A stretch of DNA of 64,000 nucleotides from Tenacibaculum sp. Bg11-29 (lineage in GTDB: Bacteria > Bacteroidota > Bacteroidia > Flavobacteriales > Flavobacteriaceae), in contig NZ_PJBB01000003.1 in the NCBI RefSeq assembly GCF_002836595.1, forward strand, positions 3,409,001 through 3,473,000, read 5' to 3'. Numbering within the stretch: the stretch's first letter is position 1; every line of letters begins with the position of its first letter. Under the pieces are notes generated by a model. That model worked only from the letters and a program-made list of their open reading frames with translations. It had not been told where the DNA came from and made no database searches. A program made the position numbers and the translations under genes. Of this stretch, positions 1-64,000 are shown one piece after another.

Positions 1-2
1 GG

Positions 3-515
3 CGCCTTTCTGCACCAAAGAAATTACCCGTACGACCAACAACAGATATGGCAAAAGAATCGCTATTTAATATTTTAAATAACGATTATTATTTTGATAG
101 TATTGCTGTCTTAGACTTATTTGCAGGAACAGGTAACATCAGTTACGAATTTGCTTCTAGAGGAACCTTAACAGTACATGCTGTTGATGCCCATTTTGGA
201 TGTATAAAATTTATAAACGAAACAGCTAAAGACCTTGATTTAGATATTAACACTTATAAAAGTGACGTATATAAGTTTTTAGAAAAAACATCTTTAAAAT
301 CAGATGTTATTTTTGCTGACCCTCCTTATGATTTTGATGAAGCTCAATTTTTAAAAATTGCTGATCTTGTTTTTGAACGTGAACTTCTAAACGAAGAAGG
401 TACTTTAATCATAGAACATTCTAAACATACTGATTTAACAAAACACCCAAACCATAGTTATGATAAACGCTATGGTGGTAATGTATTTAGTTTTTTCAGT
501 TTAGAAACAACATAA
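3..515 (+). CDS. rsmD: RsmD-type 16S rRNA guanine-N2 methyltransferase, 5' end outside window
   Basis: The frame is already open at the window edge and reads RLSAPKKLPVRPTTD before the first in-window ATG at 48, which matches the conserved N-terminal region of RsmD. The gene therefore starts upstream and the ATG at 48 is internal. The family methylates G966 of 16S rRNA with S-adenosylmethionine. Visible motifs are the SAM-binding segment DLFAGTGNISYEFASRG and the catalytic DPPYDF. Only roughly the first 15-20 residues seem to be missing. No clear terminator follows; the next gene starts 187 bp downstream. Confidence 0.9.
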   Translation, partial: RLSAPKKLPVRPTTDMAKESLFNILNNDYYFDSIAVLDLFAGTGNISYEFASRGTLTVHAVDAHFGCIKFINETAKDLDLDINTYKSDVYKFLEKTSLKSDVIFADPPYDFDEAQFLKIADLVFERELLNEEGTLIIEHSKHTDLTKHPNHSYDKRYGGNVFSFFSLETT

Positions 516-702
516 ATTCATATATTTTCGACACGCAAAATAAAATTAATAGATTAAATGAAGTAATATACTATTGCTTCATTTTTTCTTTTTATATATA
601 ATCATTTTAATTGATTTTGTTAAAGTTTTAATAAAACATCTTTTCTACTAATCAAAATTCAGTAACTTTCCGCTTATTTTTAAAAATAATCAAAAACAGA
701 AA

Positions 703-2940
703 ATGAAAAAATATTCTACATTACTATTTTCAGCTCTTTTTGTATCCGCTTCAATATTTGCGCAAGAAACAATTAAAAAGGAGCCACAAAAAGGTCATAC
801 AGATCAAAACAAATTTCGTCAATTGAAAGATGTTTTAGCTACACCTAATGACCAACGTACAGCTTCTGGCGCTCCTGGACATGCATATACACAACAAAAG
901 GTTGACTATGTAATGGATTTACGTTTAGATGAATCTTCAAATAAATTGTATGGAGATGAAACTATTACTTACCATAATAATTCTAGAGATCAATTAGACT
1001 ATTTATGGGTTCAACTAGATCAGAACATGCGTGCTCCTGACTCTAAAACACCATTAGCAGAATCTAAAAGTGCCAATGGTTTTATGACTCCAGAAAAGTT
1101 TATTTCTGAAAACATGGATAAACCAAAAGATTTTGGTTATAAAATAGAAGCTGTAAAAAATGCAGATGGTGTCGATTTATCATATACTATTAATCATACG
1201 ATGATGCGTATTAATTTACCAAAAGCATTAGCTTCTGGTGAAGTTTTTAAATTTAAAATAAAATGGAATTATTTAATCAATAATTCTGTTAAAGATGGAG
1301 GTCGTTCTGGCTTTGAATCATTTCCTGATGGAAACAAAAACTATACTATCGCTCAATTTTTTCCTCGTTTAGCTGTTTACAACAATGTTGAAGGATGGCA
1401 AAATATGCAATTTTGGGGTCGTAGTGAATGGGCTTTAGAATTTGGTGATTATGATGTAAAACTAACTGTACCTGCCGACCATATTGTAGATGCTACTGGT
1501 GAATTACAAAATGAGAAAGATGTATTAACTAAAGAGCAACGTAATCGTTGGGAAAAAGCTAGAAAATCATATAAAAACCCTGTTTTTATTGTTACTCAAA
1601 AAGAAGCTGAAGCTAACGAAAAGAAAAGAAGTACTAAAACTAAAACATGGCACTTTAAAGCAAATAACGTACGTGATTACGCATTTGCTTCATCTAGAAA
1701 ATATATATGGGATGCTATGGCAGTAAAAATTAATGGTAAAAACATTATGGCTGTTTCATTATATCCTAAAGAAGGAAACCCTTTATGGGAAGAACATTCT
1801 ACAAGAGTCGTTGCTAATACTTTAGAAGAATATTCTAAAATGACTTTTGATTATCCTTATTCAAAAGCGATTTCTGTACACGCAAAAGATCAAGGAATGG
1901 AATATCCTATGATTTGTTTTAACTATGGTCGCCCTAATGCAGATGGTACCTATTCTGATAGAGTTAAGAACGGAATGATTGGAGTAATTACTCATGAAGT
2001 AGGTCATAATTTTTTTCCTATGATTGTAAATTCTGATGAACGTCAATGGACATGGATGGACGAAGGTTTAAACTCTTTTGTTGAGATTTTAGCAGAATTA
2101 GATTATGATCCAAAATTCAATACAGGTAATTTGCCAAAAGATATTGTTCGTTATATGAGTTTAGATCAAAAAAGATTAACTCCAATTATGGCGCAAGGTG
2201 ATTATGTAAAAAACTTCGGGCCTAATGCATATACAAAACCAGCAGCTGGTTTATATATGTTACGTCAAACAATTATGGGACCTGAATTATTCGATTATGC
2301 TTTTAGAACTTACGCAAAAAGATGGATGTTTAAGCACCCTACTCCTGCTGATTTCTTTAGAACAATGGAAGATGCTTCTGGAATGGATTTAGATTGGTTC
2401 TGGAGAGGTTGGTTCTATTCTACTGATTATTCTGACATTGGTCTTAAAGAGGTAAAAACACTTTACGTAACAGATAAACAAACTGATAGAGTGAAAGAGT
2501 TAATAAAAACAAACCCACGTGCAAAAGCTTATTTTGAATCATTAGGTGATTTAGTTTTCTTAACAGATAAAAAAGAAGATGCAAATACAGATAAAGTAAA
2601 AAGCTATATTAATTCTTTATCAGCTGACAAAAAAGCTACTTTAAAAGTGTTGCCTAAATATATCTATCAAGTTGAATTTGAAAAACCAGGAGGTTTGCCA
2701 ATGCCACTTATAGTTGAATTAACATATACTGACGGTAGTAAGAAACGTGATATTTTTCCTGCACAAATTTGGATGAAAAATGATAAAAAAGTGTACAGAG
2801 TTTTTACTTCTGATAAAGAGGTAAAAAGTATTGTAGTTGATCCTGATTTAGAAACAGCTGATATTGATACTTCAAATAACAGTTGGCCAAAGAAAACAAA
2901 TAGTAAGTTTGATAAATTTAAAGGTAAAGTTAAAAACTAA
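703..2940 (+). CDS. Secreted M1-family (gluzincin) metallopeptidase
   Basis: A 745-residue protein with a signal peptide (MKKYSTLLFSALFVSASIFA, cut near AQ-ET). The zinc site is HEVGH at residues 431-435, followed 18 residues later by Glu454 in WMDEGLNSF; this is the HExxH-x18-E pattern of M1 aminopeptidases. The usual GAMEN exopeptidase motif is replaced by GMEYPM. The product probably cleaves peptides in the periplasm or at the cell surface. The C-terminal 150 residues are lysine-rich with no domain I recognise. It is a single-gene unit closed by a strong hairpin. Confidence 0.88.
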   Translation: MKKYSTLLFSALFVSASIFAQETIKKEPQKGHTDQNKFRQLKDVLATPNDQRTASGAPGHAYTQQKVDYVMDLRLDESSNKLYGDETITYHNNSRDQLDYLWVQLDQNMRAPDSKTPLAESKSANGFMTPEKFISENMDKPKDFGYKIEAVKNADGVDLSYTINHTMMRINLPKALASGEVFKFKIKWNYLINNSVKDGGRSGFESFPDGNKNYTIAQFFPRLAVYNNVEGWQNMQFWGRSEWALEFGDYDVKLTVPADHIVDATGELQNEKDVLTKEQRNRWEKARKSYKNPVFIVTQKEAEANEKKRSTKTKTWHFKANNVRDYAFASSRKYIWDAMAVKINGKNIMAVSLYPKEGNPLWEEHSTRVVANTLEEYSKMTFDYPYSKAISVHAKDQGMEYPMICFNYGRPNADGTYSDRVKNGMIGVITHEVGHNFFPMIVNSDERQWTWMDEGLNSFVEILAELDYDPKFNTGNLPKDIVRYMSLDQKRLTPIMAQGDYVKNFGPNAYTKPAAGLYMLRQTIMGPELFDYAFRTYAKRWMFKHPTPADFFRTMEDASGMDLDWFWRGWFYSTDYSDIGLKEVKTLYVTDKQTDRVKELIKTNPRAKAYFESLGDLVFLTDKKEDANTDKVKSYINSLSADKKATLKVLPKYIYQVEFEKPGGLPMPLIVELTYTDGSKKRDIFPAQIWMKNDKKVYRVFTSDKEVKSIVVDPDLETADIDTSNNSWPKKTNSKFDKFKGKVKN

Positions 2941-2961
2941 TATTTTTTTCTTATATATACA

Positions 2962-2988
2962 AAAACCCGCTTTTAAAGCGGGTTTTTT
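2962..2988 (+). terminator. Intrinsic terminator after the M1 peptidase gene
   Basis: Perfect stem AAACCCGCTTT / AAAGCGGGTTT followed by TTTAT, 21 bp after the stop codon. Confidence 0.85.
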
Positions 2989-3019
2989 ATTTATCAATAT
3001 GTTTCGTTCTAAAATAGCG

Positions 3020-3208
3020 TTATACCAAATAATATAAAATGAGTTTAAATTGAATAGAATATACAAGTAAGTAATATTATGATTTAAATGGCTTTTAATA
3101 TAGAAATTACAGTAATAAACCAATTCTATTATTAATCCTATTTTATTAAAGGATATTCAGTCATAATAAGTGCCAATAGCTTTAAAAACAATATTATATT
3201 TGGTATAA
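3020..3208. repeat. MITE-like segment bounded by inverted TTATACCAAAT
   Basis: The gap 2941-3350 has no gene. Inside it, TTATACCAAATAATAT at the left is matched in reverse complement at the right (ATATTATATTTGGTATAA). This delimits about 190 bp of AT-rich DNA with no reading frame. The length and terminal inverted repeats suggest a miniature mobile element, but no target duplication is evident. Confidence 0.35.
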
Positions 3209-3270
3209 ATAATAGCATCTTATCAAGATGTAATTATATAAATAATTACGATACTCTTTTATCAAATAAA

Positions 3271-3300
3271 AAAGGTAGTGATTTGTATATCACTACCTTT
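3271..3300 (-). terminator. Bidirectional hairpin terminator
   Basis: AAAGGTAGTGAT and ATCACTACCTTT form a 12-bp stem with a T-run on both strands. It lies about 50 bp past the stop of the minus-strand gene at 3351-3785. Confidence 0.75.
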
Positions 3301-3350
3301 TTTTATTTGTTAATTTGTAATGCTATTGTCAAAATAGCACAATACTTTAT

Positions 3351-3785
3351 TTACTTTCTAAATAACTTATTAACCTCGTCTAAAGTTAATAATCTAGATT
3401 CGGTAAGAACATCTGGTTCACGGCTTACATATTGTTCTATTTGCAATTTAATTATACCATCTTCTCTTTCATACTTTAAATAAACCACATCTCCATTTGC
3501 TTTTATTTGGTATTTACTTCCTGCAGCTTCATCAAAACCTCTAACCATAATTCCGTGTAGCTTATCTGCATCATTATCAAGGTTTTTAAAAGTAAAAGAC
3601 ACATATTCATTTATCGGATTATTAATGTTTTTATAAAATAAATTATAAGCTTCATCACCTATTTTCTCCAAGTAAACAAATTCTACTCGCCCAACAATTT
3701 CAACTTTTGCTGTTTCAATGAATTCAATTTGAGAATACGATACAAGTGAAAAAAATAATGCTGCTAAAAAAAATAGTTTCTTCAT
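3351..3785 (-). CDS. Small secreted protein of unknown function
   Basis: 144 residues beginning with a clear signal peptide (MKKLFFLAALFFSLVSYSQ). The mature part is beta-rich and charged (KVEIVGRVEFVYLEKIGDEAYN, then YQIKANGDVVYLKYERED) and ends in a short helix, LDEVNKLFRK. I do not recognise a named family. It is monocistronic, with a hairpin terminator after it. A periplasmic or exported location is inferred only from the signal peptide. Confidence 0.75.
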   Translation of the reverse strand: MKKLFFLAALFFSLVSYSQIEFIETAKVEIVGRVEFVYLEKIGDEAYNLFYKNINNPINEYVSFTFKNLDNDADKLHGIMVRGFDEAAGSKYQIKANGDVVYLKYEREDGIIKLQIEQYVSREPDVLTESRLLTLDEVNKLFRK

Positions 3786-3921
3786 AAATTTAAGGGTTTA
3801 AAAGTTTGATATAAATGTATTTAATTATAATTAGAAATTATAACGTTTTAAAATAAAAAAAATTATAGTTCAAATATAAACTTATATGAGCAATTTATTT
3901 AAAATATCATTCATTGAATGG

Positions 3922-4347
3922 TTACATATACAAAATTACTACACTTATTATACTTAAAAACAGACATAAAGGAGAGAAATACTTTGTATCATTTTTAGCA
4001 AACAACGTACCTTTTGTTTTCTTAAAAAAACCAACATATTTAAAATCGCCAATGGCCCTTAAAAAGAAAACTATTCCTATTATATACAACCCTGTATTAA
4101 TAATCGAATTGGGTACAAAATGAACAGTTACAATTTTTGCTTTTACGGCATATAAAATTGCTGCAAACGCTAATAAAAATGCAACAATAATAGTAATTAT
4201 TTTACTAGGTTTTAATTTCAAATTATTTTCTTCATCAGTTGGCAAAACCGCTTTATATCCCCATTTTACCCCAGCTGACCATAAAAAATGAATTACTGAT
4301 AAAAATATAAGTATAAAAAAAGCTATCCAACCTAAAAAATAAACCAT
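3922..4347 (-). CDS. DUF3995-like four-helix membrane protein
   Basis: 141 residues with four predicted membrane helices: residues about 4-24, 50-68, 83-100 and 122-140. The N-terminal helix followed by HFLWSAGVKWGYKAVLP resembles DUF3995 proteins, which have no known biochemical role. The gene is divergent from hutI with only 48 bp between the start codons, so the two probably share a promoter region. Confidence 0.7.
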   Translation of the reverse strand: MVYFLGWIAFFILIFLSVIHFLWSAGVKWGYKAVLPTDEENNLKLKPSKIITIIVAFLLAFAAILYAVKAKIVTVHFVPNSIINTGLYIIGIVFFLRAIGDFKYVGFFKKTKGTLFAKNDTKYFSPLCLFLSIISVVILYM

Positions 4348-4364
4348 CTTTTATAGTTTTTACG

Positions 4365-4372
4365 TAGTTTTG
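4365..4372 (+). promoter_or_regulatory. Candidate Bacteroidota -7 box for hutI
   Basis: TAGTTTTG fits the TAnnTTTG consensus and lies 23 bp before the hutI ATG. No convincing -33 TTG is visible at the right spacing. Confidence 0.35.
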
Positions 4373-4395
4373 TGTTACAAATTTAAGAAAACAAC

Positions 4396-5634
4396 ATGAC
4401 AACTTTATTAATAAATATCAAGGAATTAATACAAGTAAGAGAAATTTCAGTAAAAAAGGTTTCAGGGAAAGAAATGAATATTCTACCTACTATAAAGAAT
4501 GCTTTTCTATTAATTGAAAATGATATAATTATTGATTTTGGTACTATGAATAATTTATCTGTTTCTTCTGATAATATTATTGATTGTACAGGTAAAATGA
4601 TTCTTCCTACTTGGTGTGATTCACATACACACATTGTATATGCAGGAAATAGAGAACAAGAATTTGTTGATAGAATTAACGGATTAACCTATGAAGAAAT
4701 TGCGAATAACGGAGGTGGAATTCTAAATTCAGCAAAAAAACTACAAGAAACATCAGAAGATGATTTATACAACCAATCAGCTGTTCGTTTAGAAGAGGTT
4801 ATGAAACTTGGTACTGGTGCTGTAGAAATTAAATCGGGTTATGGTTTAACTGTTAATGCTGAATTAAAAATGTTACGTGTTATAAAAAAATTACGCGATA
4901 ACTATAAATTACCAATCAAAGCTACTTTTTTAGGAGCACATGCTTTTCCTAAAGAATATAAAGATAATAAAGAGGGATATATTAATTTAATTATTAATGA
5001 AATGTTACCTAAAATAGCTGAAGAAAAATTAGCTGACTTTATTGATGCTTTTTGTGAAACAGGTTATTTTTCAGTTAAAGATACCGATCGAATTTTAGAA
5101 GCAGGAAAAAAACATGGATTAACACCCAAAGTACATGTAAATCAATTTACAACAATTGGTGGAGTTCAAGTAAGTGTAAAACATGATGCTTTATCTGTAG
5201 ATCATTTAGAGATAATGAATTCTGATGATATTGATGCTTTAAAAGGTACTAGAACAATGCCAGTTGCTCTGCCATCTTGTTCTTATTTTTTAAGTATACC
5301 ATATACGCCTGCAAGAGCTATTATTTCAGCAGGCTTACCATTAGCTTTAGCTACTGATTTTAACCCTGGATCTACTCCTTCTGGAAATATGAATTTTGTA
5401 GTTGCTACTGCTTGTATTAAAATGAACATGACACCTGAAGAAGCTATTAATGCTGCAACTATAAACGGAGCTTATGCAATGAACTTAGCAGATGAAGTTG
5501 GTAGTATTACCAAAGGTAAAAAAGCAAACTTTATTATTACAAAAGAAATTTTAAGTTATGGCGCAATACCTTATAACTTTGGTTCGGTATTAATTGATTC
5601 TATTTTTATTAATGGAAAAGAAATAGACAAATAA
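4396..5634 (+). CDS. hutI: Imidazolonepropionase (histidine degradation)
   Basis: 412 residues, the usual family length. HutI hydrolyses imidazolone-5-propionate to N-formimidoyl-L-glutamate, the third step of histidine breakdown in the cytoplasm. Metal and substrate motifs are intact: DSHTHIVYAG (His77, His79), KSGYGL, HVNQFTTIGG, VDHLEIMN and ALATDFNPGS. It is an amidohydrolase-superfamily TIM barrel. No other hut genes are adjacent, so the rest of the pathway must be encoded elsewhere. A hairpin terminator follows. Confidence 0.95.
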   Translation: MTTLLINIKELIQVREISVKKVSGKEMNILPTIKNAFLLIENDIIIDFGTMNNLSVSSDNIIDCTGKMILPTWCDSHTHIVYAGNREQEFVDRINGLTYEEIANNGGGILNSAKKLQETSEDDLYNQSAVRLEEVMKLGTGAVEIKSGYGLTVNAELKMLRVIKKLRDNYKLPIKATFLGAHAFPKEYKDNKEGYINLIINEMLPKIAEEKLADFIDAFCETGYFSVKDTDRILEAGKKHGLTPKVHVNQFTTIGGVQVSVKHDALSVDHLEIMNSDDIDALKGTRTMPVALPSCSYFLSIPYTPARAIISAGLPLALATDFNPGSTPSGNMNFVVATACIKMNMTPEEAINAATINGAYAMNLADEVGSITKGKKANFIITKEILSYGAIPYNFGSVLIDSIFINGKEIDK

Positions 5635-5707
5635 TCTAATATATATTTAAGACTAAAAGATAAAAAATGATTTTATGTTTGTTTTAAAAAAAATATAAAA
5701 ATTAAAT

Positions 5708-5732
5708 AAGCCCTAACAAGGGCTTGTTTTTT
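5708..5732 (+). terminator. Terminator between hutI and priA
   Basis: AAGCCC-TAACA-AGGGCTT hairpin followed by GTTTTTT. It lies between the convergent genes hutI and priA. Confidence 0.75.
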
Positions 5733-5761
5733 AGTTAAAATTTTTAACTAAAAATCCATTT

Positions 5762-8206
5762 TTAATAAGCATCTACATCAATAATAAAACGGATAGGTCT
5801 AAAATCTTTAACCGCTTCAAAAGTGTTTTTAACTTTAAGTACTTGTTCTTTCGTTTTCCCTAACGATTGTTTTGGCGGAATTTTAATTACCAAATTTTTA
5901 ATATATAAATTTCGAACACGAGAAACGGCTGGTGCTGTTGGCCCTAGTACATTATCTTTAAAAACGTTTTGTAACGCTTTTGTTAACCAGTTTATACCAC
6001 TATCTACTCTTGCATAATCTTTATGCTTTAGCGTAATTTTAATTACTTTATAATATGGTGGATATTGAAACTGCCAGCGATCTTGTAACTGTTCTTTATA
6101 CATTTCTGCATAGTTTGTTGTAGAAACTTGTTGCAAAATTTGATGGTACGGGTTAAATGTTTGTATGGCTACTTTACCTTGTTTTTTAGTACGTCCTGCC
6201 CTACCCGATACTTGTACCATCAATTGATATGCACGTTCATGTGCTCTAAAATCAGGGAAATTTAACATTGAGTCGGCATTTAAAACACCTACTAATGATA
6301 CGTTTTCAAAATCTAATCCTTTAGATAACATTTGTGTACCTACCAAAACATCAATTTCTTGTGCTTCAAAAGCGCCTATTATTTTTTGATATCCATATTT
6401 ACCACGAGTCGTATCTAAATCCATTCTTCCGATATTATGCTTCGGGAACAATTCTTTTAATTCTAATTCTATCTGTTCTGTACCAAAACCTTTAGTATCG
6501 AGTGTTGCGCTTCCACAAGCTCCGCAACTATTAGGCATTGATCTTTGATAATGACAATAATGGCATTTTAATTCTCTTCTAAATTTATGAAAAGTTAAAC
6601 TCACATCACAATTGGGGCATTGTGGAGAAACACCACAAGTTGTACATTCAACTACCGGAGAAAAACCACGACGATTTTGGAATAAAATTACTTGCTCTTT
6701 TTGTTCTAAAGCTTCATTTATCATTAATAACAAACGATCAGAAAAGAGTCCTTTCATCTCCTTTTTTCGATGTTTTTCTTTCACATCAATCAACTCAATT
6801 TTTGGTAATTGAATATTCCCAAAACGTTTTGTTAATTCTACAAAACCATATTTATTTTGTTTTGCATTAAAATAGCTTTCTAATGATGGAGTTGCTGAAC
6901 CTAGTAACACTTTAGCCTTATGTAAATGCCCTAAAACTACCGCTGCATCACGTGCATTGTACCTTGGTGAAGGCTCAAACTGTTTGTAAGACGTTTCATG
7001 TTCTTCATCAACCACAATCAAACCTAAGTTTGAAAATGGTAAAAATCCTGATGAACGAGCTCCTAAAATAATTTGCGCTTTCGGTTTATTTTCTAATACG
7101 TTATTCCACACTTCAACACGTTCATTCATTGAATATTTTGAGTGAAATACCGATATAAAGTTTCCGAAATAACGTTGTAAACGGGTAATTATTTGTGTTG
7201 TTAAGGCTATTTCTGGTAATAAAAATAATACTTGTTTTCCTTCAGCAATAACCTCTTTAATTAATTTTACATAAATTTCTGTTTTACCAGAACCAGTAAC
7301 CCCATGAAGTAAAGTTACATTTTGGGTTTCAAAAGTAGTTTTTATCTCTTTAAAAGACTGTTGCTGAAACTCATTCAATTCTTTTATTTGATTCGTTTCA
7401 CCTTTAAAATTAATTCTATCTGTTTGTATTTGATAAAGCTCAAAAATATCTTTGTCAACCAACGCTTTTATTACTGCTGAAGAAGCGCCTGATTTATCTT
7501 CTAATTCTTTTGCTTTTATAGGCTTTTTAGAAGCTGCTAATTGAAAATATGCAAGTACTGCTTCTCGTTGTTTTTTAGCTCTAGAAAGCGCTTCTAATAA
7601 TCCTTGGAGTGCTTCATTAGATTCATATGTTGCATTTAAACGAACATACTTTACCAATTTTGGTTTGTAAGTTTCGTAAATTTCTTCTTTAATAAAAGCT
7701 GCTTCTTTGTTTATTAAACCATCAATAATAGGTAACACCGTTTTCTTTCCTAAAATATCTGATACTTGGTGAATGGTTATTTGAGAATGGTTATGTAACG
7801 CTTCAAATATTAAAAATTCTTCGTCGGTTAAAGTAGTTTCATCTGTAAAAGTCTCATTTTTATAGATAATCGTTTCACTTTCTAATAAAAAAGCGGATGG
7901 TAATGCCGCTCTATATACATCACCTAAAGAACACATATAATAGCTAGAAATCCATTCCCAATGTTTTAATTGACGCTCAGCTACAATAGGTTTTTCATCT
8001 AAAATTTGATGAATATCTTTCGCTTTGTATAATTCTGGAGCATTTTGATGAATATTAAACACCAACGCTGTATAAATTTTACTTTTACCGAAAGAAACAG
8101 CAACACGCATTCCTTTTTTAAGGAATGAATATTCTGCTTCGTTTACAGCGTATGTAAACGTTTTTTGCAGTGGAATGGGTAATATGACGTCGATGAAATA
8201 TATCAT
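5762..8206 (-). CDS. priA: Primosomal helicase PriA
   Basis: 814 residues, normal for the Bacteroidota family. PriA recognises stalled forks and reloads the replisome. The N-terminal DNA-binding domain (FIDVILPIPLQKTFTYAV) is followed by Walker A GVTGSGKTEIY near residue 301 and the DEEHETSYKQ box near residue 398. A zinc module of paired cysteines lies at about residues 518-570 (CTTCGVSPQCPNC, CHYCHYQ, CGACGS), and the helicase C-terminal motif is QVSGRAGR. Its start is 11 bp downstream of the lipoprotein gene stop, so the two are probably co-transcribed. Confidence 0.96.
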   Translation of the reverse strand: MIYFIDVILPIPLQKTFTYAVNEAEYSFLKKGMRVAVSFGKSKIYTALVFNIHQNAPELYKAKDIHQILDEKPIVAERQLKHWEWISSYYMCSLGDVYRAALPSAFLLESETIIYKNETFTDETTLTDEEFLIFEALHNHSQITIHQVSDILGKKTVLPIIDGLINKEAAFIKEEIYETYKPKLVKYVRLNATYESNEALQGLLEALSRAKKQREAVLAYFQLAASKKPIKAKELEDKSGASSAVIKALVDKDIFELYQIQTDRINFKGETNQIKELNEFQQQSFKEIKTTFETQNVTLLHGVTGSGKTEIYVKLIKEVIAEGKQVLFLLPEIALTTQIITRLQRYFGNFISVFHSKYSMNERVEVWNNVLENKPKAQIILGARSSGFLPFSNLGLIVVDEEHETSYKQFEPSPRYNARDAAVVLGHLHKAKVLLGSATPSLESYFNAKQNKYGFVELTKRFGNIQLPKIELIDVKEKHRKKEMKGLFSDRLLLMINEALEQKEQVILFQNRRGFSPVVECTTCGVSPQCPNCDVSLTFHKFRRELKCHYCHYQRSMPNSCGACGSATLDTKGFGTEQIELELKELFPKHNIGRMDLDTTRGKYGYQKIIGAFEAQEIDVLVGTQMLSKGLDFENVSLVGVLNADSMLNFPDFRAHERAYQLMVQVSGRAGRTKKQGKVAIQTFNPYHQILQQVSTTNYAEMYKEQLQDRWQFQYPPYYKVIKITLKHKDYARVDSGINWLTKALQNVFKDNVLGPTAPAVSRVRNLYIKNLVIKIPPKQSLGKTKEQVLKVKNTFEAVKDFRPIRFIIDVDAY

Positions 8207-8217
8207 TATTCTACTAT

Positions 8218-8901
8218 TTATAAAGGTGCTGGTGGAGGTGGTAGTTTTGGAAATATAAAATTTTCAAAAGGCTTATAATCGGTTAGCAATAATATTTGTA
8301 GTGGATATTCATTTTTTAAAGAATCTATATTCTGTTTTTGAAACTTTTTGATAAAATTAAAATATGATATTGAAATTGTATCTAAGCTGTTAGATAATTT
8401 TTCTGTTGACTTTTTTGTTAAATCATGATAGTCAAGATAAATTATACACTTATCAGGGCTATCCGCATACTCTAGTTTTTTACCTCTATTTAAAAATTGT
8501 TTATTTAATAATTCACTAAAATTAGTAACCTCAAGTACTCTACTCAAATCATAGTTATGATTAAAATATGTTGTGTCACGTTTAAAATTATATTTTATAT
8601 CAATTATATTTTTCGATTTGGGACAAAAAGTTAAACTTCTACAAAAAACAACAAAAAACAAGTTGATAGGCAAGTCATTTAGATTTGTTCTAATAAATTG
8701 ATTCTTATATTCTATCTCTTTACAATATTTATTATTCCTTATTTTTTCAATTGTATCAATTGAAAAAACAAAAGTAGAATCCGTATTTTTTTGAGTAGGA
8801 AAAACGTCTTTCATTGTTAAAACTCTTTCTTTTGGAGTTTTGACACAAGAAACTATCAGTAATAGTAAGATAGGTATTATATACGTTTTTAACTTTTTCA
8901 T
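8218..8901 (-). CDS. Hypothetical lipoprotein
   Basis: 227 residues starting with a lipoprotein signal (MKKLKTYIIPILLLLIVSC, lipobox IVSC). No family recognised. The mature region has a TFCPKSKNI segment and the C-terminus ends in an unusual proline-rich KLPPPPAPL tail. It lies directly upstream of priA with an 11-bp gap, which suggests one transcript without implying related function. Confidence 0.75.
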   Translation of the reverse strand: MKKLKTYIIPILLLLIVSCVKTPKERVLTMKDVFPTQKNTDSTFVFSIDTIEKIRNNKYCKEIEYKNQFIRTNLNDLPINLFFVVFCRSLTFCPKSKNIIDIKYNFKRDTTYFNHNYDLSRVLEVTNFSELLNKQFLNRGKKLEYADSPDKCIIYLDYHDLTKKSTEKLSNSLDTISISYFNFIKKFQKQNIDSLKNEYPLQILLLTDYKPFENFIFPKLPPPPAPL

Positions 8902-8958
8902 CTAATATCAAAACTACACAAAAATCACTACATTGTAAATAGATAAACCACTATATTT

Positions 8959-9813
8959 ATGAAGTCATTAGAATGGAAATCGAAAGGAGTATTTATTAAA
9001 ATTAATAAGCATACTCTTTTTGTTATTGATGAAGGAAATTCTGAAAACACCTTGGTTATTTTACACGGATATCCTACTTCTTCATTTGACTATTATAAAG
9101 CCCTACCCTATTTAGCTAAAAAATACCGAGTAATTATTCATGATCATTTAGGTTTTGGTTTTTCTGACAAGCCTTTAGACTATTCTTACTCTTTAATTGA
9201 ACAAGCCGATATGGCTTTACTTTTATGGAAAAAATTAGCACTACAAAACGTAACATTATTGGCGCACGATTATGGTACAAGTGTTGCTACTGAAATTATT
9301 GCAAGACATAATCAGAATCAGTTAAATATTAATATCGAAAAACTGATTCTTAGCAACGGAAGTATGCACATTGAATTAGCTAAATTGAGAACTATTCAAA
9401 AATTATTAAAGAATAAAATTACAGGAAAATGGGTTGCTAAATTGGCAAATCAAGCAATTTTCAATAGAAATATCCAAAATATTTATTTTGATGCATCAAA
9501 AATATCACAAGAAGAACTTAATGAAATGTGGTTTCAAATTAATTACAACAACGGAAGAAATGTTATTCATTTATTAAGTAATTATATAAACGAACGTTAC
9601 TTCTTTTGGTATCGTTGGATTGGTGCTTTAACACAAACTAAAATTGAAACTAACATTATTTGGGCTACTCACGACCCCATTGCTGTAAAAGCCATCGCCG
9701 AACAATTGCATAAAGAAATACCGAATAACGAATTGCATTGGTTAGAAAGCACAGGACATTTCCCGATGTTAGAAAAGCCGAAAGAATGGAGTGAATTGGT
9801 GTTAAAAGAATAA
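8959..9813 (+). CDS. Alpha/beta-hydrolase of the epoxide hydrolase/haloalkane dehalogenase type
   Basis: 284 residues with one alpha/beta-hydrolase fold. The oxyanion loop is LHGYPTSSFDYY and the nucleophile elbow reads AHDYGTS. This places Asp, not Ser, at the nucleophile position, as in epoxide hydrolases, haloalkane dehalogenases and MEST-like proteins. The catalytic His lies in STGHFPMLEKP. No signal peptide, so it is probably cytoplasmic. The substrate cannot be told from sequence. It is divergent from the lipoprotein gene at 8218-8901. Confidence 0.85.
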   Translation: MKSLEWKSKGVFIKINKHTLFVIDEGNSENTLVILHGYPTSSFDYYKALPYLAKKYRVIIHDHLGFGFSDKPLDYSYSLIEQADMALLLWKKLALQNVTLLAHDYGTSVATEIIARHNQNQLNINIEKLILSNGSMHIELAKLRTIQKLLKNKITGKWVAKLANQAIFNRNIQNIYFDASKISQEELNEMWFQINYNNGRNVIHLLSNYINERYFFWYRWIGALTQTKIETNIIWATHDPIAVKAIAEQLHKEIPNNELHWLESTGHFPMLEKPKEWSELVLKE

Positions 9814-9843
9814 GTTTTTTTATATTTTTAAAAATATAAAATG

Positions 9844-9928
9844 TGTCATTCTGAACTTGTTTCAGAATCACATAATACTATAAATGAGTAAATAAGATGA
9901 GCCCCTGAAATGAATTCAGGGTGACGAG
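9844..9928. repeat. Imperfect palindromic intergenic repeat
   Basis: Two stem-loops in tandem: TTCTGAACTTGTTTCAGAA and CCTGAAATGAATTCAGG, ending in GTGACG. The TGTCATTCTGA...TCAGG.TGACG framework resembles dispersed palindromic repeats seen in other Flavobacteriaceae (from memory, not searched). It lies between convergent genes. Confidence 0.45.
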
Positions 9929-9966
9929 ATAATCATTTGACAGAAAACGGATATACATTATAAGTT

Positions 9967-10185
9967 TTAACTTATAAATTTTAAATACAACGCTTCTAAT
10001 TTTGTTCTAGCCCAAGGTGTTGTTCTTAAAAACTTTAAACCTGATTTATAGGTCGGGTTATTTTTAAAAGCATTAATCTTTAAAATTTCACCTAATTCTT
10101 CCCAACCATATTCTAAATACAATTCTTCTAGCATGGTTGCTAACTTTATTCCGTGAAGTGGGTTATTTGGTTGTTCTTGGCTCAT
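9967..10185 (-). CDS. VF530/DUF2132-family putative DNA-binding protein
   Basis: 72 residues. The block NNPLHGIKLATMLEELYLEY plus GWEELGEILKINAFKNNP and the FLRTTPWARTKLEALYL ending are characteristic of the VF530 (DUF2132) family, a small helical protein thought to bind DNA. Length is typical. It is followed on the same strand by no gene and preceded by the thioredoxin-like gene 30 bp away. Confidence 0.85.
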   Translation of the reverse strand: MSQEQPNNPLHGIKLATMLEELYLEYGWEELGEILKINAFKNNPTYKSGLKFLRTTPWARTKLEALYLKFIS

Positions 10186-10215
10186 ATTTTATTTAAAACA
10201 GCAAAAATAAAGCTT

Positions 10216-10761
10216 CTACTTGATTAATTCATCTAATAATGCTCTAACTTTCGTACTATTCCAATCTGCTGCCCCTTTTTTCTGCATAACAATAGCACCT
10301 TTCTTATCTAAAATAAAAGTAGCAGGTATCGATTTACTTTTTAATTGAGTTGGTATGTTGCTTGTTGTATTATAAGTAGGCAAATCATAACTGTTCTTTT
10401 TATAAAAATTACCAATCGTTTTCCAATTTTCATTACTTACAAAAATAAATGCTATACGATCTTTATAATCATCATATAAACGTTGAATACTTGGCATTTC
10501 TGCTCTACAAGGCGGACACCATGTTGCCCAAAAATTCACAAAAACTACTTTTCCTTTTGTCTTATTAAAATCAATACTTTCAGTATTTAAACCTTGTAAG
10601 TTCCAATCATATTTTTTTAATTCTTCTCTTTCTTCAACCTTAATTGTACTAGGTGAAAAAGAGATTAATCGAATAAAATAAACTTTGGTAGGCGGGTATA
10701 TTAACAAACCTATTATAACTATAAATACAATATTTGATATCGTTTTTCTTGTAAATTTCAT
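10216..10761 (-). CDS. TlpA/ResA-like membrane-anchored thiol-disulfide oxidoreductase
   Basis: 181 residues: an N-terminal membrane anchor (about residues 10-28), then a thioredoxin fold. The redox motif WATWCPPCRAEMP and the cis-Pro in SIPATFILDKKG are present. Such proteins keep periplasmic cysteines reduced, often for cytochrome c maturation. The ATG overlaps the stop of the upstream aminopeptidase gene by one base (TAATG), implying translational coupling. Confidence 0.88.
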   Translation of the reverse strand: MKFTRKTISNIVFIVIIGLLIYPPTKVYFIRLISFSPSTIKVEEREELKKYDWNLQGLNTESIDFNKTKGKVVFVNFWATWCPPCRAEMPSIQRLYDDYKDRIAFIFVSNENWKTIGNFYKKNSYDLPTYNTTSNIPTQLKSKSIPATFILDKKGAIVMQKKGAADWNSTKVRALLDELIK

Positions 10762-12383
10762 TAATCTAAATTAGGTAATACAAAATCGTCTAATACACTT
10801 TTCTTAGCCATCATTTTCTCAATAGCAATCACTGTTCTTGGTGCTTCGTTTGATAAATTAAACGGAGCTCCATCGGTAATTAAAATATCATCTTCAATGC
10901 GAACTGCAATTCCCCACCATTTTTTATCACAATTACTTCCTTCAGGAATATAAATACCTGGTTCTACAGTAATAACCATGTTTTTCTGAAACTTACCATA
11001 AGTCCCTGGATCATGTACATCTAACCCAATATGGTGTGAAGTACCATGAGGAAAGTATTTGTGTTCTTCATCTAATGTTTTAATAATCCCTAAATCTAAC
11101 AATCCTTGGTTAATTACTTTTTTAGTAGCTTGTCCTGGTGCCCAAAACATATTTTCGATAGTACATACCTTTATACCTTCATTTTGCGCTTTTAACACAA
11201 TTTCATAAATCGCTTTTTGTGCTGGAGAAAATTTACCATTAGCAGGAATTGTACGTGTTACATCGGCAGTATACCCTCTATATTCAGCTCCTAAATCCAT
11301 TAATACTAACTCATCATTTACTTTGGTTTTATTGTTTTCTATATAATGTAAAATACAACCATTATTTCCTGCTCCTACTATTGATGGATACCCTTCATAT
11401 TCAGCCCCATATTTTTTATATACAAACTCATGAATTCCTTGAATTTCTGTTTCAGACATCTCAGATTTCATTGCTTTCATCATTTCTACTTGACCAATTG
11501 CTGAAATACGAATTGCTTTGGTTAATAATTTTAACTCTTCGGCTGTTTTAACCTCACGCATTTCTGCTAATTTTAATGATAAAAAAGTTAAATCTATATT
11601 CGACTCTCCCGTAAGCTTTACTACTACTTTTTCTTTTATTTCTTTTTTAAGATTATCACTTGTAGCATTCTTATAATCCATTAATAACTTATCCTCTTTT
11701 AAACTTGGATAATATGTAATTGCTTTGCCTATAACCTGAGCTACATTTGCTGTATTTTCTATTGGCGTAGATTTTATAAGCTCATATACATATTTTTTTT
11801 CCTTTGATAAAAATGATGATGGATTGTAATCTGATTGGTTTTTAAATTCTTTTACTAAATCATAAACTTCTGCTGTGTTTCTTTCTGAATTTCTATAATC
11901 ATCTTTAAATTTATCAATAAAAATTTTATCGAATTTTTTAAAATTTAATTTATCAGAAATAAAATCTTCCGCATTTTTAGCAACTTTAAAACCTAACTCA
12001 GCTTTTGCTCCTTCAATACCTAAACGCTTTCCATTCCACATTTCTGCTCTTGGATCGTTTTTTTGAACATATAAAACTTCATTATATGAAGTACCTGAAC
12101 TATCTTTTTGATTGTCTGAAAACAATACTAAAACTGCATTTGGTTCTCTATAGCCTGTTAAATAATAAAAACTAGGATCTTGATGAAAAATATAGTCAAC
12201 ATCGTTCGATCTATTTCTTATAGAATTCGCAAAAAGTACTGCTACTGAATTTTCAGGCATTTTAGCTCGTAAAAGATCCCTTCTATTTTTATGAAAATCT
12301 GCTGATAAATAATCAGTTGGTGTTTGTGCTATAGCTGTATTTAATATTGATAACAAGCAAACTAATAGTGTTTTTTTTAACAT
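10761..12383 (-). CDS. Secreted Xaa-Pro aminopeptidase (M24B, aminopeptidase P)
   Basis: I place the start at 12383, where MLKKTLLVCLLSILNTAIAQ forms a good signal peptide; an in-frame ATG 63 bp upstream adds a non-signal tail and is less likely. The protein removes N-terminal residues next to proline. The dinuclear metal site is complete: LMDLGAEYRGYTADVTRT (two Asp), HGTSHHIGLDVHD (His), TVEPGIYIPEG (Glu) and RIEDDILI (Glu). An N-terminal AMP_N domain contains FLTGY-like FYYLTGYREPNAVLVLF. It is coupled to the downstream thioredoxin-like gene. Confidence 0.92.
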   Translation of the reverse strand: MLKKTLLVCLLSILNTAIAQTPTDYLSADFHKNRRDLLRAKMPENSVAVLFANSIRNRSNDVDYIFHQDPSFYYLTGYREPNAVLVLFSDNQKDSSGTSYNEVLYVQKNDPRAEMWNGKRLGIEGAKAELGFKVAKNAEDFISDKLNFKKFDKIFIDKFKDDYRNSERNTAEVYDLVKEFKNQSDYNPSSFLSKEKKYVYELIKSTPIENTANVAQVIGKAITYYPSLKEDKLLMDYKNATSDNLKKEIKEKVVVKLTGESNIDLTFLSLKLAEMREVKTAEELKLLTKAIRISAIGQVEMMKAMKSEMSETEIQGIHEFVYKKYGAEYEGYPSIVGAGNNGCILHYIENNKTKVNDELVLMDLGAEYRGYTADVTRTIPANGKFSPAQKAIYEIVLKAQNEGIKVCTIENMFWAPGQATKKVINQGLLDLGIIKTLDEEHKYFPHGTSHHIGLDVHDPGTYGKFQKNMVITVEPGIYIPEGSNCDKKWWGIAVRIEDDILITDGAPFNLSNEAPRTVIAIEKMMAKKSVLDDFVLPNLD

Positions 12384-12546
12384 TTCATTGTTTTTACAGA
12401 TACTCAAATGTAATATTCTTAAAGTGTAACAAGAAAATATTAACATAACATTAGGTAATAATCTATTAAAATATTAAACATATTCAAGCTAATTGTTTGT
12501 CTTTTTTTCAATATTTTAGCAATACTTTTAAACAAACAATTTTAAA

Positions 12547-13629
12547 ATGAAAAATACTGCATTAACACATATTCACGAAGCTTTAGGTGCTAAATTAGTT
12601 CCTTTTGCTGGTTATAACATGCCTGTACAATATGAAGGTATAAATATAGAACACGAAACCGTTAGAAAAGGAGTTGGTGTTTTTGATGTAAGTCATATGG
12701 GTGAGTTTTTCTTAAAAGGAGAAAACGCATTGGCTTTAATTCAAAAAATTGCTACAAACGACGCTTCTAAATTAATCCCCGGTAAGGCGCAGTATAGTTG
12801 TATGCCTAATGCTGATGGTGGAATCGTAGATGATTTAATCATTTATATGATTGCCGAAAATGAGTATATGTTAGTTGTAAATGCTTCTAATATAGAAAAA
12901 GATTGGAATTGGATTTCTAAGCACAATGATTTAAAAGTAGAAATGGAAGATCGTTCTGACGATTGGTCTTTATTAGCTATTCAAGGGCCAAAAGCTGTTG
13001 AAGCAATGCAATCGTTAACCTCTGTTAACTTATCTACAATTAAGTTTTATACATTTGAAATTACTGATTTTGCAGGAATACCAAACGTTGTTGTTTCTGC
13101 TACTGGTTACACAGGTTCTGGTGGTTTTGAAATATATGTAAAAAACAAAGATGTTGAAGCTCTTTGGAAAAAAGTTTTTGAAGCAGGTGCTGATTGGGGA
13201 ATTAAACCTATCGGTTTAGCTGCTCGTGATACATTACGTTTAGAAATGGGGTATTGTTTATATGGTAATGATATTGACGATACTACTTCTCCTCTAGAAG
13301 CTGGTTTAGGTTGGATTACTAAGTTTACTAAAGACTTTGTAAATGCTGAAGCGTTAAAAGCTCAAAAAGAAGCTGGTGTTACTAAAAAATTAGTCGCTTT
13401 CGAATTAACAGAACGTGGTATACCTCGTCATGATTATGAAATAGTTGATGCTGAAGGAACTGTAATTGGTCGTGTTACTTCTGGAACGATGAGTCCATCT
13501 TTAGGTAAAGGTATTGGTTTAGGATATGTTACTAAAGAAAACTCTAAAGTAGCTTCTGAAATTTTTATTCAAGTTCGTAAAAAACAAATACCTGCAAAGG
13601 TTGTTAAATTACCTTTTTATAAAGGATAA
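12547..13629 (+). CDS. gcvT: Glycine cleavage system T protein (aminomethyltransferase)
   Basis: 360 residues, typical length. GcvT passes the methylene group from the H-protein-bound aminomethyl to tetrahydrofolate. Diagnostic motifs: [11 protein letters not shown], the folate-binding region around [40 protein letters not shown] and the C-terminal [19 protein letters not shown]. Other gcv genes are not next to it. A 9-bp inverted repeat (AATTGTTTG at 12491, CAAACAATT at 12533) lies just upstream and may be a regulator site. It ends at a strong terminator. Confidence 0.96.
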
Positions 13630-13648
13630 TTAAATATTTTATAAATAA

Positions 13649-13674
13649 AAAAGCAACTCGTATGAGTTGCTTTT
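13649..13674 (+). terminator. gcvT terminator
   Basis: AAAAGCAACTC / GAGTTGCTTTT hairpin with a 4-nt loop followed by TT runs, 19 bp after the gcvT stop; also usable by the convergent gene at 13707. Confidence 0.85.
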
Positions 13675-13706
13675 TTATTATAACATAATAAATAAGTTAA
13701 CGGTTT

Positions 13707-14120
13707 TTATTTCTTTAAAACAACACCTCTTCCTCCATACATATGAATTGCTAAAGCACTAAACTCCTCTTGAACAGTTGCTGTTTTAATCGTATAACGT
13801 TTAGAAATTTCTTTTAAAGCTTTCTTTGTTTTTGAGTTTTTATTCATCGCTATTCCAGCCATTATTAAAATAGCTAATACTATAATTGCGATAATTGATA
13901 TTTCAATATTTTTTATATTTTTATATGTACTATAGCTGTAACTATTTCCTGCTATAAAAACATTATGTATTAAAAAAAGAACTCCAACAAGTAAGAAAGG
14001 TAGTTTTACATAGCTTTCCATGGCAGCAGATTCTCCATATAATTTTAAAGGGATTTGAAGTTTCTCTTTAGGTACTTTTTCTATAATTTCAAATGTTACT
14101 TTTTCATCTGTAGCTTCCAT
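13707..14120 (-). CDS. Small membrane protein with two helices, function unknown
   Basis: 137 residues. A cytoplasmic N-terminus (KVTFEIIEKVPKEKLQIPLKLYGE) is followed by two membrane segments at about residues 40-58 and 71-90. The lysine-rich stretch NKNSKTKKALKEISKRY and a C-terminus ending GGRGVVLKK come next. I do not recognise a family. It is convergent with gcvT and is monocistronic. Confidence 0.7.
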   Translation of the reverse strand: MEATDEKVTFEIIEKVPKEKLQIPLKLYGESAAMESYVKLPFLLVGVLFLIHNVFIAGNSYSYSTYKNIKNIEISIIAIIVLAILIMAGIAMNKNSKTKKALKEISKRYTIKTATVQEEFSALAIHMYGGRGVVLKK

Positions 14121-14215
14121 ATATCGTTTTTTAAATAAGAATTATTAAATCTTATACTCCTCTTTTTTAAATTATATAATTTAGCCAAATTACAAACTTT
14201 TTATAAATGTAGTAC

Positions 14216-15280
14216 TTACTTTTTAGGTTTTATAATATATAAACCTTTGCTTCCGCTTGCGCCTATATTTGTAGGGTAAAAGAGTTTTAAAAAACTTACT
14301 TTAGATTTATTTGTATACCTTTTTGGCAAAACATAATAAGACAAATAATTTTTTGGACTAGATAAAAACCCAACACTTTTAATCCCTTTTTCTTTAAACT
14401 TAAACACTTCTTTATTTATTTCTAATTTAAGGTAAGAGGTTCCTATAAATGATACTGGTATACTTGTATAAGCAATTGTTCCGTAAGTATTATCTTTGTG
14501 ATAAAATGAAGTTTTTATTTCTTTATATTTAGGATATTCTAAATTCATTTCATCCGTAAGAATAACAGGATCTGGTACAGAAGAGAATCCTTCATTCCCT
14601 GACGATCGTGTTGAGTATACATTATCTACAGTGTTTTTAAGAAATAGTAATTTTTTAAATTTTTCAGGATACTTTTTAACTATTTCTCCAGTTGGGTAAA
14701 AGTTTATTCCGCTAGATTTAAATCGTGATATATAAATACCTAACCATTCATTTTCTATTTTTAAATAGACTTTATAATTCTTAGTATTGAATGCATAGAC
14801 TACATGACTTGCTTTGTTATAATACGTTTCCATCAACTTAAAGAACCCTTCTTTATTTAATTCTTTATTTGAGAAGTCTATTATTTTATTAAGCGGTGTT
14901 ACTTTAATTTTTTCTTGTGTTAAATCATATATTTCGGAGTCTGTAAAAACATAAGAACCAAAATTAGCGTAACTAACATTACCTAATCTATCAATTTTAA
15001 ATTGCTCTTCCCCTACATTATTAATTTTTGTTATTTTCTCATCTCCATAAACAATAAAATAATTCCCTATTTCATCATAGCCTATCAAATTATAGCCGTT
15101 TTCTGATATTCTTTCTATTTTAAAATTTTCACTGTTTACTCCATCTTTTAAATAATTGTAATTTTCATATTCTTTTTTCTTAAATAGTGATGCTGAAGTA
15201 ATATTTATTGGAGTACATTTTTGAATAAAAACCAGAAGTAAAAAGCATCCTAAAATCATTTTCTTATTTTTTTTTGTCAT
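14216..15280 (-). CDS. Hypothetical exported protein or lipoprotein
   Basis: 354 residues. The start is MTKKNKKMILGCFLLLVFIQKC; either this ATG or Met8 could initiate, and Cys22 may be a weak lipobox. The body is beta-rich with repeated short motifs such as YNLIGYDEIGNYFIVYGDE, suggestive of a propeller-like or repeat domain. No named family recognised. It stands alone, about 150 bp from the efflux operon end and on the same strand. Confidence 0.65.
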   Translation of the reverse strand: MTKKNKKMILGCFLLLVFIQKCTPINITSASLFKKKEYENYNYLKDGVNSENFKIERISENGYNLIGYDEIGNYFIVYGDEKITKINNVGEEQFKIDRLGNVSYANFGSYVFTDSEIYDLTQEKIKVTPLNKIIDFSNKELNKEGFFKLMETYYNKASHVVYAFNTKNYKVYLKIENEWLGIYISRFKSSGINFYPTGEIVKKYPEKFKKLLFLKNTVDNVYSTRSSGNEGFSSVPDPVILTDEMNLEYPKYKEIKTSFYHKDNTYGTIAYTSIPVSFIGTSYLKLEINKEVFKFKEKGIKSVGFLSSPKNYLSYYVLPKRYTNKSKVSFLKLFYPTNIGASGSKGLYIIKPKK

Positions 15281-15363
15281 TATTCTTTAAATTAAGTATA
15301 ATATATATACTTTAATTGTTTACAATGTTATTTTTAAAAGGCAAACTATTGATTTAATTATTC

Positions 15364-15409
15364 AAAAAAAGAAGAAGAAATTCAACATTGAATTTCTTCT
15401 TCTTTTTTA
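15364..15409 (-). terminator. Terminator of the MacAB-like efflux operon
   Basis: A long perfect stem, GAAGAAGAAATTCAA / TTGAATTTCTTCTTC, flanked by A- and T-runs, 20 bp past the end of the operon. It would work on either strand. Confidence 0.85.
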
Positions 15410-15430
15410 TAAAATTAAGAACAAAAATTA

Positions 15431-16543
15431 TTAATCATCTTTCTTTTTATCTTTTGAAGCTTTGTTCCAAATTTTGATTTCATCATCTTTTGTAATTCCA
15501 CCTAAAAGTTCAACATTTACTCCATCTGAAGTTCCTAATTCGACATCTTTCTTTTCAAATTTACCATCTGCTGTTTTAATCTCTACATATGGTTTTTCAG
15601 TTTTTTTATCAAATCTTAATAGTGCTTCTTTTATTGATAAAACTGAGTCTTTCTTTACTAAAACAATATCTGCATTTGCACTGTAACCAGCTCTAATAAA
15701 ATATTTATCATCTAAAGATACGTCTGCTTTAATTTTAAATTGAACGGCACCTCCTTCATCAGTTCCTTTTGGAGCAATAAAATTTAATACTGCTGGAAAT
15801 TTCTTATTTTCAATTGCTCCCAAAGCAATTTCAATTTTCGTTCCTTTTATTAATTTACCTACTTCTGACTCATCAACTTTTCCTTCAAAAATCATCTTTG
15901 TCATATCTGCGATACGAGCAATCGTAGTACCTGCATTAAAGTCGTTTGTTTGTGTAACTTGATACCCTCTTTTCACAGGGATTTCAACAACCATACCTGA
16001 CGTCGTAGCTCTAATACTAGTATTAGCAGCACTACCTAAACCAGATGTTGTACCTCTTTTAATAATATCCATATCTGATCTCGCATTCGATAAAGATAAT
16101 CTTGCATTGTTATAGTTTAATTCAGAGTTTTCAAATGCCTGAAGCGAGATTACACCTTTATCAAACAATTTTTTATTTCTATCAAATTGCACTTTTGCAT
16201 TATTAAACGATAGTCGTGCATTTTTAACGCTACCATTAGCTCTGTTTAAAGAAGCTACATTTGGCACCACTCTTACGGTTGCGATTAAATCACCTGCCTT
16301 TACAATAGCTCCTTCTTCAACTAAAATTTTATCAACAATACCTGCTATTTGAGGCTTAATTTCAACTTCTTCTAAAGGTACTACTTTACCTGTTGCTACT
16401 GTTTTTTTAACTATTGTCGTTCTAAACGCTTTTTCGGTTTCATATTCAACAATATTTTTTTTGTTCTTTTTTGCGAACCAGATTAACGCTATTGCAAATA
16501 ATACTGCTACAATACCTAAAATAATTTTTGCTCTTTTACTCAT
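15431..16543 (-). CDS. HlyD/MacA-type periplasmic efflux adaptor
   Basis: 370 residues with one N-terminal membrane anchor (about residues 6-23). A lipoyl/barrel-sandwich segment is split around a coiled-coil hairpin: VEIKPQIAGIVDKILVEEGAIVKAGDLIATV before it and IRATTSGMVVEIPVKRGYQV after it. The coiled-coil is rich in NARLSFNNAKVQ repeats. It bridges inner-membrane permeases to an outer-membrane channel. It is the last gene of a four-gene operon (ATPase, two permeases, adaptor), 15 bp after the second permease gene. The TolC-like partner is not in the window. Confidence 0.9.
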   Translation of the reverse strand: MSKRAKIILGIVAVLFAIALIWFAKKNKKNIVEYETEKAFRTTIVKKTVATGKVVPLEEVEIKPQIAGIVDKILVEEGAIVKAGDLIATVRVVPNVASLNRANGSVKNARLSFNNAKVQFDRNKKLFDKGVISLQAFENSELNYNNARLSLSNARSDMDIIKRGTTSGLGSAANTSIRATTSGMVVEIPVKRGYQVTQTNDFNAGTTIARIADMTKMIFEGKVDESEVGKLIKGTKIEIALGAIENKKFPAVLNFIAPKGTDEGGAVQFKIKADVSLDDKYFIRAGYSANADIVLVKKDSVLSIKEALLRFDKKTEKPYVEIKTADGKFEKKDVELGTSDGVNVELLGGITKDDEIKIWNKASKDKKKDD

Positions 16544-16558
16544 AATATGTTAATTGAT

Positions 16559-17800
16559 TTATTCTTCTCTTAATGCTTCGATTGGTTTTATTACTGTTGC
16601 CATGTGGGCGGGTATTAAGCCTATTAAAGTACCTAATATTACTAAAGTTGTAAATGCTATTAAAATAATTGGAATATTTACTGTTGGATTTATTAATGTA
16701 GCGTCAGGGCCTTGACCAAATGCTGCATCTATTAAAAAGAGTACTAATGCTCCTAATATAATACCTAACATTCCTGCTATAGTTGTTAAGAAAACAGATT
16801 CTAATACAATTTGCTGTCTTATACTTTTTGGGGTTGCTCCTAATGCTCTTCTTATACCAATTTCTTTGGTTCTTTCTTTTACTGTAATTAATAAAATATT
16901 ACCAATAGCAAATACCCCAGCAATTAAAGTTGCTATGCCTACAAACCAAGTTAAAAACTGCATTCCTGTTAAAAACCCTGTAAACTTAGCAATTTCAACA
17001 CCTAAATTAACACTACCAAAGGCTCTTTTATCATCTGGGTGAACTTTATGTAAACTTTTTAAAGTTAACAAAATATCTTTTTCCATTTGTTTGATATCTA
17101 CACCTTCATTAGCTGTAATCATCATCCAATGTATCTTATCACCCATATTATAAACCTGTTGATAGGTTGTAAAAGGAATGTAAGCACATTCACCATCAAA
17201 ATTAATACTTGTAGATTCTTTATAAACACCGATTACTTTATAATTGATACTATTAATCTTAATATATTGGCCTATAGGTTTTTCATTTTTCTCAAACAAT
17301 TGTTTGTATATATCTTCAGCTATTACAACTACTTTCGCTTTTGATAAAATATCATTTTCGTTTAAAAAACGCCCATAAATTAAATTTTTCTTTTGAACCT
17401 GATCTAAAACGGGGTAGTCTCCACTTACTTGAAAACTTCCTGATTTAAATCCTTTTACTATTTGTCCATTTGTCTGACTTCTTGGAGCCAATAACTTTAT
17501 TTCTTTAAACTCTTTTTTTAAAATTTTAACATCAGTTAGTGTAGGTAAAAATCGCCTTCCTTTTTGAAAACCTTTAAATGGTGTATCAGTAGACTGAGTC
17601 CAAATAAATACACTATTCGTTGCAAAATTTCCAAAAATTTTCTTGAAGTTATTTTCCATTCCCCTTGAAGCTCCCAAAAGAACAACTAATAAAAAAATTC
17701 CCCAAAGAACACCTATAATGGTAATAACTGTTCTAACTTTATTTTTACGAATACTTCCGTAAATTTCTTGCCAAGTGTCTGAATCAAATAAAAATTTCAT
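16559..17800 (-). CDS. MacB-like ABC transporter permease (second copy)
   Basis: 413 residues: one N-terminal helix (VRTVITIIGVLWGIFLLVVLL), a large MacB periplasmic domain (about residues 45-265), then three C-terminal helices with the FtsX motif KERTKEIGIRRALGATPKSI. It ends in the conserved IKPIEALREE. It is paired with the similar permease two bases upstream; the two probably form a heterodimer powered by the operon ATPase. Type VII mechanotransmission export of a peptide, lipid or drug is inferred from the family. Confidence 0.9.
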   Translation of the reverse strand: MKFLFDSDTWQEIYGSIRKNKVRTVITIIGVLWGIFLLVVLLGASRGMENNFKKIFGNFATNSVFIWTQSTDTPFKGFQKGRRFLPTLTDVKILKKEFKEIKLLAPRSQTNGQIVKGFKSGSFQVSGDYPVLDQVQKKNLIYGRFLNENDILSKAKVVVIAEDIYKQLFEKNEKPIGQYIKINSINYKVIGVYKESTSINFDGECAYIPFTTYQQVYNMGDKIHWMMITANEGVDIKQMEKDILLTLKSLHKVHPDDKRAFGSVNLGVEIAKFTGFLTGMQFLTWFVGIATLIAGVFAIGNILLITVKERTKEIGIRRALGATPKSIRQQIVLESVFLTTIAGMLGIILGALVLFLIDAAFGQGPDATLINPTVNIPIILIAFTTLVILGTLIGLIPAHMATVIKPIEALREE

Positions 17801-17802
17801 AA

Positions 17803-19032
17803 TTAATCTGCTCTTAATGCTACAATTGGTTTAATATTCGCGGCTCTTTTTGCTGGTATATATCCAGCAATTAATCCTGATAAAATTAAAACGATGGTTG
17901 CTCCTATTACAATACCAGGACTTACACTTGGATCTTTTATAAAGTATTTTTCTAAGCTATCTCCTATTAAACTTAAAATATAAGTTCCTAAAGATAAACC
18001 TAAGTACCCAGCTATAGTGGTTATTAAAACGGATTCTTGTACTACCATACCAACAATTGATGATGGTTTTGCTCCTAATGCTTTTCTAATACCAAATTCT
18101 TTCGTTCTTTCTTTAATAACAAAAATCATAATATTACTAATACCTATAATACCTGCTATTAAAGTACCAGACCCAACGAATATCACAATAAAATATAGTG
18201 CTAACATAAATGTTCCCACCCCTTTATTTGCTTCTGCCATGTTTCGTACAGAAAGTGCACTTTGATCGTCTGGATGTATTCCTAAATTCTTACGTAAGTC
18301 ACGCTCCATTTTATTACCAAATGCAATCGCTTCATCTAAACTTAATTTAGGATCATAACCTACAATAATTTGACTTAGATGATCATTATTACCATATATC
18401 ATTTGTGCTGTAGTAACCGGCATGTAAGTTTGACGCTCTTCATTATCTCCTCCAGCATCAGAAAATATTCCAATAATTAGATACGAAATTCCGTTTACGC
18501 TTACACGTTTACCTAATGCAGGTTTTTCTCCAAATAAATCTTGTTTTACTAAACGACCAATAACAATAACCTTCGATTTTTCTTTTAAATCTCTTTCGTT
18601 AATATACCTACCTTCATCTATAATTGTTTTTTCTAAAAACTGATGATCTGGATGTACTGCTCGTAATCGATAACTGTCAGATTTACTTTTATAAGAAATA
18701 GTTACGTTTTTATAAATTCTAGCCGTTTGGTGTTGAATTTTATCTTCGTAAGTTTCTTTAATAAAATTATAATCTTTATTTTTTAACTGAATTGTTCTAC
18801 CAGTTTGTAATCCTTTATAAGGTTTTGAAGTTTTCCAAACTCTAACCCTCATTGTATTCATTGCATCATCAACAAAAGCACCTTTAAATGAGTTACTCAA
18901 TCCGCTTACAATACCAAAAAGTAAGGTAAATAATAATATTGCAAAAGCAACTGTAAAACCAGACATTACTGAACGTAATTTATTTTTACTAATGCTTTGA
19001 AATATTTCTCTCCAACGATCTAAATCAAACAT
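17803..19032 (-). CDS. MacB-like ABC transporter permease (first copy)
   Basis: 409 residues with the same plan as its neighbour: one N-terminal helix (LRSVMSGFTVAFAILLFTLL), a periplasmic MacB core, three C-terminal helices, KERTKEFGIRKALGAKPSSI and a C-terminal NIKPIVALRAD. The two-base gaps to the ATPase gene before it and to the other permease after it indicate one mRNA. The two permeases are clearly diverged, so this looks like an obligate heterodimer rather than a recent duplication. Confidence 0.9.
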   Translation of the reverse strand: MFDLDRWREIFQSISKNKLRSVMSGFTVAFAILLFTLLFGIVSGLSNSFKGAFVDDAMNTMRVRVWKTSKPYKGLQTGRTIQLKNKDYNFIKETYEDKIQHQTARIYKNVTISYKSKSDSYRLRAVHPDHQFLEKTIIDEGRYINERDLKEKSKVIVIGRLVKQDLFGEKPALGKRVSVNGISYLIIGIFSDAGGDNEERQTYMPVTTAQMIYGNNDHLSQIIVGYDPKLSLDEAIAFGNKMERDLRKNLGIHPDDQSALSVRNMAEANKGVGTFMLALYFIVIFVGSGTLIAGIIGISNIMIFVIKERTKEFGIRKALGAKPSSIVGMVVQESVLITTIAGYLGLSLGTYILSLIGDSLEKYFIKDPSVSPGIVIGATIVLILSGLIAGYIPAKRAANIKPIVALRAD

Positions 19033-19034
19033 AA

Positions 19035-19745
19035 TTAAACTGCTTTAATTTTTTCTTTAGTATTGTTTACTGAAGTATATTCATCACTTATAATAACCCC
19101 ATCTTTTAAACGAACAATTCTATTTGTTTGCTCTGCTACCTCTTCTTCATGCGTAATTACAAAAACAGTCATACCTTCATCATTAATTTCTTTTAATAAA
19201 TCCATAACCGAATCTGTAGTAGTAGAATCTAATGCTCCTGTTGGCTCATCTGCTAACACAACTTTAGGTTTAGTAACTAAAGCTCTTGCTATTGCAACAC
19301 GTTGTTTTTGCCCTCCAGAAAGTTCATTTGGTAAATGATTAGCCCAGTCTTTTAAACCAACTTTTTCAAGGTAATCTAAAGCAATTTTTGATCTTTCTTT
19401 TCTATTAACTCCTTTATAATATAAAGGTAATGCTACGTTTTCTAAAGCTGTTTTGTAAGATATTAAGTTGAAAGACTGAAAAACAAAACCTAAAAATTTG
19501 TTACGTAAAATTGCAGCTTTTTTCTCGTTTAAATCTTCAATTAACTCACCATTTAAATAATACTTCCCTTCATCATGTGAATCTAACAAGCCAACTATAT
19601 TTAATAAAGTAGATTTCCCAGATCCTGAAGATCCCATAATAGATACGAATTCACCTTCTTTAATATGCAAGTCAAGTCCTTTTAAAACATGAAGTTTGTC
19701 TTTTCCTATTGGATAGGATTTGTGTAGGTTTTCTATTTTAATCAT
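19035..19745 (-). CDS. ABC transporter ATPase (MacB/LolD class)
   Basis: Start chosen at 19745, where MIKIENLHKSYPIGKDKLHV begins the canonical domain; an upstream in-frame start adds 18 residues and would overlap the presumed promoter. Motifs are Walker A GSSGSGKST, Q-loop GFVFQSFN, signature LSGGQKQR, Walker B VVLADEPTGALD and switch VITHEEEVAEQ. It energises the two permeases encoded immediately downstream. 236 residues, standard length. Confidence 0.95.
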   Translation of the reverse strand: MIKIENLHKSYPIGKDKLHVLKGLDLHIKEGEFVSIMGSSGSGKSTLLNIVGLLDSHDEGKYYLNGELIEDLNEKKAAILRNKFLGFVFQSFNLISYKTALENVALPLYYKGVNRKERSKIALDYLEKVGLKDWANHLPNELSGGQKQRVAIARALVTKPKVVLADEPTGALDSTTTDSVMDLLKEINDEGMTVFVITHEEEVAEQTNRIVRLKDGVIISDEYTSVNNTKEKIKAV

Positions 19746-19778
19746 CGCTTTAGTTAATTTTATACTAAAATAAATACT

Positions 19779-19786
19779 CAAACATA
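19779..19786 (-). promoter_or_regulatory. Candidate -7 box for the efflux operon
   Basis: On the minus strand this reads TATGTTTG, matching TAnnTTTG, about 33 bp upstream of the chosen ATPase start at 19745. It supports that start over the longer frame. Confidence 0.35.
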
Positions 19787-19861
19787 CTTTTGTTACCAAT
19801 TATATGTTAAATCACTATTTACTTTCTTACAAGACGCTTAATTTTGATTTATGTTACAAAA

Positions 19862-19869
19862 TAATTTTG
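19862..19869 (+). promoter_or_regulatory. Candidate -7 box for the DCC-family gene
   Basis: TAATTTTG matches TAnnTTTG 24 bp before the ATG at 19894, with a TTTTG at 19842-19846 as a possible -33 element. Confidence 0.35.
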
Positions 19870-19893
19870 CCTTTTTAATAATAAGTATATACA

Positions 19894-20307
19894 ATGGTTG
19901 ATTTACCTACTAATAAAAAAATAATTTTGTTTGATGGAGTGTGTAATTTTTGTAATGATGCTGTTTTAAAAGTTATTAAATACGACACTAAAAACCAGTT
20001 CGTTTTTGCTTCATTACAATCTTATATTGGAAAAGAAATTACAAATCATTTAGGTATAGATATTACTAAAATAGATTCTATTATTTTGTATGAACCTAAA
20101 ATTGCTTACTACATTAAATCAACCGCAGCCTTAAAAATTATGATCAATTTTGGTGGTATTTGGAATTTAGCGACTGTTTTTAATTTGATACCTGAAACTA
20201 TTAGAAATTATAGTTACGATTTTATTGCTAAAAACAGATACAAATGGTTTGGTAAAAAAGAAGTTTGTATGATTCCTTCAAAAGAAATTCAAAAGAAATT
20301 TTTATAA
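19894..20307 (+). CDS. DCC-family (DUF393) thiol-disulfide oxidoreductase-like protein
   Basis: 137 residues. The family signature IILFDGVCNFCNDAV (DxxCxxC) is present at residues 10-24, and the body SAALKIMINFGGIWNLATVFNLIP is typical of DUF393. The motif is shared with thioredoxin-like proteins, but the reaction is not established. It is divergent from the efflux operon and closed by a terminator. Confidence 0.88.
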   Translation: MVDLPTNKKIILFDGVCNFCNDAVLKVIKYDTKNQFVFASLQSYIGKEITNHLGIDITKIDSIILYEPKIAYYIKSTAALKIMINFGGIWNLATVFNLIPETIRNYSYDFIAKNRYKWFGKKEVCMIPSKEIQKKFL

Positions 20308-20310
20308 ACA

Positions 20311-20340
20311 ATAAACCCACTTAACTATGTAAGTGGGCTT
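20311..20340 (+). terminator. Terminator after the DCC-family gene
   Basis: ACCCACTTA / TAAGTGGGC hairpin followed by TTATTTT, directly after the stop codon. Confidence 0.7.
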
Positions 20341-20396
20341 ATTTTCATAAACTTAATGTGATTAAAAGTTTATAAAGAGGGGGAATTATTATTCTT

Positions 20397-21452
20397 TTAA
20401 TTATTAAAATAAATTTTTGATGCCCCGATAGGTGCTTCTATTGTTTTAATTTCACTGTTATCTATTAAATTAAATACTTTTAATTCACTTAAGTCAGAAA
20501 ATCTAGTACTTAAAGCATAAAGCTTATTATCTTTAACTTCCATTCCATAAAATTCAGAATATCCAGTTGTAAATAGCTCAATTGTTAAAAATTCTATACT
20601 AGATAAACTAGTCTCAGATGTATTCATTTTATAAACCTTACTACCTAAATTGTAATAAATTATATTATTATCAAATACCATTAAAGAAGGATGTTCTCCG
20701 TCTTTAAACTCCATTTTCGTTACTGAATTATCATTTAAATCAATTTTAGAAATAGATGCAAGGGTTTCATCTTTTGTCCAAGCAGCTTTACCTTCAGATA
20801 AAACAACTAAATTTCCTGAATTGTTAAAAAACATTTCATCTGGTTTATCATTAACGATAATCTCTTGTACATCATCTGTTAAAATATCTATTACAGAAAT
20901 AACATTGTTACTTCCATTACCTCCTTTATGAGAAACATATAATTTTCCATTTTTTTCTAAAATTCTCTCTGGACCTGTAGAAATAGTTATTTTTTTTATG
21001 AAACTATAACTATTCATATCAAAAACAGCTACAAAACCTTCTGTTGTTCCCCAGTTTGTTACATAACCTTTATCGTTAGAAACAACCATATATCTAGGAG
21101 TTTCTAAGTTAGAAGTTATCTCTCCCTTTTTTGTAAAAGAATACCTATCAACTGCTGTAATTGTATTTTGATTATCTACAATAATATAAGCACTATCATC
21201 ATCAAAAGCAATTGACTGTAAAAATGTTCCTAACTCACTATTATTAACTTTTTTATATATTAAATTTTCGTTAGTAGTAAGATCATTAGATACATAAGAA
21301 ATTGAACCAGTACTTCCACTACCTTCACCACTTATTAAAATACCTTTGTCGTAATCTCCTTTTGGTAAATCTGGTGTATTATCATCGCTACAAGAAGTAA
21401 ATATAATAGCCCCTAATACTAGTATAAGCGTAAATAATTTATTAATTTTCAT
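20397..21452 (-). CDS. YncE-like beta-propeller lipoprotein of the B12 uptake locus
   Basis: 351 residues, lipoprotein signal MKINKLFTLILVLGAIIFTSC followed by an acidic SDDNTPD linker typical of surface lipoproteins in Bacteroidota. The remainder has repeated propeller-blade patterns (YMVVSNDKGYVTNWG, ERILEKNGKLYVSHKGG, GMEVKDNKLYALS), as in DUF5074/YncE proteins. Its gene follows the BtuB-like receptor by 4 bp behind the cobalamin riboswitch, so a role in corrinoid capture at the outer membrane is likely. The exact ligand is not shown by the sequence. Confidence 0.8.
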   Translation of the reverse strand: MKINKLFTLILVLGAIIFTSCSDDNTPDLPKGDYDKGILISGEGSGSTGSISYVSNDLTTNENLIYKKVNNSELGTFLQSIAFDDDSAYIIVDNQNTITAVDRYSFTKKGEITSNLETPRYMVVSNDKGYVTNWGTTEGFVAVFDMNSYSFIKKITISTGPERILEKNGKLYVSHKGGNGSNNVISVIDILTDDVQEIIVNDKPDEMFFNNSGNLVVLSEGKAAWTKDETLASISKIDLNDNSVTKMEFKDGEHPSLMVFDNNIIYYNLGSKVYKMNTSETSLSSIEFLTIELFTTGYSEFYGMEVKDNKLYALSTRFSDLSELKVFNLIDNSEIKTIEAPIGASKIYFNN

Positions 21453-21456
21453 TGTT

Positions 21457-23328
21457 TTAAAATTTATAGTTTATGTTAATATTAAAATTTCTATTTGGCA
21501 TTGGTCTTCTTGGTTGTGTTATATATAACTTATTAAACACATTATTTACCTTAAAACCAATTGATAACTGTTTTTGATGTTGTTTTAAAATTTTAAAATC
21601 CCCACCTATATTAGAAACGAAAAAATGAGGTATTACAAAATCTTTAGAATTACTTTCTGTTGTATATGTCATTCCTGTAAATACTTGCTGAAAAAACAAA
21701 CCAAACCTTTTATATGAATAACTTAAATTTCCGTTTAAAAGATGCTTAGGTACAAAAATTAAAAAAGTGTCTGTTCTTTTATTTTTAGCTTCTGTATAAC
21801 TATAATTAAAATTAAAATCGACAAAATTTTTATCAAAATTATTGCTGTAAGAAAAAACAAACTCTACTCCTTTGTTATTTACATTAGATAAGTTTATTGG
21901 CGACCAAACTCCTGGTTTATCAGGATTTCCATTTGGTGTCCAAACTATTTTATTTTTCGCTGAAATATAAAACACACCTAAATCGGCTTTTATTTTACTG
22001 TTTTTAAAACCAATACCTAGCTCTCCTTGCATAGCTGTTTCAGCTACAAGGTTTAAGTTTCCTTGCCCAGGCCAGTATAAATCGTTGTAAGTGGGTACTC
22101 TATAATTTTTAGAACTATTTAACCTTACATTAAAGTTCTTAAACGTGTTAGCTTTAAGTCCAAAGGCAAAACTATACGGAACATTATAATCTGAATTAAA
22201 ATCTTTTCTAATTTTTGCATCAAAAAAAACTTTATTATAAATATTCTGATGATATATTATCGATTGAGAAAACTGTTTTCTATTTTTCTCTTGTATCATA
22301 TCTGTTTTACCAAAGATTGTTTCATATTCAGAATACGATGTTACTTTAGCTTTTATAGAAGGTATTTTATAACCTAATGTATAATTAATTAAGTAACGTT
22401 TCGATTTACCAAAACTATAATCTTCTACGTTTTTATTATCAAAATACTGATACTCCTGTGTTAAAAAAGCTAATTTTAATTCATGATTAAGAATTTCTTT
22501 TTTATAATTATATATAACTAAATTTCTGTTATTAAAATCTTTATACTTATCATTTGCTGACCTCGGATTTGGTAATTCTCCTGATAACGAACGTTTTCCT
22601 GAATAGTTCGTACTATAAAATTTTAGCTGTGATTTATTAGAAAACTTATAAGCAAAACCTACATTTAAACTTAAATTATCATAAGCTCCATTTGCATTTT
22701 TAAGTTTTGTACCTAATAATTTATAATTATTTTCTGATTCATTATAAGAAATTCCAAATTTTAAAGACAACTTTTCGTTAGATAGGTTAAACTTATACAA
22801 ACTATTGTATGTACTAAAACTACCAGCATTTGCTACAACTTGGTGTTTTATAGTTTCTTTAGGTTTAAAATTTAAATAATCATTTAAATGTACCGTACCT
22901 CCTATTGCTCCAGAACCGTACTCTATACTTCCACCACCACTTCTTACATCTATAGCATCAACTAGGTTAACTGTTAAAGAATTAAACCCTGTTTGACCGT
23001 TGTTTACCGAATTTATATTAATTCCATTCCAAATAACTGCGGTATTAGAAGCGCTTGTTCCTCTAAAACTTGCAGTACTCGTTCCGCCTGCTCCGTATTC
23101 TCTAAGATATATTGGTGAATTAAATCGTAATAAAGAGCTAAACGACTTTATGTTTCTTGTTATTACAGAATCACTTAACCTATGTATTTTGTAACCGTTA
23201 GAGTTCTTTACTAACTTTTTATCAGCTAAAACAATAACTTCTTCTAAAACACTCATTTTAGACTTCTCTTGAGCGAAAGAGAAAAGAGTAACAGTAAAAA
23301 ATATTGTAAAAAGTGTGTATTTCTTCAT
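21457..23328 (-). CDS. btuB: TonB-dependent corrinoid receptor (BtuB-like)
   Basis: 623 residues with a signal peptide (MKKYTLFTIFFTVTLFSFAQ). A plug domain (about residues 45-150, with LREYGAGGTSTASFRGTSAS and VDAIDVRSGGGSIEYGSGAIGGTVHL) is followed by a 22-stranded barrel ending in the aromatic NFNININYKF. The short length matches BtuB rather than SusC. A cobalamin riboswitch lies directly upstream, so the substrate is very probably B12 or another corrinoid. It is co-transcribed with the downstream propeller lipoprotein. Confidence 0.9.
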   Translation of the reverse strand: MKKYTLFTIFFTVTLFSFAQEKSKMSVLEEVIVLADKKLVKNSNGYKIHRLSDSVITRNIKSFSSLLRFNSPIYLREYGAGGTSTASFRGTSASNTAVIWNGININSVNNGQTGFNSLTVNLVDAIDVRSGGGSIEYGSGAIGGTVHLNDYLNFKPKETIKHQVVANAGSFSTYNSLYKFNLSNEKLSLKFGISYNESENNYKLLGTKLKNANGAYDNLSLNVGFAYKFSNKSQLKFYSTNYSGKRSLSGELPNPRSANDKYKDFNNRNLVIYNYKKEILNHELKLAFLTQEYQYFDNKNVEDYSFGKSKRYLINYTLGYKIPSIKAKVTSYSEYETIFGKTDMIQEKNRKQFSQSIIYHQNIYNKVFFDAKIRKDFNSDYNVPYSFAFGLKANTFKNFNVRLNSSKNYRVPTYNDLYWPGQGNLNLVAETAMQGELGIGFKNSKIKADLGVFYISAKNKIVWTPNGNPDKPGVWSPINLSNVNNKGVEFVFSYSNNFDKNFVDFNFNYSYTEAKNKRTDTFLIFVPKHLLNGNLSYSYKRFGLFFQQVFTGMTYTTESNSKDFVIPHFFVSNIGGDFKILKQHQKQLSIGFKVNNVFNKLYITQPRRPMPNRNFNININYKF

Positions 23329-23369
23329 AATATATTAAAACCCTTATCCCGAAAGTTTGAATTATTTAA

Positions 23370-23535
23370 TATTTAGGCAGGTCTCCTGGCTTGCGTCTTG
23401 TAATTGGCCTTCCCATTTATAAATAAACAGTGACTTAAAGAATAATTACAAGCTTAGTAGCTTACAGTTGCGGGAACAGCTTTGGTATTTAACCAAATTC
23501 CCTTTTAATTTGATGCTATTTTAAACATCAAAACC
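23370..23535 (-). ncRNA. Cobalamin (B12) riboswitch
   Basis: Read on the minus strand, the leader holds the conserved CCCGCAACTGTAAG (23461-23474), a B12-box-like GTCACTG about 30 nt further on, and AGCCAGGAGACCTGCC (23376-23391), all in the right order. It lies 40-200 bp before the receptor ATG at 23328. Family knowledge: B12 binding lowers expression of the downstream transporter. No classic terminator follows the aptamer, so control is probably at translation initiation. Confidence 0.93.
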
Positions 23536-23564
23536 CAAATTTTTTGCAAACTTATGCTATTTTA

Positions 23565-24503
23565 TTAAGAATCTAGCATCAATAAATCATTATAGTTAGA
23601 AAACTTAGCAGTAAGCTCTTCTGATACCGAAAAATAATTCGGATGAATCATTGCAGCTAAACACGCTATTCCGTCAACTAAGGTACTTGCAGACGATTGC
23701 GTAAACATGGCAAAATCAGCAATAAAGACTTGTTTGTTTTTTACAGCGCGTAAAGAACTCCATTCTGGTTTTTCTTCTAAGAAATGCATGTCTTCCATTG
23801 TCCTCTCAATACCATAACCACATGGCGCTATAATTAAAATTTCAGGATTGTATTTTACAATTTTATCCCAAGAAATAACAATACTATCTCCTGATGGATG
23901 CGCTAATAAATCAATACCACCTGCATAGCCTATTTGATGAGGAATCCAATGTCCACAGTTAAATAGCGGATCTATCCATTCTAATAACATTAAACTTTTA
24001 GATTGTATTCTGTTAGCCCTTTGCGTATCTACAATAGTATAAATACGCTCTTTAAGTTTTTTAACATAATTAATACCTACTGTTTCTTTACCCATCGCTT
24101 TTGCAATAGTTAAAGCATTGTCAAAAACATCCTCTAAAGAATTTGGTGTTATTGATATTAACTCAGGAACCTTATTTAACTTATAGGCAGATTTTGCAAC
24201 CGATTCTGTATCTATCTGGCAAACATCACATACATCTTGTGTAAAAATAATATCTGGTGCGATGCTTTCTAAAACAGGTTCATCTACATAATATAGTGTA
24301 CCGCCTTCTGCTTTAGTTTTAGAAAAAATAGTATTTATTTCTTCACTCGTTAACGTTTGTCCCTCTAATTTGTAACGCACGGCAACCTGTTTTTCTTTAA
24401 GTGCAATTGCAGGACATTCAAAAGTAATACCTTCTAAATATTCTTGTAACCCCATATCATAAATCATTTGGGTTACAGCTGGCATAAATGAAGAAACTTT
24501 CAT
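23565..24503 (-). CDS. BtuF-fold corrinoid-binding protein lacking a signal peptide
   Basis: 312 residues with the class III periplasmic binding fold (COG0614): MKVSSFMPAVTQMIYDMG at the start, PDIIFTQDVCDVC, LEWIDPLFNCGHWIPHQI and APCGYGIERTMEDM. There is no signal peptide or lipobox, so it is predicted to stay in the cytoplasm, unusual for a BtuF relative. It faces away from cobU (100 bp between starts), and the riboswitch lies downstream of its stop. It may bind or traffic corrinoids inside the cell; this is inference from context. Confidence 0.8.
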   Translation of the reverse strand: MKVSSFMPAVTQMIYDMGLQEYLEGITFECPAIALKEKQVAVRYKLEGQTLTSEEINTIFSKTKAEGGTLYYVDEPVLESIAPDIIFTQDVCDVCQIDTESVAKSAYKLNKVPELISITPNSLEDVFDNALTIAKAMGKETVGINYVKKLKERIYTIVDTQRANRIQSKSLMLLEWIDPLFNCGHWIPHQIGYAGGIDLLAHPSGDSIVISWDKIVKYNPEILIIAPCGYGIERTMEDMHFLEEKPEWSSLRAVKNKQVFIADFAMFTQSSASTLVDGIACLAAMIHPNYFSVSEELTAKFSNYNDLLMLDS

Positions 24504-24603
24504 AAAAATAGATTTTAAGCGGCTAAATTACATAGTTCTCTAGTATTATTCTCTTTTTCTAAAAAATCTTTACAATCTTTGCTTTCAATTTATTTCTTTA
24601 CAC

Positions 24604-25107
24604 ATGATATATTATATTACTGGCGGAGAACGCTCTGGAAAGAGTGGTTACGCTCAACAATTAGCAGAGTCACTATCTAATACTCCTTATTACTTAGCAA
24701 CTTCAAGAATTTGGGATGCTGATTTTAAAAAACGAGTGGATAGACATATTTCTGATAGAGATGAACGTTGGACAACTATTGAGGAAGAAAAAAATATAAG
24801 TACTGTAATTCCTAAAAACACCACGGTAGTTATTGATTGTGTTACATTATGGCTTACTAATTTTTATGTAGATACTAAAAATAATGTAGAAGAAAGTTTA
24901 CGTTTAGCTACCCAAGAAATAGATAAATTGATTGAAATAGACGCTACTATTATTATTATTTCTAATGAAATAGGAATGGGTTTACATGCCGATACTAAAA
25001 TTGGCAGAAAATTTACCGAACTACAAGGTTGGGTAAATCAATACATTGCAAAAAAAGCTGATAAAGCTACTTTTATGGTATCTGGATTACCATTAACTTT
25101 AAAATAA
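24604..25107 (+). CDS. cobU: Adenosylcobinamide kinase / adenosylcobinamide-phosphate guanylyltransferase
   Basis: 167 residues, complete. CobU phosphorylates adenosylcobinamide and then attaches GMP from GTP. The P-loop GGERSGKSGYAQ, the VVIDCVTLWLTNF strand and EIGMGLHADTKIGRKF are diagnostic. It is the first gene of cobU-cobT-cobS-cobC-btuF-like, with gaps of 4 and 3 bp. With no early corrin-ring genes in view, the operon fits salvage of imported corrinoids. Confidence 0.95.
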   Translation: MIYYITGGERSGKSGYAQQLAESLSNTPYYLATSRIWDADFKKRVDRHISDRDERWTTIEEEKNISTVIPKNTTVVIDCVTLWLTNFYVDTKNNVEESLRLATQEIDKLIEIDATIIIISNEIGMGLHADTKIGRKFTELQGWVNQYIAKKADKATFMVSGLPLTLK

Positions 25108-25111
25108 AATC

Positions 25112-26152
25112 ATGTATCCTACTAATATAACACCAATTTCAACTACGCTAAAAGAAGCGCTAAAAGATAAGATTGATTTTAAAACAAAACCTTTGGGTGC
25201 TTTAGGTGTTTTAGAAACGATTGCGTTACAAATTGGGCAAATTCAAAATACCCTCACTCCTATTTTATCAAAACCTAGTATTGTTGTTTTTGCTGGCGAT
25301 CATGGTATTGTAAATTCAAAACCAGTTAGTCCTTATCCACAAGAGGTAACCCAACAAATGGTATTAAATTTTTTGAATAACGGAGCTGCTATTAACGTAT
25401 TTTGTAATCAAAATAATATTGATTTAACCATTGTAGATGCAGGCGTTAACGCCAATTTTGAAGAAAATGATAATTTAATACATGCTAAAATAGCAAAAGG
25501 CACAAAAGATTATAGTATTACACAAGCCATGACAACAAATGATTGTTTGTTAGCTTTAAATAAAGGGAAACAAATAGTTACTAAATTATTTAAAGAAGGT
25601 ACAAATACCATTGGTTTTGGCGAAATGGGAATTGGTAACACTTCATCTGCTGCTTTATTAATGAGTTATTTTACCAATACACCTATTGAAGATTGTGTTG
25701 GTAAAGGAACTGGTTTAAATGATGATGGCGTTACTAAAAAAGGACAAATTCTTAGAGGTGTACTAGATTTACATGAAAAAAATATTCAAAATTCGATGGA
25801 TGCTTTAACAGCTTTTGGTGGTTTTGAAATTGTAATGATGTGCGGAGCCATGTTAGAAGCTGCATCTTTAAAAATGACCATTTTAATTGATGGTTTTATT
25901 GTTACTGCCGCGTTATTAGCTGCCCAAGCCATCAATAAAAACATTGTAGATTATTGCTTATTCTGCCATACTTCTGGTGAGCAAGGTCATGAACAAATGT
26001 TGTCTTTTTTAAATGCAAAACCATTACTAAATATAGGTTTACGATTAGGTGAAGGTACTGGTAGTGCCATTGCTTTTCCTATTGTAAAAGCTGCCGTTAG
26101 TTTTTTAAACGAAATGGCTACTTTTAAAAGCGCAAACGTATCTGAAGCTTAG
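25112..26152 (+). CDS. cobT: Nicotinate-nucleotide:dimethylbenzimidazole phosphoribosyltransferase
   Basis: 346 residues, standard length. CobT activates the lower-ligand base by making alpha-ribazole phosphate. Motifs include VVFAGDHGIVNSKPVSPYP, VDAGVNANF, GFGEMGIGNTSSAALL (the catalytic Glu is expected in the C-terminal part) and FCHTSGEQGHEQML. The start is 4 bp after cobU, with cobS 3 bp downstream. Confidence 0.96.
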   Translation: MYPTNITPISTTLKEALKDKIDFKTKPLGALGVLETIALQIGQIQNTLTPILSKPSIVVFAGDHGIVNSKPVSPYPQEVTQQMVLNFLNNGAAINVFCNQNNIDLTIVDAGVNANFEENDNLIHAKIAKGTKDYSITQAMTTNDCLLALNKGKQIVTKLFKEGTNTIGFGEMGIGNTSSAALLMSYFTNTPIEDCVGKGTGLNDDGVTKKGQILRGVLDLHEKNIQNSMDALTAFGGFEIVMMCGAMLEAASLKMTILIDGFIVTAALLAAQAINKNIVDYCLFCHTSGEQGHEQMLSFLNAKPLLNIGLRLGEGTGSAIAFPIVKAAVSFLNEMATFKSANVSEA

Positions 26153-26155
26153 TTT

Positions 26156-26923
26156 ATGAAAAATCAAATTCATTATTTTTTAACAGCTGTTTTGTTTTTT
26201 ACGAGAATACCTTGCCCAAAATGGGTAAATCATTCTCCTGAAATTTTAAATAAAAGTAGCCGCTATTTCTCATTAGTAGGTATACTTGTTGGTACAATAT
26301 CAGCAATTGTTTATACTGGCGCTTCTTTCCTTTTTAATCCCAGTATTGCTATTGTACTTAGCATTGTTGCTTCGGTATGGACAACGGGTGCCTTTCATGA
26401 AGATGGTTTTGCTGATGTGTGTGATGGCTTTGGTGGTGGTTGGACTAAAGAAAAGATTCTAATGATAATGAAAGATTCTCGATTAGGAACTTATGGTGTT
26501 GTAGGAATCATTTCAATGTTAGCTATAAAGTTTTTAAGCCTACACGAATTAAACAACGTATTAAAAAATATTCCTTTACTACTTATATCAGGGCATGCAA
26601 TTAGTCGATTTATCGCTACCGTTTTATTATACACGCACGAATATGTTAGAGATGCTGATACTGCTAAAGTGAAGCCTACAACTAAAAAAATGAGTACAAA
26701 AGCACTTATTATCTCGGGCTTTTTTGGAATGCTACCTTTGTTATTTTTTAAAGACATTAGCGTATTCTTAGTTTTAATTCCGTTGTTTTTAACATATTTA
26801 TATATGTCACGCCTATTCAAAAAATGGATTGGAGGGCAAACAGGAGATTGCGCTGGAGCATTACAACAAGTTAGTGAAGTTGTTTTTTATTTATCAATAC
26901 TTGCCCTATGGAAATTATTTTAG
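26156..26923 (+). CDS. cobS: Adenosylcobinamide-GDP ribazoletransferase (cobalamin synthase)
   Basis: 255 residues, an integral membrane enzyme with about six helices. It joins adenosylcobinamide-GDP to alpha-ribazole, closing the lower loop. The acidic motif GAFHEDGFADVCDGFGGGWTKE and the later KDSRLGTYG are characteristic metal and substrate sites. Its last 16 bases overlap the start of the cobC gene. Confidence 0.95.
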   Translation: MKNQIHYFLTAVLFFTRIPCPKWVNHSPEILNKSSRYFSLVGILVGTISAIVYTGASFLFNPSIAIVLSIVASVWTTGAFHEDGFADVCDGFGGGWTKEKILMIMKDSRLGTYGVVGIISMLAIKFLSLHELNNVLKNIPLLLISGHAISRFIATVLLYTHEYVRDADTAKVKPTTKKMSTKALIISGFFGMLPLLFFKDISVFLVLIPLFLTYLYMSRLFKKWIGGQTGDCAGALQQVSEVVFYLSILALWKLF

Positions 26924-27435
26924 TTAGACATACAACTCCGAATATTGAAAAAGGTATTTGCTACGGACAGGCCGATCTTGGTGTTGTTGATACTTTTACA
27001 GAAGAAATTAAACCGATATTAAAAACGATTAAAGTTAATGATGCTAATACCGCTTATTATTCAAGTCCGTTACAACGTTGTAAACTCTTAGCTGAAAAAC
27101 TTTCTGACACTATTATTTTTGATGATCGTTTAAAAGAACTCGATTTTGGTGATTGGGAGCTGCAAAAATGGGACGATATTAACAAACCTGAATTGGATGT
27201 TTGGATGAATGATTTTGTAAACGTTACTGTTACTAATGGAGAGTCTTATATCGATTTACATACCAGAACTGTTCAGTTTTTAAACGAGCTTAAACCCCTG
27301 AAAAAAAAGCAAGTTGTTATTGTTACCCATGCTGGTGTTATTAGAAGTTTGTGGGCATATATAAACAAAACACCTTTAGATAAGTCTTTCGATTTAAAAC
27401 TAAATTACGGGGCTATCATAAAATTTACACTATAA
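26908..27435 (+). CDS. cobC: Alpha-ribazole phosphatase-type histidine phosphatase
   Basis: 175 residues of the histidine phosphatase superfamily: catalytic LVRHTTPN with His8, SSPLQRCKLLAEKL, the acidic KELDFGDWE and a second His in VTHAGVIRSLW. Position after cobS, overlapping by 16 nt, supports the CobC role of removing phosphate from alpha-ribazole phosphate or adenosylcobalamin phosphate. Confidence 0.9.
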   Translation: MEIILVRHTTPNIEKGICYGQADLGVVDTFTEEIKPILKTIKVNDANTAYYSSPLQRCKLLAEKLSDTIIFDDRLKELDFGDWELQKWDDINKPELDVWMNDFVNVTVTNGESYIDLHTRTVQFLNELKPLKKKQVVIVTHAGVIRSLWAYINKTPLDKSFDLKLNYGAIIKFTL

Positions 27436-27439
27436 AAAA

Positions 27440-28558
27440 ATGAAACATTTTATATTACTTATTATAATCTCTCTGTTTTTAATTCAATGTAAAAACAGTG
27501 AAAATAAAAATATAACAACAATTGTTGATACCCTTAGCCCTATTAAATACGCAAAGGGTTTTGATATTATTACTAAAAATGGTGAGAAAAAATTAATCAT
27601 CAAAAAAGTATTTCAAAACTCTAAAAAGCAATTTGAATTTACATTAACTAATAAAACGAACATTGCTAAAAACGAAATTAAAGTTCCTGTAAACGAATTG
27701 GTTGTTACAAGTACCACACACATACCAATGTTAGAACTTTTAAATAGTGAAGATAAATTAGTTGGTTTTCCGCACACAAAATATATTTCATCTAAAAGAA
27801 CCAGAAAAAGGATTGAAGAAAACAAAATAGTAGAACTTGGATCGGAACAAAGCATGAATACCGAAATTTTAATGGGTTTACAGCCCGAGTTAGTAATTGG
27901 TTTTTCATTACACCCAAACAGCAAACTATACGAAAACATAAAAAAAGCTGCGATTCCTGTTATATTTAATGGTGATTGGCTAGAGGAAACGCCTTTAGGA
28001 AGAGCGGAATGGATTAAACTTTTTGGCGTACTTCTAAACAAAGAAAAAGAAGCTGATAGCATTTTTAAAAGTATTGAAAAAAACTATATAGAAGCTACTA
28101 AAATAGCTAAAAGCACTACAAAAAAACCTGCTACTGTTATATCTGGTAGTATGTTTAAAGATATTTGGAATGTACCTGCCGGTGAAAGTTTTATGGCTAC
28201 TTATTTAAAAGATGCTAACCTTAATTATTTATGGAAAGAAACAAAAGGAACTGGTAGCTTACAGTTAAGTTTCGAGAGTGTTTTAGATAAAGGAAAAAGC
28301 GCTGATTATTGGATTGGTTGCGGTTTGTACGAAACTAAAGAGCAATTAAAAAGTGCTAACAAACTTTATAAGGAGTTTGATGCTTTAAATAATGGGAACA
28401 TATATACTATGGGAACAAAAAAAGGAGCTACTGGCGGACTTTTATTTTTTGAATTGGCTCCTATTAGGCCCGATTTAGTATTAAAAGATTTTATTAAAAT
28501 TACACATCCTAAATTGTTACCAAATTATGAGTTAACCTTTTTTGAGAAGATGAAGTAG
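27440..28558 (+). CDS. Periplasmic corrinoid-binding lipoprotein (BtuF-like)
   Basis: 372 residues; lipoprotein signal MKHFILLIIISLFLIQCK. The mature protein has the class III binding fold: VTSTTHIPMLELLNSEDKLVGFP, LMGLQPELVIGF and a GDWLEETPLGRAEWIKLFG segment typical of iron- or B12-binding proteins. It lies 4 bp after cobC, so the substrate is probably a corrinoid. The permease and ATPase (BtuC, BtuD) that should work with it are not next to it. Confidence 0.87.
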   Translation: MKHFILLIIISLFLIQCKNSENKNITTIVDTLSPIKYAKGFDIITKNGEKKLIIKKVFQNSKKQFEFTLTNKTNIAKNEIKVPVNELVVTSTTHIPMLELLNSEDKLVGFPHTKYISSKRTRKRIEENKIVELGSEQSMNTEILMGLQPELVIGFSLHPNSKLYENIKKAAIPVIFNGDWLEETPLGRAEWIKLFGVLLNKEKEADSIFKSIEKNYIEATKIAKSTTKKPATVISGSMFKDIWNVPAGESFMATYLKDANLNYLWKETKGTGSLQLSFESVLDKGKSADYWIGCGLYETKEQLKSANKLYKEFDALNNGNIYTMGTKKGATGGLLFFELAPIRPDLVLKDFIKITHPKLLPNYELTFFEKMK

Positions 28559-28622
28559 TTTTAATCTAAGCGTATTTACTTTTCATTAATATTTAATATT
28601 CTTAAAATACATTGTTAATTAT

Positions 28623-29237
28623 ATGAAAAAAACACTCTTCTATCCAATAATATTAATAATAATTTTATGGAATTGCTCTGATAAAAAAGATTTAAAGCAA
28701 ACTGAATTTGTTATTGGAAACAATGAAAAAGTAGAATTTTTAAATGAAATATTATCTGATACCATAAATTTAAAATTATTATCAAGCCAGAAAATAATGA
28801 TTTCAGATTTTAACTTCCTTCCTAAATTACCACACTCTATTTTAAACGACAATGAATTTAAAAGGGTTAGTTATATTAAATATTTATCACATCATTTAAA
28901 GGAAAAAGACACTGTTTTTATAAAAAAACAAATAAAGCAAAATAAAACATTCGATTTAAAAATTTTATCAAAATATAATTACCAAATATTAAACACCTCT
29001 AAATTATTTAAAAATGGCGTTTCAGTTGATTCTTTATCAACTATTGCTTTAAATAAGCAGATATATACTAAGGAGTTATACAATGAACCATATATTCTAA
29101 TTGACAAACCTATTTTTAATAAAGAAATGAACAGAGTCTGTTTGAGTCTAAATAGACCAAATTCTGGAGAATACTTTGTTTTTATTAAAAAAAATAGAAA
29201 ATGGCAAAAGGAAGTTATTGCGCAATGGTCTGAATAA
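28623..29237 (+). CDS. Hypothetical lipoprotein
   Basis: 204 residues; lipobox in MKKTLFYPIILIIILWNCSD. The mature region is rich in Lys, Leu and Ile and carries a FIKKNRKWQKEVIAQWSE ending. No family recognised. It follows the cob operon by 64 bp on the same strand and could be its last gene or a separate unit. The following 500 bp contain no gene. Confidence 0.65.
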   Translation: MKKTLFYPIILIIILWNCSDKKDLKQTEFVIGNNEKVEFLNEILSDTINLKLLSSQKIMISDFNFLPKLPHSILNDNEFKRVSYIKYLSHHLKEKDTVFIKKQIKQNKTFDLKILSKYNYQILNTSKLFKNGVSVDSLSTIALNKQIYTKELYNEPYILIDKPIFNKEMNRVCLSLNRPNSGEYFVFIKKNRKWQKEVIAQWSE

Positions 29238-29353
29238 GCAAAAGGAAACCAATTAAAATATTTATATAACTATTCTTAAATATCAAAACTTTATTTAAGT
29301 AACACATTAATACTATTGTTTAAACCAACAACTATATTTAATATTATAATATT

Positions 29354-29392
29354 TTTGTACAGTTTTTTCTATACTATTAAAAACTGTACAAA
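29354..29392 (+). terminator. Perfect hairpin, possible terminator
   Basis: Fourteen-bp perfect stem TTTGTACAGTTTTT / AAAAACTGTACAAA (29354-29367 and 29379-29392) with an 11-nt loop, followed by TTTTC. It may end transcription of the cob operon. Confidence 0.5.
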
Positions 29393-29520
29393 TTTTCTTA
29401 TTAATTATAAAGATGTTACAGATTGGTCTAAAAAGGTTTATCAATTTTAATATATTTAGTATCGATAAAGGCGCTCAAAATTTCCTTTTATACCAATCGC
29501 CTCTTAAAATCTTTTTTTTA

Positions 29521-29561
29521 TGTGTAGAATTAAACGTCTATTAAACGTTTAATTCTACACA
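29521..29561. repeat. Perfect 16-bp inverted repeat in a gene-free gap
   Basis: TGTGTAGAATTAAACG (29521-29536) and its exact reverse complement (29546-29561) flank a 9-nt loop. There is no T-run after the + strand stem. The gap 29238-29750 holds only this, the hairpin at 29354 and a CCCCCCTCCCC tract at 29595-29605. It marks the border between core genome and the cassette-like region. Confidence 0.6.
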
Positions 29562-29710
29562 TATCCTATTTATCTCTAAAACATTTACTTGCTTCCCCCC
29601 TCCCCTTTAAAACAAAGAGTTGCAAACATTATTTTGCATGTTTAAAATTCAGTAATTATTATCATAAACTCTATCAAATTTCATTAAATTTGTTTTAAAA
29701 CATAATAGAA

Positions 29711-29750
29711 ATATATGTACTGGTACATATATCCCGTTGTTGGCAAACAT
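29711..29750 (+). repeat. Cassette element A: palindrome plus right-hand core only
   Basis: A perfect palindrome ATATATGTAC-TG-GTACATATAT (29711-29732) runs directly into CCCGTTGTTGGCAAAC, the right-hand core of the cassette elements described at 30631 and 43101. The left arm is missing. It lies immediately before the lipoprotein start at 29751. It could be a collapsed element or an operator. Confidence 0.4.
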
Positions 29751-30623
29751 ATGACGAAAGACATTCTCTACATATTAATTAGCCTTTTGATTTTAAGTTG
29801 TTCATCGCAAAAAAACACACAAGGAAAATCTTATACTGAAAAGGAATTAGAAAAATCTATTCTTGTTGGAGATTTTCTATTTGTTGGAAAAACAGATAAT
29901 GACTCAATACCTAAAAAGAAAGTTATTAAAAAAGATGAACCTAAATTTAACCCGAATATTAATAAAGATTCTTTATTTAAAATTGTTATAAAAAAAGTTC
30001 ATCCAACTAAAGTAGAAGGATTAACAAAAGCATTTAATGAAGGAAACAATCAAGAAAGGGAATTTTTATTGATGATACTTTCTATGAATAAAAGTAGTAA
30101 AGAAGAACAAATAAACAACCTAAAAGCAAACGAGAGTAATATAAAAACACTTATCAAAGAATATTCTGTATTAGTTCCCGATAGCCTTATTGTCTATATT
30201 GAGTTTAATCCGAAAGATATTGTTTTCAATACAGACAAAAGTATAGACTTACGAATTTACTCAAATCGGAAAAACAAAAATGGCGGAATTGACCAAAAAT
30301 TCAGAGAATCAAATTTACCGTATAATTCAGAAGTTTTATTGGAACAAATAAACACTTTGGGCTGGAATAAAAAGACTTTAATGAATATTAAAAATTTACT
30401 TGACAATGCTAATTGTAACTCAATTAAAAACGGAAATATAACTACAGTTGGTTTTGCAAGAAGCGGAATGGGAAAATATTCATATAAGTTCTTTAAAAAC
30501 GATTTGAGTAAAGAAGAACAATCTGAATATAATGATGGTTGTTTATATGTTTATTATGAGAGAAATATTGTTTTAGAATTTGGAGGTGGTGCAATTGGAC
30601 AACAATGTTTTGAAAAAGAATAA
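29751..30623 (+). CDS. Hypothetical lipoprotein (first cassette-like gene)
   Basis: 290 residues from MTKDILYILISLLILSCSS, a proper lipoprotein signal. A longer frame beginning at 29715 adds 12 residues encoded by the palindromic element and is unlikely. The mature part is Lys/Asn-rich with a C-terminal beta region (NITTVGFARSGMGKYSYKFF, IVLEFGGGAIGQQCFEKE). No family recognised. The stop is only 7 bp before the left core of element B. Confidence 0.7.
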   Translation: MTKDILYILISLLILSCSSQKNTQGKSYTEKELEKSILVGDFLFVGKTDNDSIPKKKVIKKDEPKFNPNINKDSLFKIVIKKVHPTKVEGLTKAFNEGNNQEREFLLMILSMNKSSKEEQINNLKANESNIKTLIKEYSVLVPDSLIVYIEFNPKDIVFNTDKSIDLRIYSNRKNKNGGIDQKFRESNLPYNSEVLLEQINTLGWNKKTLMNIKNLLDNANCNSIKNGNITTVGFARSGMGKYSYKFFKNDLSKEEQSEYNDGCLYVYYERNIVLEFGGGAIGQQCFEKE

Positions 30624-30630
30624 AATACGA

Positions 30631-30766
30631 TTTGCTAACACCGTGTATAATTAATGGCTAGTTATCGCCTATTTATGAAAACCCTCGCGGATTTTCTATT
30701 CAGTTTTTATTTACTAAATTATGTGTTTGAAAACGCCACTAATCATACACAACAACGTTAGCAAAT
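30631..30766 (+). repeat. Cassette element B, complete attC-like site
   Basis: 136 bp. Outer cores TTTGCTAAC (30631-30639) and GTTAGCAAA (30758-30766) are exact inverted repeats. After unequal spacers (3 and 6 nt) come 16-nt arms, GTGTATAATTAATGGC (30643-30658) and GCCACTAATCATACAC (30735-30750), with two A.C oppositions. An inner hairpin GAAAACCC/GGATTTTC lies at 30677-30696 in the left half. The layout resembles a folded integron attC site. Confidence 0.75.
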
Positions 30767-30829
30767 ATTAAAATCAACATTTCGGTAACATTAATAAACA
30801 TTGCCAGACTTATAGGAAAACAATAATAT

Positions 30830-31885
30830 ATGAAGATAATCTTTAGTGTAATAATTTTATTAATATCAGATCAACTTGCGTTTGGGCAATCCCGAGAGAA
30901 AAAAATTGATTCAATTTGTCAGGCTATCCATAATAAAAATCCAAAAGTCGGAATGAGTTTAGGGTTTATAGACAATGGAAAGGAGTATTTCTTCAATTAT
31001 GGAAGAATCAGTCAGGAAGGTGATTTCAAAGTGGACGAAAATACAGTTTATGAAATCGGTTCTATTACAAAATTGTTGACTGCTAACTTAGTAGCACAAG
31101 CCCAAGGCGAAGGGAAATTGAAAATTGACGACTTTATAGGTAACTACTTACCGAAAGAATACATATTGTCCGAAAAAATAAAAGGTAAACTTAAAATTTC
31201 CGATTTAGCTTCCCATCAATCAGGTCTGCCGGATTTTGATTTTGGTAAACTTATAAAATTGAATCCTAAACAGCCTTTAGACATAAGCAAAGAGGCTATT
31301 CATTTCATCGTCAACGACAGTACGAAATTATCAAATTATGGTAATTATAGATACTCAAATATAAGCTATGTTTTAATGGGCATTATGTTAGAAAATATCT
31401 ACTCAAAAAGTTTTGACAAATTGGTAAAGGAAAAAATACTTGTTCCTTCAAAAATGAATAATACTTTGACAACGGATTTCAATGTTAAGAACAAAGTTGT
31501 TGGACACGATATAAATGGAGTACAGCAAGATTATTTTGTTTGGAATTCATTATTTGCACCAGCAGGTTTGCTAAAGTCGAACACATTTGATATGACAAAA
31601 TTGTTAAAAACACTTTTGTCAAATAAAGGAAAAATTGGAAAAGCAACTTCAGTAACAGAAAAAACGTTCTATAAAAACACCCAAATGGAAATAGGTTTCG
31701 GACAAGAAATAGAACGAAACGGAAATGACACTTTCTTTTATAAAGCAGGTGACACGTTTTCTTGTTCCTCGATTTTTGCTTACGACAAGAAATCAAATTG
31801 GGGAATAGTGATAATGATAAACCACAAAAATTCCGATTTGATAAGAGAGTTAATTAATACGATTTATGAACAAGCATTAGAATAA
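30830..31885 (+). CDS. Serine hydrolase of the beta-lactamase / PBP4-like class
   Basis: 351 residues with a signal peptide (IIFSVIILLISDQLAFGQ). The catalytic SxxK is SITK in YEIGSITKLLTANLV and the second motif is YSN in YRYSNISYVLMG. This is the class C beta-lactamase fold used by esterases, D-aminopeptidases and DD-peptidases; substrate unknown. It starts 64 bp after element B, and its stop lies 6 bp before a further left core (TTTGCTAAC at 31892-31900). Confidence 0.87.
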   Translation: MKIIFSVIILLISDQLAFGQSREKKIDSICQAIHNKNPKVGMSLGFIDNGKEYFFNYGRISQEGDFKVDENTVYEIGSITKLLTANLVAQAQGEGKLKIDDFIGNYLPKEYILSEKIKGKLKISDLASHQSGLPDFDFGKLIKLNPKQPLDISKEAIHFIVNDSTKLSNYGNYRYSNISYVLMGIMLENIYSKSFDKLVKEKILVPSKMNNTLTTDFNVKNKVVGHDINGVQQDYFVWNSLFAPAGLLKSNTFDMTKLLKTLLSNKGKIGKATSVTEKTFYKNTQMEIGFGQEIERNGNDTFFYKAGDTFSCSSIFAYDKKSNWGIVIMINHKNSDLIRELINTIYEQALE

Positions 31886-31899
31886 AAAACATTTGCTAA

Positions 31900-32329
31900 C
31901 AAAGAACTGAGGTAGAAAACAAATCTTTTCTTCATTAATTTTATGCAATATTATTCTAGATTCAAAATGCTACTACTTGGTATTTTGAGCTTTTATTTTT
32001 TTAATAAACACTACTTATTTTGACAAAACGGAAACATATTTTTCATCATAAGGCAAACCTGATTTTTCGATTGTAAAACTTTGTTTTATTAGCTTATTTG
32101 AAGCTGCTATTAAGGCTAGTTTTTTACTCTTTCCTTTGTTTACAATACGCTCATAAATATCTCTACATGCTTTATTATGTTTGCATGCATTAAAGGAACA
32201 TAAAAACAAGAGATTTCGTAACTTTTTATTACCAATACTTCTCCATATACATTAACCTTAATTCTCTCTTTTATTCTTTCTGATTTATAACTCTTAAATT
32301 TAATCTTTTTATTAAATTGCTAACTTAAG
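31900..32329 (-). mobile_element. IS110-like relic, left copy
   Basis: About 430 bp alike to 62125-62549 over the whole length, both starting at CAAAGAACTGAG. It contains the C-terminal end of an IS110-type transposase on the minus strand (32015-32239) plus flanking non-coding DNA. It cuts into a cassette element whose left core TTTGCTAAC sits at 31892-31900. The catalytic N-terminal domain is absent, so it is inactive. Confidence 0.75.
32015..32239 (-). pseudogene. IS110-family transposase C-terminal fragment
   Basis: Reads SIGNKKLRNLLFLCSFNACK, then HNKACRDIYERIVNKGKSKK and LALIAASNKLIKQSF, ending at YVSVLSK. This is the transposase_20 C-terminal region. An in-frame stop lies just upstream, and no DEDD catalytic domain remains. 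Confidence 0.8.
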
Positions 32330-32334
32330 ATGTA

Positions 32335-32381
32335 TAAAAAACATAGGGCTTTTGTTTTAACTCCAAAGTTCTGTGTTTTTT
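32335..32381 (+). terminator. Possible bidirectional terminator
   Basis: AAAAACATAGGGCTTT pairs with AAAGTTCTGTGTTTTT (three G.T pairs), followed by T residues. No obvious gene depends on it on the + strand. Confidence 0.3.
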
Positions 32382-32609
32382 TTATGAAGTCCACCAAATA
32401 TAAAATTTGACACTTTCAATAAAAAGATAAATACAAAATATTATATTTGGCTAAGTGCCAAACCTGAAACGTAGTGCTTATCACCTGCCCTATGTTTCTT
32501 ATAATAAACGTTGTACAGTATAAAAAAACAGTCCTCAACACAAACTTTATACATTAGAAAACTATGCAAATGAACGTTTCAAACATTGAAAAAAACTAAA
32601 TTTTAATTA
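32382..32609. other. Gene-free leader with a degenerate cassette-like segment
   Basis: No gene is visible. TTTGGC-TAAGT-GCCAAA at 32446-32462 and AAACGTTGTAC near 32507 hint at a decayed cassette element, but the arms do not pair. It serves as the upstream region of the AraC-type gene at 32610. Confidence 0.3.
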
Positions 32610-33740
32610 ATGGATTTAATTTTAGATTTCTTTTTGGTGGGTGGCATCGTAATTATTGCAATAATTTTATTGCGACTATTAAGAATTAAATCTAAAGAAC
32701 TACCTCAAAAAGTATTAATACTACTTTTTTTACTTCTGTTATTTGTAGCTATATACTTTTATGCTTTGTTACATAATATAAATTGGTTAATAAAACTCTG
32801 TTTTTTTCCAAATGATATAACAAAAATTACTTTAGGTCCTTTATTATTTCTATATGTAAAGTCTTTGTTTTTAAAAGAAGATAATTTGGTTAGGAATATG
32901 CTACCACAATTTATTCCTACTTTATTGTTTGCTTTCGGTATTACAATTCCAACGCTTCTATATACGAGTTTTAAAATTGATGTCTTTTCGTATGCATTAA
33001 AAGATTTTATATTCATTTTTTTTAGAATTGAAAGTTTCTATTTCATCCTATATTTGATTATTTCATTACAATTGTTATCAAAATATCAAAAATTAACCAA
33101 ATACAAATATTCGAACTTGACGAAGTTTGATTTTAATTGGATAAAGATTATGCTTTTGTCCACATTGGGTATTATAAGTGTTGATTTAATCCTTAAAACA
33201 TATGAGTCCTTTTTTGGTAATTTTCAATGGAATATCGACAATATTTCTGTATTAGCTATGATTGTTTTAGTTTCATATTTGGCATATTATGGTGTAAATC
33301 AATCTAAAGTATTATTACCAACCTTTTTGTTAGATAATGAAATTGAACCTGAAATTAATAAGAAAAAAAAGAAGACATTATCTTCTGATAAAAAAGAAGC
33401 GTTTGAAAATTTGAAAAACAAACTTGAACTTATTATAAAAACTGAACAGCCATATTTGGATGAAGATTTGACATTAGGAAAATTAGCAGAACAACTTTCT
33501 ACAACAGACAAAAAACTGTCCACAATGTTAAATCAATACTTGAACACTACATTTTATGATTTAATAAATAAGTATCGTGTAGAAGCTGTAAAAGTCAAGA
33601 TAAACTTGGATAGCTATAAAAATTATAACCTATTTGGAATTGCGTCCGAATGCGGTTTTAAATCAAGAACCAGTTTCAATAGAATTTTTAAAAAAGAAAC
33701 TGGACTCTCACCTTCTGACTTCAAAAAAAGTATTTCTTAA
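32610..33740 (+). CDS. AraC-family regulator with N-terminal multi-helix membrane domain
   Basis: 376 residues: seven or so membrane helices in residues 1-230 and a cytosolic AraC DNA-binding domain at about 280-376 (LTLGKLAEQLSTTDKKLSTMLNQ, LFGIASECGFKSRTSFNRIF, KKETGLSPSDFKKS). Such regulators sense an envelope signal and act on neighbouring genes. It precedes a TonB receptor, a DUF4249 lipoprotein and a small outer-membrane protein, so it probably controls that trio. Confidence 0.88.
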   Translation: MDLILDFFLVGGIVIIAIILLRLLRIKSKELPQKVLILLFLLLLFVAIYFYALLHNINWLIKLCFFPNDITKITLGPLLFLYVKSLFLKEDNLVRNMLPQFIPTLLFAFGITIPTLLYTSFKIDVFSYALKDFIFIFFRIESFYFILYLIISLQLLSKYQKLTKYKYSNLTKFDFNWIKIMLLSTLGIISVDLILKTYESFFGNFQWNIDNISVLAMIVLVSYLAYYGVNQSKVLLPTFLLDNEIEPEINKKKKKTLSSDKKEAFENLKNKLELIIKTEQPYLDEDLTLGKLAEQLSTTDKKLSTMLNQYLNTTFYDLINKYRVEAVKVKINLDSYKNYNLFGIASECGFKSRTSFNRIFKKETGLSPSDFKKSIS

Positions 33741-33849
33741 AGTTATTCAATGTTTTTTTTAACATATAATAACGCACCAATGCTTCTATTGGTCAATCTA
33801 AATCATTATAAATTTATTGATTTGTGGTCAAATTCTAAATTTATTAAAA

Positions 33850-36258
33850 ATGAATGAAAATCGCCAAATAAAAAGCTACCCATGTAGTTTATTTACTCTA
33901 CTAACCTACTTTATATTTTTACTACTTAGCTCTCCAATAGTAGCACAAACAAAATTTACCTTGAGTGGCGTAATTTTGGACAAAGGCAGTGGAGAAACGC
34001 TTTTCGGTGCTTCCATTTTTTTAAAAGGTACAACAAATGGTGTGGTTACTAACGAATATGGTTTTTATTCAATCACAGCTCCAAAAGGAAATTATACATT
34101 AATCGTTTCCTATTTAGGATATGGAGAAATTATCAGAGAAATTCTACTTGATAGAAATCAGAAATTAGATTTTAAAATAATCGAATCTTCCACAAAACTG
34201 GACGAAGTAGTTCTTGCTGGAGAGGAAACAAAACACGTAAATCTCAGAAATCCTGAAATGAGCGTTTCTAAATTGAATATCAAAACGATTAAAAAAATGC
34301 CTGTGGTACTAGGAGAGGTTGATATTGTTAAGTCCATCCAAATGTTGCCTGGTGTAACTAGTAGCGCTGAGGGTACAAGTGGTTTTCATGTAAGAGGTGG
34401 TGCTGTAGACCAAAATTTGGTTTTGTTAGACGAGGCCATAATATATAATACTTCACACTTGTTAGGATATATTTCTGTATTCAATGCAGATGCTATTAAA
34501 GATATTAAACTATATAAAGGAGGGATTCCCGCACGTTTTGGAGGGAGAGTTTCTTCTGTTTTAGATGTTCGCCAAAAAGATGGAAATAGTGAACGGATAG
34601 CACTTACTGGTGGAATAGGATTAATTTCTAGTAGACTTGCCGTAGAGGGGCCATTATTTGGAGATAAAGGCTCATTTTTGATTGCAGGTAGAGGCTCGTA
34701 CGCTACTTTGTTTTTAAAAGCAGCAAAATCCGATACTGATATTGGTTTTTACGATTTAAACCTTAAAACCAATTATAGTTTAGATGAAAATAACAAACTC
34801 TTTCTTTCAGGCTATTTTGGTAGGGATAAACTAGGCTTTGGAGATAATTTTGGAGTAGGCTATGGAAATACATCAGGAAACCTAAGATGGAATCATATTT
34901 TTAACAATAAGCTATTCTCAAACCTATCGCTGATTTATAGTAAATACGACTATAACATTGATTTTAATATTGGTGAATTTGAATGGGTTTCTTCAATAAA
35001 TAACGTCAACTTAAAATACGACCTTAAATACTATTTGAGTAATGCGTTTAAATTAAACTTTGGAGCAAGTGGTATTTATTACGATTTTAATCCTGGACAG
35101 ATTACGCCTACATCTGAAAGTTCTTCGATTAACCCTTTAAAATTTGATGATAAAAAAGCAATTGAAAGCGCTTTGTATATCAATGCTGAACATAAACTAA
35201 CAGATAAGCTTACCGCTCAATATGGGTTAAGATACAGTATGTTTAATCGATTAGGAGGTCAAGAAATTACAAATTACACAAACAACCAGCCCGTAATTTA
35301 CAACGATGCGTTGGGTGTTTATCAAAGTGGTACAGATATTGGGGTGACTTACCATGATAAAAATAAAAACATAAAAAGTTTTGGCAACCTAGAGCCCAGA
35401 GTATCATTAGCGTATCAGTTAAATGAATCATCTTCCGTAAAAATGCAATATACAAAGGCGGCTCAGTATGTTCATTTAATATCCAATACCAATGCAGTTT
35501 CGCCATTAGATGTATGGACACCAAGTGGAAAGTACATAAAACCACAAATATCAAACCAATTCGCTTTTGGCTATTTTAAAAATTTCAAAAAGAAATCATA
35601 TTCACTAGAGGTTGAAGGATATTATAAAACGGTAGATAATAGATTAGACTATATAGACGGGTCAAACTTGATTACAAATACTATTGAAACAGAAGTTTTA
35701 AATGGAGAATCAAGAGCGTATGGTCTTGAATTATTACTGCGTAAAAATAAAGGTAAATTCACGGGGTGGTTCGCTTATACACTTTCAAAATCAGAACAAA
35801 AAACACTTGGAGGTACCGCAGGAGGCCCTGGAATCAATAATGGAAAATGGTATAATGCTTCTAATGACAGACCCCACGACTTTTCTCTAACAGGAAATTA
35901 TCAATTAAATGATAAATGGAGTTTTGGTGCTAATTTCGTTTTCCAAACAGGCAGGCCTGTAACCTATCCAGATAGTCAATACGAATATGAAGAACTTTCA
36001 ATAGCCAACTTCTCCAATAGAAATTCGAATAGATTGACAGCTTACCATAGACTGGATTTTTCTGCGACTTATAAGCCGAATAGAAAACTAAACAAAAAAT
36101 GGAAAGGGGAATGGGTTTTTGGTATTTACAATATCTATAATCGTAAAAACGCAGCAGCAGTTTCTTTTGGGCAGAATTTAGAAACAAGTATAAACGAAGC
36201 AACTAGAACTTCTATATTCGGTATTATACCCTCAGTAACATATAACTTTAAATTTTAA
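33850..36258 (+). CDS. TonB-dependent receptor with carboxypeptidase-like regulatory domain
   Basis: Start placed at 33850 (MNENRQIKSYP) before the signal segment LLTYFIFLLLSSPIVAQ; an ATG 33 bp earlier is less plausible. The domains are a CarboxypepD_reg-like fold (SGVILDKGSGETLFGASIFL, VVTNEYGFYSITAPKGNYTL), a plug (LPGVTSSAEGTSGFHVRGGA, LYKGGIPARFGGRVSSVLDV) and a barrel ending TYNFKF. About 802 residues. The DUF4249 lipoprotein gene starts 4 bp later. The ligand is unknown; this receptor class is often not for glycans. Confidence 0.9.
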   Translation: MNENRQIKSYPCSLFTLLTYFIFLLLSSPIVAQTKFTLSGVILDKGSGETLFGASIFLKGTTNGVVTNEYGFYSITAPKGNYTLIVSYLGYGEIIREILLDRNQKLDFKIIESSTKLDEVVLAGEETKHVNLRNPEMSVSKLNIKTIKKMPVVLGEVDIVKSIQMLPGVTSSAEGTSGFHVRGGAVDQNLVLLDEAIIYNTSHLLGYISVFNADAIKDIKLYKGGIPARFGGRVSSVLDVRQKDGNSERIALTGGIGLISSRLAVEGPLFGDKGSFLIAGRGSYATLFLKAAKSDTDIGFYDLNLKTNYSLDENNKLFLSGYFGRDKLGFGDNFGVGYGNTSGNLRWNHIFNNKLFSNLSLIYSKYDYNIDFNIGEFEWVSSINNVNLKYDLKYYLSNAFKLNFGASGIYYDFNPGQITPTSESSSINPLKFDDKKAIESALYINAEHKLTDKLTAQYGLRYSMFNRLGGQEITNYTNNQPVIYNDALGVYQSGTDIGVTYHDKNKNIKSFGNLEPRVSLAYQLNESSSVKMQYTKAAQYVHLISNTNAVSPLDVWTPSGKYIKPQISNQFAFGYFKNFKKKSYSLEVEGYYKTVDNRLDYIDGSNLITNTIETEVLNGESRAYGLELLLRKNKGKFTGWFAYTLSKSEQKTLGGTAGGPGINNGKWYNASNDRPHDFSLTGNYQLNDKWSFGANFVFQTGRPVTYPDSQYEYEELSIANFSNRNSNRLTAYHRLDFSATYKPNRKLNKKWKGEWVFGIYNIYNRKNAAAVSFGQNLETSINEATRTSIFGIIPSVTYNFKF

Positions 36259-36262
36259 GAAA

Positions 36263-37099
36263 ATGAATAAATATTTAAGAATTGTAATATTCATTTCAGC
36301 TATACTAATTATAGCTTGTGAAGACGTTATAGACGTGAATTTACAAACAGTATCTCCCAGGCTAACAATTGAAGCCTCTTTGGATTGGGAAAAAGGAACT
36401 ATAGGAAATGAACAAACCATTAAATTAAGCACTTCAATACCTTATTTTGATACAACATCAAATGCAAGTGTTAACAATGCTTCTGTTATTGTTATAAATA
36501 ATAATAGTTTGGACAAATTTGTTTTTATAAACCAAAATAATGGGAAGTATACCAGTTCAAATTTTGTCCCTGTGCTTAACCAATCCTATACATTGGAAGT
36601 TATATATAATGAGGAACGTTACTCAGCTACAGAAACTTTAATACCAGTTGTGGATATAGCTGAAGTTATCCAATCTAATGAAGGAGGTTTTGATAATAAT
36701 GCGCTAGATGTTAATGTTTTATTTGATGACCCGGTAGATGTAAATAATTATTACCTCCTTAAATTTAAAGAGCAAGGAGATTTATTACCAAGGCTATTTG
36801 ATATTGATGATGAATTCAGGGACGGGAATAGAATTAAAGTATTTTATGAAAAAGATGAGGATTCAGATGAAGAGGAATTTGTTCCCGGTGATATTATATA
36901 TATTGATTTTTTTGGTATCTCTAGAGATTATTTCAATTATATAAATTTACTTATTCTGCAATCAGAAGGTAATGGTGTTTTTGGACAAACTCCTGCCATC
37001 GTAAAAGGAAATTGTGTAAATATAGATAACGCTGGTAATTATGCTCATGGATACTTTAGATTAACCCAAGTAGTTCGTACAAGTTATACCTTTCAATAA
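36263..37099 (+). CDS. DUF4249-family lipoprotein
   Basis: 278 residues; MNKYLRIVIFISAILIIACEDVIDVNL holds the lipobox (IIAC) and the CEDVIDV start that marks DUF4249 proteins. These are outer-membrane lipoproteins partnered with TonB receptors of the preceding type. The gene lies 4 bp after its receptor and 7 bp before the small outer-membrane gene. Its acidic EKDEDSDEEEFVPGD loop might bind metal; this is a guess. Confidence 0.85.
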   Translation: MNKYLRIVIFISAILIIACEDVIDVNLQTVSPRLTIEASLDWEKGTIGNEQTIKLSTSIPYFDTTSNASVNNASVIVINNNSLDKFVFINQNNGKYTSSNFVPVLNQSYTLEVIYNEERYSATETLIPVVDIAEVIQSNEGGFDNNALDVNVLFDDPVDVNNYYLLKFKEQGDLLPRLFDIDDEFRDGNRIKVFYEKDEDSDEEEFVPGDIIYIDFFGISRDYFNYINLLILQSEGNGVFGQTPAIVKGNCVNIDNAGNYAHGYFRLTQVVRTSYTFQ

Positions 37100-37106
37100 G
37101 ATAATT

Positions 37107-37658
37107 ATGAAAAATAAAAATTGTTTAAAGTTAAAAATGAGACTCAATCTTTTTATGATTAGAACTATTGTTTTATGCTTAATTCTTTTATCAACAATTA
37201 GAATAAATGCACAAGAAGAAAGGGTAGATAGAAATAATATTACCACTCCTAAACCCCAGTTGACACTCCATGATTTTGCATATCCTATAGATTTATTTAG
37301 CAAGGAACAACATTCAAATTTTGTATTCCGTTATAAAATAAAGTCAAAGTTTTCAGTAGAACTGCATGGGTTTTACGATACTTATTTGTTGGCAAATGTT
37401 TTTAAAACACCAATTATAACTAAACTTTATATTACAAATAAACTTTATCTTTTTTCAGGAATAGAATTAGAATCAGAAAGTGATAATTTACAATTAAATC
37501 TTCCGCCACCACAATTAAAATTTAAAAACGGGATGGGTTATGATGTTGAAAAAAATTTCTTTATACAATTTGACCATGATCTGCATTTTAATAAGTCTGT
37601 TATTGGTGCATATGGAACTCCTAGTCTATTTTCGTTGAGCGGTAAATATAAATTTTAA
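37107..37658 (+). CDS. Small outer-membrane beta-barrel-like protein
   Basis: 183 residues. A positively charged start and a signal helix (MIRTIVLCLILLSTIRINAQ) are followed by amphipathic strands (FVFRYKIKSKFSVELHGFYD, KLYLFSGIELESE) and a final aromatic residue in LFSLSGKYKF, typical of outer-membrane barrels. Initiation could also be at internal Met11 or Met17. Last gene of the AraC-regulated receptor cluster. No named family recognised. Confidence 0.65.
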   Translation: MKNKNCLKLKMRLNLFMIRTIVLCLILLSTIRINAQEERVDRNNITTPKPQLTLHDFAYPIDLFSKEQHSNFVFRYKIKSKFSVELHGFYDTYLLANVFKTPIITKLYITNKLYLFSGIELESESDNLQLNLPPPQLKFKNGMGYDVEKNFFIQFDHDLHFNKSVIGAYGTPSLFSLSGKYKF

Positions 37659-37757
37659 CGGCAAGATTAACGACTTAACTCAATATTTTTAAGAGTATGA
37701 TCTAATTCTTTATTAAAAGCTGATGATTTAGTTTAAAGAATTAAAATGGAGTGTTTT

Positions 37758-37874
37758 AACTATGAACCTGGAATTGGTTGGTTATATTCATTATTTTTCT
37801 AAAATGCTGAATTTACAAAGAACAAAGGAGAAACTGCTATAAATTTGCACTTACGTATTGGCTATCAATTTTAG
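37758..37874 (+). pseudogene. C-terminal relic of an outer-membrane barrel gene
   Basis: One frame reads NYEPGIGWLYSLFF, stop, NAEFTKNKGETAINLHLRI then GYQF and stop at 37872. The alternating hydrophobic pattern and terminal Phe look like the end of an outer-membrane protein. The stop lies only 5-15 bp before element E, as for intact cassette genes. The 100 bp before it are gene-free. Confidence 0.5.
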
Positions 37875-37878
37875 CAGT

Positions 37879-38025
37879 AAAAACGTTGTATAACAACGTG
37901 TATGAGTAGTAGCGATTTGGTTTATAACTCAAATCGCTATTACTTTTTATTTTGTATTTTACTTCCCGAAAAGTAGTGCCTTTAAAATTGCTACTACTCA
38001 TACACAAAACCATTTGTTGCGTTAG
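37879..38025 (+). repeat. Cassette element E, complete attC-like site
   Basis: 147 bp. Arms GTGTATGAGTAGTAGC (37898-37913) and GCTACTACTCATACAC (37990-38005) pair perfectly over 16 bp. TATAACAAC on the left and GCGTTAG on the right are the cores. A left-half hairpin AGCGATTTG/CAAATCGCT occupies 37911-37938. Sequence differs from element B, but the pairing is kept, which argues for selected structure. Confidence 0.72.
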
Positions 38026-38079
38026 AACCTTGAATACAGCAAAAAAAAAGAATTTTACTGAGAATAAGAGATAAACTTT

Positions 38080-38925
38080 ATGGTGAATAAATTTAATCAA
38101 ATCCTACTTTATGAAAAACCGTTATTTACATGGTATGAATTACTAACGCCTATAGAGGGAGGATTTGATTTACCAGCTGAATCTTGTTTTGCTTATATTC
38201 TAGAAGGTGATGAGCAAGACTTAACAAAATCAGGGTTTTTAGCTACAAAGGGCACAGTTATCCTTTCGTTATGTGGTAAAACAGTCGATCGTAGCCTCTC
38301 AACAATTGAATCTGGAAGGTTGAGTGCTATTGTAGTTCATTTTAATCGAGAGGTGCTACAAAAAGTTTTTGATGGTCAAAAGCCGAAATTTTGGAAAGAA
38401 TTGGATCATCCATTAAAAAAGGATACATCCCAAGAAGATGCTACAGCCCTTGTAAAGGCTTATTTTTCTTATATCGCTAAATTTTTCGAACACAAAAATG
38501 TACTTAGCGAAGAAATTTTGGTACTCAAGTTAAAAGAAATTATTCTACTTCTCCTGCAAACTGACGAACCTTCAAACTTGAATATAATCATAAGAAGTTT
38601 ATTTTCTGATAAAACTTTTTCATTTAGGGAAGTCATAGATTCTAATCTGTATGAGCCATTAGACCTTCAGCGTTTGGCGGCTATGACAAACAACAGTATG
38701 GCCTCCTTCAAAAGAAAATTCAACAAAATATATGACAGCACACCAGCTAAATACATCACTCAAAAAAAGTTAGAGAAGGCACAAAGAATTTTAGCTTTTT
38801 CTCTAAGCTCGATAAAAGAGGTTTGCTATGAATGTGGATTCACTAACCCTTCCAGTTTTTCGCGAATGTTCAAAGATCAATATGGCTATTCGCCTACTAA
38901 ATTTAGAAAGAACCTCTGTGAATAA
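38080..38925 (+). CDS. AraC-family transcriptional regulator
   Basis: 281 residues: an N-terminal cupin-like sensor part (YELLTPIEGGFDLPAESCFAYILEGDEQ) and a C-terminal AraC domain with two helix-turn-helices (DLQRLAAMTNNSMASFKRKF, IKEVCYECGFTNPSSFSRMF). No membrane segment. It starts 55 bp after element E and lies 60 bp before an oxidoreductase gene it may regulate. Confidence 0.9.
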   Translation: MVNKFNQILLYEKPLFTWYELLTPIEGGFDLPAESCFAYILEGDEQDLTKSGFLATKGTVILSLCGKTVDRSLSTIESGRLSAIVVHFNREVLQKVFDGQKPKFWKELDHPLKKDTSQEDATALVKAYFSYIAKFFEHKNVLSEEILVLKLKEIILLLLQTDEPSNLNIIIRSLFSDKTFSFREVIDSNLYEPLDLQRLAAMTNNSMASFKRKFNKIYDSTPAKYITQKKLEKAQRILAFSLSSIKEVCYECGFTNPSSFSRMFKDQYGYSPTKFRKNLCE

Positions 38926-38985
38926 TGATTGAGCTCACAGGCAAAGGCTGAATCATCATTTCCCTATAAATTGCAATAAAAAAAC

Positions 38986-40032
38986 ATGCAATCTTTAAAA
39001 TATGTACCCAAATTGATGCGCGCTATTGTTTTCCGAAACTATGGTGCCCCTCAAGAAGTAATGGAACTTGTCGATGATAGGGAAATACCTAAGCCCAACA
39101 AGAATCAAGTTTTAGTGAAAATTGAATGTGCCTCTATTAATGCTGCCGATAGATATATTGTCCGAGCAAATTATTTTATTATTCGGATGGTTTTTGGACT
39201 GTTCAGACCTTCTAAGAAAAAAAGGATCTTAGGAATGGACATTGCTGGAACGATTCAACTCATCGGTAAAAATGTTAAGGGTTATCAAGTAGGTGATGCA
39301 ATCGTAGCTGATATTCGCAAATCCTTTGGAGGAGGTTTTGCAGAGTATGCAATCGTAAATGCTAAACACTTGGTCAAGAAGCCAGAAACCGTTTCTTTTG
39401 AGCAAGCCGCAACTGTGCCTATATCTGGCCAGGCTGCAATGATGGGAATAACACTTTGCTCAATTAATCCAGGAGATAAAGTGTTGATTAATGGTGCCTC
39501 TGGTGGAGTTGGATCTTTTGGTGTTCAGATAGCAAAAGCTCAGGGAGCCTATGTAACTGCAATATGTTCAACCAAAAAAGTTAACGCAGTAAGGGGTTGG
39601 GGAGCAGATGAGATTGTTGACTATAAAAAAAAGGACTCAATCAAAGCGTTAAAAGGAAATGAGTTTGATGCTGTTTTTGATACGGCATCTTTCGAATGTC
39701 CAGGCAGATACAAACAAATTTTAAAGAAAGATGGTAAATATGTATTAGTTGGAGGTGATTTTTACAATATGCTTAAGCTAAAACTTTTTGGCCGCTTCGA
39801 CCGTGGTAGTCAGAAATTTATGGCTTTAACTCAAGAGGTTGAAGTTACAAAAAATATAAAAACAGTGCTTGAAATGATTGCTGATAAAAAGATAAATCCC
39901 GCTATACAAAAAGTTATTTCCTTAAAAGACGTACCAAATGCTATTCATAGCCTTGAACAACGTACTGTGGTTGGTAAAATAGTTGTAAATCTAAATAAGG
40001 ATCAGCCTATTTATAAGAAAAACCAGTGCTAA
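38986..40032 (+). CDS. Medium-chain (quinone oxidoreductase-like) NAD(P)-dependent oxidoreductase
   Basis: 348 residues, or 338 if Met11 (39016, MRAIVFRNYGAPQEV) is the start, as the family usually begins there. GroES-like domain first, then a Rossmann domain with LINGASGGVGSFGVQIAKA. It lacks the catalytic zinc cysteine pattern, so it is zinc-independent. Substrate unknown. The TAA stop is supplied by the core TGCTAAC of element F, so gene and element overlap. Confidence 0.88.
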   Translation: MQSLKYVPKLMRAIVFRNYGAPQEVMELVDDREIPKPNKNQVLVKIECASINAADRYIVRANYFIIRMVFGLFRPSKKKRILGMDIAGTIQLIGKNVKGYQVGDAIVADIRKSFGGGFAEYAIVNAKHLVKKPETVSFEQAATVPISGQAAMMGITLCSINPGDKVLINGASGGVGSFGVQIAKAQGAYVTAICSTKKVNAVRGWGADEIVDYKKKDSIKALKGNEFDAVFDTASFECPGRYKQILKKDGKYVLVGGDFYNMLKLKLFGRFDRGSQKFMALTQEVEVTKNIKTVLEMIADKKINPAIQKVISLKDVPNAIHSLEQRTVVGKIVVNLNKDQPIYKKNQC

Positions 40033-40194
40033 CACTGTGTAAAAATGCATTAAAACGCATTTTACACTAACTGTCAGACTGTCTAAAAACCTATTTTTGT
40101 AACTTTAATATTCGGAGGGCTATCTTTAAAAAAAACAAATACAGGATTCTCTGAGGGGTTATTTTAAGTTATTAGACAGACTGCCGTTAGGCAC
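40026..40194 (+). repeat. Cassette element F, complete and divergent
   Basis: 169 bp. Cores GTGCTAAC (40026-40033) and GTTAGGCAC (40186-40194) pair with one extra base, and GTTAGGC fits the attC core GTTRRRY. Inside come a hairpin GTGTAAAAATGC/GCATTTTACAC (40037-40067) and a stem GTCAGACTGTCTAA (40073-40086) with TTAGACAGACTGCC (40172-40185). It overlaps the stop codon of the oxidoreductase gene, and the CPBP gene starts 59 bp later. Confidence 0.7.
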
Positions 40195-40252
40195 AATGTA
40201 ACAAAACTTATACCCAATCCTCTTCCAAGAGTAAATCGACCTATAGACCAAA

Positions 40253-41107
40253 ATGCTAGAAAAAAAATCAGAACGCAAAGAGACTTGGAAAACAATCTTT
40301 ATTTTCCTAATTATTGTTACAATTGTAAGCACCCCATTTTATCTTGCAATTGTTAATTTATATCCTTCTCGAATATACGTTGGTGCACTCATGTGGTGTC
40401 CAGCAATAGCTGCAATAATCACAATAAAACTAAAAGGACAACCTATTTCTTCCATACATTGGAAATGGGCAGATTGGAAATATATTCGCATGTCTTACTT
40501 TATTCCTGCTATTTATGTTTTAATTACTTATATACTCATCTGGATTTTTGGATTAGGAGGATTGTCGAATGAAGAGAACATTATGGAATGGGCTACAGAA
40601 CTTGGATTAGTTGGAATTGGGACATTAAAACCAACGTTTGCCGTAATCATAGGTGCTATTTTACTAGGAACTGTAGGCGTTACAAGGGCAATGGCAACGG
40701 TTTTAGGAGAAGAAATAGGGTGGCGAGGTTTTTTAATATATGAATCAAGAAAGGTTCTTTCTTTTACCGGTGTTTCCCTTTTTGTTGGATTTATCTGGGC
40801 ATTCTGGCATTGGCCAATATTAGTGTATTACAGTGAAAATGTCACTTTAGAATTTATAACTTTTTTTGTTTTTGTAATTTCGATGTCATTTATTATGACC
40901 TACTATACTTTTAAATCTAAAAGTATATGGCCAGCAGTAATCTTTCACTCAGTAAGTAATGTATACATTCAGAAAATATTTCCTCCTTTAATAGAAAAAA
41001 TTGAAGGAACTGAACACTGGCTTGGGGAGAACGGAATTATGTTTGCGATTGTAACCTTTATCATTGGAATATACTTTTGGAGAAAAGCAATTAAAGAAAA
41101 ATTATAA
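40253..41107 (+). CDS. CPBP-family intramembrane metalloprotease
   Basis: 284 residues, about eight helices. The motifs GEEIGWRGFLI (EExxxR), FIWAFWHWP (FxxxH) and a third conserved histidine in AVIFHSVSNV are all present, so the site seems intact. Relatives process prenylated or bacteriocin-type peptides, or give self-immunity. A decayed second copy lies at 42883-43085, on the far side of the alkaline phosphatase pseudogene. Confidence 0.88.
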   Translation: MLEKKSERKETWKTIFIFLIIVTIVSTPFYLAIVNLYPSRIYVGALMWCPAIAAIITIKLKGQPISSIHWKWADWKYIRMSYFIPAIYVLITYILIWIFGLGGLSNEENIMEWATELGLVGIGTLKPTFAVIIGAILLGTVGVTRAMATVLGEEIGWRGFLIYESRKVLSFTGVSLFVGFIWAFWHWPILVYYSENVTLEFITFFVFVISMSFIMTYYTFKSKSIWPAVIFHSVSNVYIQKIFPPLIEKIEGTEHWLGENGIMFAIVTFIIGIYFWRKAIKEKL

Positions 41108-41144
41108 CATATAAATAAACTGACTTAATAATCAATAAAATTTG

Positions 41145-42835
41145 ATGAGTACCCTAATAAAAACAATAATCTCAATTTTAATACTATATATAATTAATTT
41201 TAATTTTTCTTATGGGCAATCTGATGGCTTAAAGAAACCAAAATTGGTTGTTGGGATTGTGTAGTAGATCAAATGAGGTCTGAACAAATGTATCGATATG
41301 CAGCTAAATATAGCGAAGATGGTTTTAAAAGAATTTTACGAGATGGATTCAATTTTAAAAACACCCAATATAACTATACGCCTACGGTTACTGCAGCAGG
41401 GCATTCTTCAATATATACGGATACCACACCATCTACACATGGTGTTATAGCCAATAGCTGGTTCAATCGTTATAAAAATAAATATGCAAAAAGTGTTGAA
41501 AACACTACTGTTGTATTGATTGGTAGTAAAATTAAAAATAATATTGGATCCTCTCCCAAACAGTTATTAACGACTACAATTTCTGACCAACTTCGTATGA
41601 ATACTAATTTTAGATCAAAAGTAATTAGTGTTTCATTAAAGGACAGAGGAGCAGTTTTACCTGGAGGTCATCTCGCTAATGCAGCATATTGGCATGATAT
41701 TGAAACAAGTCCCGGATATTTTGTTTCTAGTTCTTACTATATGGATAAGTTACCCAAATGGGTTAGTAAGTTTAATAAATTAGAAAAATCAAGTAAATAT
41801 TTAGATACGGTTTGGAATACGTTTTACCCAATAGAGAGTTATATTAAAAGTTATGGAGATAACAATAAATATGAGCTTGTTCTTCGAGAAGACAACCCTA
41901 CTTTTCCTTATGACTTTAGAAAACTTCGCGTAAAATACAGAAAAAGAAATATAGAATATTTGATGTTAGGGTTTTCTCCAGCAGGAAATAAATTGCTCAC
42001 TGAATTTGCTATAGATGCCATTAAAAATGAAGACTTAGGCAATCATGAAGATACCGATATGCTAACTATTAGCTATTTTGTAACCGACAAAGCTGGACAT
42101 GTTTTGGCCCAAATTCAATAGATGTTGAAGATATTTATATACTATTAGATCATGAAATAAGTAAGCTTTTAAAATATTTAGATAAGAATATTGGCAAGGG
42201 AGAGTATACTCTATTTCTGACTTCAGATCACGGAGTGATTCCTATTGCGTCTTATCTAAATGATATCAACATACCAACAGGAGTAGTAAGAATGACTAGA
42301 TATAAAGACCAATTAGAAAAACATTTAAACACTAAATACGGAGAAGACACGTGGATTCAAAATTTTGATGATGAACAATTATATTTAAATAGAGATGCTA
42401 TTTTAGAAAAGGGAGTTCAACTAAAGAATATCCAGCAAGATGCAGTTGATTTCTTGGTAAATATTGAAGGAATTAATAGTGCTTTAACTGCATATCACGC
42501 AAACCAGTCAATATAATTCGGGCTTGAAAAAGCATGCTCAAAATGGTTATAATCAAAAAAGATCTGGAGATGTAATTTTAACTTTTAATACTGGTTTCGT
42601 TCAAGATGATGATTCTGAAATCGACGTGTCTTCAGTAAAGGGAACCATTCATGGTTCGGGATATGGTTATGATCCCCATGTGCCTTTACTTTGGTTTGGA
42701 AACGGAATATCTTCTGGGGAATCAGTAAAGCAAGTTTCACCTATAGACATCTCATCAACCCTTACAATGATGCTCAATCTTCAATTGCCAAGTGGAAATA
42801 CTGGAAATCCATTAAGAGAATTATTTAAGTATTAA
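41145..42835 (+). pseudogene. PafA-like alkaline phosphatase, broken by three frameshifts
   Basis: The frame opens with a signal peptide (STLIKTIISILILYIINF) and continues KPKLVVGIV, then hits TAG at 41262. The homologous frame resumes as DQMRSEQMY. A one-base loss in a T-run near 42103 breaks HV/FGPNSIDVEDIY, and a third shift occurs near 42500 before NSGLKKHAQNGYNQ. Preserved motifs are TPTVTAAGHSSIYTDTTPST (nucleophile region) and TSDHGVIPI (metal site). Total length about 560 residues, as in PafA. Several lesions make a sequencing artefact less likely. Confidence 0.8.
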
Positions 42836-42882
42836 CTCAATAAGTCTTTTAATTAAAATGAAATACAATTAAGAGAAACAAT

Positions 42883-43085
42883 AGTTAACTTATATCCTTT
42901 TCAAATATTTATCGACGAATTTATGTAGTGTTCAATGTTAGTTGATATAATAACGTTGAAATTGAAAGGAAGGTCTATTTCTTCTCCAAACTTGGAATTG
43001 AGAAAGCGCAATTATATTTACGATTGTAACCTTTGTCTTTGGAATATACCTTTTGAGAAAAGCAGTTAAAGAAATTTATAAAATA
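42883..43085 (+). pseudogene. Internally deleted second CPBP protease copy
   Basis: Nucleotides 42883-42920 and the GGTCTATTTCTTC part correspond to the CPBP gene around 40348-40455. After a large deletion, 43020-43080 (GATTGTAACCTTTG, GGAATATACCTTTTGAG) corresponds to the gene end around 41046-41100. It is a truncated paralogue, not a chance match, and ends about 15 bp before element G. Confidence 0.7.
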
Positions 43086-43100
43086 GAAATATAAAACACA

Positions 43101-43236
43101 GTGCCTAACGTGTATAATTAATTTCTTTGACAAGTGCTTATTTGGAAAATTCCTTCGGAATTTTCTCTGGTTCGTATTTGTTTACTAAATTAGTTGCTTA
43201 AACACGCAACTAACCATACACAAGCACGTTGGCAAT
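43101..43236 (+). repeat. Cassette element G, complete attC-like site
   Basis: 136 bp, the same length as element B. Cores TGCCTAAC (43102-43109; GCCTAAC fits RYYYAAC) and GTTGGCA (43228-43234). Arms GTGTATAATTAATTTC (43110-43125) and GCAACTAACCATACAC (43206-43221) show three A.C and one T.C opposition. Inner hairpin GAAAATTCC-TTC-GGAATTTTC lies at 43145-43165. An IS3 element begins 5 bp after it. Confidence 0.75.
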
Positions 43237-43280
43237 AATTATGACCCGTCCTGAAATGAGGCTACATAATTTTAAACATT

Positions 43281-43652
43281 ATGTACAGAAATGACAAAGT
43301 AATTAGACGTTACAGTGAACTTTTTAAATTAAAAATTTTAGCCGAACTTACTATCGGTAAACACACAAAGAGCGAACTTTGTAAACTCTACTCTATCGCA
43401 CCTACAACAGTAAATCTGTGGATTAAAAAATACAACCGTAAAGACTTAATGAATACCAGAGTAAAATTGGAAACTAAAGACGAAATATCTAGAATTAAAG
43501 CACTTCAAAAAGAGGTGGAACAACTTAAAAAACTACTCCTTAAAAAGGATCTGGATGCTATGGTACAAGATTCTTATCTAGAAGTAGCAGCAGAAGATCT
43601 AGGTTATAAATCTGTTAATGAACTAAAAAAAAAGCTAAGTATAAAGCCTTAA
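43281..43652 (+). CDS. IS3-family transposase OrfA
   Basis: 123 residues: helix-turn-helix (KLKILAELTIGKHTKSELCK LYSI region) and a leucine-zipper-like helix (ALQKEVEQLKKLLLKKDLD). Translation may slip -1 on the A9G run near its end to make the OrfAB fusion transposase, as known for IS3 relatives. Confidence 0.85.
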   Translation: MYRNDKVIRRYSELFKLKILAELTIGKHTKSELCKLYSIAPTTVNLWIKKYNRKDLMNTRVKLETKDEISRIKALQKEVEQLKKLLLKKDLDAMVQDSYLEVAAEDLGYKSVNELKKKLSIKP

Positions 43653-44503
43653 TAAAAACCAAAGAGAAATCTAAGGGGTTTGCTTCTTTAACTACCATAT
43701 CTAATTGTTTTGGACTTAAACGTAATGCTTATTACAAGTATAAAAAAAGAACTGATAAACGTTTAATCCTAGAACAACAGATTATAAATATTGTTAGAAA
43801 AAGACGCAAATCTCTTCCTAGAGAAGTTGTACGTAAACTTATTAGGTCTCTAGATAAAGAGTTCATTAATGCCAATATTAAAATTGGTAGGGACACGTTA
43901 TTTAAAGTACTTAGAAAGTATAAAATGCTTACTCTTAGAAAGAAAACTAGTGCTAGAACAACCAATTCGTATCATCGTTTTTATAAGTACAATAACATTA
44001 TTAAAGACATGAAAATTAATAGACCTAATCAAGTTTAGGTATCTGATATCACATACATTAAAACCATAAAAGGGTTTTGCTATTTGGCTTTAATAACGGA
44101 TATGTATTCTAGGAAAATAGTAGGTTATGATCTTAGTGACAGCTTAGAATTAAAAGGATGCGTGAGAGCACTTAATAAAGCCATTTATCAAGCTAAGAAC
44201 ATTAAACAGCTCATTCATCATTCTGACAGAGGAATACAGTATTGTAGCAATATTTATACACAAATACTTAAAAGAAAAAAGATAGATATTAGTATGACTG
44301 AACAAAATCATTGTTACGAAAATGCCATGGCTGAACGCGTAAACGGAATATTAAAAGACGAATTTTATCTCGATCAAACCTTTGAAAACGTAGCACATGC
44401 AAAGAGGGCTGCAAAAAGTGCAATTAATTTATACAATGAAATAAGATTACACTTATCTTTAAACTATAAAACACCGAATATGGTATACAAATTATCAGCG
44501 TAA
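43634..44503 (+). pseudogene. IS3-family transposase OrfB with a Trp-to-stop change
   Basis: The -1 frame encodes the integrase-core protein: AYYKYKKRTDKRLI, then RPNQV, TAG (44036-44038), VSDITYIKTIKGF, HHSDRGIQYCS and NHCYENAMAERVNGILKDEF. The DDE residues (Asp in SDITYI, Asp in HSDRG, Glu in MAERVN) are present. Relatives read QxWVSDITYI, so TGG has become TAG. The product would lack the whole catalytic core. Confidence 0.82.
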
Positions 44504-44560
44504 AATCAATTTTAACCTGTAGCCGTATTTCAGGACAAGACATTAAAAAACTAGTAAGCA

Positions 44561-45121
44561 TTGAAAAAATTCCTTTTAGAAATACACCAAGTACCCGACA
44601 ATATATTGGATGAATACCTCTCTTATTGGCAAGAATATACCGTACCAAAAAAAACAGTATTATCGGAAAAGGATAAAACGGAATCTTATCTTTATTTTGT
44701 GCAAGAAGGAATTCAAAAGGCTTATTTTCTAAATGACGAAAAACAACACATTCTCTTTTTTTCATATGCCCCATCATTTAGCGGTTTAATGGAGTCATTT
44801 CTCACACAAAACCCATCTAAATATCACCTAGAAACTATTACGTCTAGTAGGTTCCTTCGGATATCTTACAAAAACCACGAAAAACAAATACGAAAACATA
44901 GAGAGCTAGAAACTCTTTTCAGAATTTTTATAGAAAAAATTTTAGTAGGACTAATGGAAAGACACCATCAATTATTAGCTCACAATATTGAAACCAGATT
45001 TAAAACATTCGCAAAAAGAAGTCCTCACTTATTTCAACTAGTAGCACAAAAGGATATTGCCTCCTATTTACGAATCGATGCTACCAATTTTAGTAAACTG
45101 TACAATTCTGTTCAAATTTAA
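44561..45121 (+). CDS. Crp/Fnr-type regulator with TTG start
   Basis: 186 residues. A cyclic-nucleotide-binding-like beta-roll (VPKKTVLSEKDKTESYLYFV, FLNDEKQHILFFSY) is followed by a short C-terminal helix-turn-helix (DIASYLRIDATNFSKLYNS). An in-frame TAA lies 3 bp before the TTG at 44561 and the next Met is at residue 77, so TTG is the only sensible start. It starts 18 bp after the IS3 end; the IS may have removed its native leader. An SnoaL-like gene follows. Confidence 0.78.
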   Translation: MKKFLLEIHQVPDNILDEYLSYWQEYTVPKKTVLSEKDKTESYLYFVQEGIQKAYFLNDEKQHILFFSYAPSFSGLMESFLTQNPSKYHLETITSSRFLRISYKNHEKQIRKHRELETLFRIFIEKILVGLMERHHQLLAHNIETRFKTFAKRSPHLFQLVAQKDIASYLRIDATNFSKLYNSVQI

Positions 45122-45146
45122 ATCTTGGTAAAAACCAAGATTTAAA
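45117..45146 (+). terminator. Hairpin over the Crp-type gene stop
   Basis: TTTAAATCTTGGT (45117-45129) pairs perfectly with ACCAAGATTTAAA (45134-45146), loop AAAA. It overlaps the TAA stop. There is no strong T-run, so attenuation is as likely as termination. Confidence 0.5.
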
Positions 45147-45197
45147 AAGTTTATTTTTCGGAAATTTGTCCTATTATTTAATATGAAAATTATCATT

Positions 45198-45587
45198 ATG
45201 ACAAACACGAAAATTGTAGAGACATTCTTAAGTGGATTTAATTCCCCTGAAAAACTATCTGAATCAATTGCACTATTAGCTGACGATTATAGATTTAAAG
45301 ACCCAACGAAAGAAAATAATTCGAAGGCGGAATTTTTAGTAACAGCACAAGAATTAGGAAAAGTTTTAACTGGAGTTGAAATTATTAAAGTGGCAGAAAA
45401 TGGTGAATCAGTCGCTGTTCTCTATAATTTCAAATCCGACGTAAAAGGGTTAGAAAATAATTTTGGTTCAGAATGGTTCAGAATAGAAAACGGATTAATT
45501 AAAGAATCACAACTTGTGTATGATGCTACTGAATGGAGGAAAGTGTTTGCAAAAAAAAAAAAAAACTATTGCCACCAACGTATATAA
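45198..45587 (+). CDS. SnoaL/NTF2-like small protein
   Basis: About 129 residues from MTNTKIVETFLSGFNSPEK; an ATG 15 bp earlier is also in frame. The fold is suggested by the FLSGFNSPEKLSESIALLAD helix pair and the strands YRFKDPTKEN and SEWFRIENGLIKESQLVYD. It may be a cyclase-like or ligand-binding protein. Near the C-terminus a run of 15 A's (45551-45565) encodes KKKKK, and the frame then reads into element H, whose bases provide the stop. Confidence 0.75.
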   Translation: MTNTKIVETFLSGFNSPEKLSESIALLADDYRFKDPTKENNSKAEFLVTAQELGKVLTGVEIIKVAENGESVAVLYNFKSDVKGLENNFGSEWFRIENGLIKESQLVYDATEWRKVFAKKKKNYCHQRI

Positions 45588-45701
45588 AGAATAGCAGTTA
45601 AGAGCTAAATCTAAAGTTAGTTCTTAACTGTTATCTTTGTTTTAAATTGAAAAATAGTATACATTAATTTGCTACTTTTCATATACAAAACCGTTGTAAA
45701 A
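45569..45701 (+). repeat. Cassette element H, degenerate but paired
   Basis: About 133 bp. Arms GTATATAAAGAATAGC (45580-45595) and GCTACTTTTCATATAC (45671-45686) pair with two A.C and one G.T opposition. The cores TTGCCACCAAC and CCGTTGTAAAA are worn. Inner hairpin CAGTTAAGA/TCTTAACTG at 45595-45630 is in the left half, as in other elements. It overlaps the end of the SnoaL-like gene. Confidence 0.6.
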
Positions 45702-45736
45702 CATTTAAGAACTCCATCGAATGCCTCTTCCATGAT

Positions 45737-46411
45737 TTAAAAACTATTTAAAACTATTTTCCTTAAACGAATGCTTATAGGGATTTCATAATCACCAATA
45801 ATAATTTGATTTTCTATAATTTTATCTACTTTGAATTTTGAAACTATATATGACTTATGCGTTTGAATAAAACTACCTTCTGGTAATTGGTCTTTAAAAC
45901 TCTTTAAAGACATATGTGTAATAATGGTTTCTTCTGGTGTTACTACTTTAATATAATTTTGCATTCCTTCCACAAATAAAATATCGTTTAAGTTTACCTT
46001 TTTAAGCTGTTTTTCACTTTTCAAAAACAGTACTTTGGCTTCAGTTTTATGACTGTAATAGTTATTAACTTTATTAACTGCCAGTAAAAAACGCTCAAAT
46101 GAAATTGGCTTTACTAAATAATCTAAAACGTTATATGTGAAACTTTCCAGAGCATACTCCTCATATGCAGTTGTCATAATAACTGAAGGGGAGTTTTTTA
46201 AGCCTTTTAACCAATCAATACCTGAAACTATGGGCATATTGATATCTAGAAAAACTAAATCGATTTGATTCTCTTCTAGATAATGGTTTGCTTGCAACAC
46301 ATTCTTACATAAAGCAATAACATTTAAAAACGAAATCTCTTTACAATAGTCTGCAATGCCTTCTCTAGCAATAGGCTCATCATCGATAATTAAACAATTG
46401 AGTTGTTTCAT
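45737..46411 (-). CDS. LytTR-family response regulator
   Basis: 224 residues. Receiver domain with Asp in VFLDINMPIVSG and TTAYEEYALESF; LytTR DNA-binding domain at about 130-224 (LNDILFVEGMQNYIKVVTPE, SFIQTHKSYIVSKFKVD). Cognate partner of the kinase gene 7 bp upstream. This pair is the only minus-strand insertion in the accessory block and faces away from the hydrolase operon at 47582, which it may control. Confidence 0.93.
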   Translation of the reverse strand: MKQLNCLIIDDEPIAREGIADYCKEISFLNVIALCKNVLQANHYLEENQIDLVFLDINMPIVSGIDWLKGLKNSPSVIMTTAYEEYALESFTYNVLDYLVKPISFERFLLAVNKVNNYYSHKTEAKVLFLKSEKQLKKVNLNDILFVEGMQNYIKVVTPEETIITHMSLKSFKDQLPEGSFIQTHKSYIVSKFKVDKIIENQIIIGDYEIPISIRLRKIVLNSF

Positions 46412-46418
46412 ATTAATA

Positions 46419-47450
46419 TTATAAACTAATATATAGGTTTACTATATGATTACATTTGTTTTTTTTAATGTCCAATTGGTGTTTATCTGGGTATAATAAT
46501 GATAACCGTTTTTTTACATTGACCAGCCCTATTCCACCAATTCTATTCTCATATATTGATTCATCATAACTATTTACTACATTGAGGTGAATCTTCCTTT
46601 CTGCTTCTTCAATTTTAATTCTAATGATATTTGCATTACTATCTATATGATTACTACAATGTTTAAAAGCATTTTCAATAAAAGGAATAAGTAATAAGGG
46701 AGCTATTTTTAATTTCGAGTTTCCTGATTTAATATCATAATTCAATTGAATATCTGAACCCCTTCGAGTTTTTTCAATTTTTATATACTTCATTACGAAG
46801 TCTAATTCTTTTTCTAACAAAATATGAGTGTTACTTTCGTAGAGTTGATACCTTAATAAGTCAGAAAACTGGTGTAAAGTCTCTTTCGCTAAGGTATCGT
46901 TTTTACCAATTAAATGATAAACACTATTAATACCATTAAATAAAAAATGAGGGTTTAATTGTGCTTTTAAATATTTTAATTCTGTTTTATAGTTTTCTTC
47001 TAACAAAGCCTGGTTTAATTTTTCTGATTTTTTGTATTCAAATTTCAGAATATAGTAAAACCCCGCAATACTGTATAGTATATGAACGATTGTATTAGTG
47101 TTAAAATTTGCATCTATTGGCTGGTCATTTACACCGTAAAAATTAAGAAGCAAATAATCAAAATAAGCTTCAGTTAAAGAAACTAAAAGAATTATAAAAA
47201 TCGAAACTACATAAAACATCCTTTTTTTATCTTGAATATATATTTTTGGAAACAACCAAAAAATTTGTAAGTAAAACAAAAGAGCATTAAAAAAAAGTCC
47301 GTAGAGATATGCATATTGAAAACTACCTGAATCATAAGTAAACCCATTCCAATTAAGCTTAGTAGCAAAAGCTATTAACCAATAGTTAAATAGCCAAAAC
47401 AGAATATGTCCAGCGAATAAAGTTGTTTTAGTTGTATTTAATTTACGCAT
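46419..47450 (-). CDS. LytS-like sensor histidine kinase
   Basis: 343 residues: four or five membrane helices in residues 10-145, then a His_kinase domain with the phospho-acceptor LNPHFLFNGINSVYHLIG and an ATPase part (IAPLLLIPFIENAFKHCSNH, GIGLVNVKKRLSLLYP). Senses an unknown envelope cue and phosphorylates the LytTR regulator. Confidence 0.93.
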   Translation of the reverse strand: MRKLNTTKTTLFAGHILFWLFNYWLIAFATKLNWNGFTYDSGSFQYAYLYGLFFNALLFYLQIFWLFPKIYIQDKKRMFYVVSIFIILLVSLTEAYFDYLLLNFYGVNDQPIDANFNTNTIVHILYSIAGFYYILKFEYKKSEKLNQALLEENYKTELKYLKAQLNPHFLFNGINSVYHLIGKNDTLAKETLHQFSDLLRYQLYESNTHILLEKELDFVMKYIKIEKTRRGSDIQLNYDIKSGNSKLKIAPLLLIPFIENAFKHCSNHIDSNANIIRIKIEEAERKIHLNVVNSYDESIYENRIGGIGLVNVKKRLSLLYPDKHQLDIKKNKCNHIVNLYISL

Positions 47451-47581
47451 ATTAACAAAGAAACATATAATTTATTAATGCTATGTTAATTTTCTACGTT
47501 CATCACTAACTATCCAACGGTTATCAAATTATTATTTTTTTAAGTGTCTTTTTCTCTTTTTTTGTCTCAAAACAAAATAAC

Positions 47582-48463
47582 ATGAAAAATACAAACAGAT
47601 TAAATTTAATTATTTGCACTATTTTATTCACCTCCTTTTTGTCTTGTAATAATGATGATGACACTCCTAAATCTTCAAACACATTTGATGAAGTTTTAGA
47701 TATTGCTAAATTTTATGGAAATTTAGAAGGAGACATTGTAGTCATTCATGCTCAGGGAGGCCCTGGACTTGAACTTGATGACGATGAAGCTTCAAATCAA
47801 ATAGTAACTGAACTAGGAATTCAATCAGCATTGTATGTCATGGTGCATCAGGTACAAACAAAAAACCCAATGCTATTCACAGGTTCTGATATTACTTTTG
47901 AGCAAGCAAAAGAGTATGATTTACAAAGTGTCTCTAATATAAAACGTGTTGTTGATTTCTTCAATAATCAACAAGGAAAAACAGTCTATGTCCTTGGGGT
48001 TTCGTATGGTTGTTTAATTGTCCAAGAATTGATAGCTACATATGGAGTTGATATTGCTGATGGCTATCTTATACTAGGTAATCGCCTAAATGTGGATGAC
48101 GCTGCTTGGCAAGCTCTTAGTGAAGGTGAATTTCCATATCATGTCTATGACAATGATGGCAATTATACAATTGAATTAGACAATGATCCTAATAATGATA
48201 ACATAGAAGAAAGAAATATGGGGAAATTACTTGCAGGATTAGCATTTAACCGGTATACTGATAAACTCAACAGCATTTCAAGCCTTTCAAAAGTAACCTA
48301 TGTTTATGGTGATAGAGACGAGGTAGCTGGACCACTTTCAAAACAAGAAGTTCAATTTTTAAATGATAAAGGTGCGAATGTAATTCTGGTTGAAGGTGCA
48401 GGTCATGATGATGCAATAGGTGAAGGTGCAGGTCTATTAAAAGAAATCTTTGGAATAGAATAA
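47582..48463 (+). CDS. Lipoprotein alpha/beta-hydrolase
   Basis: 293 residues; lipobox in LIICTILFTSFLSCNNDDD, with an acidic tail after Cys typical of exported surface lipoproteins. Hydrolase fold: IVVIHAQGGPGLELD (oxyanion loop), nucleophile GVSYGC, Asp in YVYGDRDEVAG and catalytic His in EGAGHDDAIG. First of three genes (hydrolase, barrel, M23 peptidase), starting 131 bp from the divergent kinase. Confidence 0.83.
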   Translation: MKNTNRLNLIICTILFTSFLSCNNDDDTPKSSNTFDEVLDIAKFYGNLEGDIVVIHAQGGPGLELDDDEASNQIVTELGIQSALYVMVHQVQTKNPMLFTGSDITFEQAKEYDLQSVSNIKRVVDFFNNQQGKTVYVLGVSYGCLIVQELIATYGVDIADGYLILGNRLNVDDAAWQALSEGEFPYHVYDNDGNYTIELDNDPNNDNIEERNMGKLLAGLAFNRYTDKLNSISSLSKVTYVYGDRDEVAGPLSKQEVQFLNDKGANVILVEGAGHDDAIGEGAGLLKEIFGIE

Positions 48464-48525
48464 TACGCTTAAAAAAAGTAAAATTTAAAAAAACATCTAT
48501 TTCTAAATTTATTACCATAATCCTC

Positions 48526-49233
48526 ATGAATAAAATCATTCTATCTTTAATTTTTCTATTGTCAATTACAAATACCTTGGCTCAAGAAGTTTCTCAAACT
48601 AAAAAAAGTAGTATAGAATTTTCAACGGGTTACACTATTGGCTATTTAAAAAATTTAACATTTGCACCTATTTCACGTTATGACTACAATGCATTAAACT
48701 ATCAATTAAAATATACGCGTATTACTAAAAGAGAAAAGCTTTTTGAAGTGCAACTAGATTATTTAAATTCTGAATTAGAAACCAATATAATTCCAGAGCC
48801 TAATCCTCAATATTCAAAAATTGTACTAAATTTTTCTTCATTGAAACAAGTTTATAAAAATGAGAAGCTTAAAATACATTTAGGCTTACAGACTCAAACT
48901 AATGTATCTTCTTTTAACGACTGGAAACAATATGATTTTCAACAAAAACTTGGAATAGCTGGTCGCTTTACTTTTCAGATAGATGACAAACAATCATTAT
49001 CATCTAAATTAACAATTCCATTGGTTATGTGGAGAACTTCAACTTTCGAAGAAAATTTTTACTCAATAGGGAAATACCAAAGTGTTTTATGGAGTACGGA
49101 ATACAAATACACGCTGTCAAAAAACTTAGATGTAAAAGCAGATTATAACTTCAATTATGATAGGCTTCAAATATCTAATGCTTTCAGAGAATTACAACAT
49201 CAAATTAACATAGGAATTAACTATAAATTTTAA
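48526..49233 (+). CDS. Outer-membrane beta-barrel-like protein, unknown family
   Basis: 235 residues with a signal peptide (MNKIILSLIFLLSITNTLAQ). Alternating aromatic strands (YQLKYTRITKREKLFEVQLDY) run to a C-terminal NIGINYKF, the outer-membrane sorting signature. It follows the lipoprotein hydrolase by 62 bp and precedes the M23 peptidase by 2 bp. Confidence 0.75.
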   Translation: MNKIILSLIFLLSITNTLAQEVSQTKKSSIEFSTGYTIGYLKNLTFAPISRYDYNALNYQLKYTRITKREKLFEVQLDYLNSELETNIIPEPNPQYSKIVLNFSSLKQVYKNEKLKIHLGLQTQTNVSSFNDWKQYDFQQKLGIAGRFTFQIDDKQSLSSKLTIPLVMWRTSTFEENFYSIGKYQSVLWSTEYKYTLSKNLDVKADYNFNYDRLQISNAFRELQHQINIGINYKF

Positions 49234-49235
49234 TT

Positions 49236-49952
49236 ATGAAACATCTAAAAATAGTAGCCTATATTTTAGTTATAACATCTTGCACAGATACTTTAATGGG
49301 TGATGAAGGAAAACTAGACGAAGACATTTATCTAAATTACCAAACTGTAACAGACTTAGAATTGCCTTTTGAAGACGAATGGTTTGTGGTTAATGGTGGA
49401 AAAACGCATTTTGAAGGTGCTCATCATTTTACTAGTCGCGGTGGAGGCGAACGATATGCAATTGATTTTCTTATCGTACAGGATACAATATTACCTGATG
49501 GAACCGTAAGAAAGAAAAATTACACAGGAGATTGGAGGCAAAAAGAAAATCATTATTGTTTTGGAAAACGCTTAAATGCGCCTGCTGATGGAAAAATAAT
49601 AAAAGTTGTAAATACTATTGATGATAATCAAGTTGGCACTACTAATAATAATCAACCTGGTGGTAATTATATTATTATAGACCATTTAAACGGCGAAACA
49701 TCAATATTTGCACACTTAAAAAAAGGATCTATTATAGTTACTCAAGGTGATACTGTAGTTAAAGGTCAAGAAGTCGGTCAGACTGGGAATAGTGGTTCTT
49801 CCGATAGGCCACACTTACATTATCAGTTACAAGGGACATCAGGTCAATTAGGAGGATTAGGCCTTCCTGCTCAATTTTTGAATTATTATGAAGACGATAT
49901 ACTTGTAGAACGAGGGGATCCAGTAAGAAACCAAGAAGTTAGAAGAAACTAA
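49236..49952 (+). CDS. M23-family (LytM-like) peptidase, lipoprotein
   Basis: 238 residues; lipobox MKHLKIVAYILVITSCTD. The LytM domain reads ERYAIDFL (zinc Asp), APADGKIIKVV, GGNYIIIDHLNGETSIFAHL, GQTGNSGSSDRPHLHYQLQ (HxH zinc and catalytic site). The first ligand comes as the GGGERYAID variant rather than the usual HxGxD. Cell-wall hydrolysis or another endopeptidase role at the outer membrane. Ends 8 bp before a cassette left core. Confidence 0.85.
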   Translation: MKHLKIVAYILVITSCTDTLMGDEGKLDEDIYLNYQTVTDLELPFEDEWFVVNGGKTHFEGAHHFTSRGGGERYAIDFLIVQDTILPDGTVRKKNYTGDWRQKENHYCFGKRLNAPADGKIIKVVNTIDDNQVGTTNNNQPGGNYIIIDHLNGETSIFAHLKKGSIIVTQGDTVVKGQEVGQTGNSGSSDRPHLHYQLQGTSGQLGGLGLPAQFLNYYEDDILVERGDPVRNQEVRRN

Positions 49953-49956
49953 AAAA

Positions 49957-49971
49957 CGTGTGCTAACAATC
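49957..49971 (+). repeat. Cassette element I, left core only
   Basis: GTGTGCTAACAATC sits 5-18 bp after the M23 gene stop; no arms follow. The next reading frame opens at 49985, so most of the element has been lost. Confidence 0.45.
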
Positions 49972-49984
49972 TACCTATGAAAAA

Positions 49985-50734
49985 ATGAGCAGAATAGTTA
50001 TGAGCATATTGATTATTGGGCTTATTGGGCTTGCGGTCTTTTTGATGATCTCAAAAATAAAATTGATTCTCTCAAAGATAAAAAGTGAGTCAAAAAAAGA
50101 AGAATTTGAATCAATAAAACACTCTAAAGTATCAGCTGAGCAGTTTGTAAAAACAATTGATTCATTAGGGTATTTTAAATATGCTGATCAAAGGAATATT
50201 GAGAAGTTAAAGCAGGATCATTTAGAAAGTTTTCGACACGGAGGTTCTTGGGGTGGAATATGGGATGATGAAACTAATTTACCGCTCGGCTTAAGGCACT
50301 ACTTCTGTGATGGAGAATCTGTGTTTGAACATGGTGGCTTTACAGGAATGCTAGAAGAGATGAATTCAACTTTTAATAAAATCGGGTTTAATTTAAGTAT
50401 TGATAGTCATTTTGATGAATGGGATAGTAAAAATGATTGGATAAACCATACAATAACATTAAACGGAACCGACTATGTGATTTTTAAAAACTTCAAAGGT
50501 TACGGTTGAGGAGAAGCGGTTCAAAGACTAGCTGAAATATTGAATACCGAGTTTGAGAAACAAAAAATTGACGAGAAAATTTACTTGATAAATGGAGGCA
50601 ATGACGGTGAGTTGATTTTCTTAAATGATGAACTTTACAGATACTTCTACAACACTTATATTAACAAACAAAGGAAACCACTTGAAGTGAAAGAATGGAC
50701 AAAAGTTATGGAAATAAAAGAAATGAAACAATAA
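49985..50734 (+). pseudogene. Membrane-anchored protein gene with an in-frame TGA at 50507
   Basis: One N-terminal helix (MSILIIGLIGLAVFLMI), then SVEQF-like KVSAEQFVKTIDSLGYF and HFDEWDSKNDWINHTITLNG. The frame hits TGA at 50507-50509 after NFKGYG and continues without shift as GEAVQRLAEILNTEFEKQKI to 50734. The segment GYG-W-GEA fits a Trp codon, so the original protein had about 249 residues. The stop may be a nonsense mutation; the truncated 174-residue form could still be made. Family not recognised. Confidence 0.72.
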
Positions 50735-50741
50735 TAAAATA

Positions 50742-50815
50742 CAGGTAACACCGTGCATAATTAATTGCTAGTACAAGCTTATTTGCGAATTTAGTTGTTG
50801 AAATACGAAACGAAA
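50742..50815 (+). repeat. Cassette element J, left half only
   Basis: GGTAACACCGTGCATAATTAATTGC copies the left arm of element B, then GTACAAGCTTATTTGCGAAT and TTAGTTGTTGAAATACG resemble the middle of elements B and G. The right arm is lost. It begins 7 bp after the preceding stop codon. Confidence 0.6.
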
Positions 50816-50866
50816 TCCTTTCAAGATTTTAATCAGATTATATATTGAAACTTGTAATAAAAAATT

Positions 50867-50968
50867 ATGGTATCAACATCAAACAATTTATTGCAAGACT
50901 TATTAGAGCTTACTCGTGAAAATCTAAACATCGTAGAAAATTTAAACAATGAAAAATTACAACTTTAT
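50867..50968 (+). pseudogene. N-terminal relic of a DinB-like gene
   Basis: MVSTSNNLLQDLLELTRENL then [14 protein letters not shown] resembles the first helix of DinB/DUF1569 four-helix proteins; after that the frame is out of register. Its end merges with the start of the PD40 pseudogene, suggesting an illegitimate junction. Confidence 0.4.
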
Positions 50969-51846
50969 ATTTTTAGTACTTGTATTAACTTTATTTTTAA
51001 ATGCCTGTAAAAATAAAAAACAGCACTCAATAACTAGTGATTCATCAACTACAGAAAACCTCTATTTTGGACAAAAACCACCAGGTTTAATTCCATAAAT
51101 TTTGCTTCTGAAATTATTAGGAATGCATCGAATATTTCGTTTTCTCCTGATTTTGATGAAGTATATTTTTCGGCTGGTAAAAAAGATGAAAAAAAATATA
51201 TCTATTTCTCAAAATTTAAAGGTAATAAATGGACTCCCGTTAAAAGAACAAATTTCACCAATGGAGGTAAAAATGAGGAATTATATCCATTCGTTAGCCT
51301 TATTGACAAAAGGATTTACTTCACAGCTTTGGATTCTATTTTTTCGAATGATAAAATTTGGTACGTAAACCGTTTAGAGGATTCCTGGAGTGATGCTATA
51401 CAACTTGATTCACCTATTAATGATGACATAGTGTTTATCTTAATCAAGCTAAAAACGGAGATTTTTTTATACAAATATTTCAAATGGAAAAACGTACTAT
51501 GCTCAAAATAAAAATGGTGAATTTCCCGAAGTACAGGAAGTTGAACTTGAATTTGGTCATCACGGGTTTATTTCCCCATCTTAAGAGTATTTACTGGTAC
51601 AGGATCGAAACAAAGAAAATGAAAAAAGGCCTCGATATTTATGTCTGCTTTAAGGAAAAAGACGGGATATAGACAAAACCAATTAGCTTAGGAAATGAAA
51701 TAAATTCTAATTTTAACGAAGTGAGTCCGAGTATCACGCCAAATGATAAATATATGTTTTTTGGAAGAGACCAAGAAGACGGGACAGGAAATTTGTATTG
51801 GGTGAGCACAGAAATTATTGATAAGTTAAGACCAGTTGATTTTTAA
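50949..51846 (+). pseudogene. PD40/TolB-like propeller lipoprotein, multiply broken
   Basis: Starts [20 protein letters not shown] (lipoprotein). After [12 protein letters not shown] it hits TAA, and the homologous frame resumes with ISFSPDFDEVYFSAGKKDEK and DKRIYFTALDSIF. After further shifts it ends in SPSITPNDKYMFFGRDQEDG and WVSTEIIDKLRPVDF. A TAG at 51670-51672 sits at a Trp position (GI-W-TKPISLG). The motifs are WD40-like PD40 repeats. Non-functional. Confidence 0.72.
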
Positions 51847-51895
51847 GAAGTAACAATAAATTTTGAACACATAATTTTAAAACTAACTTAACATA

Positions 51896-51996
51896 CGTTT
51901 GGCAACAACGTGTATAATTAATTTCTGGGGTCTATTTATACTCGGAAAACCCTACAGATTTCCCTAACGTTCGGTTTCCTTTTGCTAAATTAGTTA
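51896..51996 (+). repeat. Cassette element K, truncated by a solo IS3 end
   Basis: TTTGGCAACAACGTGTATAATTAATTTC has a left arm identical to that of element G. The middle (CTAAATTAGTTACG) matches the interior of element G, and then the right arm is replaced at 51997 by an IS3 right end. Confidence 0.65.
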
Positions 51997-52040
51997 CGTA
52001 AAATTAATTTTAGCCTGTAGCCGTATTTCAGGACAAGACA
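51997..52040 (+). mobile_element. Solo right end of the IS3 element
   Basis: 44 bp nearly identical to the last 44 bp of the IS at 43242-44542, including its 25-bp terminal repeat (52016-52040). No body or left end is present, so an insertion was lost by deletion, taking the right half of element K with it. Confidence 0.7.
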
Positions 52041-52067
52041 TTTAAAGTATAACTAACAATTTTAAAA

Positions 52068-53015
52068 ATGACGAGAATAAAAGAAAAATACGGACTGTTA
52101 ATAACTGGAATTACATTAGGAGTGGCTTACGGAATTTTGTCTCGTCTTGTTTTTGGACAAAATGCAACTTTGGCTTCAGTAACTTACCTCTTTATTATTC
52201 CTGCTATTTTAGGAATTATACCATTAATGTTTTCTAATAATGAAAAACTAAAATCATATAGAAACATTATTTTCATTCCTTGGCTAACAATTGCGACATT
52301 CTTTTTGACAATGCTTCTTTTTGGTATTGAAGACTTTTTATGTTTGTTAGTAATTGCTGCTCCATTTTTTATTCTTGGAACATTAGGTGCTTTGATTTAT
52401 CGATTTGTTCAAATTAATAAAAGAAAAAGTAAAGGGAAATTATTTTCTTTGGTGCTTCTGCCTTTCTTATTTGCTCCTATTGAAGAGTATATTCAAAGTC
52501 CTTCGGAAGTTTTTAATATCAAAAGTGAAGTTATTATTTCTTCAACTCCTGAGACTATTTGGAACAATATTGTAGAAGTTAAGACTATTAACAATAATGA
52601 ATATAATTCTGGATTTTTTAATACACTTGGTATTCCTAGACCAATAAATGCGACTGTTGACATCAAGGCTGTCAACGGACATCGAATTGGGAATTTCGAA
52701 GGTGGTTTAAAATTTATCGAGACAATAACAGAATATAAAGAAAATAAAGAAATAACGTTTAATATCAGAATTGACTCAAATACTGTAAGACAAAAAGTAT
52801 TCGACCAGCACGTTCTCAATGGAAATTACTTCAATTTTGTAGATGCAACTTATGAACTTGAAACAATTGAAAACGGACAAATTAAATTAATACTTACTTC
52901 TAGTTATCAACTAACTTCAACTATTAATTTTTATGGCAAATTTTGGGGAGACATAATTCTGTCTGACTTCCAAGACCGTCTCTTAGATGTTATAGAAATT
53001 AGATGTGAAGAATAA
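52068..53015 (+). CDS. Membrane protein with C-terminal SRPBCC-like domain
   Basis: 315 residues: four helices in residues 9-140 and a soluble domain after residue 150 beginning VIISSTPETIWNNIVEVKTI, the usual N-terminal strand-helix of SRPBCC (START-like) ligand pockets, ending DFQDRLLDVIEIR. Hydrophobic ligand sensing is inferred. It precedes an AraC-type gene by 66 bp. Confidence 0.72.
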   Translation: MTRIKEKYGLLITGITLGVAYGILSRLVFGQNATLASVTYLFIIPAILGIIPLMFSNNEKLKSYRNIIFIPWLTIATFFLTMLLFGIEDFLCLLVIAAPFFILGTLGALIYRFVQINKRKSKGKLFSLVLLPFLFAPIEEYIQSPSEVFNIKSEVIISSTPETIWNNIVEVKTINNNEYNSGFFNTLGIPRPINATVDIKAVNGHRIGNFEGGLKFIETITEYKENKEITFNIRIDSNTVRQKVFDQHVLNGNYFNFVDATYELETIENGQIKLILTSSYQLTSTINFYGKFWGDIILSDFQDRLLDVIEIRCEE

Positions 53016-53081
53016 AAAAATTAAACAAAATGCTAAATCCCCTAACCAACATCTTTACATAAACTTAAAATATTATATAAC

Positions 53082-53831
53082 ATGAACTACTACCAACAAG
53101 CAGTTAATGCCATTTTGAAACCGTACATCAGATGCTTTTGGTGGTTAGACAACGATTCTTCAAAAAATCTTAATTACACCATTTTACCTGACGGTTTTTT
53201 TGATATTATCGTTCGCTTTGATAATTACAAATACAAAAGTACCGAAATAACAGGGTTATATACAAAAGAGATGGAAGTGGTAATCCCTCCAAATCATCAA
53301 CTTTTTGGAATACAATTCAAATTACCAGCTGTAGAATATATATTCTACGAAAGTATTGCTCCGTTATTAAACTCTGAAAAAAAGTTACCAGATGCTTTTT
53401 GGAATCTAAATTCATTTGACTTTTCCGAAAAATCAGATACCATTGATAAGTTAAACACAATAATAAGTCAAGAAATCAATAAAGAGGATAACCTAGACGG
53501 TCGAAAATTTCATCTATTCAGGTTATTGAGCCAAACCAAAGGCAATCAAAGCGTGAGCTATTTTGCTGATAACGTATTTTGGTCTAGTAGGCAAATCAAT
53601 AGGTATTTTAATAAAATGTTCGGGCTTTCACTAAAAAACTATTGTAATATATTACGATGTTCAGCATCATTCAAAGACATCAAAAAAGGAGATTTATTGT
53701 CAAATCAAAACTACTTCGACAGATCTCATTTTAATAAAGAAATAAAAAAATATACCAACCGCACTCCAAAAAATATATCAAATAACGAAAACGACCGATT
53801 TTTACAAATTTCTATCATCCCTAATAAGTAA
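53082..53831 (+). CDS. AraC-family regulator (DUF6597-like sensor part)
   Basis: 249 residues. MNYYQQAVNAILKPYIRCFW and ILPDGFFDIIVRFDN mark the DUF6597-type N-terminal domain; SVSYFADNVFWSSRQINRYF plus YFDRSHFNKEIKKYTNRTPK form the AraC helix-turn-helix pair. Its first 50 bases reappear as a relic at 60365. It may regulate the membrane protein before it. Confidence 0.85.
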   Translation: MNYYQQAVNAILKPYIRCFWWLDNDSSKNLNYTILPDGFFDIIVRFDNYKYKSTEITGLYTKEMEVVIPPNHQLFGIQFKLPAVEYIFYESIAPLLNSEKKLPDAFWNLNSFDFSEKSDTIDKLNTIISQEINKEDNLDGRKFHLFRLLSQTKGNQSVSYFADNVFWSSRQINRYFNKMFGLSLKNYCNILRCSASFKDIKKGDLLSNQNYFDRSHFNKEIKKYTNRTPKNISNNENDRFLQISIIPNK

Positions 53832-54016
53832 TTTTGTAGTATTCATTGTTTCTAAAATAAAAAATATAAGAGTATTAAACAGATACGAAAACTTAAGTAA
53901 TTTAAAGAAAAACAGTTTTGTTGAGTGATTTTATGAAACCATTGGTATTAAGTTAATAGAATTAATTTTAAAAAAGGAGAGCTCAGACAGTATGAATGAA
54001 TCAAAAATTAAACATT

Positions 54017-54736
54017 ATGAAAACAGTAAATTACATCTTACTAATTGCAATTGTTTTGTCAGGTACTTTAGTACAATCTCAGAAAAAAAAAGAATCAAAA
54101 TCCTCTTGGGAGAATGTTTCTGAATCAAAAGTTGATATAAGAGCGTACCCTTATATTACTCCGTCAAAAGGAATGGTTGTTGATAAAAATGAATCTAAAT
54201 CATATGTGTTTGATGGAAACACACTTTTTGTTCTTAATGGTAAAGTAGAAAGATTACGGATAATAATGGATGGAGACAAAGAGTGGCAACAATATTTATT
54301 TGACAAAAGCGTATCAGAATATTTAAAATCAATAGGCGAAAAATTGATTTTTGATCGCCAAATACCTTATGAACTAACACAAAAATGGGAAGATACGCCT
54401 AATGCAGTTTACAAATACATGCAAGAATTTTACGTTGGAGATGTGGTTAATGGACCAATAAGTATGTACGTACTTAAAACAGTCGATAGGAAAATAGGTT
54501 TTCAAATTTCTTCAAAATATAAAACTATAGGAGTTGTGGAAAACGAAAATTTTAAACAAACTATAGAGAAAGTTACAGCCGATGATATTTTAGATAAAAT
54601 TAATACCAAAGGTTATGCAACGCTACATATTAATTTCGAGACTGGTAAATCAAGAATTAAAACTGATTCATACGGTGTTATTAATGAAATAGCAAAAATG
54701 ATGAAAGCAAATAAAACAAAGAAAGAAGTAATCTAA
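54017..54736 (+). CDS. Exported protein with truncated OmpA-like C-terminus
   Basis: 239 residues from MKTVNYILLIAIVLSGTLVQSQ (signal peptide; an ATG 21 bp earlier is weaker). The last 40 residues, GYATLHINFETGKSRIKTDS and YGVINEIAKMMKAN, are the beginning of an OmpA/MotB peptidoglycan-binding domain. The frame then ends with KTKKEVI before the conserved GHTDNxG part. It is truncated or fused by deletion; function doubtful. The following 225 bp contain no gene I can support. Confidence 0.65.
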   Translation: MKTVNYILLIAIVLSGTLVQSQKKKESKSSWENVSESKVDIRAYPYITPSKGMVVDKNESKSYVFDGNTLFVLNGKVERLRIIMDGDKEWQQYLFDKSVSEYLKSIGEKLIFDRQIPYELTQKWEDTPNAVYKYMQEFYVGDVVNGPISMYVLKTVDRKIGFQISSKYKTIGVVENENFKQTIEKVTADDILDKINTKGYATLHINFETGKSRIKTDSYGVINEIAKMMKANKTKKEVI

Positions 54737-54961
54737 ATTTTGTATAATGATTTTATGAAATTAGATAAAAAAATAATTTCTAAATTCCTAATTAATGCAG
54801 ATACTGAAGATTATTGATCTTGACCGCTATAATAAGTTCTTAAAAGAAATATTGAACTAATAAAAATAAAAGAGCATATCAATTTGTATAATGCATGTGC
54901 GCACTTCGGAATGTGAACGCAGTATGTAATGCTGGTTTCTCAAAAATATAAAACGACGAAA

Positions 54962-55633
54962 ATGAAAAAAACTATTTTATTAACACTAATTATTTTAGGG
55001 ATAATTACTTGTTCAAATAATAATGATAACACCCCTAAGACTGTTATTGATGATGGTGTAAATCAAAATTTATTAACTTATCAAATATCAAATAGTAATG
55101 TTTTTAGCACAACACCTGAACAAGTCAAAAATGCTAGTTTTAACACCATTACCCTTAAAGAAGGTTTTATAACTTCTAAGCTAACTTCTCGTCTAGGTAA
55201 ATTCGAAGAAGCGAAAAAATTGGATTTAAATTTACAAATTACAAGACAAACTAAGAAACCGAAATTTGAAGTTGGTTCTTTTAGTTTAGCTGGTCCCGAG
55301 ATCATAATAAATGCTTTTATATCTCCTAAAAACACAACGTTTGCAGTCATTAATTCCATAAGTATAAAAGAGTATCAAATCTTAAAATCTTTAGATAAAC
55401 TGGAAGAGCTCAAAGATAAATTTGTTTTCCATCCGAATTCTGATAATAAATTAATTATTGAAAAAGTAGAAGATAGGAAAGAACTTGAAAATGACGCTAC
55501 TGGTAATTATAAAATCGGTTCTCAGTTATTAGAAGGATATGCGCTAATTTATTTAATGGAAATAAATTCTAATGAAATTTTTTCTATACGATTAGATTTT
55601 AGTTTAATTAATGACATTAGATTAAGAATGTAA
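54962..55633 (+). CDS. Hypothetical lipoprotein
   Basis: 223 residues from MKKTILLTLIILGIITCSNNN (lipobox IITC with an Asn/Asp tail). An upstream in-frame ATG at 54929 would spoil the signal. The mature part has no recognised domain. It is followed by another gene 51 bp later. Confidence 0.65.
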   Translation: MKKTILLTLIILGIITCSNNNDNTPKTVIDDGVNQNLLTYQISNSNVFSTTPEQVKNASFNTITLKEGFITSKLTSRLGKFEEAKKLDLNLQITRQTKKPKFEVGSFSLAGPEIIINAFISPKNTTFAVINSISIKEYQILKSLDKLEELKDKFVFHPNSDNKLIIEKVEDRKELENDATGNYKIGSQLLEGYALIYLMEINSNEIFSIRLDFSLINDIRLRM

Positions 55634-55684
55634 TGATCTAAAAAACACTTTTACTAACAACTTTAACACAAATTAAACACTAAA

Positions 55685-56506
55685 ATGAATCAAACTTTTG
55701 GATGTATAATTATACAAAAAGAGAATAAACTTCTCTTTAAGAATAGAATTTCAAAATCAGTTTCACATATAGGGCTAAAAATACTAACAAAAAGCTCACA
55801 AGTTTATAAACTAGAAGACTATTTAGTACATAATGAATTAAAAGAGAATGAAATACTTACTACCGAAATAGAAGGTAAATTTTTAATTTTAGGGCATTCT
55901 CTATATTTTCTCATTAATGAAGATTATTTAGGAGTTGTTATACAAGCGAAAAGAACCTTGTTTCACTTTACTCAACATGGAAAAAGTGAAGAATATGGTT
56001 ATAAATATTATTTCAAGGGTAATTTATGTACGCACGAAATTTGTTTTGGAGAAAATTATGATTTTTTTTCCAAAAATTGGATTCAAGATAATGGGGTAAA
56101 ATTACCTCAATCTATTCATCGAGAAAATGCATTAAATGCATTTTCTAAAGAAAAGAAAATACCCCTGGAGTTACTCAGGTTACTTAAAATGTCACTGCCT
56201 CGAAAAGGAATGTCTTCTCTATTTTTCCATCCTATAAAACAACAATGGGTTTATGGAAAAGGAATGACTAAAGTAAATCCTTTGAAAATCACTTTTCAGG
56301 AGCTAGCACCACAGGGTCATAAAAGGGGGAAACCTTTTGTTATTGATAAAAATTCATATGAAAAAGGGCTGCTTATAAGTTGGTCCCAATTGTTTTATGA
56401 ATTGCATCATAGATCAATTAAAGAAATCACTGGGTTTAGATTTGATTACCCTAAAGAGTTTCCTATAAATTTAATTTTTACTAAATATGAAATATTTTCA
56501 AAATAG
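55685..56506 (+). CDS. Hypothetical cytoplasmic protein
   Basis: 273 residues, no signal peptide and no membrane segment. Visible blocks are IIIQKENKLLFKNRISKSVS, a His-rich CTHEICFGENYDFFSKNW and GMTKVNPLKITFQELAPQ. I do not recognise a family. Its end overlaps the start of the lipoprotein gene by 20 bp, so the two are probably translated together. Confidence 0.6.
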   Translation: MNQTFGCIIIQKENKLLFKNRISKSVSHIGLKILTKSSQVYKLEDYLVHNELKENEILTTEIEGKFLILGHSLYFLINEDYLGVVIQAKRTLFHFTQHGKSEEYGYKYYFKGNLCTHEICFGENYDFFSKNWIQDNGVKLPQSIHRENALNAFSKEKKIPLELLRLLKMSLPRKGMSSLFFHPIKQQWVYGKGMTKVNPLKITFQELAPQGHKRGKPFVIDKNSYEKGLLISWSQLFYELHHRSIKEITGFRFDYPKEFPINLIFTKYEIFSK

Positions 56507-57254
56507 AGCCTTAATCTACATTTTATTAATAGCTATATGTCTTTTAAACTCTTGTGCTATACCTAGTGAATTTGATTCACAAATGATGGTTGTTTCAGAA
56601 AAAGGGTATGGCGTTATAGTTTCTAAAATAACTCAACACAATAAATTAGAAGTACCTGTTAATATCGTTACAGATAGTATTTATATGAACCCTTCAATTC
56701 CTGGATATTATAATTATAGTACTTCATTGCGAAAATCTAAACAAATCCCAAAATCAAAACTTCCTAATTATTTAACATTTGAGTATCAATATATAAAACT
56801 ATCTGATTGTAATAATGTACGTAAAGAAAAAATGGTCAAATTAATTTTTCTCAAAGACTATTCTCCAACAGAGAAAGGGAATATTATAGAAATGAGCGAA
56901 GATAAAGCTAATTCTTATATTAAAAGGGATTCACATATAGCCACTTTAGCTTCAATGATAAATAAGAAAATTTCAAAGGAAAATCTTTTAAAAAAATATG
57001 AAAAAGAACTCAAAGTTGCCAAAGTATATTACAACAAATCTAAATGTAAAACACAAACGCCTATTGACTCCTTAAAGTTCACTAAAACTATAGATTTAAG
57101 GCCATATAAGAAATCAAAAGAAATCAAAAGATTTAGGAAAAAACACAAAAATGACGCGGGTAGTTACTATGGAACAACAATTATATATCAATTTTATGAT
57201 AGTGGTGAAATTAAATTACATTTAGAAAATTACCATACTAACCCATGGAAGTAA
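56487..57254 (+). CDS. Hypothetical lipoprotein ending at a cassette core
   Basis: 255 residues; lipobox in YILLIAICLLNSCAIP. Lys-rich mature part with KKISKENLLKKYEKELKVAK and a C-terminal YYGTTIIYQFYDSGEIKLHL. No family recognised. Overlaps the preceding gene by 20 bp, and its TAA lies 2 bp before a cassette left core (TTTTGCTAAC). Confidence 0.6.
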   Translation: MKYFQNRALIYILLIAICLLNSCAIPSEFDSQMMVVSEKGYGVIVSKITQHNKLEVPVNIVTDSIYMNPSIPGYYNYSTSLRKSKQIPKSKLPNYLTFEYQYIKLSDCNNVRKEKMVKLIFLKDYSPTEKGNIIEMSEDKANSYIKRDSHIATLASMINKKISKENLLKKYEKELKVAKVYYNKSKCKTQTPIDSLKFTKTIDLRPYKKSKEIKRFRKKHKNDAGSYYGTTIIYQFYDSGEIKLHLENYHTNPWK

Positions 57255-57255
57255 C

Positions 57256-57310
57256 TTTTGCTAACAACGTTAATAAAACATAACTCATAATTGCTTTACG
57301 AGAGGTTTAT
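57256..57310 (+). repeat. Cassette element L, left half only
   Basis: TTTTGCTAACAACGTTAATA carries the same left core as elements B and K, 2 bp after the stop of the lipoprotein gene. The arm is poorly conserved and no right half follows before the Crp-type gene. Confidence 0.45.
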
Positions 57311-57466
57311 GGTTTATTTACGAAGGCCGTCAAATTTTTAAATTTGGGTTTTAAAATAGAAAAAGAGAGAACAAAACATAAAAATTTTGATATGTGTTTA
57401 TTCGAAAGATTAACGTCTTTTTACACGTTACATTTCAGATACGAGACATATAGAAAACCACTCAAA

Positions 57467-58033
57467 ATGAAAGAACAAATCAAAACATATTTCAATCGAT
57501 ATGTTGAATTTAGTGACACTGAAATAGATGAGATTTATTCGATATTAATATCAAAGATATTTCAAAAGAAAGATTACATTCTTCGTGAAGGGCAAATATG
57601 TAAAAGCAATTATTTCATAATAAATGGATTAGTTCGTTCTTTTTATATCGACGACAAAGGGAATGAAAAAATAACTCAATTTGCTCTTGAAAATTGGTGG
57701 GTAACTAATATGGAAAGCTATATAAAAAATATTCCTTCTTACTCATCCATTCAAGCAATTGAAAAAACTACAGTTCTAATAGTTGACAAAGTAGAATTAG
57801 AAAGGCTATTTAAATCTATTCCAAAACTTGAAAGATTTTTTAGAATAATTACCGAAAACATGTTAATTGCTATTCAACGCAGAAACGACATATATCTACA
57901 AATGAAAAGTAAAGATAGGTACGCTAGTTTAATAAATCACTTTCCGAATTTTATCCAAAGAGTTCCTCAATATATGATAGCCTCATATTTAGAAATCACA
58001 CCGGAATATTTAAGTGAATTAAGAAAAAAGTGA
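57467..58033 (+). CDS. Crp/Fnr-type transcriptional regulator
   Basis: 188 residues from MKEQIKTYFNRYVEF; a longer frame from 57344 adds 41 residues of non-family sequence. The beta-roll is KKDYILREGQICKSNYFIIN and GLVRSFYIDDKGNEKITQF; the helix-turn-helix is RVPQYMIASYLEITPEYLSE. Followed after 77 bp by a DoxX-like gene that it may control. Confidence 0.87.
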   Translation: MKEQIKTYFNRYVEFSDTEIDEIYSILISKIFQKKDYILREGQICKSNYFIINGLVRSFYIDDKGNEKITQFALENWWVTNMESYIKNIPSYSSIQAIEKTTVLIVDKVELERLFKSIPKLERFFRIITENMLIAIQRRNDIYLQMKSKDRYASLINHFPNFIQRVPQYMIASYLEITPEYLSELRKK

Positions 58034-58110
58034 TTTTCCATTTCTTAAGATACCTTAATTTTTATGTTGGTTATTCAGTTTAATTTTGGATTTATAAACG
58101 ATAAATATTT

Positions 58111-58461
58111 ATGGATATTCAAATTTCAAAGACTAAAAAAATTATTATTTGGCTCTTAGCTAGCCTATTATTATTGCTATACTTAGGAAGTGCAGGGGCA
58201 AAACTATTTCAACCTGAACAAATGAACCAAATGCAACTAGCAAATTGGAGAGTTATTATTGCTATTAGTGAGATTATTATTACTTTCATATTTCTTTTTC
58301 CAAAAACTAATAAAATCGGAACATTATTACTTAGTTCCTATATGGGTGGAGCGATAGTAACTCATATGATTTGGTCGATACCTATATTAATGCCTGTCAT
58401 AGTTTTAATTTTAGTTTGGCTTGTTTTCTATCTTAGAAACCCCCAATTCTTTAAATTCTAA
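58111..58461 (+). CDS. DoxX-like four-helix membrane protein
   Basis: 116 residues, four helices. LGSAGAKLFQPEQMNQMQLA after the first helix is typical of the DoxX-like group. Members have unclear redox-related roles. It lies between a Crp-type regulator and a SnoaL-like gene. Confidence 0.8.
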   Translation: MDIQISKTKKIIIWLLASLLLLLYLGSAGAKLFQPEQMNQMQLANWRVIIAISEIIITFIFLFPKTNKIGTLLLSSYMGGAIVTHMIWSIPILMPVIVLILVWLVFYLRNPQFFKF

Positions 58462-58484
58462 TTGTTTATTAACCTATAAAAACA

Positions 58485-58589
58485 AAAATTAATATTGAAC
58501 ATATACCCTATCAAGACATCCCTAATGGAATGTTCGAAACGCAATCCAAGCAGAAGATTTCAAACACTGGCTTCATTTTAAACAATTAA
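58485..58589 (+). pseudogene. Possible N-terminal relic of a carboxymuconolactone decarboxylase-like gene
   Basis: The frame KINIEHIPYQDIPNGMFETQ then SKQKISNTGFILNN resembles the first 30 residues of CMD/AhpD-like proteins, then ends in a stop. No CxxC core follows. Tentative. Confidence 0.3.
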
Positions 58590-58597
58590 AATAAAAT

Positions 58598-59035
58598 ATG
58601 ATGATACAAAAAATTTCAAAACAAGTTATCGAAACTTGGATTTCTGGCTTTCATAAAGAAGATGTCGAACAACTTACTAACTTATTTTCTAAAGATGCTA
58701 CTTTCTATGATCCACGATATCCTTTATTAAAAGGTGAAAATACGATTGAATCCTATTATACTCATTTGTTATCTGAAACCACAGCTTGGGGTGCAACTAT
58801 GTTTGAGGGACCTTATTTACATGGTGAAGATTGTTTTGCAATACATTCTCGTTTAAAATTTACTTGGCGAGAAAACAATATAACAGTTGATTGGCCTTTC
58901 GTTGCTTTTTTTAAAGTACGCCTATCTGATGGGAAGATCATTCGTTATAATGAATATTGGAATACTGAAGATACTTTAAAAAAAATAGGAATTAAAACTT
59001 GGGGACCTTTGCCAGAATACGCAAAGTCTAAATAA
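58598..59035 (+). CDS. SnoaL-like (NTF2-fold) protein
   Basis: 145 residues. WISGFHKEDVEQLTNLFSKD and ATFYDPRYPLLKGENTIESY are typical of the SnoaL domain, followed by FKVRLSDGKIIRYNEYWNTE. Small-molecule isomerase/cyclase or binding protein; substrate unknown. ATG codons at 58598 and 58601 are both possible. Confidence 0.85.
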   Translation: MMIQKISKQVIETWISGFHKEDVEQLTNLFSKDATFYDPRYPLLKGENTIESYYTHLLSETTAWGATMFEGPYLHGEDCFAIHSRLKFTWRENNITVDWPFVAFFKVRLSDGKIIRYNEYWNTEDTLKKIGIKTWGPLPEYAKSK

Positions 59036-59123
59036 TAAGTCCTTATTAGATTGATAAATGTAAAGGTTCAAACAATGTAAAGTTTAGATGAGCTTATTCC
59101 TATCGTAACTAATCCAAAAAAAA

Positions 59124-59855
59124 ATGAAAAATATTCTTTTAACGATCCTTTCAGTATTTATCTCTCTGAGTTTATTTGCACAAGATTCTACGATCACTCC
59201 ATTAAACAATTCTTTTGATTCAGAATTGATCAAAAACGAAAATTATGAAATGACTTGGTCTATGGAAATTGACACTTCCAAAATAGAAATAGGAAAAATT
59301 AAAACAGAGATAAAAAGAATTAAAAATAACGTTTTAATAATAACCTCTGTTAAATTGAATCAAGCACAAACAAAATGGGTTGACACTACTCTTGCACACA
59401 TAAATAATCTTAAACCTATTTACCATTCTTCATATAATCAACAAAGAGATATGGTACTTCATTTTGATAAAAAAGTAACTGGTTATTATTTTGACAAAAA
59501 GACAAATACTAAAAACGAAATAGCAGAAACTACATCTGGTAGTTATTTCGATAGCAATATTTATCCGCAATTGATTAGGTGGCTGCCTTTAAATAACGAA
59601 TACCACAAAACTATTTCAATTTTTGATTATAACCCAAGTGCTAAAACAGGAGTAATAAAAGCCTTTATTAAAAATATTAAAAAAGGTAAAGTGCGTAGAA
59701 ATAGAGATAGAGATGTATGGATAGTGAAAGTGACTGATGACATTACGGATAATAAAGCCATTATGACATTTTACATTGATATTAATAATAGGCAAATAAT
59801 TAGGCAAGAAGTGGATATGCAAGGACGAAAGATGATTATGGAGTTAATTAATTAA
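59124..59855 (+). CDS. Exported protein, DUF3108-like
   Basis: 243 residues with a signal peptide (MKNILLTILSVFISLSLFAQ). The body resembles DUF3108 lipoprotein-like barrels: YEMTWSMEIDTSKIEIGKIK early and AIMTFYIDINNRQIIRQEVD, then GRKMIMEL at the end. The assignment is by pattern only. Confidence 0.65.
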   Translation: MKNILLTILSVFISLSLFAQDSTITPLNNSFDSELIKNENYEMTWSMEIDTSKIEIGKIKTEIKRIKNNVLIITSVKLNQAQTKWVDTTLAHINNLKPIYHSSYNQQRDMVLHFDKKVTGYYFDKKTNTKNEIAETTSGSYFDSNIYPQLIRWLPLNNEYHKTISIFDYNPSAKTGVIKAFIKNIKKGKVRRNRDRDVWIVKVTDDITDNKAIMTFYIDINNRQIIRQEVDMQGRKMIMELIN

Positions 59856-59911
59856 TACTGACAGGATATTATGTACGAAAGAGTATAATTTATTTTTAAA
59901 TAACACAAAAA

Positions 59912-60301
59912 TTGAATCCAAAATATGCAATTAAAACTATGCTCCATCTATTGGTAGCGGTAATACTTTTTCACTTATGTATTATGATAAAAATAGTTCC
60001 CTATGAAATTTCTTGGGGAGGAAGATTAAAAAATGATTCTGAAATGTATGTTTTTGAAACTATTTCAATCATAATCAATCTATTTTTATTTTTGATCCTT
60101 TTGATAAAAGGAAAGTATTTAAGAGAGTATATATCAATGAAAATTGTGAATATTACTTTATGGATTTTCTTTGTATTATTTGTATTGAATACTGTTGGAA
60201 ATATTTTTGCTAAAACCTATTTTGAGAAATTTTTTGCTCTATTGACGTTATTTTTTTTAATTTTAATTTGGATAATTCTACGTAAAAACACAACACGGTA
60301 A
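59912..60301 (+). CDS. Small membrane protein with TTG start
   Basis: 129 residues, four membrane helices. The TTG at 59912 gives MNPKYAIKTMLHLLVAV; the first ATG would be at residue 10. Another TTG-started gene with the same MNPK start lies at 60449. No family recognised. Followed by a gene-free 150 bp with an AraC relic. Confidence 0.6.
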   Translation: MNPKYAIKTMLHLLVAVILFHLCIMIKIVPYEISWGGRLKNDSEMYVFETISIIINLFLFLILLIKGKYLREYISMKIVNITLWIFFVLFVLNTVGNIFAKTYFEKFFALLTLFFLILIWIILRKNTTR

Positions 60302-60364
60302 AAGATACATAGTACACTAAAAGCTATTTGTCTCATAAATTAACACAAACTTGAAGTATAGCAT

Positions 60365-60436
60365 ATGAGTTACTACCAACAAGCATCTAATGCCATTTTG
60401 AAAGAGTGCATCATATACATTAGTTGTGCGCCATAA
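60365..60436 (+). pseudogene. Relic of the AraC-type gene at 53082
   Basis: MSYYQQASNAILKECIIYI parallels MNYYQQAVNAILKPYIRCF at 53082; about 45 bases match, then the frame ends in a stop. It points to duplication followed by deletion inside this block. Confidence 0.6.
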
Positions 60437-60448
60437 AAAAACAACACC

Positions 60449-61030
60449 TTGAATCCAAAAGAAAAAATAAGAATCCTCATTAGCAAATTCCCAATTCTCA
60501 CCAAAGATGAGGTTACATTAATTGTTGAAAAAACGGTAGTTAAGGAATTTAAAAAATGTGAAATATTATTGAAGGAAGGGCAAATTCCTAAGAATTGTTA
60601 CATGGTGGTTGAAGGTTGTATAAGAGAATATTTATTAAAAGATGGAAACGAAAAATCGATAGGCTTCTACACAGAAAGAGAAACATTAACCCCACCTTCT
60701 AAAGATGGTACTCCTTCGAAATATTATTTGGAATGCGCAGAAGATTGTGTATTAACAATAAGTGGACAAGTATTTGAAGAGGAATTACGACTATTAATGC
60801 CCCGACTTGATGATGTTTTTCAAAACATTGCAATCGGTAAATTAAACCAATCCAAAGAAGAATGGAGTCAATTTATTTCTTCCTCACCCGAAAAAAGGTA
60901 CTTGAATTTATGTAAATCAAAGCCTGACCTTTTTAGCAGAGTTCCTCATCATCAAATTGCCAGCTATCTAGGTATGAAACCACAATCTTTAAGTAGAATT
61001 CGGAAAAGATTATTAGACCATAAAAAATAA
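60449..61030 (+). CDS. Crp/Fnr-type transcriptional regulator, TTG start
   Basis: 193 residues. The beta-roll is KKCEILLKEGQIPKNCYMVV and the helix-turn-helix RVPHHQIASYLGMKPQSLSR is complete. TTG at 60449 is the only start consistent with the family N-terminus. It lies 82 bp before a hydrolase gene and may regulate it. Third Crp/Fnr gene in 16 kb. Confidence 0.85.
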   Translation: MNPKEKIRILISKFPILTKDEVTLIVEKTVVKEFKKCEILLKEGQIPKNCYMVVEGCIREYLLKDGNEKSIGFYTERETLTPPSKDGTPSKYYLECAEDCVLTISGQVFEEELRLLMPRLDDVFQNIAIGKLNQSKEEWSQFISSSPEKRYLNLCKSKPDLFSRVPHHQIASYLGMKPQSLSRIRKRLLDHKK

Positions 61031-61112
61031 TGCTGGCGTTAACTTTAGTGAACGTTTAAAAAATTCATTGTGATTACTATTGTGGTATCAACTAAAAAAT
61101 AATTCAAGAATC

Positions 61113-62105
61113 ATGAAAAATTTTACTCTATTATTAATCATTTTATCAATCAATTTAAGTTTCTCTTCAATAGTAAATAGCCAACAAATGACAGACTCTT
61201 CAAAGACATATATTCATTCAGAAAAAGTAAGTTTCAAATCTCAGTTTTTCCAAAAAATGGCAGGGATTTTTGGTGTAAAAAAAATTATTGAAAAAAATAT
61301 TAGAAAGAATAAGTTAAATCAAGAGCCAGTCAAGATACCTAAATCAATACAAAAGAATTTTGAGATCGATGAGACTAACAAAAAAGGAAGGCAAATTTGG
61401 ACTTTAAAACCAAAAGAAAATGTTTCAGAAAAGGTTATTCTCTATTTACATGGCGGTGCATATTATTATAATATTTCCAAATACAATTGGTCGTTTGCGG
61501 AAACAATAATAAACAATACGAATGCAACCATTGTTATACCGAATTACCCATTAGCACCAGCGGCAACATGCTATCAAGTTTTTGAATACGTTACTGAGAT
61601 TTATAACGAATTAATCGAGAAGTATAGTTCAAAAAATATAATTCTGTTGGGAGAATCAGCAGGAGGTGGTTTAGCATTAGGTTTTGCAATGTCATTGCAA
61701 GAAGAAAACAAACCACAACCTGAGCAGTTAATCTTACTTGCACCATGGTTGGATGTAACTATGAGTAATCCAGACATTTTAGCCGTTGATGAAAATGATA
61801 AAATACTTGGAATAAAAGGACTTCAATTAGCTGGAGCAGGATATGCAGGGCAGGTGGAATTAGATGATTACAAAGTAAGTCCTATCTATGGTGATCTGAC
61901 AGGCTTGCCAAAAGTTTCGATTTTTGTAGGAACACATGATATACTCTGTGCAGATGTCAGGAAATTAAAAAGCAAGGCTAAGGAATCTAATTTCTCACTA
62001 AATTACTTTGAGTACCCAAAGATGTTTCATATTTGGATTTTGTTACAAAACTTAAAGGAAGCAAAATTTGCAATTTCACAAATAACTTCACTTATCAATA
62101 ATTAA
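61113..62105 (+). CDS. Exported alpha/beta-hydrolase of the hormone-sensitive-lipase class
   Basis: 330 residues from MKNFTLLLIILSINLSF (signal peptide); an in-frame ATG 33 bp earlier is less likely. Oxyanion motif LYLHGGAYYYN, nucleophile LLGESAGGGLALG, acid in VGTHDILCADV and His in YPKMFHIW. Carboxylesterase/lipase activity expected. Confidence 0.87.
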   Translation: MKNFTLLLIILSINLSFSSIVNSQQMTDSSKTYIHSEKVSFKSQFFQKMAGIFGVKKIIEKNIRKNKLNQEPVKIPKSIQKNFEIDETNKKGRQIWTLKPKENVSEKVILYLHGGAYYYNISKYNWSFAETIINNTNATIVIPNYPLAPAATCYQVFEYVTEIYNELIEKYSSKNIILLGESAGGGLALGFAMSLQEENKPQPEQLILLAPWLDVTMSNPDILAVDENDKILGIKGLQLAGAGYAGQVELDDYKVSPIYGDLTGLPKVSIFVGTHDILCADVRKLKSKAKESNFSLNYFEYPKMFHIWILLQNLKEAKFAISQITSLINN

Positions 62106-62124
62106 CATAAAAACGGACGCATAC

Positions 62125-62549
62125 CAAAGAACTGAGATAAAAACCAAACAAATTATTAATTAAATTTATACAATATTATTCTAGGCTCAAAATGCTACTA
62201 CTTGGTACTTTGAGCTTTTATTTTTTAGATAAACACTACTTATTTTGACAAAACGGAAACATACTTTTCATCATAAGGAAAACCCGGTTTTGAAATAGCA
62301 AAACTTTGTTTGATTAACTTGTTTGAAACGGCTATTAAAGCTAGTTTTTTACTCTTTCCTTTTTTTACAATACGCTCATAAATATCTCTATATGCTTTAT
62401 TATGTTTGCATGCATTAAATGAACATAAGAGACTCCGTAACTTTCTATTACCAATACTTCACCATATACATTAACCTTAATTCTCTCTTTTATTCTTTCT
62501 GATTTATATCTCTTAAATTTAACATTTTTATTAAATTGCGAACATAAGG
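62125..62549 (-). mobile_element. IS110-like relic, right copy
   Basis: About 425 bp alike to 31900-32329, starting with CAAAGAACTGAG and ending near AACATAAGG. It holds a transposase C-terminal fragment (minus strand, about 62240-62430: SFNACKHNKAYRDIYERI, then AVSNKLIKQSFAI, YVSVLSK) with a small deletion. The two relics bracket about 30 kb. The remaining 62550-62690 is gene-free. Confidence 0.75.
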
Positions 62550-62690
62550 TATTATGTACAATGTAGCATCTCTACCTTCCTGAAGAAAATTGAATACTTA
62601 TTTAACCAAATTCTTATCTCAATACCATTACAAAAAATAGAACCAAATTATACAAAATCTAAAATAAAACACATCTATTTATTTACAAGC

Positions 62691-64000
62691 ATGAGGTTAG
62701 CCACATTAAACAACTTAAAAAAAAATATAATATTCCTATCTATATTCATGGTAATATCTCCATTATACTGTCAGAGTTTTTCAGATGACACCTATGAAGA
62801 AGTTATAAAATTAATAAACGAGCAACCTTCAGAATATACGAATCAAAAACTAGATAGTTTACTTAAAATCAAAGTTTTTAGTTCTTTTGATAAAGGAAGA
62901 AAATTCCTCCTAAAAGGAATTTATAATAGTCATAACCATATCTATGACACTTCAATTATTATGCATTTGAAAGCGATACCTTTATTTAAGGACAACTATA
63001 AATGGGAAGTAAAATCTCGTTTAAATTTATCTACAGCATATTGCGATAAAGAACAATATACAAAAGCCACTACACAATTACTCAAGGTAAAAGAAATAGC
63101 TAACAAAAAACATGACTTGGTACTATTGGCTGAAGCACAAGAATACTTTTCTTACATTTATTTTAAACAAGGCGACAAAGTAATGGCCTTAAATCAATTA
63201 GAAAAATCTATAGAAACATACGAAAAGTTGAAAGACACAATAGTATTATCTAGATTATATAATAATTTGGCCGTAATTTACCAAAAGAATACACTCTACA
63301 GAAAGGCAAGTCGTTTCAATAATAAGGCACTACTTTTAAGTGAAAATTTAAATGACCAACTAGCTATTTCTCAATCTTATAACAATTTGGCTCGAAATTA
63401 CGAAGGTTTATATAATAAGACTGATAGTATATTGCACTTTGAAAAAGCCATTCTCTATTATAAAAAATCAGCGAAAATTAAAAGATTGTATCCTAATAAT
63501 TGGAATAGCGCTTTAGAAAATCTTGCTCGCATTTATACATCTATAGGTAAACACGATTTAGCTAATAGTTATTATATAGAAATAAGTAATAACAACTATA
63601 ATAAAGAGCAATATAAAAAGATGGAAAATCTTTCTCGCCAACAAATGATGGAAGCTTTTGCTAAAAAAAACATAACTAAAGCACATTATTACGCATTACA
63701 ATTAGATTCAGTGCAAAAGAAGATTCACAAAGCTAAAATCCTTGATTTTAAACAAATGCTAAAAAACCAAGAAGAACTTTTTGAATCAAAAAAGAATCAA
63801 AACGAGAAGGAACTTCGCCTTGAACAAGAGCATAATAAACGATTAAAGTCTGAGGGTTTACATTATCGTTTCAAAGTAATTTTATTTAGCATATTAGCTA
63901 TTTTACTATTAGCTATATTATTATTTATACAGTATCATAAAAAAACGCTACTTAAAACAGAAAAAGAAAGAGAAAGATTAAAGCTGACCATTTTACGCTC
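62691..64000 (+). CDS. TPR-containing sensor protein, 3' end outside window
   Basis: 436 residues are visible, then the frame runs off the end. Signal segment NIIFLSIFMVISPLYCQ, about five tetratricopeptide repeats (residues 80-320; YNNLAVIYQKNTLYRKASRF, YNNLARNYEGLYNKTDSIL), a coiled coil rich in Lys/Glu, one membrane helix (VILFSILAILLLAILLFI, about residue 398) and YHKKTLLKTEKERERLKLTI. In Bacteroidota this layout precedes a His_kinase or LuxR domain, which would lie beyond the window. Confidence 0.8.
   Translation, partial: MRLATLNNLKKNIIFLSIFMVISPLYCQSFSDDTYEEVIKLINEQPSEYTNQKLDSLLKIKVFSSFDKGRKFLLKGIYNSHNHIYDTSIIMHLKAIPLFKDNYKWEVKSRLNLSTAYCDKEQYTKATTQLLKVKEIANKKHDLVLLAEAQEYFSYIYFKQGDKVMALNQLEKSIETYEKLKDTIVLSRLYNNLAVIYQKNTLYRKASRFNNKALLLSENLNDQLAISQSYNNLARNYEGLYNKTDSILHFEKAILYYKKSAKIKRLYPNNWNSALENLARIYTSIGKHDLANSYYIEISNNNYNKEQYKKMENLSRQQMMEAFAKKNITKAHYYALQLDSVQKKIHKAKILDFKQMLKNQEELFESKKNQNEKELRLEQEHNKRLKSEGLHYRFKVILFSILAILLLAILLFIQYHKKTLLKTEKERERLKLTILR

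Follow-up and report, generated by a model that had tools for sequence, protein, structure and literature searches.

The 64,000-nt window (the whole stretch of DNA analyzed) carries small, unrelated genes separated by copies of a folded repeat. We asked whether they form a gene cassette array and, if so, which recombinase the array belongs to. Our answer, held with high confidence, is that the window contains an integrase-less, attI-headed gene cassette array that belongs to a Flavobacteriaceae system of the integron type.

Cassettes and recombination sites of the window

We searched with a covariance model (R1) built from 20 sites of the same genome, including the window site 30627–30768. Five window sites were detected at E ≤ 2.2e-5 (30627–30768, 43097–43239, 45564–45704, 37882–38023 and 51894–52028). 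The window sites are far beyond chance, since the genome as a whole yields 49 R1 matches at E ≤ 1. The features are as follows.

28568..64000, no strand: the part within the window of a block absent from relatives, which extends on to C3:3482004–3482884
29676..29741, + strand: attI copy, consisting of a worn recombinase-gene 3' tail, a 22-bp palindrome (29711–29732) and CCCGTT, with the G|TT crossover at 29739/29740
29740..30757, + strand: cassette 1, whose single gene, on the + strand (listed start 29715, first in-cassette ATG 29751, stop 30623), has no Pfam match
30631..30765, + strand: intact attC (R1 30627–30768, 141.6 bits; itself among the 20 model sequences)
30758..31900, + strand: cassette 2, with a gene at 30830–31885 (PF00144, serine beta-lactamase-like/esterase family)
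37885..38026, + strand: attC with a different inner sequence (R1 37882–38023, 57.8 bits)
40026..40194, + strand: attC (R1 23 bits, E about 0.15 for 40021–40084; cores and repeats read by eye)
40187..43228, + strand: cassette with an Rce1-like CAAX protease gene (40253–41107) and a frame-broken phosphodiesterase gene (about 41150–42835)
43101..43236, + strand: attC (R1 43097–43239, 96.4 bits)
43245..44540, + strand: IS3-like insertion just inside the next cassette, with a two-frame transposase whose second frame is broken (named by reading of the sequence)
45566..45700, + strand: attC with a worn left core (R1 45564–45704, 59.7 bits)
49958..49967, + strand: left attC core only (sequence reading)
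50740..50880, + strand: decayed attC (R1 23.1 bits, E 0.15)
51899..52041, + strand: attC (R1 51894–52028, 41.8 bits)
57256..57265, + strand: left attC core only (sequence reading)

The initial annotation had described the locus as an attC-like cassette array, and this mostly holds: attC-like recombination sites separate + strand gene cassettes. Three of the four copies it called complete (30631, 37879 and 43101) were recovered by R1. For the fourth, at 40026, the description was only partly right: L' and R' there enclose ~115 bp of inverted repeats (about 40072–40183). Its right core GTTAGGCAC is the exact complement of GTGCCTAAC at 43101, and the end cores of the cassette between them are complementary at 9/9 bases (by reading). 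Both copies listed as worn, at 45569 and 51896, were recovered by R1; in the latter, a remnant (about 52004–52041) of the same IS end as that of the insertion at 43245–44540 takes the place of the right end. Among the supposed halves, just the left core is present at 49957 and 57256, and the copy at 50742 is a decayed attC. The proposed half attC at 29711 is more plausibly an attI: positions 29676–29773 match the 3' end of a recombinase gene in the same genome together with its attI (blastn E 3e-18), and seven other places in the genome align over the attI copy, one of them beside that gene. The left core noted at 31892 was borne out, with GTTAGCAAAT at the start of cassette 2 being the exact 10-base complement of ATTTGCTAAC at its end (31891–31900); the remainder of this attC is lost. 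For cassette 1, start and end cores are complementary at 8/9 bases (by reading).

The window sites share a common orientation, as had been claimed, and the genes between them are unrelated and mostly on the + strand; two genes at 45737–47450 lie on the − strand. DNA resembling the IS3-like insertion adjoins attC sites in another genome (G105). A repeated TTAGCAAAAAG... module was considered as an ordinary cassette start and rejected: its six copies share ~93 bp and then diverge, and the ones tested mismatch the next attC.

The stated lack of an integrase was upheld, in that tblastn with the genome's own recombinase as query found none in the window. Four sites (37882, 40021, which is weak, 43097 and 45564) include at least two attC <4 kb apart with no adjoining integrase found, as in a CALIN (the IntegronFinder term for clusters of attC lacking integron-integrases). 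Unlike a CALIN, the window array opens with an attI copy.

The array sits inside a 44–45-kb block that is missing in four of the five relatives compared at the same place. Homology with relatives on the left flank stops at 28567 at most, and the right flank (from 9004–9884 of locus L027) lies within ~0.2–1.2 kb of the left flank in G511, G521, G557 and G524; it was not seen in the fifth relative (G506) within the 20 kb examined. A comparison of strains for exact element-to-element units had been suggested. Such units are present in related arrays, and the window block varies as a whole between relatives; at the window locus itself, strains showed no difference of a single cassette.

Fold and boundaries of the sites

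The sites have complementary R and L boxes and a bottom-strand fold, as attC sites do. In an alignment fitted to the model structure, which favors pair counts, 95.0% of 2940 cells were paired, two-sided changes occurred in 15 of 23 pairs, and covariation was 0.323 versus 0.123 after shuffling. The bottom strand was the more stable one in 123 of 128 sites, with 601 G.T versus 51 A.C pairs (counted in a likewise fitted alignment). Extrahelical bases in the L box are a feature of IntI attC sites. Here, in contrast, the L helix is unbulged in 115/128 sites (in the model's register; 11 have an extra T in one column), and the bottom-strand G.T pairs are conserved.

Cassette boundaries were visible as complementarity between neighbors: the bases that follow G|TT in one site are the complement of those that precede AAC in the next. 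Among 55 sites hand-chosen from R1 matches, with weak and locus-end-cut ones omitted, the 45 adjacent pairs had a mean complementarity of 6.1 of 7 bases, and none of 20000 permutations reached as high a value. Matches were perfect in 25/45 adjacent pairs versus 21/2925 other pairs, and within a site in only 1/55. In the own genome nine of 15 neighbor pairs fit at ≤5 of 7 bases; at other loci 29 of 30 pairs fit at 6 or 7. A second set gave an exact downstream partner for 74/128 sites and an upstream one for 4/128 (control 42/2507), leaving 54/128 with no exact partner.

Duplicated DNA has the same ends. Cassettes c4 and c11 of locus L038 are identical across 761 bp with unlike DNA upstream, and c2 and c6 of locus L042 are 95% alike with unlike neighbors. 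Overall, 698 alignments of duplicated segments were compared, and in 444 of them both copies end at an attC G|TT, versus 11 of 3490 inner points. These alignments come mostly from within one genome (673/698 inside one locus set); of the 25 between different loci, one ended and none began at G|TT.

Could the copies instead be dispersed hairpin repeats, MITE-like or terminator-like, whose position between genes is incidental? Some sites are single copies outside arrays, phage copies also lie between genes, and a folded site could terminate transcription. Yet the complementarity joins neighboring sites and not the halves of one, duplicate units end at G|TT, and arrays occur on a single side of one gene family (see below), making this reading highly improbable.

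A recombinase at the heads of arrays

Searching other genomes with a covariance model had been proposed as a check, and R1 detected sites across the family, in 109 of 120 Flavobacteriaceae genomes (based on the best 26 matches per genome). Three of the 11 R1-negative genomes carry the recombinase. Looking for a tyrosine recombinase near array ends had also been proposed, and one does head such arrays. In other Flavobacteriaceae, long co-oriented arrays lie directly 3' of homologous recombinase genes, with ~90 sites over ~68 kb in G097 (counted manually). A site was found within 2.5 kb 3' of the gene in 34/43 recombinase loci (31/39 counting twice-fetched genes once) and no site within that distance in 9/43; in all 34 the site is in the gene's orientation. 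This count covers loci with ≥700 bp of 3' flank and nearest sites picked from R1 matches; a 23-bit match in L078 was scored as none, and genes without a recovered open frame were excluded. On the 5' side, which was checked by eye, none of 62 loci had a site within 2.5 kb.

The attI lies just past the recombinase stop codon, and in all five cases tested the first cassette is complementary to it at 6 or 7 of 7 bases. A palindrome with arms of at least 9 bp follows 31/44 group A recombinase genes, compared with 0/176 shuffles and 3/44 5' flanks.

One full-length copy of the recombinase gene was found in the own genome, outside the window (C3:2090137–2091261). It adjoins an attI of its own and a cassette site, and the nearest large site cluster of the genome is 24 kb away. 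Two other recombinases, of 405 and 414 aa, near two clusters of the genome were set aside, since their matches to the TIGR02249 profile cover just 94 and 65 positions and the attI evidence favored C3:2090137. The window array is linked to C3:2090137 by attI similarity, and this recombinase may serve the array in trans. Most likely the window array is an old integron that has lost its integrase gene.

We also weighed whether this is an ordinary CALIN, in which canonical IntI of other bacteria would move standard attC cassettes and the local recombinase would be a bystander of Xer type. R1 detects sites in Polaribacter phage P12002L. A published study (PMC9892861) reports attC sites in this phage, of which attC2 recombined with attI1 via IntI1, on the bottom strand only, and attC1 did not; the attC2 result is in keeping both with the CALIN reading and with our own. 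Among the matches listed (the best 10 for genomes with IntI) there are also R1 sites from other classes of the phylum, in which canonical IntI is present; in G183 one such site lies ~1 kb 5' of an IntI gene. IntI above the TIGR02249 cut-off was found in 107/392 genomes of the phylum; the same search found 0/120 in the family, in a run in which no control genome was positive, and every match in the own genome was below the cut-off. Against the bystander role stand also the arrays that begin soon after the local recombinase gene and the attI at that gene's end. We judge this reading quite unlikely. Among the literature matches listed (open-licence, without preprints) none described integrons from genomes of Flavobacteriaceae, which is weak evidence of absence.

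Relation to known integrons

The own recombinase scored 198.6 bits against TIGR02249 (cut-off 265), and five other members scored 177.7 to 208.7. Against NF040815 (site-specific tyrosine recombinase/integron integrase; XerA-like), it scored 234.6 bits, above the cut-off of 220, with two of the five other members above and three below. The recombinases here differ from the NF040815 kind in their tie to attI and cassette arrays and in an extra N-terminal part of ~100 residues. The spacing from the box II motif to HxLRH was 58–60 residues in 58 recombinases versus 100 in 12 IntI (5/63 entries, two of them cut genes, missed the motif and were left out). Judged by its sequence, the recombinase differs from a standard IntI, being under the TIGR02249 cut-off and without the ~42-residue insert of all 12 IntI measured. 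Messier and Roy reportedly found in 2001 that this additional domain of IntI is necessary for activity.

A possible alternative differs in origin alone and otherwise overlaps our explanation: a recombinase lineage that adopted attC-type folded sites independently of IntI. In a phylogenetic tree, IntI form a single clade (100/100) on a long stem, in keeping with such convergence, as is the lack of the insert in all 58 measurable recombinases. On the other hand, the recombinases join IntI to the exclusion of the four Xer rows (99/98), a (K/S)(N/S)PxD motif in the C-terminal part is common to IntI and many, not all, of the recombinases, and R1 also matches sites in IntI-bearing genomes. With its long branches and thin outgroup, the tree was not used for placing IntI relative to these recombinases. 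Independent adoption seems unlikely to us, if somewhat less so than the CALIN reading.

We prefer to read the system as a divergent integron lineage in which this enzyme would carry out recombination. The suggestion of a divergent Bacteroidota cassette system is supported, having passed those of the proposed tests that were run. Like sedentary chromosomal integrons with IntI, it has a tyrosine recombinase gene, an attI, a one-way array of mostly single-gene cassettes, and attC sites with R and L boxes, a bottom-strand fold and a G|TT boundary. Unlike in IntI integrons, array and attI lie on the 3' side of the gene, co-oriented with it, and the attI is palindromic after most group A genes. Each cassette starts with TT past the crossover G|TT and finishes with its own attC. 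An NF040815-kind tyrosine recombinase without the IntI insert would cleave attC at G|TT on its folded bottom strand, free circular cassettes and integrate them at attI. The sequences show the sites, the cassette ends, the attI, the recombinase at array heads, the covariation and the strand bias; cutting by this enzyme, its action in trans and its present activity are inferred.

There is perhaps an even chance that the Flavobacteriaceae share a family-wide integron lineage that works without the IntI insert. In it, conserved G.T pairs would set the strand choice in an attC helix that lacks bulges, a palindromic attI would adjoin the integrase gene at its 3' end, and several dispersed attI-headed arrays would be served in trans by a single integrase. 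Such a lineage would be either a sister of IntI predating the insert or a derivative in which both the insert and the extrahelical bases were lost. If the recombinase is active, IntI-based searches have missed a large pool of mobile genes in these arrays, and the need for the IntI insert to recombine folded single-stranded sites would become directly testable.

attC-like sites and their fold

We searched the genome (4.54 Mb, three contigs; the window is C3:3409001–3473000) with R1, a covariance model built from 20 of its own attC-like (cassette-end) sites, and obtained 49 matches at E ≤ 1; blastn gave 21 places matching copy 30631, counting 30631 itself. Covariance-model sites clustered at C3:2114–2131 kb, 3950–3972 kb, 4503–4525 kb and in the window, with single sites besides. 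The repeat copies listed by the initial annotation in the window resolved as follows, with five clear attC-like sites and the remainder altered, partial or attI (the head site):

30627–30768, attC-like site (141.6 bits)
43097–43239, attC-like site (96.4 bits)
45564–45704, attC-like site (59.7 bits)
37882–38023, attC-like site (57.8 bits)
51894–52028, attC-like site (41.8 bits)
40026, attC carrying an inserted inverted-repeat sequence
50742, decayed attC remnant
31892, 49957 and 57256, left cores
29711, attI, previously taken for half an attC; the final codons of the recombinase gene (C3:2090137–2091261) and the sequence after it align to 29676–29773

An inverted-repeat sequence at 40072–40183, within an attC, is MITE-like (TGTCAGACTGTCTAA / TTAGACAGACTG), and a phosphodiesterase-like gene (PF01663) at 41150–42835 is split into several frames.

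The consensus of the 20 sites folds at −19.1 kcal/mol on the bottom strand versus −9.0 kcal/mol on the top strand. When 128 sites drawn from ten further genomes were fitted to the model, pairing was seen in 95.0% of the 2940 cells (slid controls, 31%–56%), with two-sided changes in 15 of 23 pairs. The bottom strand was the more stable in 123 of the 128, and carried 601 G·T versus 51 A·C pairs; three attC pairs were G·T in at least 121 sites, and the L helix lacked a bulge in 115. The conservation of TATTTACTAAATTAG, in the inner part of attC sites (e.g., 30703–30725), exceeds the needs of the fold. It resembles a Bacteroidota −7 promoter box, and may mark a promoter within each attC.

Cassette ends and exact units

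An integron cassette forms a circle in which the bases following the crossover point (G|TT) at its start pair with those preceding AAC at its end, so that the two are complementary. Neighboring sites had a mean complementarity of 6.11 of 7 bases (45 pairs, of which 25 fitted perfectly and 35 at 6 or more bases). The mean was 2.82 for a site and itself (n = 55; one perfect) and 2.69 for all other site pairs (n = 2925; 21 perfect). The neighbor sum of 275 was reached in none of 20,000 permutations (maximum 172). Ten pairs were misfits: nine of the 15 in this genome and a single one of the 30 in other loci. By reading, window pairs 30757/31891 and 40186/43101 were complementary at 10/10 and 9/9 bases. 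When the test was automated and applied to 128 sites of ten further genomes, the expected 10-mer was present without mismatch downstream (within 3 kb) of 74 sites and upstream of four (controls, 42/2507).

Locus L038 holds two identical 761-bp cassettes preceded by unlike DNA (28/60 bases), and L042 holds units of 357 and 359 bp, 95% alike, with unlike neighbors. The right end of duplicate-segment alignments lay at the attC G|TT in both copies for 444 of 698 and the left start for 87, versus 11 of 3490 random inner points; among 25 alignments between different loci, one ended there and none began there. In 23 of 34 cassettes from five named-genome loci, one + strand frame took up 70% or more of the unit, starting 10–47 bases from the unit's first base; in the remainder a long frame was absent, or frames were shorter or later. 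We judge that the window array works like an integron cassette array.

Left homology to five relatives (G511, G521, G557, G506 and G524) ends at 28567 or slightly before. In G511, G521, G557 and G524, the DNA of C3:3482004–3482884 onward resumes after about 0.2–1.2 kb; it was not seen in the 20 kb of G506 examined. The six relative stretches held no R1 site. This genome thus has a 44- to 45-kb block, with the array inside it, that four of the five relatives lack.

Other elements adjoin attC sites. Six attC sites in own-genome clusters (L019–L022) are followed by a ∼93-bp module with a terminator-like hairpin, which begins precisely at G|TT and past which the sequences diverge; similar pieces occur elsewhere, and the module could be an array-end mark or an attC-targeting element. 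Similar IS3-like elements adjoin attC sites in two genera (window 43245–44540 and 52004–52041; arrays L097 and L098 of genome G105), either as cassette cargo or with attC as a chosen target.

The recombinase and its attI

One full-length NF040815-type tyrosine recombinase, and no second, was found in the genome at E ≤ 1e-60 (C3:2090137–2091261). Its closest named-organism relative is from Tenacibaculum piscium (80% identity), with two other relatives equally close. Relatives from genome contigs (27 loci: Aquimarina, Cellulophaga, Winogradskyella, Flaviramulus, Xanthomarina, Saonia and others) and family genomes head the arrays. On the 3′ side, 34 of the 43 loci with enough sequence had a co-oriented site no more than 2.5 kb away (31/39 counting twice-fetched genes once); on the 5′ side, none of 62 loci had a site that close. 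Less than 250 bp remained after the gene in 17 of 63 loci, at least 10 of them at a contig end, as expected beside a repeat. More NF040815-like genes, below the NF040815 cut-off, lie within arrays (L102:8931–9641 and L094:17493–18773).

A palindrome with arms of at least 9 bp follows 31 of 44 different genes of group A, one branch of the recombinase (shuffled flanks, 0/176; 5′ flanks, 3/44), and one of 12 outside it; G|TT lies a few bases beyond the palindrome. Seven other own-genome places align over the window attI, one being the attI of the recombinase and the rest as follows:

C3:2113124, 2701969, 2728727, 4228843, 4515395 and 4517650, further attI copies (stretches L018, L139–L141 and L022)

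No full-length recombinase was found beside these further copies; those at C3:2113124 and 2728727 precede further cassette sites in the same orientation. Catalytic residues R235, K263, H324, R327, H350 and Y359 are present and invariant in the alignment. The sites, the cassette ends, the strand bias and the tie to the recombinase are established from sequence. The recombinase probably catalyzes recombination of the cassettes, and may serve the window array in trans.

Spread and relation to integrons

Of the 120 family genomes, 109 had sites (E ≤ 1e-3) and 79 had the recombinase (E ≤ 1e-60, counting groups A and B jointly); across the phylum, under stricter filters, 43 of the 296 genomes searched had sites (E ≤ 1e-5). 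The canonical integron integrase, IntI, scored above its cut-off in none of the 120 family genomes and in 107 of 392 phylum genomes. Polaribacter phages, Tenacibaculum phages and a T. finnmarkense plasmid bear the sites too, the plasmid site being 89.5% identical to one in our genome. Taken with the T. piscium recombinase, this match makes Tenacibaculum or a close neighbor the probable source of the genome. In phages Danklef_1, JQ and P12002L (L146, L147 and L144), most sites are oriented opposite to adjacent genes.

The system, which may be active at present, shares attI, attC and cassette units with IntI-type integrons. The recombinase of this genome scores above the NF040815 cut-off. In contrast to IntI-type integrons, it scores below the cut-off of TIGR02249 (the IntI profile) and lacks the IntI insert, and the sites are mostly without extrahelical bases; IntI forms a separate clade in the tree (100/100). 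We therefore file the system as an integron variant distinct from the IntI type; its lineage may be sister to IntI, represent a derived form or have arisen by convergence.
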